Shown here: positions 1 through 64,000 of the stretch, in pieces | Position numbering within the stretch: position 1 is the first letter of the stretch | Layout: each line of letters starts with the position of its first letter | DNA from: Pontederia crassipes | Taxonomy: Eukaryota; Streptophyta; Magnoliopsida; Commelinales; Pontederiaceae | Reading direction: 5' to 3' | DNA: 64,000 bases | Assembly: GCA_030549335.1 (NCBI GenBank) | Contig: CM060196.1 | Location: 9,563,501 to 9,627,500, forward strand | Made by a program: the position numbers and the translations under genes | The notes under the pieces: generated by a model | Databases searched by the model: none | What the model saw: only the letters and a program-made list of their open reading frames with translations | What the model was told of the DNA's origin: nothing

Positions 1-99
1 AAGGTGCATTCTGTCGTTCTGTTATGTGGCGAGGTAGATTTCTGGAGACTTTTCATAAGTAATATGATCTCTAAGTTAGTGCTTGAATGAAAATTTTAA

Positions 100-805
100 G
101 TTTTTTTTGGCAATTCTTACAAATTAATTGATTAGACAAATAAAATCTTATATTTAAATGGAAAAATAACAGTAGAGAACTAAAAATGGAAAAAAATGGT
201 TCAACTTCAAAAATTAAGAAATTCAAAAAATAATATGAAAATAAAGTAAAAAAAAGAAATGGAAAACAGAAAGTATAAAAATGAAAGCAAATTTAAATGA
301 AGAATTATAGAAATTAAAATTTAAAAGATAGTAAAAATGGTAATATATATGGAAAAAATTATGGGGAAAGAGAAATTAATGCTAAAATAAAAAAATAAAG
401 TGTTAAAAAAAATAAAGAGAATATGAGTGATTTATGGTAAAAGAATTTAATATTTTATCAAATACAAGAGAGAAAATGACAAAAGAGAATTAACATGGCA
501 GTAGTTATTGAAAATAGAAAAGTGTTAAAGATAAAGAAATCACAATTAAAGAAATAAACAAAATTAATATTGATATGTCAATATTAATAATTTGAGAGTC
601 AATATTCTATAAATATTAATTCTTAAGTAATATTTTTATGCTATTATATTATTATTACTAGGTTATTATTACATTTTATAAATTATATAATATTAATTTG
701 TATTATAATTCTATGTTTATAAATAATATTATTTTAATAAAATTTAATTCAATTAAATTGAATCCAATCCAATCGGTATCATGACCTAGTTTGACAACTT
801 GGTTG
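100..805. mobile_element. Possible old hAT-type MITE remnant
   Basis: AT-rich block (A-rich left, short AT palindromes to the right) ending near 760-805 with AATCCAATCCAATCGG followed by GACCTAGTTTGACAACTTG. The order resembles the better preserved hAT MITEs at 11.8-13.2 kb: A-rich segment with GTGTTAAAG, then TTATTTTAATAAAAT, then a TCAATT..GAATC..ATCGG block and a CAA-type end. No target duplication or left end was found, so this is a family resemblance only. Confidence 0.33.
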
Positions 806-1600
806 GATCTCGAGTCTATGAAAATATAGAATAAAGGGCGTTTGGCAGTTCCCTTAATTCTTCAAACGTCTTAAAGCAATCTAATTTTCAACGTGGAATC
901 AGGCCACAAAATTGGGATCACCCGACAGTCAAATGGTGAAAGAAGGCCAATGTTGTTGGCATTTTTTTTTCAATTTTTTTATGAAGTGGCATTTTTATTT
1001 TCAATCTATTTTTTCTTTTAGCTTTTCTGTCTCATAACTTTCTCATATAAAATAATTTATTTATTAAATATAAAATAATTATTATAAATGATTAATATAA
1101 TATAATTTATTATCAATTATTTCATAAATTTGTTATATTTTGTTAAATATAATTTGAGAATAATTTACTATATTTAAATAATTTTTTAACAAAAAGTTTT
1201 ATGAAAATTTTAATATTTATTAATTAAAGTTTTATATTCTATATTTATAATATTTTTTTCAAACATCCACTAACATTAATTTATCATATTTATTTTTTTG
1301 AATTGAAAATTGTGAGGACTCAAATGAAATTCGACATGTGAAATATAGATGATAGATATAAATTTATTATAAATTCATCTTAAAAAATATTTATCAAAGA
1401 TCACATCTATAAATTAATAATAATGATAGATCCACACTTGAGTCCACGTATTTCTTAAATTCTTTTTTTCTGCCACATAAATTACTTCATTCTTCTAATT
1501 CCACGACTTAGAAGTCAAAAGAATCATATCCAAATGTCCCGTAAATTACAAGCCATAGATTAAGGTTCTTCAATGGGAGCCGTCCAATTTAAGTTGACGG
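806..1600. other. AT-rich spacer, nothing recognised
   Basis: Strongly AT-rich, with no coding region, RNA gene or clear repeat boundary that I can support. The short ORF beginning at 1601 ends in a CT microsatellite and has no recognisable domain. Confidence 0.5.
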
Positions 1601-1824
1601 ATGGACTCACGAGGGAGAATAAAAAAAATGGTCTATTCCTCCTTCCAGGTGCTGCGAACTCGCCTGGAAACTAGTAGTCGTAATGTGCTTAGAATTCTTT
1701 TTCTTATAGCAACTTGGTGGCAATTTGGCTCTTTCTTCGTCTCCGCTGATGTTTCGTTTCACCAATCTCTCTCTGGTCTCATCCTTTTTAACAGAAAACT
1801 CCCCCTTTCTTGCTCATTCCCCAC

Positions 1825-1851
1825 CCTCTCTCTCTCTCTCTCTCTCTCTCT
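1825..1851. repeat. (CT)n microsatellite
   Basis: Pure CT dinucleotide run of about 13 units. It makes a Ser-Leu run on one strand and an Arg-Glu run on the other, which explains the short ORFs over it. Confidence 0.9.
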
Positions 1852-2039
1852 TCCCATTCCCCAATCTTCTCTCTTGATCTTTTTGAGCAGAAATCTATAG
1901 CTTTCGACATAAATCGCCTACTAATTAATGGGAATCGAAGACGTTGATTAAAAAAGAAAAAAAAGATAATAGAATTCAAGAACATAAGAGAGACGGCATG
2001 GTTCTTATTTGCATGATCCAACAGAAATTAACAAGGAAT

Positions 2040-2540
2040 TCTCTCCTCTGAGTGGCACAGAAGAAACAACAAAATCATTGATCACAAAAATTAAAACTGA
2101 AGATATGTCATACAAGTATAATCTCACTGTTTAACTTTGCCGTGGAACAAGCCATAATACGCGGCACTGGATCAACATCAAGGTCCATACAGGTACAGAA
2201 GAACAACGAGCCGACATTAGATCTCTCTGTCCCTTCCACTAGCTAGCAAGGCGCAGTGATAGAAGTCACAAGGGAATCACATCCAGTCAAGCTACCTGCT
2301 CTTCTTTCTCCCTTCACATCCAGTCAAGCTCGCCAAGGCGCCACGAGCTCACACTCTGGTAAGCTTTCACTCAAGAGTCAAGACCTGATGATCGCCGGCA
2401 CCTAACCCGGCGACCCTATAATTTGGAGATCTCCGGTAGACGTCAGCGAGACCATTGGCATCCTTTCGCGATGGTGTAGTTGTTCTCCTTTCGGATGAGA
2501 TTTAAAGCTGTAATTTACCGCTCAACAGTGGGCTGTACAG
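2040..2540. other. Unassigned GC-richer, transcript-like stretch with a 16-bp direct repeat
   Basis: Less AT-rich than its surroundings. CACATCCAGTCAAGCT occurs at 2278-2293 and 2315-2330. On the minus strand a short frame near 2500-2420 reads ERMPMVSLTSTGDLQIIGSPG and then stops, and T/G-rich sequence follows, which could be the last exon and 3' UTR of a minus-strand gene. No domain is recognisable and no upstream exon was found. It may also be an old element fragment. Confidence 0.25.
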
Positions 2541-2844
2541 GCATTATTTCCAAGATATAATATGCCAAAACATAGTTTAAAATTTAAAAAATATAATATA
2601 ATAGAGAAAGCCCGATTAAGTTTGATTGTTTATACATTATTCGCGATTTCTATAAGAGGGTATTAGGAGATGACAGTAGTTAGAGGGAAATAAGTACACA
2701 ATACACATGGAAGAACAAGGAAAAGTATGATCCTTAACTTGCATGCAAACTATTCTCACCGAAAAAAAAAAAGCTTGCATGCAAATGATTCTGGAGTGTC
2801 AATGCCAATGCCCACGCTATCCTTTCTCTCTTCTTACAAGCAAG

Positions 2845-2930
2845 GTACGTACAATTCCTGGCTTATTATTAATTCCTCAGCTAGACAGCTTAACTGCACT
2901 GCGCCCACAATTCTCTCCAAACGCACACAG
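2845..2930 (+). other. Probable 86-bp leader intron of the TPR-like gene
   Basis: A strong donor (CAAG|GTACGT) at 2845 and an acceptor (CGCACACAG|GGCC) ending at 2930 lie just before the preferred ATG at 2955. Removing this segment gives a short spliced leader and makes the upstream ATGs at 2727 and 2743 part of the leader. This is inferred from splice motifs; without splicing the frame from 2727 runs straight into the coding exon. Confidence 0.45.
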
Positions 2931-2954
2931 GGCCACCTGATCGAACATCAAACA

Positions 2955-4248
2955 ATGCAGCATCAAGGAGTGCAACACATGGGGGCAAAGCCAGCGGGGG
3001 GCACGGCCGCTCAACCACACGCACCTCCGGCGTCGTCCATGTCGGGCTGGACAGAGTCGAGCGCCAGGGACGTGGCTAGAGCATGTCAACGTACGTTGGC
3101 GGCCATCCCGGCCGCTGGGCCGCTGATCTTTGTGTTCTTTTGCCTTGCAGTTTTTTATGGCAGGAGGAAGGCCAAGAAGAGTCTGCAACCTCAAAAGACT
3201 GGCTCCCTGTTGAAGAGGTCTGTGTCGATGGCTGCACTGCACGGAGGAAAGGCGGTAATCGAACGGCTGGTCGATGCCCACGAGGTAGGGAACCAGACGG
3301 CTTTGGAGGATTACACGGCTGATATGCAGCGACTGCTGAACCAGAAGCCGATGAGCTTTACTAAATTGAGTGTAAGGACTTCGAACTTGATCCACGTATT
3401 CTTTTCTTTTTTAGAGTTTAGATATCAAACATTAAACAGATCTGATTCGTAAGATTTTTCATTTTTGTGCACGTACACGTAATTCATTCAGTCTTATGCA
3501 TGCTTAATAATGGATCAATCCCTTTAATATAACTTTGGAACGTTCTTAAGTTTTTGAGGATTACTTTTCTATCATGCGATGAGAATAATGAATTCGGCGT
3601 GACAGAAAGCTGCAGCAAAATTGGAGATGAGCGGGAATGAAGATGAAGCTATCAACATTCTGCAGAAGGCAGTAGAAAATGCTGAGAAGAATGGGAAGCG
3701 ACATGAGGCTTATGAACTCCAAATGCTGGTGGTTGAAATGCTCATATACAAGGTATACGTAGATATCATGTCCAAACACAAGTTTTCCTTCATCAAATCG
3801 TTTCTGCTAATTTACGTGCTTCACTTTTGTTACTATATTAATACTGGACTTCCAAACTGTAGGGAGACTACCAGAAAGCCCTGAACTGCAAGTGCCTGCG
3901 AGACAGAGAAATTTCTGACGCCCGAATTCCTCTATACAAGGTGCTTCTCTTTGCATGCGCGATTCGTTTCCTGCATTTTCCAAAAACAGCTTGAAACCTT
4001 AATCTTAACATGGGTTATATATCTTGTGGTAAAACGTCTAGGCAATCATTTACATCATAACAGACAAGAAAGATGAAGCTAAAAACTGCTACAGATGGTT
4101 CCAGGACATCCAACGCATCCTCCACACGCCGGAGACACAAAAGGAGGACTCACAGCTCTTTCTTGCCATGCATGACTATGGAAAATTTGAGAAGCTTGTT
4201 GAGAACCTCGGGAAAGATATTGCAGACGCTCACAAAAGTCGTCAGTAA
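2955..4248 (+). CDS. TPR-like protein with N-terminal hydrophobic segment (four exons)
   Basis: Proposed exons are 2955-3371, 3606-3752, 3863-3940 and 4042-4248, all joined in phase 0, giving about 282 residues and a TAA stop. Every junction has GT..AG signals (AGT|GTAAGG, AAG|GTATAC, AAG|GTGCTT; acceptors GACAG, TGTAG, TCTAG). The N-terminus is Gly/Ala/Pro-rich, then comes a hydrophobic stretch around residues 52-68 (PAAGPLIFVFFCLAVFYG) and a basic GRRKAKKSL, so a membrane anchor or organelle signal is possible. Residues from about 138 on form helical pairs typical of tetratricopeptide-type folds (KAAAKLEMSGNEDEAINILQ, GDYQKALNCKCLRDREISDA, DKKDEAKNCYRWF). I know no function for it. The last two introns sit at the same places and phases as in the gene at 28.7 kb, whose protein aligns there. 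The start is uncertain: the frame is open back to 2727, but 2955 lies just after a likely leader intron. Confidence 0.8.
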
Positions 4249-4366
4249 ATGAAAAGATTGACCTTGATGCATTCTGCTCCTTGATTTCCATGAGCAGATG
4301 GTTGATGTTTATACCTATCAAAGCTTAAGAACGCAGTACAAGAAGCAGGCCAACTATATATGTTGC

Positions 4367-4474
4367 AATAAAACGGAGTGTCGTATATCCGAAACTATAG
4401 GAACAATCTACATGATTGCAAGTCCATAATAGGATCCGGACTCCCTGTTATATCCTCATTTATTAATCAATAAA
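4367..4474 (+). terminator. Candidate polyadenylation signals of the TPR-like gene
   Basis: AATAAA occurs at 4367-4372 and 4469-4474, about 120 and 220 bases after the stop codon. This is a usual distance for plant 3' UTRs. No transcript evidence is available. Confidence 0.45.
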
Positions 4475-4737
4475 GGGGTCTGTAAGTTCGCTAATAATAT
4501 TTAATATGTTATTTAGGTACCATTGTGTATATAGTATATCATAAGGAATAAATTCGTTGTCTAATAAAATGACATAATTAATAATACAAATATAACAACT
4601 TTGCTTGCTTTGTTGTTCATGACTTTTTAATTATTAATGTTAACAAGAAAAGATTAAAAGAAATGAAAAGTTGAAAGAACAATTAGAAGCGAGATAAAAA
4701 GTAAAAGGATATTGGGAATTGATAAATACAATAAAAA

Positions 4738-4915
4738 CAAAGCTTTATTTCACTAGGTAGAGTCGGTTACATGGATCATACGACGTCAATTCGTTGATCC
4801 ATATTCACGAGATTTGATAGAGTTTTACGTTGACTGTCGGGGCCTAACACAACCCTCCTGCTTTTATCCGAGCTTGGGACCGGCTATAAAATATAGACGG
4901 AGTTAGCGAGATCAT
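4738..4915 (-). mobile_element. SINE-like repeat, minus orientation
   Basis: Read on the + strand: AAAGCTTTATTTCACTAGGT, then AGAGTCGGTTACATGGATC, later GGGGCCTAACACAACCCTCC and GAGCTTGGGACCGGCTATA. In the opposite sense this ends in the pattern (AGCCGAC)CCCACCTAGTGGGATAAGG-CTTTGTT known from Au-type plant SINEs; the better preserved tail of the same type is at 62.67 kb. It is diverged, with no clear target duplication. The 5' half is assigned from memory of a common plant repeat and is less sure. Confidence 0.5.
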
Positions 4916-5014
4916 TGTAATGAAATAATATAGATGCCAAAGTGTTGAGCGCAGAAGCAGAAATTTGGAAGTCTACAGAGAGATCAAAGTGCAGATTTAA
5001 ATTCAAAACATTAC

Positions 5015-5305
5015 CACTAATGTTCCCAGGAGTTGGCCCATCATCCTACGGTTTCTTTTCACCAAGTTTGCATCCTGAACTAATCTACATTCTCTTGGCG
5101 TCGGTTCTTTGATCTCATCCTTCTTCCGCGCTCTTAAGTTACCATCCCTTCCAAACCCAACACCGTTGCTTTGTCTCTGGAACACCTTCCGGTCATTCCT
5201 CTCCATGGTGTCATTCAAACCCCCCTCAACGGGACGATCCTCATCCTCAGCATCCTTTGCAGTAGTCTCGTCCTGCTGGACCTCTCCTTCCTCCAACTTG
5301 ACAAC
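5015..5305 (-). pseudogene. Orphan exon of a pinin-like splicing protein
   Basis: A 97-codon frame on the minus strand begins after a strong acceptor (polypyrimidine tract, CTTCTCAG at 5306) with VVKLEEGEV, passes a charged segment (AEDEDRPVEGG, FGRDGNLRARKKDE) and ends with DANLVKRNRRMMGQLLGTL before a donor-like GTG|GTAATG. Plant pinins carry VVKIEEGEI and then NEDPTLVSRNKRMLGQLLGTL before the conserved EKFRKED pinin domain, so this matches the middle of the protein. Pinin is a nuclear protein of the splicing and exon-junction machinery. The neighbouring exons are missing: downstream lies the SINE-like repeat and upstream AT-rich sequence. It is best read as one copied exon with intron edges, not a working gene. 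Confidence 0.62.
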
Positions 5306-8300
5306 CTGAGAAGAGAAAAAAAAAATAATGATACTTATAATATTCAGGGGCAAACCAGAGTGAAATGTGAGGGCTAAAAAAAAGGTTGAAAAAGCAAGCT
5401 TCGAACTCAACTTCTTCAAGAGAAACGAGGCAAAACAACCACAGCAACAAGGCGAAAAATATGTGCAAATATCATATAGATTAAAAAGAGCTAATTTAAT
5501 CTTCAATTACAAAATTTATATATTAATTTATAAAGTTATAAACAAGAAAGGTTAAAAAAATAGGATTCTCAAACTTCCACCGTAGAGAGACTCCCTTGAA
5601 TTATGACGTATTTTTCACTTTAATCTATACATCAAGTTCTGATAATTTTATCATTATTTTTTATTTTTTAATTTATAAAATGATTAAATTATTTTTCTCT
5701 TGTATTTTTAATATTTTAAAATATAATATAATATATTATAAAAATAAAAAATGTGCTTTGACGTGTGATAAAATAATAAATTAAAAAAAACACGCACTGA
5801 CATCACATGCCTGCGCGTGAGGGGTGCGTCGCCCCGAGCGATCTCGTCGCTGCCCCTTACTGGCACAGTTTTTTTTTTAAAATTTTTATTTTCATAATAT
5901 ATTATTTTATCACATGCCATAGATTTTTTGTTAATTTTTTTATTTATTATATACACGTGATTTCATTTTTCTCGTGTTAACAAATATGATTATAATATGG
6001 GAAAATGGGTGTAGCGCAACGAAGCATATGTACTCTTTTATCTTCGGTATTTAATTTTCTTATGTTAGGTTTATGAATCTTCTTACGTACCGAAAACAAA
6101 TATGATTATAATATAAGAAAGTACAGATTTCCCGATCACAAGACTTAATTAAGGGTCAGATCATTCTTTTACTCGTGAGTAAATTACTCTACATGTTTGT
6201 AATTTAGAAGATGAGATGTAACACGACGTAGGTCCATTTGGCTTACCAGTCCAGATATCTTAAAAGCGTTAAATTGAAAGTAATTATTTCTAAAATTAAT
6301 TAATAAAATAATTGATATACTTAATAACTTATCTATCGAGTTTTAGGTAGAATAATTTTATTGGAAAATTTATAAAAGAGGTTCAAGGGGATACAATTTA
6401 GAAACCTATTCCGGAATAGGGATGTCTCAGAATCGAAGGATCAAATTGTCGATAATAACCTTCAGTCAGAAAAAAAAACAACAATAATTTTATTACAAAA
6501 TTTTATTTATAGAAAACGGTCAAATGGAAATTGCTTTTACTACTACTACACAACGGTTAAAGCATGGCAGATGTCATTAAATTTTTATAAAGTTAATGTT
6601 TAGATTAATATTTTTGTTTCCAATATATATCTGGATTATCAATTTTTTTTTCTAAAATCAAATTGTATTCACTACGTCAATAAAATGTATAATTTTAGTG
6701 TTGAGTTAATGTTTATGCCACATAGCTAATCATCTAGCTAAAAAGTGTATTTAACACCCAAATATTAAGTTATATTTAAAGAACAATAATATCGTGCATT
6801 TTTATTTATTTAATTTATTAGGATAAAAATATTGCTTTTTATATAAAAATTAGTGACTAATCTGATGATGTGTGATTACATGGCATTGCCACATCATCAT
6901 ATTTTTTATTATTTTGTTATTGAAGTGCCTTAAATATTTACTTTTTAAAGATGAATGACTCAAATGTTAAAAAAGAAAATTGGATGACTTAGAAAAACAT
7001 TTTGCAAAAAAAAAAAAGTACTGTAATGCTTAAAATTCTTCCCTTGATAAATAATCTGATCGATTCTATATCTCTTTTTTTAACCCTTCCATCATAAAAA
7101 GATAAATCTTATCATAAAAATAAACTAAACAAATTAGTTTAATCACCCTTTATTAAATGAACTCCAGATCAAGTATATATTTCACAAGGATGTAGACTTC
7201 AACAATAAAATTCAGACTCTATGACATAGAAAAAAGCACTAGCGGGATAATATTTCAATCCAGCATTTTTTTCTTTTTTCTTTGATATGAATTAATGCTT
7301 CTTTATTTGGATATATTTGAGATAAAAAATGCAGTGACAAAACAATGTAGAAATCAAAGTTTAATTTCATGCTCAGTGATCGCGTTTATTTTTACTTTTA
7401 GTAAAAAGATAATTAAATATAATGACCACAATTAATGCACAAAATTGTTTAATTGTCCTTTTTATAGATATAATCGTGGATTCAATATAATTAGGGATTT
7501 TTTTTATAATTGTGAATTCTTTGGCGCTCTCCTAATATGTTATATTCATATGGGTCCCATTTGGTAGTACGCAGACAGGATTATTAAAAAAAAAAATCCA
7601 AGAGATATTCACACAATGGAAGCATCTAGTTCCAAGAGAAGCAATGGCTAACTAATTAAATCAACGATTGAACAAAGATTAAATTATATCACTTATAAAT
7701 TCATAGATTATGATTTGGCATAAATTTTAATATCTAAGGAATGGTAGTTCGGTAAAATGAAAAGGAAAAAAAATGTAATTGATGGTGGACAAATAAAATT
7801 TTGATGTATTCCTTAACTTATTTTTGTTGCAAGGATCCAAATCGTCACTACAAATATCCGAGCAGAGTCAATCATCCAACTCTATGTGAATCTCTCGACG
7901 TAAAATTTCACATTCAAATCTTAATTAAGGTATAAAAAGTTACTTAACACTTCACGATCTTCGTCCCAATTGATGCATACAAAATATAACATATTTTAAA
8001 TTATTATTTTAATTATTTTTTGTAATTTAATCATGATATGCATCGTTTTAGATCATTTTTAATAATCATTTCGAATTTATTGAGTCTGACTATTGATTTT
8101 TTGAATATTTTAATTTTTGAATAAATCGACTTATTTTTATAATTATTTTGCAGGACGAGATAAACAAGTCGAGATGACGGATCTATGCAAGAATTATTCT
8201 TTTGCGGCTGATAAGTCTTCATCATCATTCAACAAATGCTATTGGCATTGGAGAAATGATTGGGCGCAAGAAATATCATCAACTAAAGTCCCATCCGTCA

Positions 8301-8600
8301 TTAGGCGATAAAGCGATGAGAAGCTTTTTATCATTAAACAACATTCAAGTTTACGACCGTAATCCATATAAAAGAGGAATCTCATGGGATACAAAACACC
8401 ATCATCTAGCAAGTTTGTCGGCCGCAATATCCAAAAGTGTTATCTTTAACATATTACCGGTCAAGATCATTGAGTACAAAAATCTATCATTACCAAAATC
8501 ATGGAGATTATCGGCCGTAAAATTCAAGAAGTTTATCATTAACCATTGGGCGCACATCATTAACCAAGGTGATTATTTGATGGTCCAGAGGTGAAAACTC
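5306..8600. other. AT-rich spacer, possible MITE debris
   Basis: No gene recognised. A small GC-rich island around 5805-5865 (CGCGTGAGGGGTGCGTCGCC) sits between AT-rich arms near 5600-5960. A segment around 6640-6990 resembles short stretches near 37.4 kb (GTGATTACATGGCATTGCCACAT versus GTGATTATATGGTATTGCCACAT, differing at two places), so both may belong to one low-copy repeat. Frames at 8117-8594 show no domain. Confidence 0.4.
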
Positions 8601-8603
8601 GTT

Positions 8604-8720
8604 AGTTAACAATCTCTTGTATATCTTTTAACTCCAACCTCTGTTGATAGTTAACAATCTCTTGTATTTCTTTTAACTCCAACCTCCCATGACAGTTAAC
8701 AATCTCTTTTATTTCTTTCC
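8604..8720. repeat. 45-bp tandem repeat, about 2.6 copies
   Basis: AGTTAACAATCTCTTGTAT recurs at 8604, 8649 and 8694, each followed by TTTAACTCCAACCTC in the first two units. The exact 45-bp spacing shows a simple tandem duplication in non-coding DNA. Confidence 0.85.
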
Positions 8721-10254
8721 ATTGAAACTAAATGTGTTTTTGGATATGATATTAATTTATATTTCAAATAAGTATGGATTGATAAATGCACAATCAGCCT
8801 ATGTATCGGGCTATAAAATATAGCCATGAATATTTATTCGTTAGATTTTCAATTTTCATTGAACGGTATTGATGTCTTCTCTTCATCTCTATTGGTACTC
8901 TCGCTCGTCCTTTTTCAACTCTTTTTATTTATTTTTTCTTCTTTCCCATCATTGTTCCATCTCTCTATCCCTTCATGTTTATCTTATCATTCAAAACATC
9001 TCTCCCCAACACCCTCTTACCTAATTTATTTCCCAGTTTATCCCGTGTAATTGAATCATATATGAGATCAAGAGCACTCTCTCATCTAATTTGTTCCTAA
9101 TTTGTTTTCCAATGTCATCCTGAATCATATATGACTTCAAGAACATTTTATCTAACACCCTAGGATTTTACCAAGGACAATATAGTAATGTATAATTTAA
9201 TTCGAGTGTTTGATGGATTGAAGTTGATAAAAAAGGAGAATTTGAGAAGGAATAGAAATATGATTAGAAAATAAATGCAAAGGAAAATGAAAGACTAATA
9301 CTACTCGGGGAAGAAATTAGAATTAGAGTAGCATTAAAAGTAGGGTTAGAAAGGAAAAAGAAAAAGAAAGAAAGATTAAATCCTATTGGGAGTAGGAATT
9401 GTGATTAAATTTGGATTAAAAATTTCAACTTAATTTGAGATGTAAAAGAATGTTTAATAGATATAACATAGAATTGAGAGTCTTATGACTTAAAAATATT
9501 TCAGTCATTAAAATAATATTTATTATTATTTTAATAAAAAAATTAGACTATAAAATACAATGGAATTAAATAATTCCGAAAATTAGAGAAAATGAAAAAT
9601 AAAAGGAAAAAGGTGAAATTAGAGTTTGATTGAAGGAAGTTATGGAAGAGATAAAAAGAAATTTGAGTAGAGATGAATTTTTTATAAGTATGATTATAGA
9701 ATAATTAATGAAATTTGAATTTAATTAATCTTGAATATTTAACAAAGATTTAATTAGTGATAGATGACCAAGATTAATTCTAAAATAGTCTAAGACCCAA
9801 CAGAAGTTAGAACCCTAAGCTATCTCTATAAATATGTATTAAAAGGTGGCTGGAAACAAAGATTGACAAAATAGAATTTCTGCACCTCGAGCTCCACTTT
9901 GTCCTCTATTTTCACATGAATCGAGGTGTTCCAAAGAGCGTACGATGATTGGTTATAAAGCCTTGACGCAGAAGAAGAGCCTCGAGGTGACAAACGTGAG
10001 TTTCAAGGTCGCATCACGGAGATATCGCCAGTTAAAGTTCGGCTTTTGTGCAATTGTCCATAAAAGGATTGCAGTTAATTTTTCAGCCAACTTTATGTGC
10101 ATAGAGGATCCCCATGGCGTCGATTTTCTATGACATGGACTCTCAGGACCCTTGTCCTAAGTATTGACTATTGTATGGATGAATTGCCAATTGAATTGCA
10201 TCATTAAATGTATAGAAAGTAGGGCCGGAAGTTGTGCCAAAAAGATGAACTTCC

Positions 10255-10645
10255 CGACGATGGCAGAACCTGGCTCGGGTTTTGCACTGCTCGGCACGGG
10301 TTCCTTAGAATTCGGGTGGCAATCAGAATAGTCCGAATGTAGTTCCAAGAACTCGGCCCAGGTTTAAGGATACACAGCCCGGGTTCTATAACTCGAGCGC
10401 AATACAAAGAGATTATTAAGAATTCGAACCGAGTTTCGACTTGCTGAGCTCGGGTTCTGTTGATGCTAGTGGACGAATTGAAATTGAATTGAATTCGGAC
10501 TGGATTTTGGATTGACCCGACCCGGGTTCCGTGGACGAAATTGAAAAAGAATGGAATTGAACTGGCTCGGCCCGAGTTCCGTTGGACCCAGCCTGCGTTC
10601 TATAGAGATATATGATTGAAAGGAAAAGACAAACCGACTCGGGTT
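10255..10645. repeat. Array of CTCGGGTTC / CCCGGGTTCCG motifs inside the LTR
   Basis: About ten degenerate copies of (C/G)CTCGGGTTC or CCCGAGTTCCG at roughly 40-60 base spacing (for example near 10275, 10298, 10380, 10450, 10525, 10575, 10635), often beside GGACGAATTGAA. They occupy the part of the LTR downstream of the TATA box. Confidence 0.7.
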
Positions 10646-10894
10646 CTAAAGGTAGAAAGGTGGATTCTAAGTTATTAAAGTATAGTTAATTGTGATTATT
10701 ATGCTATTAATTCTATCCGATCATATTATTATAATATTGATCTCATTGTGATGATATTGATCCTATATGATAGATTGATTGATGTCTTATGCATTTAAGA
10801 TTGAAAAGAAATTTTAAATGAAAGTAAAGATATACGTCATAAGTTAATCAAGATAAAAGATGTAAGGCATCTAAAATTGAGAAAGTTCTCAAAA

Positions 10895-11240
10895 CAGCCT
10901 ATATGGCTGAAGCAGCCCTTGTAGTTGAAGGATAACTCCAAAAAATAAGAATAAGTAGTAAGCGGCCCTCGTGGTTGAAGTAGTCGTTATGGTTGAAGTT
11001 AATTGTTAAAAGTTAAAGAATAAGTACATGCAGATCTCGCGGTTGAACCAGCCTTTATGGTTGAAGTATAATGCAACCTTTATGGTTGAAGTTAAAAATA
11101 AAAAAATAATTGCAGTCTTTAGGGTTGAAGAATAAGAATAGATAATTGATTGATATAATATTGAATTGCAGTCTTTATGGTTAAAATTAAAGCAATGAAT
11201 GGTTGATTCATAAGTTGATTGATTGATTGCAGCCTATATG
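10895..11240. repeat. GCAGCCTTTATGGTTGAAG array
   Basis: About nine imperfect units containing (T)ATGGTTGAAG, spaced roughly 25-50 bases, in the downstream half of the LTR. LTR 22476-24440 has a 61-bp repeat at the equivalent place. Confidence 0.75.
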
Positions 11241-11811
11241 GTTGATGTTAAAAGTCTATTGAATAGATTGATTCCAGTCAATTGAACCTTATGGCTTATG
11301 AATAGTGGATATTGATAATTGAAGTTTATGGATATGATAATATTGATATTTCTTATCATTATGCATATGATTAATTGTTATTGATATGATTCATATTGTT
11401 ACTTGTTATGTGTGACCATACGTATTGAATTTATCTCATTGGTCTTTGCCCCTGTACTTGGATTCGTACAGATAATGAAGATAACGATGATGAGATGGTT
11501 GGTGGCTCCTTGACAGATGATATGCACATTGGTTATGGACATTGATAAAGTCTCCTATTAGATAGTTATAGGCTCATAACCACGGATCCATAGATATTAT
11601 ATAGAATGCTTTCATCATTATATTTTAATCTTTCATTATTATAAACTAGTATATTGACTTATCAAAATAAAAAAAGTCAAGATATATAATTGAGTGGTGA
11701 TGTCGAAATAGCCTTCTGAACAGGCAAAAAAAAAAGTCTTACATTTTCAGCTCTACTTGCAATGCTTCCTTGACGTCCATGAAGGAGCAATCCCCCTTCC
11801 TACCAAGAAAA

Positions 11812-13195
11812 TAATGTTTTCAAAATCGGACCAGCGATCGGACCAAACTCATCATTGGGTCGCGATTAGATCGGTTTGAATGGGTTTGATCGGATTGAAC
11901 CGTATTTTATTAAAATAATATTATTTATAATAATTATAAAGATATAATATAAGTTATATGATATATTATATGAATATTGTACTAATAACTTACTAAAAAT
12001 ATTAAAAAATAATATAACATAATTTTTATTAATTAGAAGTTTTATAATGATAATATAAATAGATTATTAATAATTTAATATCTACTATTTAATGATGATA
12101 GATATAATATTAATAAATTTTATCTTAAATTATTCTTATTTCTTTTTTTAACACTTTCCTTTTTATTTTCTTTATTTTATGTCCTTTGATAAGTTTCTAT
12201 TCTAATATTATTCAATTTTAAATACTTACATTTTTTATTTCAATTCTTATTTAATTGTATACATATCAATGTTATCAAAATCGGACCGAACCAATCGGTT
12301 CAACCAATTCAATTATGAACCGGCCGGAAATCCGGTTTGGTTTGATAACAAATCCATTTTTGACATTGAATCGAGAAAAACGGGTTGAATCGGACTGGTT
12401 GAATTAGTTCAAGTTTAAAAAATGGTGAAAATAGGAAAGTTAAAAAAGGAAAAAGAAAAAGAATATAAGAAAGGTAAAAAATGAAGGAATATGACATGTA
12501 TAACATTAAATATGAATTGAAATAAAAAGGTAAGTATTTATAATTGAATAACATTAAAATGAAAATTATCAAAGGGCATAAATAAAGGAAAGTGTTAAAG
12601 AAGTAAGAATAATTTAAGATAAAATTTATTAATATAGCATATATCTTTAATAAATAATAGATATTAAATTAATAATAATCTATTTAGATTTACATGTTAA
12701 TCATTATTAAAATTTTTAATAGATAAAAATATGTTATATTAATTTTTAATATTGTTAATAAGTTATTATACAATATTCATGTACTATATCATGTAATTTA
12801 TATTATATCTTTATAAGTATTATAAATAATATTATTTTAATAAAATCTGATTCAATTCAGTCGAACTCGATCGGATCAGTCCAACCGTGACCCGGAAAGA
12901 AGTCCGGTCCAGTCATCGATTCGGTTATGAAAACATTGGTACATATGATATTCTCTTCTCTTTAAGTTTTCTTATATTCCTTTTCTTTTTTTCTCATTTA
13001 ACTTTCCTATTTTTATCATTTCTTTAAAATTTCTTTTTAAAATCTGCATTGAATCGGGTTGAATCGACTCAACTGATTCGATTCAACCAATTTTGCCCAG
13101 TTCAATGTCAAAATAATTTTTAACACCTAACCGGACCGAATCACTTGTTAGTTCCCGATTGAACTGACCGATCCGTTCCGAATTTAACAACATTG
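11812..13195 (-). mobile_element. hAT-type MITE, outer copy (split by 12267-12938)
   Basis: The left end reads TAATGTTTTCAAAATCGGACC and the right end ..GAATTTAACAACATTG, i.e. CAATGTTGTTAAATTCGGAA in the other sense. The body (A/T-rich, CACTTTCC-type segment, TTATTTTAATAAAAT, GATCGGATTGAACCG) is the reverse complement of the copy inserted inside it. It is non-coding and resumes at 12947 after the inner copy. No target duplication was found for the outer copy. Confidence 0.68.
12267..12938 (+). mobile_element. hAT-type MITE, inner copy
   Basis: It starts CAATGTTATCAAAATCGGAC and ends TTCGGTTATGAAAACATTG, giving imperfect terminal inverted repeats (CAATGTT(A/T)TCA). The flanks ATACATAT (12259-12266) and GTACATAT (12939-12946) match at 7 of 8, the 8-bp duplication expected of hAT elements. 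It is 672 bp and non-coding. The subterminal parts have CGGACCGAACC and GATCGGATCAGTCC, like the ends of the large hAT element at 46.5-55.1 kb. Confidence 0.78.
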
Positions 13196-13612
13196 AATAA
13201 GAGTGATTGGAATACTAAAACTTGAGAGGCGAAATAGTAGGCTCACTTTTTAACGGAGTGAGAATTCATGTCTGACACTCAATTAAATGTTTGGACAAAA
13301 ATCAATTTATATCAAATTGAACTGTAGACATTTATTTTGTAATAAATTAATAAGTACGGAGTATATCCGCTTAAATGTGATGATCTATGTACTATTTTTA
13401 CTTACGCTGTTGATTACAGAATATGTTTTTTTAATGTTTCGATAGCGTAAAATTATATGTTTTGATTACGATCTCTTAACTTTATAAGTCAGATGTAGAT
13501 TGACCTCCATTAAAAATACATTCAAGCGGCGAGAATGAGATTCCCACATACATTTTAACATCAAACTTGATAAGAAACAAATTCACTAAGCTATTGAGGA
13601 ATTTAAAAGTAA
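13196..13612. other. Spacer, nothing recognised
   Basis: AT-rich with no frame, repeat or RNA that I can support. Confidence 0.5.
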
Positions 13613-15857
13613 TGTAGCACCCTCAAATTTGACCCGTCACGTGGCGCGATCTCCTCTCGTGCGCTATCTTTTTTTTCTCTTTTTTTGACTCTTTTTTTAC
13701 CCAAATGATTAAGGAAAATGACACATTAGCGGAAGTCTTATCAATTAAAATAATACAACAATTAAAGGACAATGCGAAAGTCAAAGGGAAAAATACGACA
13801 AACTGTCTCGATACAAACATAGTGCGGAAGCAAAAAGGTACATCCCATAGTCTCATGTCTGGAGTAGTAAAGGTAAAAGTACGAGTACTAAACATAAAAA
13901 CAACGACGGTCAAACATGACCTAATAAGATCCATCAAGATAAATATACCATCTAATGTAATGGATAAACATACGACTCATACTATATATGATCATAACTA
14001 TATGCACATGCCACCCAGAGCAAAGTCTCCGCGCACGCACCATCACGTCACGAGCAAACAACATGTACTTGTGGGGATCACACAGAGGAGCAAGCTCAGT
14101 CGTTAGCATAAAGCTAAGTGTGAGTTCATATAGGTCATACGATAATTATGTCTGAATAAGCATGGAGTAAAACATATAAATCGTATGTGATGGAAAATGG
14201 ATCAATGTAAAGGATCAATAAAGCATCATGAGCACTTGTTCATCACTCACACTCTTTCATTCATTTGGGACCATTTGTTCATTCATACTTTCATTCTTTG
14301 GTTCTTTCATTTTTTTCATTTGTTCGTTCTTTTTTTTCATTCATTCATTCATTCATTTATTTATTCCTTCCTTCCTTCCTTCATTCATTATTTCATTCAT
14401 TCTTTTCTTTTGAAGAGTTCTTCATTTCTTTTAGGGAATATCGTTGTCAGTACTCATAGTGCAACTATCTAGACCATCATGAGCCAATGGGTGATCAATG
14501 CTACGGTCAGCCCCGTCGAGCTGGGATGACCTCGTACAACTTTGAACCCAACCTGAGTCCATTACAAATCAAATGAGTTCTTCCATGGATCCCGACCCGG
14601 GTTGCCTCCCCAAATTCGAAACATATCCTTTTCTATTTTAGGCTCAGAATTTGATTTAAACTTTCCTTCCACTCTCACACAAGTTTTGACATAATTCTCT
14701 TTCTTTGATTGTATAATTTCTCTGACTTGATTATTCATTGGACTTATAATTCATCATATCGACATTATTTGATTTGTTTGCTCATGATTCGATTATTGAA
14801 TCTGAAATGCCACTCGTACAACAATGTAAGATGATCAAAATGCTAACAGGATGAAAGATCAGCACCGAGTCATCAGTTTAAGCCAAGTACATTATTATAA
14901 AATCCTTATAAAATAAACAAGGTCTACTAGAGGGGGAGACCCCATATTGTACGAGATCGTCAGTTTAAGCCAAGTGCATTATTGTTATTGTTCATTGTTA
15001 AGGGTCATTTCCTTCCCTTTTTAGAGGGTATTTGTTCACTCATTAACCATTGGCATGTATATGTGTTGTTTGCTCGCCACACCCCATAATTAAAGAGTCC
15101 ATCCTATAATAATGAAAGGGCAAGGAATTTCAAATTTAAAATGAAAGTTACATGTATTGGTAATCATCATAATACCAAAAAAAGTCATCAAATCATTGAC
15201 AATGAATAAAGTATCTAATAATTGTAACCGAATATGACTATCGAATCACTGTTACCAAATATGCTACTAATTAATTGCATCATTGTTACTAATTATTATC
15301 AAATCATGGTTATTGTCATCATTGAATGATATTGCTCAATATGATATAGCTCATGATCGTATGTTTACTGATTATGTTTATCGATTATTATTATAAACTT
15401 CTTGTTCACATCTCAAAAAAGATATGCATATGAATTTATCGATTTATTCTAATTGAAGGTTATTCATTGTATATTATTATTTTCCACCCGGACTGTAAAG
15501 CTTATGAGAGAATTGCCACCCATGTGTTTGATTCCCACAGGCCCAGTAGTGATGATGGATGAAGTAATGTGCTGCGATGATGCTCAGGCGATAACAAAGT
15601 GCATAAACTTAAGGACCTATTTATCTTTTATTTTGTCTTAGTTTGGTCCTTGATGTAATAGTTTAGAGCATTCTATGAGACTTTGTAATACCTGTTAGAC
15701 TTCCGCACCTTACAATTCTTCTTTATTAGTTTCTATTAATTCATCACTTTTCATTTGTTGATCGGTCTCAGTCAAATGTTTAGTCAAAGTTATAGTGTTC
15801 ATAGCATCTCCAAACTAGTTTTTGCCACGTGACGGAGATTAGTTTGGGGGTGTTACA
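13613..15857 (+). mobile_element. 2.2-kb gypsy-type LTR
   Basis: Starts TGTAGCACCCTCAAATTTG and ends GTTTGGGGGTGTTACA, so the ends are inverted (TGTA(G/A)CACCC). A degenerate primer-binding site follows at once. Length and ends fit large chromovirus LTRs. A phrase CAGTTTAAGCCAAGT..CATTATT is repeated at about 14875 and 14962. The small frames inside are low-complexity. No matching partner LTR is present in the window, so the element is incomplete. Confidence 0.72.
14324..14405. repeat. (TTCA)n/(TTCC)n microsatellite
   Basis: Interrupted TTCATTCATTCATTCATT and TTCCTTCCTTCCTTC runs inside the LTR. They give the Phe/Ser/His-rich frames seen here, which are not genes. Confidence 0.85.
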
Positions 15858-15861
15858 TTTA

Positions 15862-15873
15862 TAGTATTAGAGC
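15862..15873 (+). other. Primer-binding site (initiator Met-tRNA type), degenerate
   Basis: TAGTATTAGAGC follows four bases after the LTR end and resembles the usual plant TGGTATCAGAGC. This fixes the orientation of the LTR as + and marks it as the 5' LTR of a lost or displaced element. Confidence 0.7.
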
Positions 15874-16063
15874 ATAAAGTCAGGACTCTTGCGTGCATTG
15901 CTGCCCTACTACTTCCCGCCTATCGCCGTGCGCTATTACATGTCACCGTGTGTGCATTGATGTCGCCATGCACTCTCGTCAGGTGTTGAAGTTGCTTGCC
16001 ATAGTGCTCTTCTGCCGCCACGTCGCTACTGCCACACATTGCTGCTATCGTCGCTCGTTGTGA

Positions 16064-18250
16064 CACTACAAGAAAAATGACATTTTTCGACGGCCATGGC
16101 CGTTGGTAATGAGGCAAAATCCGTCGAAAAATGCTATTTCTGATGGGTTTATCGACAATTGAAATCCGCGCAAAAATTATGCATCGCAAATTGTTTCTGA
16201 CGGTTACCAAACAACCATCGAAACATTCGAGAGCTGTCAAAACAATCGACGGTGCTAACCGTCAAAAAGATCTGACAGCTCAAGCCGTCGAGACTATCGA
16301 CGGCTCGAACTGTCGATAACGATCTACGACTAGAGCCGTTGAAATGTTTCGATGACTGAAATCGTCGGGTTTGATAGTTTCGATGGTCTGAGCCGTCGAA
16401 ATAATTAAAAATTTTAATAAAAATAAAATTAATTTCATTTATTTAAAAAATTAATTTCTCTTTCATTAATTTATGTAAATAAATTAAAATGTATAATTTG
16501 AAATTATTTTTTTTAAAAAAATGAAATTGAAAATCACAAAGTCATAAATGAAAATAAAAAATTCTTAAGAGAAATTTGTAAATGTCATTACATCATCCTT
16601 ACAAAATTACAAATTTATTTCACTCACCGTCGTCCTCCTTTCGTCGAGTTCGCCACGCATCATTTTTTCATCTCTTTCCTTTGAGCTCATGCCATGCATC
16701 GCTCTCGTTCTTCGAACTCTTGTCTAAGCTCCTAAGTGACTTCTTATCTAAGCTCCTATCTAACCTCTTGTCTGATTTCCTGTCGGACATTGGATAAGTG
16801 TTGTTCCCACATGTCAAACATTTGTTGCATATCTTGAACTGTGGAACTGGATATCGATTTACGGCCATATCCAATATTTGCACTACTAACAGATGATCCA
16901 AGACCGCAAAAGTGACCCTTCTTGATGTCGACATGATCTGTCCAAAGTTGTCGAGAGGTCAGCGGTATCGTCCCCTCCTGCATGGCCTGCGTTATATGTT
17001 CGGCTTCTCTTATTTTATAACCCTCCTAAAAATTAGAAAAACAACATCAACTATTTTCACATCACGAATTTAATATCATATGTTATGAACTATTTTCTTA
17101 CCCATGTCTCCTGAGCAAACGATGAAACCCATTCTTTTTTTTCTAATGAGTTCTGAGAAATATCTCATCCTAAGTAGGTGCTCTACCCGTTTCTTTCTCC
17201 TGCAGTTAAAATGATCAATTAAAGTATTTTTACGTAAATGTAATAATTTATTCAAAAATTTTACCATTTTTTTTGCAATTGTGATCGTGGATATACATCC
17301 ACCCACATGCAAGCAGGCTCCTGGTCGGACTCCCGATTTGTCTTTACTTTTTTGCATTTAAATTTGTACTTGTCGGTAGACCACTTGCCTAACAATACGA
17401 CCCAAATAGCTTTAGAGACCCAATTGGATCATTCTCCTGTAGCTCGTGCATCCGAGAGCATCGATGACAATCTCTTTGAACAATGAGAATTAAAAGTCTT
17501 CCACATTTGCTTTGTGTGCTTGAGATCCCACCACACATCAGCCTTCAACCAAACATAAAAAATTAATTAATATGAATATAAATTGAAATGACCCAAATTG
17601 GCTTTTGCATATACCTGAAATTCTCTGAATAACATCTATCTTGTGACATATGAAACTTCCCTCCATGCAGGTCACGCTTCAGTATACCTATGTCGTAATA
17701 CCTTGGTAATAGCGGCAATCGTGGGTTTCGACAGTACAAACCTTTAAGAACATACAATTATAAATTACAAAACATTATATGATGTAAAAAATATAAAATA
17801 TTATATTATATGACTTACCCTAAATTATCATATGGCTGTACGTATGCATTAAACCCACGATTTGATGAGCCTACATCTTAAGCTCTTCCGACGCAATTGT
17901 GTCTCCATGTTTGCAATATCAGGAGCTCGAATGGGCTCTGCTAAATCATCGTTAGAGGAAGGAGCCGACAATATAGACTGCTGCTCAACTATTTGAAGAA
18001 GTATCTCTAGAATGAGTGACCTTCTCCTTTCCCCTATTATTTTCTTTCCCTAAATGAAAAATCTACATCAAACAAAATTTAATGCATAATAAATTTACAA
18101 GTCATATTGCAATTACTATAGTTGCATCATAATAACCTAACGTTTGGTGATGCATGCATTTTACAATATATAATTAGACTTGCATTTACGCTAATTTCGT
18201 ATAATTTGCTCATAGCATGCATCTATTTTTACATTTATTTCTTTGAATTC
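16064..18250 (-). mobile_element. Truncated CACTA (En/Spm) transposon
   Basis: The + strand reads CACTACAAGAAAAATGACAT at 16064, the classic CACTA terminus, followed to about 16400 by subterminal GACGG / CCGTCGA motifs including the 14-bp palindrome ACGGCCATGGCCGT (16090-16103). Minus-strand coding fragments between 18.07 and 16.7 kb carry pieces like the plant Ptta/En/Spm transposase family: ANMETQLRRKSLRCRLIKSW, WWDLKHTKQMWKTFNSHCSKR, SDARATGE and SNWVSKAIWVVLLGKW, RPGACLHVGGCISTITIAK, KKGHFCGLGSSVSSANIGYG and a Gln/Arg/Glu coiled end (EQHLSNVRQEIRQEVR). The frames are broken by stops and gaps. The opposite terminus (TTTTCTTGTAGTG) was not found; the element seems cut near 18.25 kb by the next LTR. 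Confidence 0.72.
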
Positions 18251-18273
18251 TTTGAAGTAGCCATCTACCTCTA

Positions 18274-20030
18274 GTTGGTGTGATTTTGCAAGAATTATGC
18301 ATAAAAATGGAGGAACGGAAGAAAAGAAGAATACCACGAAACGGAGTCCAAACAACTTTTGAAAAATATCAAATATCCTTCTTCACGGGTCATTATGGAT
18401 TTGTCTCGACCGTTAAAGTTTCACTCCACGCCCCACAATCTGACCTTCACGACGCTCACAGAATGGGTTGCACAGAAAAAATGAATCTCACGGGCTGTGA
18501 GGCACTAATTCACGCCTCAAACACCCATCTTCACGGCTTTGTCAGAAGTAGAATAGTGATCTCACAGGCCGTGAAATACATCTCACGATCATGAAGACCA
18601 AATATCACGCCAACCATTGTGCTTCACAGACCGAGTAAACACATATTTCAAATGAAGACAACTTACGGTCCGTGAAGGATTTCTCACAATCGTTACTACA
18701 GATTCTCATGGATCAAAATAAGTTTCACGGCTCCTATAGAGAATCGGATATAGAAGTTTAACGGGTCGTGAGCAAAGCATAACGGGTCATTAATCCCACC
18801 AACAGATCTATCACCGGTCGTTACACAATACTCACGGACATCACAGAAGGTCTGGCATCAACGACCATCAACTAATGGGCCATGAACTATTCATAATAGG
18901 TTGGTCAGAAGGTTTCAAATAGACATATTACTCTTCACGTGTCGTTAGTACTTTCTCACCGGCCATAATATTAGACGAAGCCGTGCAATTGAAGGAAAAC
19001 AACCTAAATCATGGTCGTGAGATCTGTCTCACGTCCCATGAAGGCTGTAGAAAATCCTAATTCGAACATTTTCAAGGGACAGGACAGACACCTAATTCGA
19101 CACAAAATATATTTTTGAAATAATTCTTCATGCACAAGGCCTGCAACTCCTACCGTACGTCATAAGGATCAATTGAAAATTAATTAGGCCAGAAATCTCG
19201 AAGTTTTACAAGGCAAAACTTTCAAAACCAATGAGACTCCGAATTTACCTTATTTCACATGAAAAATATTTTTGTTTGTTCCCAAACCACTTGGAAATCG
19301 AAGACCCTATAAAAAGAGACGTAATGATCATATTAGGGCCTGCAACCGAAACTTTCAAGCCAAGAACAAAGGATAACTTCTAAAGAACGAAGGAGAAGAC
19401 TTTTGCGTAGTAGACTCGTGCGAGGATTGTGTGGCGGCTTGTCATCGTTTCTACAGAGTACTTCTTGTTTTACATTATATTGAGATGATACTTTAGATTT
19501 TCATGATTTATCTATCTAGTGTAGTTCTCTGGATTATTAGTTATAATTTTTCCTTTCTGGTTTAGTTGAAAGAGTTTCACTGTAAGAATAATTTCTGACT
19601 TCTGATTAATCAAATAATTACTTTAATTTTATGAACATGATGGCTGTGCGTAATGCTTTTCTTCATAATTTAATGATTTCTAGTTTGATTATTGATTGTC
19701 TAGTGTGATGAATCCTTAATTCATAATTTTCTGTTCGAATCGATTCTCAACTTTATGTTGAAGAAATGCATGTCATAATCTAGTAGAATCCGTGCGGAAT
19801 ATTAGGTTATGCGGTCTGCATGAATTGACCCGTGCGGGTGATTATGTAGTTTAGGGATTGCAACGTATTGTATCTTAAAGTTCAATATAACTTAAGGTAT
19901 ATCCGTGCAGAATACTTTCATATTATAATGTATTGAGATAGTTGGTTTACCCATGCGGCAGATCATACCTTTAGTGTCCTTAATCCGTCTGAAAACTAAA
20001 TCTCAGCTTTATGTTTATTGATGATTTTAC
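18274..20030 (+). mobile_element. LTR of an unassigned retroelement with TATA box
   Basis: A promoter-like CCTATAAAAAGAGACG at 19306-19321 is preceded by a dense motif array and followed by a leader-like stretch with repeats of (A/T)CCGTGCGG (19790, 19835, 19905, 19955). This is the make-up of an LTR: upstream enhancer-like array, TATA, transcribed part. It sits between the CACTA fragment and a 5'-cut gypsy pol and seems to have interrupted both. Exact ends are uncertain (possible start at TGTGATTTTGCAAG, possible end GATTTTACA). Fossil; no coding part seen. Confidence 0.5.
18370..19050. repeat. Array of CACGG(N)CCGTG-type palindromes
   Basis: About fifteen degenerate copies of (T)TCACGG(G/T)C(C/T)GTGA(A/G), e.g. 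TCACGGGCTGTGAGG near 18490, TCACAGGCCGTGAAA near 18563, TTACGGTCCGTGAAGG near 18665, AACGGGTCGTGAGC near 18760, CATGGTCGTGAGATC near 19012. Spacing is about 30-60 bases. All lie upstream of the TATA box at 19308. Confidence 0.75.
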
Positions 20031-20162
20031 AAAAATTTCATATTGTTCCTATCATTATAGATTATCCTAAGGACCTACGCATTGTTAGTTTTAGATTTTA
20101 CTTTTGTGTTATTTTACTTTTTACACAACTCTTATCCAAAAGTTTATGTTATCTTCTATTAG

Positions 20163-22480
20163 CCTCCGAGATTTGTTTGCGTCAACACCGACTCTTCACA
20201 AAGTTCTCCAAGTGCGAGTTTTGAATGGAGCAGATGATGTTCTTGGGGCACATCGTGTCCAGACACGACATAGCGGTAGACCCAGTAAAGGTCCAGGCAG
20301 TGGCTAATTGGGTCAGACCGAAGAATGCGACAGAGATCTGCAACTTCCTCGGTCTAGCGGGCTACTACCGACGTTTCATTCGGAATTTCTCGAAGTTGCA
20401 GCCCCGCTCACTCATCTGACGAAGAAGAATGAGAAGTTCGTCTGGACGGACAAGTGCGAGAGCAGCTTTCAAGAGCTGAAGAACCGACTGACCTCCGCTC
20501 TGATTATTACACTATCATCGGAGAGCGGAGGATACACCATCTACAACGATGCATGCAGTACCGGTCTTGGATGTGTCCTATTGCAACATGGAAAGATAGT
20601 CATGTACGCCTCGAGACATCTGAAGAAGCATGAGGTGAACTCATATGATCTGGAGCTGGCAGCAATCGTGTTCGCCCTGAAGATATGGAGGCACTACCTA
20701 TACGGTGAAGAGTTTCAGGTGTTGACCGACCACAAGAGCCTGAAATACGTCTTCACCCAGAAGGACCTCAATATGAGACAAAGACGATGGATGGAGTTCC
20801 TCAAAGACTACGAGTTCACAATCAGCTATCATCCCAGCAAGGCAAACTCGGTAGCCGACGCTCTTAGTCGAAAATGGGAGACTTCACTAGCGTTCCTTTA
20901 GCTATGGAGGTACGAGATGATCAAAGAACTCCACCAGTGGAATCCTCGAGCTACAGGACACAAAGAAATTCTGATTATGCACCAACTGCAGTCGAGCCTT
21001 ATCAGCAGAATCGTCACTGCACAGATGGCCGACGTCGAATATACGAAAATGTTCAAGAGATGCCAAGGTGAACCAAAAGACTTTAAGGTCGGCAACGATG
21101 GAGGAATCAAATACCGGAATCGCTTTTGGGTTCCAAATGATGCTACAGTCCGGCGAGATGTGCTCGACGAAGGCCACAAGTCGGAGTTTGTGATTCATCC
21201 GGGCAGCACAAAGATGTACAGAGACATCAAACGTAGCTTCTGGTGGCATGATATAAAAAGGAAAATAGCCGACTACGTCTCCAAATGCCTGGTATGCCAA
21301 TAAGTGAAGACTGAGCACCAGCGTCCATACGAACTCATGAAGCCACTAGGAGTACCAGAATGGAAGTGGGAGAACATCACGATGGATTTTGTCTCGTCTG
21401 CCCAGGATACAAAAGGGTCACAATGCCATTTGGGTCGTGGTCGATAGGCTGACGAACCCTCTTCATCTCAATAAAGTGGAAGCAGTCTGTGGAGAGCCTA
21501 TTGGAGGTCTACGTACGAGAGATCATCCAACTTCATGGCATTTCAGTCTCGATCGTGTCGGACTGGGATCCCCGATTAACATCGAGATTCTGGAAGAGTC
21601 TGTAGAAGGCTTTTGGTACTGGATTGAGCTACAACACGGCCTTCCATCCGTAGCAGGCGGATAGTCGGAGAGGACGATTCAGATACTAGAGGACATGCTC
21701 CGAGCTTGTGCCTTGGACTGACACGGTAGCTGGGACGAGTATCTATCGTTGATTGAGTTCTCGCACAATAACAACTTCTACTCCAGCATCGTCATTATGC
21801 CTTTCGAGGCGATGTACGAAAGACCTTGCCGTTCGCCCGCGCATTGTGGCGAGGTCGGCGAGCGGATAGTGATGAGCGAGAAGCTAGTGGTCTGAGATCA
21901 GGAGTATGCGGATACAGTGGACATCATCCGGAAAAGAATGAAGGCTGCACAATCGCAATGGAAGAACTATGCTGACTAGAAGCGTCAAGAACAAATTTTC
22001 AAAGCCGAAGACCAGGTACTACTGAAGGTGTCTCCAATGAAAGACGTGATGTGATTTGGCAAACGAGGGAAGCTCAGCCCTCGGTTTGTTGGTCCCTTCG
22101 AGGTTCTTGAACTAGTCGAAGATGCAACTTGCAGATTGGCTTTGCCTCCTTTCTACGGAAAAGTCCACAACGTCTTTCACATATCCATGCTCCAGAAGTA
22201 CAAGCACGATGACGCCAACGTCGTAAGGATCGAAGAACCCAACTTGAAAGAGGACCTAACCTATGCGGAATATCTGACGAAGATTTTAGACCGCAAAGTG
22301 CAATACCGGAAGGACAAGGAGGTTCCGCTAGTCAAGGTCGCATGGAAGAACCATCATGGAAAAGAAGCGACATGGGAACTCGAGTCCGAGATATGCAAAG
22401 AGTTTCCACACTTTTTCGGCAAGCTCTATTCCTTACAGGATTCGGAGACAAATTCTTTTTCAATGGGTATTATATTGTAA
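20163..22480 (+). mobile_element. Ty3/gypsy chromovirus pol (3' part), broken
   Basis: Domains in order: end of reverse transcriptase ([35 protein letters not shown]), RNase H ([69 protein letters not shown]), integrase (zinc-binding HPGSTKMYRDIKRSFWW..CLVCQ and a degraded core) and a C-terminal chromodomain-like end (VKVAWKNHHGKEATWELESE). The chromodomain places it in the chromovirus branch, Tekay-like by LTR size. The 5' part including gag and protease is absent, cut at the preceding LTR. It is a fossil with several breaks and is not functional. Confidence 0.88.
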
Positions 22481-23339
22481 TGCCTCACGCTCACGTAAAA
22501 AAATAGAAGAAGAAGAGGAACAGTCGAGCCCTTCCTCTTCCTCTTCTCCGCCTCTGCTCTTTATTCCTCTCCCCTCTTCAATGGACAACAGTTCACGACA
22601 TGAGGAAGGCCAAGGGACAAGCTCCATCCTTAAAACATCCACCCCCTTCTCCTTCTCCCATTATTCCCTTCATCACTCTCTCTCCCTCTGTTTTCCTCCT
22701 ATGACGTGCACGGACAGTAGCTGACAGAGGTGTTCCGGCAAGCATTTCCGACGTGGATGATGCAAGGATAGCGACGGATGGCAGCAGGCGACCGAGGACG
22801 AACCACAATTTCGTAGGCGTTAAGGTGTGTTGTTCAGGATCTGGGTCATGGGGTAATTTCATAAGGAATTTGCATGCCTTAAGGATAGATTTGTAGTTAG
22901 GATTCATGTTAGAACATGGTAGAAATGATGCAAGATGTTTTTCTATGAAGCTCTTAGTTGATTTCTGTAGGTTCCATGCTTTAGCCGAATAGTTTCATGT
23001 GATGCTTCGACATGATTATGTGATGAATGATTTGATTCAATTTGTTAGTGTATGATTGAAATGGTTATTAGATTATTCTGTTGCATGCTCCTAGAGAATA
23101 GTTATGTTGATTTGAACCTAGAATGAATCTGAAAAATCATTGCATGTTAAGGACAAGGAAATCGGACATGTTTTATGTGTAAAAGAAATGATATGAGTGA
23201 AATATTAAGTATGAGATTTATCATTAGAATATATTTTCTGAAGCATGTTAAATATTAGGAATCATGTTGGTACAAGTTTAGGATTGTTTGTAGTGAAAAC
23301 TGATTGAAAACTTAAGGATTCTGCAATGACCTGCAACTC

Positions 23340-23745
23340 TGTTGAGCAAAAATGGTCGACCGATACCATTTCGGACGTCCGATTTAGTTCGACAAGAGTA
23401 TAGCATCAGCTATAATGGACGATCATTATTGTAACGGTCGATCATTATAGATCAGCACAGAAGCCCGAAAACCTTTCGGACGACCGAACTAGAAAATGTC
23501 GAGACTTAACAATGGCGACGATGATCAATTGGCGACCGATACCATAAATGGTCAACCGTTCTGGGTCTCCTCGTCGGAATAACTTCCGACCGTCGACGAA
23601 GAAATCTGACCAATCGTTGATGGAGAAGATGACACTGTTCATAACGGACGACCAAATCCCCCTCAAGGTCGACCGATAGTATGATTATGAAATGAATGAA
23701 GAATGAACATCAAATAGTCGACCGCTACCCTTTCGGTCGATCGAA
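23340..23745. repeat. GGTCGACCG motif array in gypsy LTR
   Basis: GGTCGACCGATACC at about 23352, GGCGACCGATACC at 23531, GGTCGACCGATAG at 23669, AGTCGACCGCTACCCTTTCGGTCGATCG at 23717 (two abutting motifs), plus half-sites (TTTCGGACGTCCGA, TTTCGGACGACCGA, CGACCGTCGACGA). They come every 30-70 bases. Confidence 0.8.
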
Positions 23746-23941
23746 AGATTAATAAATGAGCATCTGTTTCTCCTATCGGACGACTGCTGAATGGACCTAT
23801 AATGGAAGATAACATGATTTGTTATCTGGACCGTTATGTGGACAGAAGAGAACATGATTCTAATCGAACTCCTCTGATTTATAAAGCTTCTGTCCACCTG
23901 ATTTGTTAAAGAATGAAATGAACTTAAAGAAGATTAGAAGC

Positions 23942-24125
23942 AATGCTCCATACGATTTGACCAATCTATGGATTGGAAGAAAGGCCCATATGATTCGGAG
24001 CTTTGCTCCATACGGCCTTGATCAATTTACGGATTGAAAGATAGGTCAACATGATTTGGAGCTATGCTCCATACAATCTTGATCGATTTTTGGATTGAAA
24101 GAAAGGTCTATTATGACGGGGGAAG
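23942..24125. repeat. 61-bp tandem repeat, three copies
   Basis: (A/T)TGCTCCATACRATTT..ATC..GGATTGAAAGA(A)AGG recurs at about 23943, 24003 and 24064 inside the LTR. Confidence 0.8.
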
Positions 24126-24449
24126 TTAAGCGAGCCCTGAGCAAGGCATTTCCTCACGGGTTATCATTTGTCCTATCTAGATGGGAGTTTCTCCTTTATG
24201 GATTGGGTTAGCATGCTATAAACTCGGGTCGAGTTCAAAGAAATTTGGGATGGGTAGTGAAATGTCGAGAGATTCAATATTCGACATCTACTAACCTGGA
24301 CCGAGTTTAGGATAAATTGGCCAGTTCCATGGACTTGGGTCGGGTGAAGTATGGCCCGGTCGAGTTTTGTGTTGAACCCGTGCTGGGTTTAATCGAACTC
24401 GGGTCAAGTTCATCTAGTATAACAACATGGCAAAAATATGTAGACTGAG

Positions 24450-24729
24450 CCACAACATGAAATCATATACAAATAAAACATTATAATTGTTACGTAAAGA
24501 GGGAGAGAGATCGCACGAATACGGAAGAACACAAAGATTTACAAGATTCATCCTAAATTGAGCTACGTTCTCGGGCGGCAACGACATGGAATAATGACGA
24601 TTACAAGAATGCGAGATAACCTAGTCGTCGTGGAGTTTATATAGAGAATTCCAATAAGAATATCTGCTGAAGCGCTTGATTATATAGGAGTCACATAGGA
24701 TTATAATTAGGTTCAGATTAGGCATTATC

Positions 24730-24782
<53 letters not shown>

Positions 24783-24840
24783 TAATAATCTACTGGCACA
24801 CAACAAAAATCAACGATGAACTATCACAATGATGTTAACA
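24450..24840 (-). mobile_element. Copia-type LTR remnant, minus orientation
   Basis: Contains AAGAACACAAAGATTTACAA followed by CCTAAATTGAGCTACGTTCT, the common copia U5 phrase in antisense, and a minus-strand TATA (CTCTATATAAACTCC, complement of 24633-24647). An AAT microsatellite lies inside. Neither end could be placed. Confidence 0.5.
24730..24789. repeat. (AAT)n microsatellite
   Basis: About 20 trinucleotide units with one interruption. It yields a poly-Leu frame on the minus strand that is not a gene. Confidence 0.92.
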
Positions 24841-25600
24841 AGAGTTTTGAGATGCAACAAAATAAATAATCACTTAGTTGCCTTTCATCATTAGCTGTAA
24901 CTTAAACAGAGCATTTATTATCATGGATTAGAAGAGCACAATTCGGTTTCACAACATGAAGGGTAATAACATCTTATGGGTTTGTTCAAGGTTTAAGGCA
25001 GATTTATTTTGGAAGAAGATTATTCGGTGATTCTGATTGTTCAGTTTGTCTCCTTATTCCTACAGATCAAACGTCTTATTGACGGTCCTGGATGTCGCGT
25101 CCTCTACTGTCCGGGAAGGAATTCGTGAGAGAGAGAGAGGGGGAAAGGCAAACCATGAGAAAGAAGAGTGGAATTCGTACCATGTTCATTCCTTCCACAA
25201 TTCTGATGAAATTGGTTGGATTATCGGTTTTTAACTCTCATATTTTTGGGGGATTTATTTTGGTGGGATTTAATCCATTGATAGGCTGTTACACGACTCC
25301 CTTCTCTTATAGCCGATCAATGGTTTTTTTTTTTTGTGTGTGGTTATTTTCGGTGATTGTTACAGATGTTCAATCTGTACATAATTTTATTATTAATTTA
25401 TTGATCAGTCAAAAAGTCTTTATGATCTTCACGTGACGTACTCTATGTAAGTTGCGATGGTTATGACCGTCCCCTTCGGTTTATCTGCCAAGTTGCCATT
25501 GACACTCTTATGTAATAAACTTTTTTTTTTCTTATGGTTTTGATGAACAGTGACACATCATTACCGAATAGCATAGACATTTTAGCCTTTAAATATGTTA
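24841..25600. other. Spacer with unassigned frames
   Basis: Two overlapping + frames at 25037-25436 carry an RERERGG stretch from a GAGAGA run and no known domain. Nothing else is supported. Confidence 0.4.
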
Positions 25601-25619
25601 AAAGATAATGCTTAATAGT

Positions 25620-26110
25620 TAAAAGTCTGTTTGGTGCATTACCGATTTAATTAATCAATAATTTAGATCATCACTTAAATATATTATTATTATTTAAATT
25701 ATCGATAATATTATATTATATTATTTGGTAAGCATTGAAAATATAAATCATGACTAAAATAGTTAGAGAGCAAATTACTAAAATACCTCTAAAAATTATT
25801 TTACATGTTCAACATATAGTATCATAAATAAATAAAACAAAAAGTTAATATAAATAAAATGAGATGAGTAAAAAATAATAGTTATTTATAAAAGATTCAA
25901 ATAATTAAATGATATTTATTTAATAATAAAATATTGAAATTAAAAAAAATTATGAAATAAATATTTTTGTCAAAATATATGTCAAGCAACTGATAATATG
26001 AAAAGTCACTTCTCATGCCTGTTATCTGAATTATCAGTGAGGTGATAATTAAAATTATGAGAGCAAGTGAAATTATCGATAATTAATGATAATTAAACAA
26101 AGTAATATGG
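25620..26110. mobile_element. Possible MITE
   Basis: The left end TCTGTTTGGTGCATTACCGA with AATTAATCAATAATTT roughly mirrors the right end (reverse complement TTTGTTTAATTATCATTAAT, TATCGATAATTTC). The interior is A/T-rich and non-coding. The inverted repeat is imperfect and no target duplication is clear. Confidence 0.33.
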
Positions 26111-27326
26111 TGAGCTCTAAAAATTTTAAATAAAATAATCGATAATCTATCTGAATTATCTCGTACGAAACTGTCCCAAAAAGTAATTTGATTATATCTT
26201 AACCATCGTGCTAGTAGGAATTTTATGTTGCGACTTCCTAATTATGGAGTATTTTCGATAATTATAACTCTTTCCTCGACTCAGTCACCCATTTAAATAT
26301 TTTTTCCCTTGCCAACGTTCGAGCCCAATGAGAATAGAAGTCACCTCGTTATTCATTAGGAAATTTTAGTAATGATCATTTCTCAATATATTCATTCAAC
26401 TTTATTTTACATTAATATTACAATCATCAAATTTTAAAAATATTTTAGTCGTAGACGTCACTCGTTTATCGGTGGATCACCAATGTGACGCAAACATAAA
26501 TGCCTACGTAGCATCACATCAATATTTTATCTCTCTTACGCGTTAGATTTAAAAAAAATGACACATCAATAATTTTCTCTATCCTTCGTGCAAACTTAAT
26601 TTTATATATGTATAGCCATTCAATTTTTCATTCAGACATGATCATTCAACTTTTTTAAATTATAGTCACCATCATCATTAAAATTTAAAATAAAAAAAAT
26701 AAAATAAAATAAAAATAAAAAAGGATAGAAGCTTTGTAAGGGGCTACTAAAGATGGATTTTTGAGTCATGAAGAACCATGCTCGAATCAATCAATTTTGA
26801 TCGTGTCAAGTCAGCACAATTCGTATTCGTGCCATGTTGAAAGGTACTTGGATCGACCCGGTATGGTTTGGGCATGGAATTGGATTTGGAATCAATTTTA
26901 CTAAATGACTATTATAAGAAGAAAAAAAAACTTTGTTAGGCTATTTACTAAATGAAATTTAAAAGTAACATTTCATAATTTATGAGTGAGATCTATAGAT
27001 TTTCTATTTATAGTACAAATTCAATTTGAGACTTGATTGACATAAAATAATTGATAAGTATTTATTGGTTGAAACTTATATTTAAAATAGATAATTATGC
27101 ATATGGATAAAACTACTAATATCAATAATAACTAATTAAATGATATAACTAACTCATTTATAAGCGTCACTATTGTCATTCTAAAAAATTATTATTATTT
27201 CAGCGTGTTTATTTTATGAAACTGTCTTTTTTTTTCAAATGACTTGTTTATAAGCTTAGCCAAAGGGGCTAAGGCCAAAAGCTTATTAGTCCATCCGAGT
27301 GATGTCTAGATTGTGTCCGATGGAAG
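26111..27326. other. AT-rich spacer, nothing recognised
   Basis: No coding or RNA gene. A short A-rich run at 26685-26725 and a slightly GC-richer patch at 26760-26880 remain unexplained. Confidence 0.45.
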
Positions 27327-28285
27327 CAGTGGCGGAGCCACATGGGTGCCAGTGGATGCACACACTGGATAAGTAGTACGATACTAGTAGTTTAGCAAAT
27401 GTTATCATAGTTTGGTGCACATAGCACACTAAAGAAGGTTGCCAGTTCAAACATGCATTCCACATGTTTTTAGGAGTTTTCATCATCTGCTTTATTTTCT
27501 CACAAAAAATATACACATGCTAATTCTACATGTTCATTTATTATTTTATTCAATATTTAAATTACTTTTGTAAAGCTTAATTTTTCCAACCTAATATTTT
27601 AATTTCTCTAATATTAATTCGGTTGAGGAAAAAACTTATCAAAGATAATTTGAATATGTAATGTTTTGATTTATCTTGTTCAATTCTATATCATCATAAT
27701 CTAATAATTTATATGTTAGATATATACATCTAACATTATTATTTTTATTTCATATTCATACTTACTTTTACATTGAAATAATTTTAGATTAATTAACAAT
27801 AATGTGAAATAATATCTTGAAAAGCAATATTCATTCAAAAAATATATTTATAATTTTTTTTAGTTTAATTGGATCACTATTTAATTTTTACATTAAAATT
27901 ACTATTTAATACTATTTTCTATATCATCGGGAGAATACATTTCTTGATCATGCATTTGAGTATATATTTTTTAATATCAATTCTTATTTAAATGTTTATG
28001 AATATTTCTAATTATATAGAACTAAAATTAAAATAATTTTATTCTTATTTATCCTAAAAAATGAATATTTTAAAAATAAATTAAATGTTAAAAATGAAAA
28101 AAAATACATATTGTATATTAATAAACATATTATTTGTGAACCTACCTAATGAGTTGGCTGGCTGGGTGGAAGTTAATTGTTTGGGCCCACCCACCAGGTA
28201 CATAAAAGAATAAAATAACATGTGCAGCAAATAAACTATGCCTTGCTTGTTCATCCTTAATAGCGTGCGAGTCATAGATCCGCTG
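27327..28285. mobile_element. Putative hAT-like non-autonomous element
   Basis: The left end CAGTGGCGGAGCCACATGGG is a terminus seen in many plant non-autonomous elements. The right end GAGTCATAGATCCGCTG reads CAGCGGATCTATGACTC on the other strand. The interior is AT-rich and lacks coding. No matching target duplication flanks it, so the right boundary is uncertain. Confidence 0.45.
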
Positions 28286-28623
28286 TCACCTTCACAAAAG
28301 CAGCAAGCAAAGTAGAAGGCAAAAGCTTAGTTCCCACGATTGATTAGTAGAATTGCATTTGACTGACTCGTTGGAAATTAAAAGTTTTATGATCGGAAGC
28401 TATCATTTGATTAGAAAATATCATTCCATTCTTTTATCTCGATTTCGAATTAATTAAATAGTAACAATCTTGAATACTAAACTCCAAATGGGTATCAAAA
28501 GAGAAGCAATAAAAGGCAAAGAGTAAGCAGACGGAGGACAGGCAGCTACTTTATTTATTCCCTCTGCAAAGAATCCCAACGATTCCATTTGTAAAGCCCC
28601 TCCCGGCCTCCCTAAAATTCTTC

Positions 28624-28630
28624 TATTTAA
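28624..28630 (+). promoter_or_regulatory. Candidate TATA box
   Basis: TATTTAA lies 50 bases before the ATG of the plastid TPR-like gene, in a GC-rich proximal region (GACCCGGCCGCACCGGAGAC). Spacing allows a short 5' UTR of about 20-25 bases. Motif only. Confidence 0.4.
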
Positions 28631-28679
28631 ACGTGACCCGGCCGCACCGGAGACGGAGCAGAGCACGCACCGGGCAGCC

Positions 28680-31361
28680 ATGGAAACCGTCCTCTTCCTC
28701 CGGAGCAGCCGAACTTTGAGGCCGTTGGTTGATGTCTCCTCCGTCTACCAGAGGAGGAACGCTCTTGGCAAGCACCAGATGATCAGCTTGCCAATCGCCG
28801 CACGTTCACAGCGACGGATCGTTTGCACCGCTGCCGGCTCGGCATCGACACCACATCCACCTCCAGACGAAATGTTTCCACCGGAGGCCTCCAACCTCCG
28901 GAAAACGCGCACCACGCTCTCGAACATATTTCTGGCTCAGGAGAAGCCAATGCCTGATCTCCCCAGCTTGCCGCTGCATGAAGTGATCGTGCAAGAAGTT
29001 TGGCTCTCCCTTCATATGATTATTGATTATATCCCTTCATATATATATTTTGCATCTGTTATACTGTTCGGTTATGTTCCAAGGGTACGGATACCGTACT
29101 CGTACGAGTAGAGCTACGAGATATGTCAAATTTTAAAAAATTAGGGTACGAGTATGATAATATATTAAATTTATAATATATATAAAAAAATAAATTTTCA
29201 TAATATAAAAATATTAAATTAGCTAATTATGAATTTTTTTAGCATATAAAAATGTACATATAATTATTTACAATAAGATAATAAATAATAAGGGCATTAA
29301 AAAATAATTCGTTAAGAATAAAAGTTCATTCTTAAAAATTAAGTCAGCAAACAATATTTTACCTTGTTAAAATAACTTAAAATACAGTATTTCTTATATT
29401 ATTTATGTGATGTCATGATCATATTTATTCTCATTTTCTTTATTATATATGTTCATCTTATCATTGATTAGTTATTATTTTTTTGAATTTTATCCGATAA
29501 TTTTTTGACATGGTGTACACGAATTATGGGTACGAATACACATTGGAGTACCATTTTTTAAATTAATTATTTATTAAATACGTATGAGTACGAGTACCCC
29601 TAAATACCCACGAAGTATCGGGTATAAGTACGTATCCGGTATGTACCGGATACGTGAAGGAAATCGGAATACCCGTGCATGATAGCTGTTCGGTCAATAG
29701 ACATAGATGTCATGGCATATAGTGATATATGTACAGTCAGAAAGCTACCAAACATGGTAATCTCATAGTATTACAAAGAAATCGGACTTCTCATTAAGTT
29801 ATATCGAAAAAAGAAAAATCTTACAATATCTTCAGCTGACGCATGCATGTGATTCTGAGCAAGCAAGGAGAAAAAGATCAATGGTGTTTTCTTTCTGCAT
29901 TGGAGATTGTACAAATATTTCACTTCTCACATTTTACGTGTTCTTTGGTTGCAGCTGTCAAAAGCGGAAACAGTCAAGTCACTCGTAAAAAATTTTTTGA
30001 AAGCTCAGTTGGCTACCGAGCTGGAACACGATCTGGGGATGTTGCTCGTCACCATGTGCATTGCCATGGTAAAGTAATATATATCAATATTTCATCCTTT
30101 TCTTAATGTTATTCATTTTATAATCTATAAAATAAATTTGGCCATCATGTGGCTTATCTGATAACAAATTTAAAATGTTGATAGACACTTTAAGTGTCAA
30201 GTACCGAAGCTAATTTTAAAAGATAAACTTTTGCATGCTTTGATAAATATGTTTATAATAATAAATTCTGCATTGTTTATAATAAAATCATTAAGTCAAA
30301 TGTTCATGATACATGCCAAATGAAAAATACGTTAATTAAATGTAAAAAAAGGAGGGGCATATTTTTCGAGATGGCATAAGACTAATCGGTCCGTCTTATT
30401 TGAGCTAAGCTAATTAATAGACTTCGGGTGAGAAAAAAATAAAATGAGAGAAAAAATTGTACGGTGAAAAATATTTATAAATCTTTGGAGTTAAAACGAT
30501 AAGTTAATTAGATGATTTGATAAAAAAAATTATAAATAAAAAATAGATATATGGGAATTCTTTGATTATTATTTTTAACTTATAAGGTGTAGATCTAATA
30601 ACTTATAAGTAATTTATTTTCCAAAAAGTACTTATAAATATGTTTCATCCATTGTAATTTCTCATTTATCTTGTTGTATCATCCTTGCACACCAGCGTTT
30701 CCTCCGTTGCCAGATAAGTACTAAATTTTTGGTGCTCAACAAAGTTCAGCTCATTGAGTAATAGTAGTAATAATGAGTAATGACTCATGGCCATGGGTCT
30801 CCAACAAAAATGCATCTACCTAGGAATTGTAAATTGGATTAAATTTATACGCTAAAACAAAGTAACATTACCTTTTTTCTCTCCTTAAATTCTGAACCCT
30901 GCACAAATTCAAGTATAATTTTGAAACAAAATATGGGGAACAAGATCAAATAATGCAGAAAGAATACCAGAAGTATGACATCAATCAAATTAATGCAGAA
31001 ACAATACCAGACGGCGAAAGAATTGTGCGGCAAACTGAAGGAAAAGCTACCCGAAGAAGAACCGGTGTCTCGTCTTCAAATGGTGAATTTCAGCAGCATA
31101 ACAATTAATTAGCACACTTTTCTCTCAATATTACTTGCATCTTTACCTTCTTGCAATGATTTTATTTTCTTTCTTTTTTTAACTTGCCTGCAGGCTGTCA
31201 TAGATATGATGCTGGCTGTGGAGACCATGTTAGAAAGGGAACCAGATGAACAGAAAGGTATCGATCAGATTGAGCTCGCCAAAAAATCATGGAAGACTTA
31301 TACAGGTGTTCACTCCTTTTCTGGAATGCGACCACGTGATATCGAGATCGAGGACAGCTGA
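28680..31361 (+). CDS. Plastid-targeted TPR-like protein (four exons)
   Basis: Proposed exons are 28680-28997, 29955-30068, 30999-31082 and 31194-31361, all phase 0, giving about 227 residues ending RDIEIEDS. Junctions: GAA|GTTTGG (weak), ATG|GTAAAG and ATG|GTGAAT, with acceptors GTTGCAG, AATGCAG and CCTGCAG. The first 55 residues are rich in Ser, Arg and Leu and end ..RRIVCTAAGSAS, a typical chloroplast transit peptide with a likely cut near Val-Cys-Thr-Ala. The rest is helical: LSKAETVKSLVKNFLKAQLA, ELEHDLGMLLVTMCIAM, KQYQTAKELCGKLKEKLPEE and AVIDMMLAVETMLEREPDEQ, like TPR pairs. The GC-rich first exon and ACCATGG-like context support the start. I know no function. The third acceptor is duplicated 40 bases upstream. 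Intron 1 holds a MITE. The last two introns match those of the gene at 2955-4248. Confidence 0.82.
29064..29693. mobile_element. hAT-type MITE in intron 1, with 8-bp target duplication
   Basis: CTGTTCGG flanks the element on both sides (29064-29071 and 29686-29693). The element, 29072-29685 (614 bp), starts TTATGTTCCAAGGGTACGG and ends GAATACCCGTGCATGATAG, so the inverted ends match at most positions (..CCAAGGGTA / ..GCACGGGTA). Subterminal GGGTACGAGTA / ACTCGTAC motifs repeat at both ends. Non-coding. Confidence 0.8.
30951..31010 (+). repeat. 40-bp duplication of the exon 3 splice acceptor
   Basis: TAATGCAGAAAGAATACCAG at 30951 and TAATGCAGAAACAATACCAG at 30991 are 40 bases apart. Both offer a usable TGCAG acceptor, but 40 is not a multiple of 3. 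Only the second keeps the reading frame. Confidence 0.8.
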
Positions 31362-31657
31362 TAATTAAGTCGTCGACCCTTTAATTGTTGCTGATATAAA
31401 TCCAAGGAATCAAATTTCAGATTGCTGCACTACTGATAAACATTGAGTTTTAAAAAACTAAGTTTCAGCAAGCGTTATTGTCGTACGTGTGATAATCTAA
31501 ACATATGCATGCTTTATTTTGTGGACGCTTACTGGTGCATCATCTATCTCAGTTCTTTTTTATCCTGCAACTATCATCCAACCATATTCCTGCAGCTCTT
31601 ATATGAAATAATAAAGATTAATCTCCTGGTTTTAATTTCATGCGGGTTACATATGTT

Positions 31658-31659
<2 letters not shown>

Positions 31660-31718
<59 letters not shown>
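31660..31718. repeat. (CT)n microsatellite
   Basis: About 29 uninterrupted CT units roughly 300 bases downstream of the stop codon, producing a Ser-Leu frame that is not a gene. Confidence 0.92.
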
Positions 31719-31721
<3 letters not shown>

Positions 31722-31799
31722 AACACAGTTGTTCCCAAAATTTCTATCCAACTTTGATTTGGAATTTTGATCCCTCAGCTTATAAATGATAAATAAAAC

Positions 31800-32344
31800 A
31801 AATAATTAATTATTAATATCATAGAAAAATAAAAAAAGAGGAGGAACCTAATTTTAATTCTCAATCTTTATCATAGGCAAAAAGGTTAGAGTTGGCTTTA
31901 TTTTGTACACGTTATATATTAATATTTTTTTATATTAAATAGATCATTTGAATTGAATATCGCGTAGATGTCATTATATTTGTTAAAACTATGAATATGA
32001 AAATATTACTTTTTATATTGGCTTACACGTTTAGAATAAATTGGTAGTTATTAGGACTGGACCCTTCGGTCCGATCGTCTCAATCCTTGGCTGCTAACGT
32101 GGTTCATTCAGACTCCAAAACCGAATTCCCTTTTGGGTCGGTCAAAACCAATCAAACCGTGATTCAAAGATCGGTTGGTTCAATGCATAAAAAACCGAAG
32201 GAAAAAACTTGACTAACCAAAACTCCCAACTACCCACTATTCTGACTCCTCCTGTGACAGCACACGAATGAGCGACCATTCATCCATCGGCGATCTCCTT
32301 GGTGAACGGCGAACCGCGGAAGCACGACGAATCCAAATGGTTGG
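31800..32344. other. Spacer
   Basis: AT-rich, then a patch at 32050-32240 with CTTCGGTCCGATCG, GGTCGGTCAAAACC and AAGATCGGTTGG that looks like hAT-MITE terminal sequence, but no ends could be set. Confidence 0.4.
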
Positions 32345-35228
32345 TGTAACACTCCCTAAATTAGCTCCATGACACATATCGTGAGCAGGTTCCAAAATGC
32401 ATTACACGTTGATTCAAAGTCAACATAACATAGTAATATTAAAATAGCGGAACAATAATATTTAAATATTATTCTACTATTTGAAAACGAAGAGATAAAA
32501 TATAATTGGCCATAGAATATTTAAAAATTATTCTACTAAGTCCAATGTCATCAAGTATACCATGACGGATAGCCCAAACACATAAAGACTCAACGTTTAC
32601 AAGTAAGTCTAACTCCAACATAATCCATAATAAAGGCCCGTAGGCTGACTCATATACCCATAAACAATATGAAGTACTAAGGTCAATGCGAGGCCGACAT
32701 CATGTGCTAACCGTCGTCATGAGCTGGCCATCGACTTCAACCTACTTTTCTATATCTGCACGAACCCGAATGCAAGGGAGGTTCATCTCTCATTAGTTGT
32801 ATTTAAGGAACATAATTAAAATCAATAAAATATGATAAAGGCAGTACTCTGAAATATGTCGATAAACTATTCATGAACAATTCAATTCCATTCGATAACA
32901 ATGACTTCGTTTGCATTACATTAAATGCTCATACGATATCAATCAATGGCTAGTCGATAAATGATTGCATTAACACTTAATGCCCGTGAACGATAACAAT
33001 GTCGATTCTAGCCATTTATAATTCAAGTGATCTTTTTACTAATTCTAAAGTTAGCAAACATTAGCAATCAATATTAGATGAATCCTTTGATGTGTTGTGG
33101 TGCTTGGTTGACCTCAATGCCATGAGGGGCTGGCCAATCCAAATTGACACTCCGAAGTCGTGTCAATTCATAATCCCACATCCGGATCCATGAGTATACA
33201 TATATACATAATAATAGTCAAATTCATTGAAGTCTAAGCTTAAACCACAATGTGTTCAATTCAATATAATTCATTTTAATCCTACGACTTAGCATGCAAT
33301 GTGAATTCTAAATAAGTAAATCCATCGCACAACAATCATGTCAATACATACATAAAACAAAGCATGACATAGCATAGCATTCTTATCGATAAAAACATGA
33401 CAACATGGCATAGCATAACATGATGTAAACTTGTGAACAATTGATAAGAGAATCAGAAAGTTCAATATGCAAAATCATATATTCGGTCGACCGGTCTATT
33501 TACCGATCGACCGATCGCACGACCGAATGAAATAGTGGCTTTCAGCCACTGTTTCACCCATCGGACCGATCGACTGCTCCCCTAAGCGGTTGACCAATTT
33601 AAATAGTGGCTTCCGACCTCATCAGTCGATCGGATTATCGACATCTCGTCCGAATAAAATAGTAGCGATAAAAGATAATGTTATGCATGAACCGGTCGAC
33701 ACTTTTGGTTTGATCAACCGATCTATGCAGTCTATTCGGTCAATCCGATGTCGCGTCCGATTTAAATAATAGCAATCAAGCATATAAAAACTCATGGACC
33801 GATCGAATGCTCGCCCTGACCGATCGATCGATTCATACGAGAATCATGGAGTCGATCACTTGAATCCAACGTCCATGAACACAATCTCATCTACAGGCAC
33901 CCAAGGCTCTACTTAACGTGTTCCATATGTTAAATATTCATAAACAATAATAAAATCGAGAGGAGAAACTACGATTTTCCAAAGTTGACAGATTCGACAC
34001 CTTGTCGATTCCATGTCCGTAACTCACTTCATGAGTCGCTAGATCGACTGATTCTAATTTATCTTCACATTCGACTCTTAGAGCAACATCTAATTTTCTC
34101 ATATTTTATCACTATTTACCCTCATAAATTCTCACAATGACTAAGTAATTACCATATCAACCAGTTTGACAGTTGAGCACTAAACAATTAATATCTCCCT
34201 ATGGACATTTCATTTTGTGAAAAGAAGAAATACTCCTCTATCCACCCCATAAGTTTTGTCCACATATTAGGTAAACACTAATTTTGGTAAATTTTCCAAA
34301 TCTGTCTCGTTGCTCTCCGAGGCAGTTTGATAGTAAGCTACTCTTTTGATCATAACTCTCAGTTCACAGCTTTAAATGAGATGAAACTAAAACCTTTGGA
34401 AACTTGATTTCGAGACCTTTCCAACCATATTCATACACGATTTTTTAGTAACAATAATATATTAAAAAACATGATAGAACATGATACATTAGATCTGGAC
34501 AGATTATAGATGAACATGTTTCTAACCCTTTGAATACATAACTATCATCGTACATCAACTTAGAACTAAGAAGACACGTTCTCAATGGAATTTAGGGCAG
34601 AAAGGTTCATGGGGATTACACATCTAATAAACAATCCATTCCATAAGTTGAAACATCTAATCCATGTGTTAGATGGATTAAAAGGGGTTCACCCTTACAT
34701 ACCTAGAGTTCTTGTCCCAAAAACCCCTCGAATCCAAAGTTGCTTCTTCTTCTTCTCTTCTAGTTGAATGCTCCTCTCTAATTCTTCCTTTCTGATTGGC
34801 TGCCTCTCCTTTCTTCTTCTTCTTACTTGGTCGTCTGCTATAAATAAGAGGGAGGAGTGAGTGAGGGAAAAGGGAGAGAGAGTGGGCTGCTCTTGTTGGT
34901 GTTCGGCTGGGAGGTTTGGGGGAGAAGAAATGAGTGAAGGTGAGTAAGAGAGAGAAGAGAAAGTAGAGGGTTTATTTTTTGTGTTTATTTTGTCTTATCC
35001 CGAATGACAAGAACGTCCTTCAACCACCCCCACTTTTAGGGGCATTATAGCTAACTTTTGCCTTTTTGTCTAAACTAACCTAAAAGTGCTTTTACTTTTA
35101 AGGGTGTTTAGTCCATTGATTAATCCTGATTTTTGGCTTTATATTCTCTTGTCACTTTTGCTAAAAAAACTAAATTTGCCTCTCTGTGTAAGGACATTTT
35201 TGTTCATTCAAGTTTTCTGAGTATTACA
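32345..35228 (-). mobile_element. 2.9-kb gypsy-type LTR, minus orientation
   Basis: On the + strand it begins TGTAACACTCCCTAAATTAG and ends CTGAGTATTACA, so it is an LTR read from the minus strand (TGTAATACTCAG ... GAGTGTTACA). A minus-strand TATTTATAG lies near 34842 and the GGTCGACC array is at 33480-33860. The pyrimidine-rich block 34740-34810 resembles the block flanking the hAT insertion at 46.4 kb, so it belongs to the same family as LTR 44223-55455. No coding region adjoins it and the flanking 5-mers GTTGG and TCTGC do not match, so it is not a clean solo LTR. Confidence 0.65.
33480..33860. repeat. GGTCGACC motif array in minus-strand LTR
   Basis: TTCGGTCGACCGGTCTATTT and ACCGATCGACCGATCGCACG at about 33482-33530, GACCGATCGACTGC at 33564, CCGGTCGACACTT at 33693, GACCGATCGAATGC and GACCGATCGATCG at about 33800-33830, alternating with AATAGTGGCTTTC-type spacers. 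Confidence 0.8.
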
Positions 35229-37844
35229 TCTGCCACGCGACGCGCTCCAATGGCAATGCCGCGACATGCCTTGTGGTAGCCACGTTGTAGCATTCTCTCA
35301 CAAAGTCACATATGAAATAAAATTATTTTAAAATTTGTTAAAGTATGGTACGAATAAAATTTGATGCATACTTTTTGTTGAAATTGTTATACATATCATC
35401 ATGATATTTAGAAGTTAATTATGAAAATATATAATGTTGTTTGTTTATATTTTTAGATTCAATGTTGATGAAATTATGTCACATGTATAAATTAAGAGAT
35501 TAAAAAATCAAGATATAATATATAAAGATGCTCTGGTCAACATTTTGTATTTCTTAACCTGATGACAATATTTATATTGATGACTAAACAAAGTATCATC
35601 GACGTTTTATCTATAATTTTATGATACTTATCATAATGAACTCACATTCATTAAAAAAATAAAGTAAACTTAATAACTTTGATGATTATAACATCTCTTT
35701 GTCCGAACAACCTTTTTTACTTGCTCACCAACGTTGAATCGTTGATCGTCAATCCAACAATTGAGATCAAATGGTTACAAGTTGTAACCATTCCTTCTGG
35801 TTACACAATAGTTAAAATATTATATATATTATGCGGAAATAAAAGTTACCACACGATGACTCAAGTTAATGTGTGAAATGATAATGTTTTAAATCTATAA
35901 CTACAATATCTCATTCATACTTATAAAAATATTAATAGATTGTAATAGCTTATTTATAGTGATTATTATTTAAAATGGTGTCATAAATATTAGATATACA
36001 TTGTTAACCAATTTACAATAAAAAATATATAATAAACTAAAATTATTCACTTATATTTATTTTATATATTACTATGCAAAATAATGTTAAGAAAATTATC
36101 ATATAATTATTTTAAAATAATATTAATTATTCTTAGAATTGAACCTATCAATCTAAATTTAAAAAATATAATTATATATTAACAAAAAGAAAAAATATGT
36201 CACATAGCACTCCCTAATGAATCTATAAATTTTAATAAAATGATATAAAAAAATTATAATTTAATTTCGTATTTTATGTTCATCACGTGAAAATAATTAA
36301 AGAGATTTATAAAACAAATTATGTGCAATTGATTAGGTTGATTCATGATCAAAATATTCCATTGATTATTAATAATGTTCTATTAATATTTTGACTATAG
36401 TTACAATATTATATATATTCTTAAAATAAAGTATAGATGATAATATATGTCACTCCGTTATGATCTTTTGTTTCTGAACTAATTTTGATATGATGAATTA
36501 TGCAGTATATTATTAAAATAAACAATGAAAAATAATTGGTTCAAAATTAATTATAAATTGAACAAGGATAATTGGAGTTGTTCAAAATTAATTATGATTC
36601 TTACTTATATAAAACTAGGTTGACTCATGTTCAAAGCATAGGTAATTTGTCAACAATAAATAAAATTTAATTTAATAATTAATATTTTCATATCATGTAT
36701 GCAAATTTATTGTCAAATTTCTATATATTTTAATGTGTCAGATTTTATTTTATTTAATTGAGATATCAATAATTTATTTATTGTATTATAATAATTTTTG
36801 TATAGTGTTTGAATTGAATAATTTATCATATGTCCAATTATGACATTTTATATTCATCAACTAATTCTACCGCTAAATTTATCAAGCACTTATTTGTTAA
36901 TATTCTAAATGAAACTCTAGTCGCTAATCATCATCTACTATCATTACTCGCTAGTTAAATTGCTATCCATTATCAAATCACTATTCGCTCATCAAAATGC
37001 TAATAATGCCAAACAGAGTTGTGCACATAATTCTTAGCGTCATGTGAGTTGGAGAATCGACGTCGCTTTCCAGACACTAGGATATTTTCCTTCTTCTAAG
37101 ACCAGATAGGCCAGCAAGGCTTCGATCACGACCAGATCGGCGCTCGCCGGGGCTTTCTGGAGCCATGGCTAGCGACGAAGAGCAACCGATGATGGCGACG
37201 AAGCAGGCGATGAGATAGGAGCTGAAGCGGATCGACGGAGACTGGGCTCTGCTACCATGTCAAGAAATCGAGCTCCTAGCTGGCCGGAGTTCTACATAAT
37301 TAATCACACTAACTAAAGAAACAACTTCACGTCTAACTATCATGTTATATTCAAAAAAGTAAAAAATGACATGCATTTTTGTAATTATATTTTGTTACGA
37401 TAAGTATTATTTATAATATAATTATTTTTTATTATTTGTGATTATATGGTATTGCCACATGAGCATTATCATCAGTAAAAGATGACTATTCAGATAATCT
37501 AATACATACTTTGTTCGGTCTAATGTATATGATCCATCTATTAGCACCTCACTAATTAAGTGTTCAAACGAGAAAGTAAATGGTAAACTCTAGTCAAATC
37601 GTGACTCCAAAAATTAAATTTAAAGCTAGTAGCATCTAGTGATCTTAGGAGAGAACTCACTATCGAGTTATGTTACCATTCTTGATTTTCATTATGTTAT
37701 TATGATCATACAATTACAACAATCGGCACGACATTAAGGAGGACTCTCATGGACCGACAAAATTATAAAGATCAAATTTCTTGGGTATTGTCTGTCCTCG
37801 GGTTGGATCCTCCAAAATATACAAAAAATTTCTTTCACCGGTAT
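35229..37844. other. AT-rich spacer with a small GC-rich patch
   Basis: Mostly AT-rich and featureless. At 37030-37290 there is a GC-rich patch (GGCGCTCGCCGGGGCTTTCT, ATGGCTAGCGACGAAGAGCA) that could be a captured gene fragment; its longest frame is short and unrecognised. AATGCCAAACAGAG at about 37004 looks like a MITE end, without a partner. Confidence 0.4.
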
Positions 37845-40092
37845 TGTAACATCTAATCATTTTTTTTAAATGATGAAATCAAGTTTCAGATGCCTGCTAT
37901 AAGGAGTAGGCACATCTTTTTTAACCCCCAGCAATGAGCTGGAAAAGTTAATATTATTTTTTTCTCATCTTTTTTTACACCAACACATGGAGAATGGTGA
38001 ATCTTTTCACCATCTTAACTTTTGAGATTTAGAGGACACAAATTCTCATTTTTTTCCTTTAAATTTCTAGTTGTCCTTTCTTTCTTTTATCTCCTCACAT
38101 CATTTCATTTTCCATATTGTTTTGGCTTCTCCATTGCTGTGGACTTCAATAGAAGACATTGGAGATGAGCTTGGAGGTGCTGGGAATGTGAAGGATGGAT
38201 GAGGAATATCTAGAGCCAGAATGAACTTGAAAGAATCTGAAATTCAATTAAAAAGGTGTGATTTTTTGGATCTAAGCCATGATGTGGGATTCTAGAGTTC
38301 AATGCATGTTTTTAAGGACCTTGATGTGCTTAGGAGGTATGCTAGAATTTGGGTAGCGTCATTGCCTATAAATGTTTGAACTTAAATTTCTAGCCTCAAA
38401 GTGATGAGTTTAAATGAGTTATATGCTGAAATTTATGTTTATGATTATCTTGATCACAATCTATATTCTATGATGTATTTTGGTGAATTTCAAGCATGAC
38501 TAAGATTGATTTTTTATATTATATCCCTCAGCTTTATATAGTAGTCTTAGATTCATGGAATTGGACTTAGGAATGCTATGTGATTATTCAAATTCTATTT
38601 ATATGATTACCCATAAGAAAGACCATGTTGGAATCTTATTTGATCTCTGTAATGATTATGTATGTGCTACGAATCAGACTGAAGAAATGGCTCTTATGAT
38701 GAATGAGGATATGGATATGAAAATGAAATGAAAATGAGGACTAAAAAATGGACTCATGTTACTTGCATGATATTTGATTATGAAATTGATTCTAAACTAT
38801 TATTGACATATGTTAATTAGATGCCAGTGTAGCATAAGAATGTTTGTAGTTTGAAAACTAATTGAGAGCTTAAGGATTTCCATATGACCTATAGTTCTAC
38901 CAAAGAGAAATAGACGATTGGTGTTAGTAGTGAACGTCTCTTCTTTAGTATAAAATAATTGTTATCATTTCGGACTGGTCCTTGTGGACTACTGGCAACG
39001 GACATATGCTATATTATGCAAATGAATGATATTATCATTCAGTAGATCGGCACCCTAAATTGGTTGTTCGGTAATCATTGTCAGAGATCAATAAACTATG
39101 AGTTGGATAGATCGGATGTCGGTCGACCATTTGGATGTCCGAAAGTGATGGTCAAAAGTTCGGAATTTTTTGGTCAAGTAAAATAATATATCTACTCAAT
39201 CTTTCAAGTTCTTCCAAATTGCACCCAACCTTGAAACGATCGAACGATGTTATCGTGATCGGACGTAAACCTCTTAATGACTGGATGACCAATCAATCTT
39301 GTGTACATCTGGACAAGGAATATGAATTACCTGAATCCCTAATAAGAACCTAAGTCAAATCAATTGTCTTAATTTCATACTTTTCATATGATGCATAATG
39401 CTGATTGGGAGTTGTTGTTGCTCCCATAAGTTTTGATTTGGGTTCTTTGTGTTTAAAAGATAGAATGATAGATTAAAAAATAAAAAAAAATATGAAAAAG
39501 GAGTATTGTCGTTGTCTATACCTATGTAAGGAGAATTAAATAGTGGTAGTGATGATGATGATAGTAGAGGGAGTGAAATGAAATGCAAAACAATGAACCT
39601 ACACAGCCCTAAACAATGAAATGGATTCCGCTGAAGCACTGATGCATCCTTCCTTTATTATAGGGCACCCACCATGGTGTTGATCCACCATTGGTTATGA
39701 TGCATAAGTTGGTACTTGATTTGTATGGCATATCCTAAAGTGGATAACTCTTTCAATTATATGAATGATGAAAAAAATGAATGAGATAAACAAAAAGATG
39801 GAAAATATTATATGATAATGAACATGGAACAATGATAAATTAAATTTGTTTTCAAATAAACGACGAACTATCAAATGAATCTTATCAAAGATCTAAAATG
39901 GAATCTTTCCATCATAGTCATCCATTAATTCTCATATCATGTACCTTCACATATAAATTGTTGTTTGAATTAAATTGGACTTAAAAGCGTTACATGGCAT
40001 GTATTTTATTTTCATTGTTTCTCTTATATGAAGATCCTTATGAGCTTGTAAGATAGTCGTTGTTTTATTCATGCTATTATTTAAAGGTTCTT

Positions 40093-41184
40093 CTTTATAA
40101 CGAGTAAATTACGCCAAATGCCCTCCAACTTTGGCCGCTTTCTCAGTTATACTATCCAACTTTACTTTGTAACACGAATGCCCTCTATCTTTTAACTCGT
40201 TTCACATGTGCCCCCCTTACTTGTGATCGGCCGTCTCTCGGTCACGGAGCTGACGTGGCACTAACACGACGTCTTCTCTCCTCTTCACATAAACATATCA
40301 ACGTGGTAATATTAAAATAATTAAAAACATAAAAAATGCCACGTAGTCGCCCTCCTCCTTCTGCGACGGTCGCTGGAGGGGGCGACCCTCCTTCTCTAGC
40401 ACGCCGGCAGACACACGTGCTGGCCCTTCTCGTCGAAGCTCGCAAGGGGTTGCCCCCCGCCCCCTTGAGCTCTGGCGCAGGCAGGCAAAGGGAGGGGGGT
40501 CACCCCTGCTAGAGCTCGCAGGGGGGCCTTTTGTTTGCGTGTGCGCGTCGGCGATGCATGCAAGCAGAGGGAGGGGTGGGTGGGGTCCCCAACTTTTTCC
40601 TGCAAAGGGAGGGGACCCCCTCCCTCATCGGAGCTCGCAGGTTGGGCGACACCCCCCCCCCCCATTTGCCTATGTGTGCGCGTCGACGACGCATGCAGGT
40701 AGAGGGAGGGGGGTCGCCCCCCTTGTGCTGGCAACGCTCGCAATTGGGGGGGGGGGGGGGGGGTCACCCCACCTACGAGCTCCGGCGAGGGAGGGGGATG
40801 GGGGCTCCCCCCTCATCGGAGCTCGCGAGCTCCGGCGCCTGCATACGTGGACGAACGACGCATGCAGGTGTCGCCCCTGCATGCGTCTCTACTGGCGCGA
40901 CAGAGGAGGGTCGCCCCCTCCGGTGGTCGCCAAAGGTGGCAGGCACTTTTAAATTTTTTAATATTACGACGTCATTGTCATATTTTCATGGAGAGGAGAA
41001 AAGATGTCATGTCAGTGCCACATCAGCTTCGTGACTGGGAGACAGCCATTTTCAAGTAAAGAGGGCACCGGGTGAAATGAGTTAAAAGATGAATGACATT
41101 CATATTACAAAGTGAAGTTGGAGGATATCGCTGAGTAAACATCAAAGTTGGAGGGCATTTGACGTAATTTACCCTCTTTATAAC
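40093..41184. mobile_element. Mutator-like element with long TIRs and 9-bp target duplication
   Basis: CTTTATAAC flanks both sides (40093-40101 and 41176-41184). The element is 40102-41175. Its left arm GAGTAAATTACGCCAAATGC then CCTCCAACTTTGG is matched in inverted form on the right (AGGGTAAATTACGTCAAATG, CCTCCAACTTTG), and similarity continues for about 200 bases each side (ACTTTGTAACACGAATG, TCTTTTAACTCGTTTCAC). Long TIRs plus a 9-bp duplication are the Mutator signature. The middle, 40360-40930, is very GC-rich, with ~137-base imperfect repeats (GTGTGCGCGTCG..GCATGCA near 40535 and 40675) and a run of about 22 G at 40745-40764. No transposase: non-autonomous, maybe Pack-MULE-like. Confidence 0.85.
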
Positions 41185-42139
41185 TTATATACTATATTAT
41201 CACATTTAGCATTGTTCTAATGGGAGGATTTCTCTTTTGTATTAATTTTCTTAGGTACTTAATCCTGTGTGTAACCAATTGGTATGTGTGTGATGACATA
41301 TTGTTCACGCTATACTTTTTATTAGACTTTAATTATGGGATTAATGGACATGTACACCCTTACATGAAATGTCATGCAATGCCCCAATCCAAAATGTCCA
41401 TTTTAGTGAGTGCTCCATATTAAAAAGAGTTGTAAACTCTCTCATGTTCCTACTATGCTTGTTCTTCATTGCTTCATTTGCTAATTTGGCATCCCTTTCA
41501 CAAAGTCCACATCACTCTATTCTTTTTTTTGTGTAGTCAAACCTCAAAAATGATTTCGATAGTCCAACTCATGTAGTATTAAAGAGTACATTATTCATAA
41601 GTTAAAGGTCGACCCATCATTGAGCTCGGACAACTAATCTGTTAGATTGCTCCGGATTGCATACTTAGCTTTTATTTCTGAAGAAATAATTCTTATGATG
41701 AAAGTCTACATCACTTTTGTTGATATATCGATCCAAGAGACAAAAAATGAGAGTGCCAAAGTTTACACAGTTTTTATCACTTTATTTGGGAGAAGTACGT
41801 ATTGCAAAAAATAAATGTGCCCAAGTGGAAGATTAAATATTTTGTTGCTGCGAATTGACACATGCAAAATTTTATTTACCTTCTTTTTGTACTTGATCGG
41901 TTTCTATTATCACGCCATCTTAAGATGTTTTGATGTTCCAAGACTGTAATCTTCTTCAATTGTAACTTGCAATAAATGCCAATTCCATGATGCTACTTTC
42001 ATAAGACAGCAAGAACTTTCTGGCAAAAATAATTCCTTTGGAGTGAAAGTATAGAGGCGAGAGTTTACAAGTCTAGCTAAAAAATGTTGACATATAAAAA
42101 ATATCAATGTTTCAAAAGAGGGCGATGAGAGATGAGGAT
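41185..42139. other. Continuation of the host LTR or spacer
   Basis: Sequence resumes after the Mutator-like target duplication. No gene is supported. The unassigned frames here do not match known proteins. Confidence 0.35.
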
Positions 42140-43269
42140 TGTAACGCCCTAGGGTTTTGAAAAAAGTTGTAAATACTTTAAAAAAGAATGACATTTTTGT
42201 CTTGTGTAGGGCAGTAGTAGCCAACAGAAGTGAAACCGAAGAAAATAAAATATAGATTAATCGATAAATCAATGATGGGTCGATCGAATGCAAGACCGAA
42301 GTAAACAGAACACGGAGACAATGAAGAAATCAATGACCGATCAAACGCTCGGTCCACCGGATGCACGACCAAATAGAACAGAAGACATAACAAGTCTAAA
42401 GCTGGTCATAGGACTGGTCGATCGACTATGCATCCGAATTGAACAGAGAGTTAAAACAAATGAAAATAAGGAACCAGTCGTAGGATCGGTCGATCGACTA
42501 TGCATCCAAATTGAACAGAGAGTTAAAAAAAGTGAAAATAAGGAACCGATCATAGGACCGGTCGATCGATCAATCAATCGAAATAAATAGTGAGATCAAA
42601 CGCTGTGGAAAATTCCTAACCGGTCGACACTTGTCAACTGGTCTGCTGACTCGACATGATCGGCTGTAGTAATAGCTATTTTTCATATCAAATCTTTTAA
42701 TTACTTTCCAAATAAGAAAGATGCCATGAAGTATGCTATAAAAGAAGTCCAGAATGAATGAAAAAAAATGATGAAGTGAGCACGAGCAATCAAGTAACAA
42801 AGGAAGGTCAATCTCATCATTTTTTCACTACAAAAGCCCTAGATTCATTTCTTCTCTTTACTGTAATCATTTGTGCAAAAGAGATATTGAGAGATATCTG
42901 TAAATTTGTATTATAGAAAGTTCCTGTGTGAAAAGATGATTGACTTACCTCTTGAGCAGAGAAGAAGTTGGTTCATGTGTAAAAGTGTTTCCTTCTCCCT
43001 TTGAAAAAGGAGGATGATAGAGAATCTTTGATGGTCTCAAGGTCGAGGTGTCAGAGCGGGAACGTAGGCCAAAGAGTTGGGTTGAACTTCATCAACAAAT
43101 CTTGTGTTTACTCTTTATCCCATTTTTGTTATCATTTTGCGTTAACTGCATTACATTTAGTATTCTTACAAAAAAACTTCTAAAAGTAAAGTTTGAAATT
43201 TCAAAATTTAAAAAGTTATACACCAATTCACCACCACCCCCTTCTCTCTTAGTGCCCAACAATCCTACA
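42140..43269 (+). mobile_element. LTR, copia-like in its 3' half
   Basis: Starts with TGTAACGCCCTAGGGTTTTG (a gypsy-like beginning) and carries a GGTCGATCG array at 42280-42600. Then comes TGCTATAAAAGAAG at about 42737 and a U5 with GGAACGTAGGCCAAAGAG and AAATCTTGTGTTTACTC, typical of SIRE-type copia LTRs. It ends AACAATCCTACA. A primer-binding site follows. The first part may belong to a different, older LTR; I cannot place a join. Only about 70 bases of internal sequence follow before minus-strand gag. Confidence 0.55.
42400..42600. repeat. 72-bp tandem repeat with GGTCGATCG core
   Basis: GGTCGATCGACTATGCATCC occurs at about 42416 and 42488 and GGTCGATCGATCAATC at 42560, spaced 72 bases, with GAACAGAGAGTTAAAA between. 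Confidence 0.82.
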
Positions 43270-43285
43270 ATTAGTATCAGATCCA
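43270..43285 (+). other. Primer-binding site, degenerate
   Basis: ATTAGTATCAGATCC directly follows the CCTACA end, like the ATTGGTATCAGAGC that follows the intact copia-type LTR in this window. Confidence 0.65.
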
Positions 43286-43341
43286 TGTTCACTTTTGTGT
43301 TAAGATTTAATCATCTTTAAGAGTTATGGCATCAAATGATT

Positions 43342-44022
43342 TTATCCTTCTGCTTTACCTTCATGCTTCTTAATGACCTTTCCCTTGGCAATCTTTTTTT
43401 CCTTGTATTTCCTCTCATGTTCAGCGGCAAGTCCCACCGCATCCTTCAAGGTGGTGGAACGACCACTCATGACCCAAGATTGTAGTCCGGGATGCAAGCC
43501 ATTAATGAATCTCTTAGTCCTTCTAAGTTCATTCTCATTGAGTTCACCGTACTTTTTTAGCTTGAGGTATGTGCTCATGTATTGGTCTACCGTCATGTTT
43601 TCTTGGACGAGATTGAGAAATTCGTTCCTCTTCTTTTTCTTAATATGATCCGGGAAAAAGCGAGCTTCAAACAATTCCACAAAGTTTTCCCAAACAACAT
43701 CTTCTTCACTTTCAAGGGTAGTCTTCAAGAGAGATTTCCACCATAGTTTAGTTTGTCCACAAAGGCAATGTATAGCGTACATCACCATACGATTCTCGGG
43801 ACATTCCATCATTTTAAGGATATCCCCTATCTCTTCAATCCATGATTTGGCCAACTCGGGTTCTCCCTCCCCATTAAATCTTGGAGGGTCAAGCCTTAAG
43901 AACTTCTTAATGGAGTAATCTGATTCATTATTCCTTTAAGCATTTTGTGCCGCTCGAATTAATCCATCAAGGAAAGCATTCCTTTTATGATCCTCGTTAG
44001 CGATCATACGTCTTGGTGGCAT
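43342..44022 (-). mobile_element. Gypsy gag fragment, minus orientation
   Basis: Begins MPPRRMIANEDHKRNAFLDG near 44022 and continues to a retrotransposon gag domain: AKSWIEEIGDILKMMECPEN, YAIHCLCGQTKLWWKSLLKT, WENFVELFEARFFPDHIKKK, FLNLVQENMTVDQYMSTYLK, RRTKRFINGLHPGLQSWVMS. It lies about 200 bases downstream, in the minus sense, of LTR 44223-55455 and its primer-binding site, as expected for that element's gag. Protease and pol are missing; the element is cut at about 43340. Broken fossil. Confidence 0.82.
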
Positions 44023-44207
44023 TTACATCCACATTCAAATAAACATAGCAACATCATTAGCATGAGTTAAACATAAGGAAGCATGTACCTTTATGCTCGG
44101 TGACGCCTCATGACGATTGCACATGAACTATACACTTAAACATTAGACATTTTAGCCAACCTATGACTTATACATCCTAAGACCTAACACATGTGAGCCA
44201 AAATTAT

Positions 44208-44222
44208 GGTTTTGATATCAAC
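44208..44222 (-). other. Primer-binding site of the minus-strand gypsy element
   Basis: On the minus strand GTTGATATCAAAACC directly follows the LTR end GGGGGCGTTACA; it is a degenerate TTGGTATCAGAGCC. Confidence 0.6.
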
Positions 44223-45114
44223 TGTAACGCCCCCAAAATTTGGTCATAATTTAGTTGCTAAACCCTAGGCCACGTTACTTTCATAACCTAATTTCATAAA
44301 ATTATTGCAGCAGAAAACATGATAATAATAAACATAATACTACCATAAAACAACAGAAAACTTCATAAACTAAATAAATCCTAAGATACAATTCTAATCC
44401 ATGGGCCACAAAGGTTCTAACATAATACTCACATAGGGTTCAAGGTACATAAATGAGTTCATATAAAGTACATGACTCAAAAGCCCATAGGCTATACATA
44501 CTTGACTCACAAAGAATTCATCATCATAATATAAAAGTCGATAAGATAATTTGGGCCATAGCCCGACCAACTCATGTGCAATGTCGTCGTCATGAGGCCC
44601 TTGCCGTCGAGCCTAAGTCTCATCCATACTTGCACAGATCTATGGATACAAGGAACTTCTCCCGTTAGAGTATTTTGAGACTCATGCATGCTATGATCTT
44701 ATAACATGAATTCTACATGCCATGGCATATACATGTCATCATAATGGAAACATAAGACATATGCATGCTGTGTGTTATGTATGCACTCTACATGGCATGT
44801 GATTAATCATTAAGGCAAGATAAGATAAACATATATCATAATAAATATTACGCAAATGCAATATCATAACTTATCATTATGTTAAATATATCTTAACATA
44901 TCTTGCTTAACTTCATCTTTATTCGTATCATGAGACAAATGGACATTCATTTGCATCCTTATAGGTGCATATTTCTTCATACTTCTTCATCATCTTTAAT
45001 TTTATGGCCTAAGTCATTCACCATTCATCTTTTTGTCTTTCATCTTTACTTAGATACTTTTTTATTTTATTGATTGGGAAGACCATGTTGAATTCGTAGG
45101 AATTGGCTGGCAAG

Positions 45115-45260
45115 GCCATGAATGGGTCATCATTGGTCCAATTGAGATGCCATCACTTGGGGGTGAAACTCGCATCGACTTATGAAAATGCCACCACTTG
45201 GGTGTGGAACTCGTTTTCCCGAGAAATGCCGCCACTTGGAGGCAGAATCCATTTCCCCTC
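45115..45260. repeat. ATGCCRCCACTTGG short tandem array
   Basis: Three units of (G/A)ATGCC(A/G)(T/C)CACTTGG(G/A)GG..GAACTC at about 45148, 45188 and 45225, inside the LTR. Confidence 0.75.
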
Positions 45261-45439
45261 CTCGATTATAACAAGACACCTTCACGTAAATCCGTCTTTT
45301 AATTATATCCATCAATACATCCAATCATTCAATACATGTTGCATGTTTTAATCCTATTTAAAGTCATACATATGTCAATTCATGCTAAGTGTGGACATTC
45401 AATCATAACATAAGCATCAGCACCTAGATTCAAGTATCG

Positions 45440-45890
45440 GACGACCGAAAGTGTTCGATCGACCGTTATGAGCCTTATGGACGACCGAACTGGGTGTTGG
45501 ATCGACCGCAGATTACAGACAACAATGACCTTTCTAAATTGGACGATTGAAAGGGTTTCGGTCGACCGTTATGAGCCTTACGAACAACTGAACTTGGCGT
45601 TGGATCGATCACAGATTACAGAGAACAATGACCTTTCTAAATCGGATGATCAAAAGGGTTTCGGTCGACCGTTATGAGCCTTACGAACAATCAAACTGGG
45701 CGTTGGATCGATCGCAAATGACCTTTCTAATTCGGATGATCAAAAGGTTTTCGGTCAACTGTTATGAGCCTTTCGGACGATCGAACTGGGCGTTGGATCG
45801 ACCACAAATTATAGAGAACAATGACCTTTCTAAATCGAATGACTGAAGGGGTTTTGGTCGACCGTTAGAAAGGTGTCGAATGAACGAACA
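45440..45890. repeat. 103-bp minisatellite with GGTCGACCG
   Basis: TTTCGGTCGACCGTTATGAG recurs with GTTATGAGCC at 45465, 45568, 45671 and 45761 and a last unit at 45864; spacings are 103, 103, 90 and 103. Each unit has ACAATGACCTTTCTAAATCG and a second site CGGACGATCGAACTGG. Confidence 0.88.
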
Positions 45891-46914
45891 TAATCGATTC
45901 GATCGAAAGTGTTTCGGTCGTCCGTTCTAGGACGACTGCAACATCCATTATACATTTCTTCTTTCCAAACATTCTTGCATGGATGCATTGAGGACCGATT
46001 TTGTTTTGTTCATCATATGAATCATTCATCAACATTCTTAGTACACTAATCATAGAAACAAGTGGGGTTTTTGCATAATAACTTCCAATGTGCTAATCAC
46101 ATTCGTAGGTAAATAAGAACATGAAGTAATTACATTATGAGCTACACATAATTAATCAAAATGCATCATGAACTAAGCAAGATTATCAATGGAAAAATAA
46201 TTCTAATGCATCCATGGTGCAAAATGAAATAATCATGCATCGCCCAAATCATATCATTTAAGAAGATCTAAGTTGGTTTTCAAGTCCTTAGTCCATTTAT
46301 TCATACATCATTAAGGAAGATGAATGAAATTTTGAATACCATCAAATATACCTTAATAGCTAAGCTTATCTCTAACTTCTTTCTCTATTTTCGCTCTTCC
46401 TTTCCTAGCCGAACCAGTCTCTTTTCATTCCTTAAAGCCGTTGCCCACGAACTCCAATGGAATAGCTACAGTGATGTGGTGTGAGCAATGGTGTCAAACC
46501 CGGCCCGACCGGTCGGACCGGTGTCCGGCCAATAAAACGGGCCATGGGTCAGTCCAAATCCGGACTGCCCATTGACCCATGTTGGACCGGTCAAACCTGG
46601 TCAAAACTCGGGTTTGACCGCTTGACTCATCGGGTTTTGATGCCTGGCCGGTTCAAAAAAAAATTGAACACTCATGACTCAACTCAAAGAGGACCGGCCG
46701 ATTCATTTGGAAGAAAAAGAAAGTAGAAACCCTAGCCCTCATCCCTGGCGGGCGGCGGTCTGGTGCAGACGCCGCTGATCCGGCGATCGGCGTTCGTCAT
46801 TTGATAATCCGGCTTCGATCCAACGACGGGTGCCTTCGATCCACGTTCCAGGTTAGTCAATCTCATCCTTTTCATTGTCGATCTTGTCCATTTCGATTTT
46901 CGGCAATTTTGTTC

Positions 46915-47245
46915 GTTGGCCGACCAGGGCTGCGGCGGCGTCGCCTTGGATGGCCGTACCCTGACGCCACCAGGGCATGCCCTGGTGGCATCAGGGCGTC
47001 CTGGCTGGCCAAGGCGCACGCCCTTGGCGCGTCCAAGGTGCGCCTTGCCTGGCCAAGGGCTAGCCCTGGACGCGCCATGCCCTGGCCGGCCGCCAAGGCT
47101 TGGCGGCCCTTGGCAGCCAGGGGCCTTGCCGCCTAGGGGCTAGGGCATGCCCTGGCGGCCAGCCAGGGCAGCCAAGGGCTGGGCATGCCCTGGTCGGCCA
47201 ACGGCATGCCCTACCCTTAGCAGCATAGTGAAGGGCATGGCATGC
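46915..47245. repeat. GGGCATGCCC palindrome array in the hAT 5' region
   Basis: A perfect 24-bp palindrome lies at 46966-46989 (half-site GCCACCAGGGCA). Further GGGCATGCCCTGG copies lie near 47142 and 47183, with GCGCCATGCCCTGG near 47074 and GGCATGCCC near 47204. The region is very GC-rich and full of CCAAGG(C/G) and GGCCAAGGGC, unlike the AT-rich transposase exons after it. Confidence 0.82.
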
Positions 47246-48299
47246 GTTTATTAATTAATTTTTTATCAATTAATGTTATATATCTAATTATATTTATATA
47301 TTATTTTTTAGAAAATGGCATTAGGAGGGAGTAGCTGTGGTGAAACTCAAACACCTATTGGACAATCTCAAACACAATATACAAATGATAGTACTACATT
47401 AGCTCTGCTAGGTTCTCAAGCAGTAAGATTAAAGATGGATCCTGTATGGGAGCATTGTCAGATTTGTTTTGATGCACAGGGAAAAAAATCATTGAAATGC
47501 TTGTATTGTGGAAAAATTTTAAAAGGTGGAGAAATATATAGAATGAAACTACATCTTGTTGGAAAAAAAGAAGAGGCATTGTTGTAGAATCTCAAAGGGC
47601 ACCAAGAGGGGGGTGAATTGGTGTTTAACCAAAAATGTCGATTTCACAAAAACCGTAGCGGAAGTTTAAAATCGATTCTTAAATCCTTTACAATTCAGAT
47701 CATAAATTCAATATGAACGGGGGAGAGAGAGAGAAAATATCAAACACAACAGGCACGGTGGTTGTTGACGAGGTTCGGCCACACCTTGGCCTACGTCCCC
47801 GCTCCGACTTCTCGACCTCGAGACCGCCTTGGCCTACGTCCCCGCTCCGACTTCTCGACATCGAGACCGCCGGAGATTCCACTAGCACTTCCTTTGTTCC
47901 AAATGGGGCAAGGAAGAAAGCCCTTTACACCAACCACCTTTTCTCCACTTCGAGAGGCAAGGCAACCTCTCCTCCTAGGAAGTTAATTTATTTCTTTCGC
48001 TGAAGAGGTAAGATTTAGAACCTCTTTTACACAGGAGCTCTCTCTAATTTTTCTGAACAAAAGTGTTTATCTTTTTTACAAAGCTAAGCTCACAAGAAAA
48101 TAAGAGAGAAAGTAGAGAAAGCTATAAAATGAAAACTTCAAGAAAATGATCTCTCTTTAATAACTTGAAGCTTTTCTTCAATGAGTGAATGGGTGCTTTT
48201 GCCTCTGGCTTTAGCACTCCATTTATAGCCTTCAATGTGTGAAAAATTCGTCCAAAAATTATTTCACAAATTTCTCCTTCAAATTTGACCGTTACTGTT

Positions 48300-48610
48300 C
48301 ACTCGGAGGTCGGTCGACCGAAATTCTGGACCGATCGACCGGTCTATGTGACCGTTGTGCCATTTCTCCAGTTACCGCAGCTGGTCGGTCGACCGGACTA
48401 TGGACCGGTGTCTCGACCGGTACAGTCTCGCAATTTTAATTTAAAGCCGTTGAGCTGATCGGTCGACCGGTGCTTCGATCGAACTGTCGACCAGTATAGT
48501 CTCGACGTCGTCCGGAGTAGGCCTCATTAGTTATCGGTCGACCGGCATCTTCTATTCGGTTGACCGGTACGTCTCGATTGGCCTTCTTTGCATCGATCGA
48601 TAGGTTGACC
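48300..48610. repeat. GGTCGACC array in the copia 3' LTR
   Basis: GGTCGGTCGACCGAAATTCT and GGACCGATCGACCGGTCTAT at 48309-48342, GGTCGGTCGACCGGACTATG at 48384, GATCGGTCGACCGGTGCTTC at 48459, TATCGGTCGACCGGCATC at 48533, TTCGGTTGACCGGTACG at 48556. In the element's sense all lie upstream of the TATA (minus-strand GGCTATAAATGGAG near 48220). Confidence 0.88.
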
Positions 48611-49633
48611 TACCTGCACTATTTTGATCATAACTTTCTGCACGGTTATTTAAATTAGATTATTTTATAGTCTATGGAAAGCTAACAGAATTCTCTACAA
48701 CTTTGCTGAGAATATTCATCCAAAATCTAATCATTTCATAGTCAATTATGTAATCAAAATTTGTACATAAAGTTATCTCTTTTTCTTTGCCTTTTTCAGC
48801 ATTTTAATCTTTTGAAGTTTGTTTCATCAAAATATAATTTCATATGTCATTGAAACTTTGACCCAATAATCTCCCCATTTTTTATGAAGACAAACCGAGA
48901 AATATGAAAAATATATAAACTGTGAAAAAGTTATAAAATTCTTGTACAAGCAATTTTACTCCCCTTAACACGTAGCTTTCCTTACAATGGTAGATATTCA
49001 TATAAATATTAGTTGTAAGGTACTTTTCATACAAAGCGATATTCATATCATATTTCTCCTATACTTCTCCCCTTTTGTTTCATCAGAAAAAAGTTTATAT
49101 ATGAAGCATATAAGAAATCATATATAACTCCCCCTTAGTAAAAAATTATTCTTCCCCATTTTTGTCATATAATAGATATGTAGAGTAATGTAGAGTATTG
49201 CAAGTTTTGAAAGATAACTCCTTCTAAATTTATGGCTATTTTATAATGAAAACCAATTTATGAAAGCCAAAAACAAAAATGTATTAGGAATCAAAATATG
49301 GCATAAAACTTTGATCCAACAATGATGTCTATGATATGTCAAAATAAAGTTTAATCATGCTCCCCTATTACTATTACCAATTTTCATTTATATGTTCCTC
49401 TTTTTTTAAAAAAAATTGTAGCTTTGAATTTTTTAGTGACATAAAAAATAGATGATAATTTTACCATAACCTTTGTGCCCTCACATTTTCAACTCCATAT
49501 GTCATTTGCATGTGAGGCATACCTGAAAAGAAATCAAGTAATTTTTTATACCCAAACTTTCTTGGGTCCGATTTTGTTAGATAATATTCCTTTCGGAACT
49601 CAAATCATGTCATGTTGTAATGATTTTCTTATT

Positions 49634-51019
49634 TTACATTGATATGCACAATGGCCATGAAATCCGCATGTAAAACATTTGAGATGTGATTTTTCTATGT
49701 TTGGATTTCCAATAAAAATTTTCATGTCCAAAATGATTCCTAAGATTATTTGTCGTTACATGAGAAATAGTCTTATTTTGTGAGTTTTTCAAAGGGTCAT
49801 TTTCCTTCTTTACCTTGTCTAAAGAACATGCTAGTTTTACAATTTCACATGCATGTGTAATTTTTAAAATTTCAATTTCATTTTTGAAATTTTCATTTTC
49901 CATAAGACATATATCCTTTTCTTCTTTTAATTTTTCAATCTCATGTATTAACTTCTCATTTTCTTCTTTAAGTGAGAAATATCTTTTTATAAAAGATGAG
50001 AGTTCTTTATTCACATCTAATGAAAGAGCTTTTTCGGAAGAGTTCGATGAATTATAATTTGAATTTGAAGGATTAGAAAGTACCTCATCGTCCTGTGCCA
50101 TCAAACATATGTATGATTCATCGTTAGAAGAGCTTGATGAACTACTTGTTTCACTAGACTCTTTATATTTTTTCTTTTTATCTTTCCGGGATTTTTCTTC
50201 TTTGTGATGCTTGTATGATTTTCTTGTTGGCTTCTCGTTATTGTCTTTCTTCTTAACCAACTCGAGATACTTATCCAATTTTCTTGTGTAGAGTGCGAGT
50301 TTCTTTTCATCCACTTCCTCTTCGCTTGAGTCTTCTTCTATTGTATTTGCCTTCAATGCCAATGTTTTCTTCTTGGGGGCTTTTTCTTTTTGATCTTCTT
50401 GAATTGAGATCTCATAAGTTAGAAGTGAACCAATAAGATCATCAAAATTCAATTTGGTCAAATCCTTTTCTTCGATTATGGTCATCTTCGTATGCCATTT
50501 GGAGGAGAGAGACCTGAGAATCTTTTTCACTTTTTGGGGGTTAGATCTTGGCTTGCCCAAAGAGGCTAAGCCATTCAAAATATCATTAAACCGAGCTACT
50601 ATATCATTTATGGATTTATTTTTATGCATTTTGAAAGAATTATATTGATGGTTTAAAATATTCAATCTAAATTCTTTAACCTTGTCGGTTCCTTCATTAG
50701 TGGTGATGAGCTTCTTCCAAATCTTGGTTGAAGATTCACAACTTGAAATCCGATTAAACTCCGAAGAATCCAAAGCACAATAAAATATATTTTTCGCTTT
50801 CCAATCAAGTATTGAAAAAATCTTTTCTTTTTCTTTAGAATCAGTAAGTAACTTTTCATGAACATAAAAACCTTTTTCAACTATTTTCCACATGTCGATA
50901 TCAATAGAACAAATATATGCTTGAATTCTAATTTTCAAATATGCAAAATTTGATGCATTTAAAAGGGGAGGACGACTAATATATTGTCCTTCGGCAAAAC
51001 TAAATCCGCTTGATGCCAT
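49634..51019 (-). mobile_element. Copia-type gag frame of the nested element
   Basis: A 461-codon frame starts MASSGFSFAEGQYISRPPLL, shows a UBN2-type gag domain (FAYLKIRIQAYICSIDIDMW, KNIFYCALDSSEFNRISSCE, IWKKLITTNEGTDKVKEFRL, SINDIVARFNDILNGLASLG, VKKILRSLSSKWHTKMTIIE), a Lys/Glu/Ser-rich linker and a coiled segment (SLKEENEKLIHEIEKLKEEK). This order fits SIRE-type copia gag. The zinc-knuckle region near the end is degraded. Beyond it KIGPKKVWV, the usual phrase before pol, is still visible, but pol itself is absent. Confidence 0.87.
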
Positions 51020-51819
51020 GGCTCTTGAAGATTGTTAAATCTTTAAAACAAGATGATTGAATATTAAAAATGATTAGATCTGAAAATGAGAAGATTCAAA
51101 AGATCAAAACAAGAGCAACCCGCTCTGATACCAATTGTAGGATCCCAAAGGGCACCAAGAGGGGGGTGAATTGATGTTTAACCAAAAATATCGGTTTCAC
51201 AAAAATCGTAGCGGAAGCTTAAAATCGATTCTTAAATATTTTACAATTCAGATCATAAATTCAATATGAACGGGGGAGAGAGAGAGAGAAAATCAAACAC
51301 AAAAGGCACGATGGTTGTTGACGAGATTCGGCCGCACCTTGACCTACGTCCCCGCTCCGACTTCTCGACCTCGAGACTATCGGAAATTCCACTAGCACTT
51401 CCTTTGTTCCAAATGGGGCAAGGACGAAAGCCCTTTACACCAAACACTTTTTCTCCGTTTCGAGAGGCAAGGCAACCTCTTCTCGTAGGAAGCTAATCTA
51501 ATTTTCTCGCTCAAGATGTAAGATTTAGAACCTCTTTTACACAGGAGCTCTCTCTAATTTTTCTGAACAAAAGTGTTTCTCTCTTTTACAAAGATAAGCT
51601 CACAAGAGAAGAAGAGAAAGTAGAGAAAGCTATAAAATAAAAACTTCGAGAAAATGATCTCTCTTTGATAACTTGAAGCTTTTCTTCAATGAGTAAATGT
51701 GTGCTTTTGCTTCTGGCTTTGGCACTCCTTTTATAGTCTTCAATGTGTGGAAAATTCGTCCAGAAATTATTCCACAAATTTCTCCTTCAAATTTGACTGT
51801 TACTGTTCATTTGACTCGG

Positions 51820-52150
51820 AGGCCGGTCGACCAAAATTCTGGACCGGTCGACCGGTCTATGTGACCGTTGCGTCATTTCTCCAGTTACTGCAACTAGTCG
51901 ATCGACCAGACTATGGACCGGTGTCTCGACCAGTATAGTCTCGCAGTTTTGATTTAAAGCCATTGAGCTGATCGGTCGACCGGTGCTTCGACCGGACTGT
52001 CGACCGGTGCTTCGATCGGACTGTCGACCGGTATAGTCTCGATATCATCCGGAGTAGGCCTCATTAGTTATCGATCGATTGGCATCTTCTATTCGGTCGA
52101 CCGGCACGTCTCGACCGGCCTTCTTTGCATCGACCGGCAGGTTGACCAAC
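51820..52150. repeat. GGTCGACC array in the copia 5' LTR
   Basis: GGCCGGTCGACCAAAATTCT and GGACCGGTCGACCGGTCTAT at 51821-51861, GATCGGTCGACCGGTGCTTC at 51970, then CGACCGGACTGTCGACCGGT and a further copy of that 24-base unit not seen in the other LTR, and TTCGGTCGACCGGCACG at 52094. The TATA in the element's sense is GACTATAAAAGGAG near 51735, downstream of the array. Confidence 0.88.
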
Positions 52151-53213
52151 CTGTACTATTTTGATCATAACTTTTTGCACGGTTATCCAAATTAGATGAT
52201 TTTGGAGTCTATGAAAAGCCAACAGAATTCTCTACAAATTTGGAAATATTCATCCAAAATCTAATCATTTCATAATCAATTATGTAATCAAATTTTGTGC
52301 ATAAAGTTATATATTTTTCTTGGACTTTTTCAGCATTTTAATCTTTTGAGGTTTGTTTCATCAAAATATAATTTCATATGTCATTGAAACTTTGACCCAA
52401 CAATTGTCTTGTCCCAAAGTGAGTTATGACATCAAATATCGACTTGGAGAATATTTAAAATCAGTTGCTACATCAAAGAAATGAGCACATGAGGAAAATG
52501 AAGAAACAAATATTAGTGAGGAAGTTGACATAGGTGTACAAGAACAAGTTGCACTTGTCACAAGGAATCCAAAGGAAGTCAAGGGGAGAGGAAAAGAAAT
52601 AAGTACAACTAGTTTTTTTCTCCAAGAACTACTCATGGTGCACAACCTTCAATTAGAAGTGTCTTAGCAGGTAAAGAAGCTATTCACCGAGCTGATTTAG
52701 CTGTTGCTAGGTTCTTCTATGATTGTTGCATTTTATTTAATTGTGCAAATTCAGTTTATTATCAACCTATGATAGATGCTATTGCAGCTATTGATCCAGA
52801 ATATAAAGATCCTAATTATCATGCAATTAGAACTAAACTACTATATGATATTAAGAAGGAAGTTGACTTGTTGGTTGATACATTTAGAAATGCTTGGTCA
52901 GAAACTGGATGTACTATAATGGGAGATGGTTGGCAGAATCAAAAGAATAGACAAGTCATCAATTTTCTTGTTTATTCTCCTAAAGGAATTTGTTTTATTA
53001 AATCAGTTGATGCTTCTGACGTTGTGAAGGATGCTACAACTCTTTGCAACTTATTTGCTGATTTGGTTGAATTTGTTGGACCAAGTAATGTTGTACATTT
53101 AGTTACATATAATGCTTCAAATTATAAAGTTGCTGGCAGGTTGTTGAATGAGAAGTATCCATCCATTTATTGGTCTCCTTGTGCTGCACATTGTTTGAAT
53201 TTAATTTTAGAAG

Positions 53214-53451
53214 ATATTGGAAAAATGATTCTTGTGAACAGCTTAATTGAAAGGGCATCAAAGGTAACAAAGTTTGTTTATAATCATGTTTTTTTGCTTG
53301 CTTGGTTAAGAAAAAGACCATAGTGGACTGAAATATTGGAAAAATGATTCTTGTGAACAACTTAATTGAAAGGGCATCAAAGGTAACAAAGTTTGTTTAT
53401 AATCATGTTTTTTTGCTTGCTTGGTTAAGGAAAAGACCACAGTGGACTAAA
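53214..53451 (+). repeat. 119-bp tandem duplication in the hAT transposase
   Basis: ATATTGGAAAAATGATTCTT starts at 53214 and again at 53333; the units are nearly identical through GGTTAAG(A/G)AAAAGACCA. The length is not a multiple of three, so the second unit is read out of frame. Confidence 0.9.
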
Positions 53452-55559
53452 ATATTGCGCCCTGGTCCAACTCGATTTGCAACAACCTTCATTGCATTGA
53501 AAAGCATCCATGATCACAAGATTGATTTGTAAGCTTTGGTGACAAGTTTACATTTTACAAATTCAAGATATTACAAAGATAAGAAAGCTAAAGTTGTCAT
53601 TGATATTGTGTTAGATAGTAGATTTTGGAATGATTACGACATTATTGTGCAAATTGTGGCTCCTTTGGTACGCTTATTAAGAATTATTGATGGAGATGAT
53701 AGACCTTCCCTTGGTTATGTATATGATGATATATATAGCAAAAATGGCAATTAAGAGTACTTTCATGCACAAGAAAATTTTGTACAAACCTTACACGAGA
53801 ATAATCAAACAACGATGAAATAACCAACTTCGAAAACATATTCATTGTGCTGCATATTTTTTGAATCCGTCTTTCTATTATGATAAAGATAACTTTTGCA
53901 TCAAGCCAGAAGTTCAACAAGGATGGCTTGATGTATTGGATACAATTGTTACAAGCCGAAAAACTGAAGTGTTAAAGTAAAGTTGGTTGTATCAAGATAT
54001 ATTGCAAAGTTTTGGTAAACAACTTGCTATTGCAACTGCTAAAGAGTTGAGACCGGGTGAGATTTATTTATATTTTGCATTATCTTCTTACATTTAATTT
54101 TATGTATTTAAGAATTACTTAACCTTTTTCTTTATGTAAATTTTATGATAGATCAATGGTGGCGTAGCTTTGGATTTAGTGCTCCATCAGTGTCACAATT
54201 GACAATTCGTCTTTTAAGTCAAACTGCATTATCTTCTGGTTGTGAAAGAAATTAGAGTGTATTTGAAAGAATTCATTCAAAGAAAAGAAACAAGTTAGAA
54301 CATCAAAGATTAAATGATCTTGTCTATGTGCATTACAATTTGTGCTTAAAAAATAGGTTTGTAAAATGAAAATTTTATATGTTCATTTTTTCCTTTATAA
54401 CTTTCTAATTTAGAATATGGATTTGACAACTCTTATATGTTTATCATTGTTTTGTTATTTTGTAGATACCTTATTAAACAAGAAGCACTTCTTGATCCTA
54501 TTGATTATGAAAGTATAGACAAGATTGAATATTGGATTATGGAGGAGGAAGAGAGCCCAATTTTTTATTATGATAAGTTGGAGAAGATGCTTTATAATGA
54601 TTTAGAAGGATCAAAACTTCATATGCAAGAAGGTAAATATATTTTTTTTTTGCTTGTAAGATTTTATAATTGTCAAGTATGATTTTTAATTCATTTTGTT
54701 TATATTTTTTTTGAAGATGATGTGGAAGAAAATAATATTGAAGATTTGGAAGTCAATTTGGATTCTTTTCCTCAAGATGAAGATTATTGAAGAAAAATGT
54801 TTACTTTAATTTTGTTGTTTTGTAGAAGAATTATAAAATGAATTTGTGTTTGTGAATATTTATATGTTGTTATGATACTTTGCATTTAATTCTTTAGTAT
54901 TGTTATGTTATTAATATATAGATTAGTGTTATATCATTATTATTAGTGATATAATATATGCTGAATTTATACATATTTTTATTAATTATATTAATTTATT
55001 ATACTCCGATTCGACCATTTGATTCGATCCGGTCCGATCGGTCCGATTTGACCCGTTGAGCAATTCGGGTCGAAGGCCGGGTTGGATCTTACAACCTTGG
55101 GTGTGAGAGAGTGTATGCTAGAGTGATTATCCAAAAGAGTAATCACTTACTGCTGAAATGGAGCTTTCCTCCTTGCTGGCCGAGTGGAGAGAGGTGGTTT
55201 GAGGTGATTACTGTAGCTAGGCAAATGGATTTGGGAGCTTATGGTCTCCGACCAATGGAGAGAGATGGGAGAGCTGCTAATGTAGCTGGGTTTTTGTGGG
55301 TTGTCAGCAGAAAACAAAAGAGGGATGGTGAGGTGGCAAGTGTTAAGTAGAGATGCTTTTTAGGGCATTATTTTATTTCATCTTGGTAGGTGGACTTTGG
55401 GCTTAGGTGCGGCTGGCTTTTGCAATTGTTTCTTTTTTTTATTTAGGATATTACAGGCCCATTAGTCTTCTCCCCTATCAAATATTAATACATGTCACTT
55501 TACTTTCATCTTCCTTCTATTAGTAATGTAGGAGTATGTTTGAATACATTATTCTTTTT

Positions 55560-56236
55560 CTTTGCATTTAGTCTAGAACTTATTACATTTTGAACTTTAA
55601 TTATGGATTATAATTTTATTCAATTTTTCAATATAATAAATATATATTATAATATAAGTTGATTATTTTTATTATATTATATATAATATTTATTATATTA
55701 AATAAATTAATTAGGGATGAATAGTGCAAACTTCTTTGATATATGTATAATAGACTTAATATAATATAGTATATATATATACACAAATTTGAATTTTCTT
55801 TACTTTAATACGTAATAAGTTCAAATTTAATATTAACCACTAATTATACTATATATTTATTTATAGAATATATGATTTTATCATAATATTTTTGAAAAAA
55901 TATTTGTTTCTTACTTCTAACATAAAAAAACAAAGATATGAAATACAAAAATTTAAAGAATAAAAAAATTTATATATAATAACATAATTAAATAAGATTT
56001 TAATTTATTAAGTGTGTAATAATTTTAACATCAAATATTAAAATGTAAATCTATTATTTATGATTGTTATTTTTCTTTTATATAATTACATTTTAACATA
56101 TATATAATCAAAATATAATAACTTAATTTAGTATATCATATTAAATATAATATTTTATATTATTCGGTCCGACCTATCGATTCGACTTGAAACGAACACA
56201 TCGAAATTATTATTCGATCCTATTTTGATAATATTG
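55560..56236 (-). mobile_element. hAT-type MITE remnant, inverted
   Basis: The right end ATTCGATCCTATTTTGATAA then TATTG is, in the other sense, CAATATTATCAAAATAGGAT, close to the CAATGTTATCAAAATCGGAC start at 12267. TTCGGTCCGACCTATCG lies just inside, and an AT-rich body precedes. The left end was not found. Confidence 0.5.
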
Positions 56237-57060
56237 CCGGCCTCCCAAGATCTTAACCTCTTGCTCCTCGATCGAAGGGGTAATGAGAACAAGTCGACCA
56301 TACTCACACACGGACAACTCCATAATTATGAGGCGCAATACAACACACATCTCCCCCATCTTTTCATCTCATGTCATAAAATATTATATGGACCTTTGCT
56401 CAATTATGTGTCCACCCATTGACACTGGTCCATCCTTGTGACAGTGGTGGGGGACACTCCATGCATTCTGCAGTGAGTCAATGCATCAAAACCTAGTAAA
56501 TCAAAACCTTCCAGCCTTGGACTCCATTTCCTCCAATCAAAGACATCATGATTAATTTCTCTTGCAGACTTCTTCCATGGAGATCAGGTGGAGCGAGGAC
56601 ACACATCAAGATATATGGACGCCACCACTTTACAAGTTACGTCGTAAAAGCTCTTATCGATCAGATCTTACCTTGTATGGGGACAAGGCAAAAGTTTCAT
56701 GAACAAAGTGGCACGAATGAGCATAATGTTTCAAACTTGTCTCATGTGAGGAAGTTTGCGCGAGATAAAAAAATAAATTAAAATGGTGGCGTGGAGAATG
56801 TTAATTTATGAACTTGCCACCACTCATCGTGCAAGAAAGGTATCAGGAAAAGTAGTGGTACTGTGCAAGTGATCTGTCAATGACTTCATGTATTCTTTTA
56901 AGCACAGTAGTTTAATTTGGTGTTATTTGGTTAACTAATTTTTAAACTTCAATTCGAATTGAAAGACGAGATAGATAATAGTACTGATTTCAAACTTTAA
57001 AGATCTAAATGTTATATGATTGGTCACAAAATGACGTAAATTTACTTAAAAAAAACACAC
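56237..57060. other. Unassigned spacer
   Basis: Moderate base composition with two small + frames (56225-56422 and 56548-56781) lacking any known domain. Not called as genes. Confidence 0.35.
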
Positions 57061-57649
57061 AGTATTTCCTCTAACTACCCCTAAACTATCACGATTTATC
57101 ATATTTAACCCTAAATTACGAACTTCATTTTTTAGGTACCTAAACTATCGCGATTTTTTCAATTTGATCCTTCCGTCTAATTCCGTCGACTTTTCCGTTA
57201 TTTTTTATTTTTCACATTTGTGAAAAGTCCATTATACCTCTGATTTGAATTGAATTCTATTTTTATATAAAATAATATCTAATAATGAATATAAAAATAA
57301 TTAAAATAAAGAAAAAGAGAAAGAAAGAGAAGGGGGTTGCCGCTCCCCTGCATCGGTCGATGACAACGCACGGACCCCCACCCCCCTTCTCTTTCCCAAC
57401 GTAAGGAAAAAGAAAGAGGGGGGGGGGGTATATATTATTTTATGTAAAAATAGAATTCAATTCAAAGCAGGAGTATAATGAATATTTCACAAATGCAAAA
57501 AATAAAAAATAACGGAGAAGTCGATGGAATTGGACGGAAGAATCAAATTAAAAAAATCACGATAGTTTAGGTACCCAAAAAATGAAATTCGTAATTTGGG
57601 ATTAGATGTGGTAAATCATGATAGTTTAGGAGTGGTCAGAGGAAATAAT
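57061..57649. mobile_element. Mutator-like element with long TIRs
   Basis: The left arm AGTATTTCCTCTAACTACCC, CTAAACTATCACGATTTATC, GGTACCTAAACTATCGCGAT is mirrored on the right (reverse complement ATTATTTCCTCTGACCACTC, CTAAACTATCATGATTTACC, GGTACCTAAACTATCGTGAT). The arms run about 200 bases (TTCCGTCGACTTTTCCGTTA on the left). A short GC-rich core 57330-57420 ends in an 11-base G run. Flanking 9-mers do not match, so its duplication is lost or the ends are slightly off. No coding. Confidence 0.68.
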
Positions 57650-57904
57650 TCTTACTAAAATTATAGTGTTTGAAATTGGTGAAAGAGCATATGATTCGTT
57701 GTGGGAGTCAGTTTATATTACACGAACTAGTTAGTGATGCAACTTTTGAACCACTAATAATATGCTTTTGAGGATTTGTCAGATCGATAATGAAATATGG
57801 GTATTATCCTTATTCTTGTAAAATATGTATCTTTCATCACTCTATTTCATGATGATGTAACATATGGACGATTATATATGGTTTGTATGGCATCACTATG
57901 TTTA

Positions 57905-58695
57905 TTATTTTAATATTAGTTTGTTAGATTTAATCTCAACCATATAACCATCATTCAACGGTTCAAAAAATTCATTGAATGCACATTGATTACAACTTTG
58001 GATTGCATATTACTTATTAAATTCTCTCTCCCTTTCTATAATATGAAATATTAGTGTGAGACCACACAAATTGGGCACATTATGCGATGGTACGATTTGG
58101 ACCATCCGATCGTGCATCAACGATTATCTGAGAATCTTCCTCATCATGCGAGCTACTCCAGATCGATGCCTCCCTACTTGTGGATCGATGTCAACGATCG
58201 ACCCTTGACAGTGTCAAGCTCTGTGATAGTGTCGTCCATGCAGAGGAGGTCATTGTTGATGCCGCCAATGAATTCACATGTGATCTTACTCACCTCCGCA
58301 ACCATGGTTACTCTCTCAAGGTGCTTGTCGAGCATGTCGCCCTGCCCCCGCCCCAAAACTATTGTTCTATGTTCCTTCGTTCATTCATCAGTCCACATTC
58401 CCTTGTTATTATCTCCAAAGCTGGCGGGCACCCATGTTGTTGCGAATCAATCGAGCGAGGTAGAGGATGCAATCAAGAGCATAGGTCAAGGATGTGACGA
58501 TGCGATGCAGGGGGGCAGGTAGACTGGCGTGGCGGACGAAGGGAGCACAAAGAGGCGTCAAACGACAAAATGAAGTGTAGAGGATGGAACGATCGGTGAC
58601 CTTCTTCAGTAGCAGAGGAAGACGCACGAGGTTCTTTGCAACAGAAGAGGAAGAAGACGCGCTGATCGTCATTGCACGACCCCTCTCTCTACCTC

Positions 58696-58751
<56 letters not shown>

Positions 58752-58885
58752 GAGTTTAAGTAGTATGCAATAAAAAATTGTACAACAAATATGCATTTAA
58801 TGAATTTGAACCATTGGATGATGATTATATGATTGAGATTAAATTTAATAACTTAACATTAAATTCGATAGAGGTTGAATTTCAA
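57905..58885. mobile_element. Long-TIR element with an internal GC-richer insert
   Basis: Left AGATTTAATCTCAACCATAT, AACCATCATTCAACGGTTCA, TTGGATTGCATATTACTT is mirrored at 58770-58850 (reverse complement AAATTTAATCTCAATCATAT, AATCATCATCCAATGGTTCA, TTATTGCATACTACTT). Between the arms, 58080-58690 is GC-richer with open frames on both strands that I do not recognise; it may be a captured gene fragment. Target duplication not determined. Confidence 0.6.
58706..58747. repeat. (AT)n microsatellite
   Basis: About 20 AT units at the inner edge of the right arm of the long-TIR element. Confidence 0.9.
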
Positions 58886-60700
58886 CCATATAATCATGAT
58901 CTAATGATCCTGATATGTATGTAATTTGTAATAATACTATGAAAGGCATAATAGATAAAAATGATTTAAAATTAGAAACGAATAATGCACGGAGAATTCT
59001 TCAGATAAATTCATGATGTCAGTTCGCGAATACCCCTGCGCAAAGAACATATTTAATAGATCGATGTGAATGATTGTCACTTTATATAATCTTAAACTCG
59101 CAATCTCCTGGCTTTAGATATAACAATTATCAATCTTATTGGTAGGTTAAACAATTGATCAACGACCAAAGTCCACGACTTCTCATTTTAAAAGCATAAA
59201 AGGGATATAAACTCAAACGATGCGAATTAAAATTTGAGATTAATTTGTCATTTACTACATTGAATTTACCTACGGTTGTAATTTTATCCTCCATTGTCAA
59301 CCACAGATAATTTTTTTGCGAATATTCCTCTTTTTGAAATTTAATTTTGTGCCAATATCTTTCATGTCTTTGTAAAACTAAATGCTCACGAGTGACATTT
59401 TTTTCACTAGTATTTATACTGCTCACGGTATGACATTGGATCGAATTGAAAAATAAAACATAGTTTTATATAAAAATATGTCAAGTACTAGCGAAAATTA
59501 TTATTTTAAACGTTATTTTGTTATATGGATCTCTTTTTATAATCGTGTGATTTATAAACGCAAAGTCATATTTAGCTTTCAACGGTCAATTTAACTTAAA
59601 GTTTAATTACCACTACCATTTATATTAATACTACCTACGCAAACGTCACACACAAATAAGAAAATTTAAGAAGATAGAAAGCACGTACACTTCGTTGAAT
59701 CAAAACATTATTTAAGAAATAGTATCGCACAAGACTTTAGCCGCTGCATTCCAATTCTAAACTATTAAATTTATCATAATAATTAGTGAAAAATATTGGA
59801 TCTTTTTCATTTATCACAATAATTACTAAAAGATTTGGTCCATTTAACCTTTTTCGATTTGACGTCGTCTTGGCCATGCGCAGCAAGTAACCGCCATACA
59901 AAGCGCAGCCATTGGTCCATCCACGTGGCGCCCTCCCATTCGCCGATAAGATATTAGATGGAAGACCCATCACGATTCCATTTTATTTTATTTTTACTTT
60001 TAAGTATTTATTTAGTCTACACTTCTTAAGTCGAAGTTGATCATTGCATCATCATCATCCATCATGTGACATTATACCCGACGGCCATTTCTGCATGTTG
60101 GAGCAGCAGAACAAAACAGCAATCCACATCACTAATTCAACTGTTTCCACCTTTTTTTTATATAATTGCTATCAGATAAGAATTCGCATTAGGCAACCTT
60201 TTTTTTACTCCTGCAAGTTGTAAAAAGAATCGTTTTTTTTCATGCTTATATGTGTAATAACGTTTCGGAAGTTAAATAACAAAAAAAATCCTCTCTCTCC
60301 AAGAGTTTAATATGAATACATGTTGATAAAATATTGTTATTAATTAGATGTCTCAAGATAGAAAAGGAGTACAGAACTAAAACCAAAAGAAAGCAAGTGA
60401 GACTTCTGAATTAAGATTTTACCTTTTGATTTTTTTATGTGGATTATTAATTTTTGGATTTGTCGATTTATCTCAACATGCAGCACATCCGCCATAATTT
60501 TAGTTTCCAAAATAACTTTTCCTCATTTTTGACCAAAAATAATAATTTTGATCAATTATTTCTTCCTTTGTTCAGCATGATCTTTTCCATGGTTGGGAGA
60601 TTCAGTACAGGGGCACAGAAGGTAAATAGATTGTAAAAGTTTTCGGGAGGTTGGAAGGTTGTCCGTTTGCGGATGTCCCCTCATTAATACTTTTACTTTA
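58886..60700. other. AT-rich spacer
   Basis: Nothing recognised. Short frames (59136-59426 minus, 59737-59973 minus) show no domain. Toward the right the DNA becomes the upstream region of the deubiquitinase gene. Confidence 0.4.
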
Positions 60701-60764
60701 TATCTTTTGTTATTATTTGGACAGCAGAAAACAGGGCACAGGACAGAGAAAGGAGGTTTTATTG

Positions 60765-60786
60765 TTATCTCTCTCTCTCTCTCTCG
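60765..60786. repeat. CT-rich run near the likely transcription start
   Basis: TCTCTCTCTCTCTCTCTC in the leader or core promoter of the deubiquitinase gene. CT-rich leaders are common near plant start sites. Confidence 0.75.
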
Positions 60787-60789
60787 GGT

Positions 60790-60963
60790 TTGGAACTGTG
60801 AACTGTGTGAAGAGGAGCAGTACCACTGAAGCCAGTGTGAGGCGCAGGAGAACAGCTTGGAGCAAAAGTCCCCTCCTTTAAGAAGCATCAGGTAGAGGGA
60901 TTTCGTGGTGAATCCGTGGGAGGGTGCGAGGCTTGGAAGATTAAGATTGCTCCTTTCCTTGAG
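60790..60963 (+). other. 5' UTR exon of the UBP15/16-like gene
   Basis: Inferred from a strong donor (TTGAG|GTAAGA) at 60964 and an acceptor (CCTACACAG) ending at 62230 that precedes the coding exon. The exon is GC-richer than the flanks. Its start is unknown. The leader intron would be about 1.27 kb. Confidence 0.5.
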
Positions 60964-62230
60964 GTAAGAACCAAAACTGATTCCTTTCTCCTCATAGTAG
61001 CTTTGGTTTCACCTACTAGAGTTCTTGGCTGAAGAGTAAAGCTGCTGTTTTTTTTTCCTGTTGTGCATGTATAAATGAATAGCTCGATAAGTAGATCCGT
61101 TTTAAGGGATTTTATTCCTATTTCTAGTGTCCATTTGCTGGATTTCAGTTGAAGGAGGATTTTTTCCTGAGCCTCTGGATTTAGAATAATTGGGAATCCC
61201 GAATTTTGTGTGATTTATTATGTGGAGAAATTATAGAAAATGGAGATGTTAGGAGTAGTAGTTTATGTGACCTATGGAAAAAAATGCACTGGATTACATG
61301 TGGTCCTGTCAGGAACAGTTCTTGGATTAGATTCTCTTCGGTCGGAGATTGTCAAATAGGGATCCTGGTATTACATGGGTTTTCCTAAATCTACTCCTAC
61401 TCTTTTGCTTCCGGGGCGCACTTTTTTGCAGCGATTAGGGACATTGTTTTCTTCTCTCTCAAATGCCTTTTGTCCAAGAAATTTCGTATTTTTTATGTTC
61501 GATTGGAATCTGCTTCCTCATGTATCTGTGAGAGGTTCATCAGTGAACTTTGTGACAATAGTGAGCTTCACAAACTGTTTCATGACTATTTCTCTGAGCT
61601 CCATGCTCCAGATACCTGTGTTTTAACCTCAAAATTTGATGTTGCTGCTCTAAAAACAAATGATGTTGCTCTAATCTTCCCTTCGGCAACACACTATATT
61701 CAGGTATCATCTCTTGAATAAGAAAGATTGAATTTTGGATGTTTCTTCAATCTTTTTTCCTGAGAATCTTTGCAAAGGTAAGGCATAGGAAAGACACCGA
61801 TCTTCGGAATATTGAAGTGACAAGCTGCTGCTGGTATTTATATGTTACTAGCAAAGACCCGTAAGACCTATTTCTTGCACCTTACTCCACTTTGTTTTTA
61901 AGACTCAATATGTTTTCTTAGTGTTCTTGTTTGTCAGTTTCCGCAGGCATTCCTTATTGGGGCTAGGTTTCTTCATTAAATTGTAAGGTAAACTAGCAGA
62001 TATATTCTTATTTCTTGTTTCTTTATGGCTGCTGGAATCTGATCACCATCTCAAATCTAAAAAAGGAATTGCATCTTATACATTCTTGGGGTTGTCATTT
62101 GGAAGGAGATTGAAAATTCTGTACATTTGAGTTGTATTGTTTACCTTGTGAACATTTATAATGCTTTTTTTTTTCATGTGCATCCTGTCCTTCTCAGTAA
62201 GAAAGGATATCTAAATATGTTCCTACACAG
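60964..62230 (+). other. Leader intron of the UBP15/16-like gene
   Basis: T-rich intron-like sequence. A frame at 61470-61721 (RFISELCDNSELHKLFHDYF) has gene-like composition but no recognised domain; it might be an unused exon or chance. Confidence 0.45.
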
Positions 62231-62259
62231 GGTTGCAAAGGCTTTCTGAAAAATAAAAG

Positions 62260-62298
62260 ATGACACACGAGGTTATGAATTGTAGTACCTGCATGTGA
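62260..62298 (+). CDS. Upstream ORF of 12 codons
   Basis: ATG at 62260 reads MTHEVMNCSTCM and stops before the main start. A second upstream ATG at 62321 opens a frame that overlaps the main ATG at 62341 in another frame (MSMLVGICSSQGKLIYLPSY..). If the leader is spliced as proposed, both lie in the mRNA and should lower translation of the main frame. Confidence 0.4.
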   Translation: MTHEVMNCSTCM

Positions 62299-62340
62299 GT
62301 AGAATCAAGGAAAATTGGACATGAGTATGCTGGTGGGGAT

Positions 62341-62627
62341 ATGCTCCAGCCAAGGGAAGCTGATCTACCTGCCCTCATACTGGTTTTGATTATCCTTCCT
62401 TTGGTTACTTATTTTCTCCTCGGAATATGGAATGATGCTACAAAAAGGAAGGCACGGATAAATGTGCTCGCTCAGATTGCTGCTGAAGAAGCTTGCAGAG
62501 TTCAAACAATGACATCTGTTGATGTTATCCCAATAACTTCTCCCATAAGAGCTGGGTTTCATGAGTGTGCGAGGTGCTTTGCCCCTGCTACGACACGGTG
62601 CTCCAGATGCAAGTCTGTTAGATATTG
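62341..62627 (+). CDS. UBP15/16: Ubiquitin-specific protease 15/16-like, first coding exon (partial gene)
   Basis: The exon encodes 95 residues and two further bases (phase 2) before the donor TTG|GTATGTG at 62628. It starts MLQPREADLPALILVLIILP with an N-terminal membrane segment (ALILVLIILPLVTYFLLGIW), then KRKARINVLAQIAAEEACRV, and begins an MYND zinc finger HECARCFAPATTRCSRCKSV, RY; the next Cys would be completed by the following exon. Arabidopsis UBP15 to UBP19 share this layout (membrane segment, MYND finger, then the USP catalytic domain). These enzymes cut ubiquitin from proteins; UBP15 controls organ and seed size. The catalytic exons lie beyond the window. The first intron exceeds 1.37 kb and holds a SINE tail and an antisense LINE. 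Which of UBP15 or UBP16 it is cannot be decided here. Confidence 0.88.
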
Positions 62628-62668
62628 GTATGTGTATTTCAGATCCTGATGATTTGTCTCATTTTTTT

Positions 62669-62729
62669 GGGCTTGAGTAGCCGACCCCACCTAGTGGGAT
62701 AAGGCTTTGTTGTTGTTGTTGTTGTTGTT
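62669..62729 (+). mobile_element. Au-type SINE 3' end
   Basis: TTGAGTAGCCGACCCCACCT, AGTGGGATAAGGCTTTG and (TTG)n make up the known 3' end of Au-family plant SINEs. Only the last 60 bases are clear, so it is 5'-truncated. It lies in the first coding intron of the deubiquitinase gene, in the gene's sense. Confidence 0.75.
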
Positions 62730-63134
62730 TTGGGCTTGAATTATGAGCTCAGATGCTTCTTCTTCCACTTTTGTAACTCCAAATAATGTGCTGATCTTTT
62801 AATTTGTATTTAGGAACTGATGACAAAGAGCTAAGCTTTTGTAGTGCTAGGATAGGTTAGGTGTTAGTTTGTCCAGAAGTTTAAAGACAGCAAATAAAAA
62901 TGCTATAATAGTGCATATCAACTAAAATACAATGTGCCATAATAGTTTGTGTTCTCTATGAGGACAATAAGTACATTGTCGAAAATTATATATTTGTTTC
63001 TAGTAATTGCGATGAATCTTCAGTGTGTCATTATTCTGATGCTTTGCGTTGATTCAGTTAGTTGAAACATAACAATAATTGCTAAGGGTCTTCAACTTTT
63101 AATGACTCCAACCACATTTTCAATCCCATCAGAC

Positions 63135-64000
63135 TTTTTTTTTCTTGAAAGGGGAAAGGATAGTTAACAACATCCAGGATTTCGTTGATAAAATTTAAAT
63201 GACCATGAACCAGGGAGAGGTAACTATGTTACATGATTCCAAGTCGAAAACAACAAAAAGAAAGATACATAAAACTAGTCCTTTGGGGATCATTCCTTTA
63301 ATAGTTAACAACATCCAGGATTTCGTTGATAAAATTTAAATGACCATGAACCAGGGAGAGGTAACTATGTTACATGATTCCAAGCCGAAAACAACAAAAA
63401 GAAAGATACATAAAACTAGTCCTTTGGGGATCATTCCTTTAGTAGTTAACAACATCCAGGATTTCGTTGATAAAATTTACATGACCATGAACCAGGGAGA
63501 GGTAACTATGTTACATGATTCCAAGCCGAAAACAACAAAAAGAAAGATACATAAAACTAGTCCTTTGGGGATCATTCCTTGAATAAAGCACCAACATTAT
63601 CCAAAATGTTTTCCGCATAACTGTGAGTGTCATGGAAGAGTGTATGATTGCTCTGAATCCAGATTGACCAGAGGATCACAGTGATCTATAAATATCTAGA
63701 ATGTCTCTTCCGATGTGCAGCAGACCCAGTTTGAATGTGTCCAATTCCATACTTCTGCTAAGTCACAACTGAAAAACAAATGCTCCGTGTCCTCATCACT
63801 GTTGCATAGCTGCATCTGCATGTCACTGTTTCATTTTTTTTGAACGAAGCCACTGGTTCATTTTGTATCCATTGCGAACGATATTTCTTTGTCATTAATC
63901 TCTTGTGGCTCAATGGCCATATGAAGATTTTAATATTACCGGGCACCTTGAATTTCCAAATGATACAGCAGGCCCAGTGGAGATCTTCATCAGCACCTGC
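63135..64000 (-). mobile_element. LINE 3' part, minus orientation, running off the window
   Basis: On the minus strand the zf-RVT domain near the end of plant L1 ORF2 is visible at 63960-63740: WACCIIWKFKVPGNIKIFIW, PLSHKRLMTKKYRSQWIQNE and, in another frame, MQLCNSDEDTEHLFFSCDLA, EVWNWTHSNW. Stops and a frameshift separate the parts. It ends in a short A tail (T run 63135-63143 on the + strand), preceded by a triplicated 141-bp unit in the 3' UTR. It is inserted antisense in the first coding intron of the deubiquitinase gene. Confidence 0.75.
63161..63583. repeat. 141-bp tandem repeat, three copies (LINE 3' tail)
   Basis: TAGTTAACAACATCCAGGAT starts at 63161, 63302 and 63443. Units are nearly identical (CAAGTCG versus CAAGCCG, TTTAAATG versus TTTACATG). 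Because 141 is 47 codons, a repeated + frame appears across copies 2 and 3; it is a by-product of the repeat. Confidence 0.93.

What the first reader, a model, noticed from the sequence alone, without database searches (positions are those of the whole stretch)
23340..52150. GGTCGACC palindrome arrays shared by copia and gypsy LTRs
The CpG-rich palindrome (C)GGTCGACC(G), with variants GGTCGATCG and CGACCGGTCG, is arrayed in at least six LTRs here: gypsy-type at 23.34-23.74, 33.48-33.86, 38.9-39.25 and 45.4-45.9 kb, a mixed or copia-type one at 42.3-42.6 kb, and both LTRs of the copia-type element (48.3-48.6, 51.8-52.15 kb). The surrounding LTR sequence of the two superfamilies is not otherwise alike. 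In the copia LTRs the array lies upstream of the TATA; in the gypsy LTR at 32.3-35.2 kb it seems to lie downstream. Exchange or convergence on one host-recognised sequence (a transcription factor site, a methylation target or a pairing site) would explain it.
Basis: partly seen in the sequence, partly recalled or inferred. Interest (0 to 1): 0.72.

Follow-up and report, generated by a model that had tools for sequence, protein, structure and literature searches.

The report
Shared palindrome arrays in retrotransposon LTRs
Two unrelated superfamilies of plant jumping genes carry arrays of the same short palindromes in their control regions, often paired about 21-22 letters apart, and one pair of families shares a whole array, as if both had adapted to one host protein.

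Summary
GGTCGACC occurs 16 times in the window against 0.23 expected, and CGGTCGACCG 41,473 times in the 1.13 Gb genome against 1,245 for a palindrome of identical dinucleotides. Arrays lie in copia and gypsy LTRs; one claimed case (39.1 kb) is a two-site remnant. The copia part is known: Sirevirus 'RM boxes' (Bousios 2010), where CGGTCGACCG is listed for a Vitis element.

Three things go beyond the passages I could read. (1) The boxes also occur in at least three gypsy LTR families. (2) One gypsy and one copia family share an array by descent, spacers included, inverted relative to transcription; the other 44 pairs of array groups show no clear spacer similarity. Related gypsy LTRs can carry another CGG-CCG palindrome, CACGGCCGTG, at the same place. 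(3) Exact sites pair at 19-24 bp 5,583 times, against 97 at 25-30 and 48 at 13-18. One copia family and two single LTRs lack this excess.

Best reading: docking arrays for a dimeric host DNA-binding factor, assembled repeatedly and exchanged at least once. RNA-hairpin action is not excluded; the factor is unknown.

The parts
23353..23786 (+). palindrome array in a gypsy (chromodomain-type) LTR, + strand element; LTR start about 22473, read by eye
   Evidence: 10 sites up to 2 mismatches; ORF 22055-22480 Chromo and SH3_Tf2-1, 20308-20901 RT_RNaseH, 20902-21303 Integrase_H2C2
33484..33830 (.). palindrome array in an LTR-like stretch 32346-35222 with gypsy-like ends; no partner LTR, orientation unsure
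   Evidence: 8 sites; ends read by eye; no LTR pair
39120..39246 (+). two-site remnant, not an array
   Evidence: 57 bp at 82% to the 23 kb LTR
42277..42630 (+). array with 72-bp units in a copia LTR (about 42260-43265), family copia3; no excess of 19-24 bp doublets
43342..43935 (-). gypsy gag ORF
   Evidence: PF03732 1.9e-15, PF19259 6.8e-9
44226..46475 (-). gypsy LTR, family gypsy1 (5' LTR, transcribed on the minus strand; outer end approximate)
45438..45924 (-). array of about 103-bp units, alike to the copia2 array but inverted relative to transcription
47582..48870 (-). 3' LTR of copia1 element; array 48311-48566; TATA about 48227
   Evidence: LTR pair, 86%; array; TATA
48871..49640 (-). 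several polypurine-tract-like runs before the 3' LTR, a Sirevirus hallmark
   Evidence: five purine runs of 8 or more with at least four G; mean 1.46 in 330 tiles of the window, 19 tiles reach 5
49634..51034 (-). copia gag ORF of copia1; the only ORF of 150 aa or more listed inside the element
   Evidence: PF14223 1.1e-26; ORF list
51135..52404 (-). 5' LTR of copia1; array 51824-52103; TATA about 51735; C-rich signal near the LTR end

Best explanation
The arrays are clusters of dyad-symmetric CGG-CCG protein-binding sites, the 'RM boxes' of Sireviruses, used as cis-regulatory docking arrays by LTR retrotransposons of both superfamilies in this plant genome. Shown: the enrichment; presence in copia and gypsy LTR families; no detectable common spacers between most array groups; one array shared by descent between a gypsy and a copia family, inverted; two different palindromes used at the same LTR place; doublets of exact sites 19-24 bp apart, mostly 21-22. 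Inferred: each palindrome binds a symmetric protein dimer, two dimers sit about two helical turns apart on one face of the DNA, and a host factor (activator, or one that counters silencing) is thereby recruited. Selection for that factor would explain repeated assembly, and recombination between elements the one exchange.
For: Genome counts 41,473 against 1,245 and 211; CACGGCCGTG 7,384 against 203 reversed. Equal 6-bp windows of centre spacing between exact sites: 13-18 bp 48, 19-24 bp 5,583, 25-30 bp 97, 41-46 bp 2,717; of the first 50 places listed 7 are at 20 bp, 17 at 21, 20 at 22, 5 at 23, 1 at 24. In held loci 14 different spacers at 20-23 bp fall into 11 clusters. Families with an excess at 19-24 bp that none of 500 random placements reaches: gypsy1 with palindrome 1, 76 of 155 spacings; gypsy1 with palindrome 2, 18 of 39; gypsyG 41 of 87; copia1 12 of 23; copia2 21 of 66. 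Same gypsy flank, other palindrome. Array homology gypsy1-copia2 only. CpGs inside sites are kept at least as well as other CpGs between LTR pairs, 65 of 77 against 115 of 164, p 0.018, significant in one of three pairs.
Against: No binding, methylation, small-RNA or expression data. Copia3 shows no 19-24 bp excess (3 of 40, random 2.7), and the single LTRs at 23 and 33 kb are not significant (3 of 9; 2 of 7). The peak is not one exact distance: 20 of the 21 copia2 spacings in the range are 19 bp, and gypsy1 has 35 at 19 bp, while exact sites elsewhere peak at 21-22. In gypsyT the main array lies downstream of the TATA-like box in 3 of 5 loci, unlike in copia1 and copia3. Arrays also fold unusually stably as RNA (z -2.9 to -13.7), as an RNA-level role would predict. 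Related copies are not independent, so family totals overstate the evidence. No known plant factor was matched.
Confidence: 0.6

Rival explanations
1. The palindromes act at RNA level: neighbouring self-complementary sites form hairpins (10-bp stem, 10-13 nt loop) that feed small-RNA production or serve genome packaging or dimerisation.
For: Five arrays tested fold more stably than 30 dinucleotide shuffles each (z -6.6, -4.6, -2.9, -6.3, -13.7); two LTR flanks tested do so little or not (z -0.3, -1.6). Palindrome-rich Sirevirus LTR regions in maize are described as sRNA hotspots (passages of PMC5311732 and PMC10760457).
Against: Any palindrome array folds, so z alone does not separate the two. 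Neighbouring sites of mixed arrays (CACGGCCGTG beside CGGTCGACCG, eight cases 20-24 bp apart) and variant sites of gypsy1 (CGGACGACCG beside GATCGACC) cannot pair fully with each other yet keep the spacing.
Confidence: 0.2
2. Neutral spread: a few families happened to carry the repeat and amplified it; the shared motif is inherited or accidental.
For: Copy number of the families inflates the genome count; gypsy1 and copia2 do share one array by descent; tandem units of 72 and 103 bp show local duplication.
Against: 44 of 45 pairs of array groups show no clear spacer similarity; the CpG-rich palindrome persists although CpGs decay; the spacing peak spans many different spacers; a second palindrome keeps the same spacing in gypsy1.
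Confidence: 0.1
3. The arrays are targets of an element-encoded anti-silencing protein, in the manner of VANC proteins and their tandem-repeat targets in VANDAL transposons, so that elements of both superfamilies share or parasitise one such protein.
For: VANC targets form rapidly diverging tandem repeats in noncoding regions (abstract of PMC10398659). The same gypsy LTR place can hold different palindromes, and a seemingly non-autonomous family carries arrays (no ORF of 110 aa or more in L035, L039, L040).
Against: No candidate gene was sought or found; motif and element class differ from VANDALs.
Confidence: 0.1

Closest known systems
Sirevirus LTR repeated motif, 'RM boxes' (Bousios et al. 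2010, PMC2829016)
   Same: Palindromic, CGG-CCG core, many copies in LTRs upstream of the TATA box; the consensus of the Vitis element is exactly CGGTCGACCG (section 9 and term passages).
   Different: Described there as Sirevirus-specific, in a comparison of Ty1/copia elements. Here it also occurs in gypsy LTRs, two palindromes alternate, one array is shared across superfamilies, and a spacing rule is seen; my term search of that paper found no site spacing, though a word search can miss it.
[quoted passage not shown] 2016)
   Same: LTR palindrome clusters in a copia genus, linked to sRNA mapping and rapid evolution, as cited in passages of PMC5311732 and PMC10760457.
   Different: The paper itself is not held and was not seen, so a spacing rule or gypsy case there cannot be excluded.
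VANC-target tandem repeats of VANDAL transposons
   Same: Short repeats arrayed in noncoding transposon DNA and diverging fast (abstract of PMC10398659).
   Different: DNA transposons in Arabidopsis with a known element-encoded binder; none identified here.

Membership tests
Sirevirus RM boxes | dyad-symmetric repeat with CGG-CCG core | tested here: met
   CGGTCGACCG and CACGGCCGTG both carry it
Sirevirus RM boxes | at least eight copies per element | tested here: inconclusive
   gypsy1 LTR in the window has 10, copia1 LTRs 7 each, copia3 6, at up to 2 mismatches
Sirevirus RM boxes | array upstream of the TATA box | tested here: inconclusive
   met in copia1 and copia3; not met for the main array in 3 of 5 gypsyT loci; no TATA word found in the gypsy1 window LTR
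Sirevirus RM boxes | carried by Sireviruses (copia) | tested here: not met
   gypsy1, gypsyT and the 23 kb LTR belong to gypsy elements. They look like RM boxes, but the genus restriction fails
Sirevirus RM boxes | borders of predicted CpG islands; further copies upstream of env | not tested
   no CpG-island prediction was run and no env region examined
Sirevirus (genus), copia1 | several PPT copies before the 3' LTR | tested here: met
   five G-rich purine runs in 770 bp against a mean of 1.46 per window tile, 19 of 330 tiles reach five; four with GGGG against 0.32, 5 of 330 tiles reach four
Sirevirus (genus), copia1, copia2 and copia3 | C-rich integrase signal near the LTR end | tested here: met
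   runs of five or six C near the LTR ends of W47, W51, L008 and W42; one copia3 copy, L076, has none of four or more
Sirevirus (genus) | RT/RNaseH phylogeny | not tested
   copia2 has gag_pre-integrs, rve and SH3_retrovirus domains and a weak RVT_2 match (E 0.006, below cut-off); no tree made
Ty3/gypsy chromovirus, 23 kb element | gypsy pol with C-terminal chromodomain | tested here: met
   PF00385 8.2e-6, PF17917, PF17921
VANC-type target | binding by an element-encoded anti-silencing protein | not testable with these tools
   no binding data

The most novel reading that the evidence does not exclude
One host DNA-reading system, which recognises paired CGG-CCG palindromes about two helical turns apart, is a common entry point for copia and gypsy elements. 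Selection for it drives independent assembly of arrays, switching between palindromes at a fixed LTR place, and transfer of an array between superfamilies in inverted orientation, so that LTR control modules evolve apart from the elements that carry them.
Probability: 0.35. Interest if true: 0.8.

Novelty: new variant of a known kind. Interest (0 to 1): 0.62.

Why it matters
If one host factor reads these arrays, tens of thousands of sites in the genome (41,473 exact ones) are its decoys or enhancers, and unrelated transposons compete for it. The spacing rule gives a precise, testable handle: a doublet probe with 21-22 bp spacing could identify a binder; the 2010 paper reports that no common binding factor could be named. 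Transfer of an array between copia and gypsy would show that regulatory modules can cross the superfamily border.

Tried and rejected
Nested insertion of a copia LTR into the gypsy LTR: rejected. No copia2 LTR flank was found in the 13 gypsy1 loci searched, nor a gypsy1 flank in the 8 copia2 loci, at E 0.01. Six of those 8 copia2 loci are 621-bp array slices, so the second half of this test is weak.

Direction of the exchange: not resolved. Array units of the two families form two separate groups (43 gypsy and 26 copia units, support 97/96, 76 columns). A first tree held no copia units and a second had overlapping units; I use neither.

W-box by deamination (GGTCGACC to GGTTGACC contains TTGACC, a recalled motif): not pursued. 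In the spectrum of single changes 134 of 211 are C-to-T type, and the commonest other change is T to A at position 4, 44 cases.

Methylation-target reading: CpGs in sites do not decay faster than others, but only one of three LTR pairs is significant alone, and sites are defined by similarity to the motif, which favours kept CpGs.

Adjacent tandem GGTCGACC as a microsatellite: rejected. The 16-mer has only 23 places in the genome.

Papers: a letter search found the 2010 RM paper. Searches for gypsy or chromovirus cases listed none that I recognised by title or abstract; the library holds only open-licence papers, and I read only the passages named. Passages of PMC6911290 (insertion at palindromes) and PMC11656987 (binding sites in LTRs) did not bear on the motif. 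(U3 evolution) was seen as a listing only. Arrays like CACGGCCGTG in cotton gypsy LTRs are recalled, not checked.
Full report
WHAT IS THERE. The window is part of a plant-like 1.13 Gb genome (C14:9563501-9627500). GGTCGACC occurs 16 times against 0.23 expected. Genome-wide CGGTCGACCG has 41,473 places, its reversed form 211, and CGGACGTCCG, a palindrome with the same dinucleotides, 1,245. The first 100 places on contig C1 fall into 40 clusters. I looked at 23 of these 40: 17 through loci L005-L034 and six picked for their many sites or for having a pair (L036, L038, L041-L044), so the set is not random. By similarity 14 are gypsy-type (8 gypsyG, 5 gypsyT, 1 gypsy1), 6 copia-type (4 copia1, 2 copia2) and 3 unassigned (L005, L006, L020).

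HOW THE SUPERFAMILIES WERE CALLED. Copia1: Retrotran_gag_2 in the window, several polypurine tracts and a C-rich signal near the LTR end. Copia2: in one copy, with two presumed LTRs 9.2 kb apart start to start, the inner DNA holds gag_pre-integrase, rve and SH3_retrovirus domains; RVT_2 is weak, E 0.006, below cut-off; the RNaseH-like ORF had no Pfam match and is read by eye. Copia3 (42.3 kb): copia-like U5 and primer site read by eye, and similarity of its downstream part to copia1 and copia2. Gypsy1 (44.2-46.5 kb): Retrotrans_gag and Ty3_capsid; L036, alike over 726 aligned bp, lies beside an RVT_1 ORF (L037). GypsyT: SH3_Tf2-1 domain of a gypsy pol beside the array LTR in L041, four others by similarity. 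GypsyG: seemingly non-autonomous, called gypsy only because its polypurine region resembles that of gypsyT by eye; this is the weakest call.

KNOWN PART. Bousios et al. 2010 (PMC2829016: abstract, section 9 and term passages read) describe palindromic repeats with a CGG-CCG core in Sirevirus LTRs upstream of TATA, absent from the other copia elements compared. One of the thirteen listed is CGGTCGACCG (Vitis). The copia arrays here look like new members of that kind.

EXCHANGE. The gypsy1 array and the copia2 array share their spacers. After masking sites of up to 3 mismatches, 96 of 104 sequence pairs (13 gypsy by 8 copia) give a match at E 10 or less, best 42.0 bits, 3 pairs at 40 or more; the reversed control has 13 of 104, best 23.5. 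Unmasked, 86 of 104 pairs reach 50 bits. The match is on the plus strand when copia2 is written in its sense and gypsy1 against its sense, so the array is inverted relative to transcription. No copia2 LTR flank was found in the gypsy1 loci; the reverse test is weak because six of eight copia2 loci are array slices. Units of the two families form two separate groups, so the event looks single and old; its direction is open.

INDEPENDENT ASSEMBLY. Among 45 pairs of ten array groups only that pair exceeds its control clearly (42.0 against 20.4 bits); the others reach at most 28.1, the controls at most 29.7. Short spacers limit this test: very old shared ancestry could have faded. Ten groups are not ten families: gypsy1 enters twice, once for each palindrome, and three groups are single LTRs.

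SWITCHING OF PALINDROMES. Of the 11 relatives cut out with the gypsy1 U5/R flank (L062-L072; the search scored 40 of 3,602 candidates), eight (L063-L070) carry CACGGCCGTG-type sites, 2 to 10 each; in five of them (L064, L065, L066, L068, L069) I read the sequence and the sites follow the same flank that precedes the window's array. L071 has a partial match to the window's array, L072 looks mixed, and L062 was not resolved. Sixteen loci were cut from the search with the window's array (44 matches, 40 of 767 candidates scored); the 15 that are not the window copy each also match a gypsy1 flank. Of five gypsyG loci tested, four mix 9-12 sites of the second palindrome with 3-5 of the first, and L019 has one of each. 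CACGGCCGTG has 7,384 places in the genome against 203 for its reversed form; that control differs in CpG content.

SPACING. Genome-wide counts of two exact sites by centre distance, in windows of six positions: 13-18 bp 48, 19-24 bp 5,583, 25-30 bp 97, 41-46 bp 2,717, with 0 to 1 in reversed controls. Part of the 41-46 bp count contains a middle site. Within families the 19-24 bp share is 49% (gypsy1, palindrome 1), 46% (gypsy1, palindrome 2), 47% (gypsyG), 52% (copia1) and 32% (copia2), above all 500 random placements. It is 8% in copia3, no more than random, and not significant in the two single window LTRs at 23 and 33 kb (52 and 91 of 500 placements reach them). Of nine single loci, L002, L016, L036, L038 and L041-L044 are each reached by 0 to 5 of 500 placements and L006 by 9; L005 gave no cluster. 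In copia2 the favoured distance is 19 bp (20 of 21), and gypsy1 with palindrome 1 uses 19, 21 and 22; these two share one array and are not independent.

MECHANISM. Dyad symmetry plus a spacing of about two helical turns is what one expects of symmetric protein dimers binding side by side on one face of the DNA; the 19-bp cases fit this less exactly. The array may lie upstream of TATA (copia1, copia3) or mainly downstream (L041, L042, L044 of five gypsyT loci; L043 has no TATA word and L016 only AT-rich ones) and may be inverted, which suits an enhancer-like array. RNA hairpins remain a real rival: five arrays fold with z -2.9 to -13.7, against -0.3 and -1.6 for two flanks. CpGs in sites survive at least as well as others between presumed LTR pairs, 65 of 77 against 115 of 164, which speaks weakly against a pure methylation sink.

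VERDICT. The kind is known in copia; the gypsy cases, the switching and the spacing rule are new as far as the papers I could read show.

Noticed in passing
52613-53323: ORF with DUF659 (7.4e-55), often found in hAT-type transposase-like proteins (recalled), directly beside the copia1 5' LTR; a 119-bp tandem repeat at 53214-53457 lies at its end.
   Followed up: no
40095-41183: Inverted repeat of about 235 bp (78%) around a GC-rich interior: probably a terminal-inverted-repeat element.
   Followed up: no
63160-63585: Three 141-bp tandem copies, 98% alike.
   Followed up: no
42141-42270: A gypsy-like LTR start (TGTAACGCCC) directly precedes the copia3 LTR part; a relative, L075, has a copia-type start instead (by eye), so this is probably a truncation junction.
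   Followed up: partly
L035, L039, L040: Inner parts of gypsyG elements: no ORF of 110 aa or more, yet about 80-88% alike among three copies: a seemingly non-autonomous family alike in noncoding sequence.
   Followed up: partly
23932-24108: 61-bp tandem repeat just downstream of the palindrome array in the 23 kb gypsy LTR.
   Followed up: no
11813-12937 and 57063-57647: Inverted repeat pairs (about 456 bp, 79%; 219 bp, 88%), perhaps small transposons.
   Followed up: no
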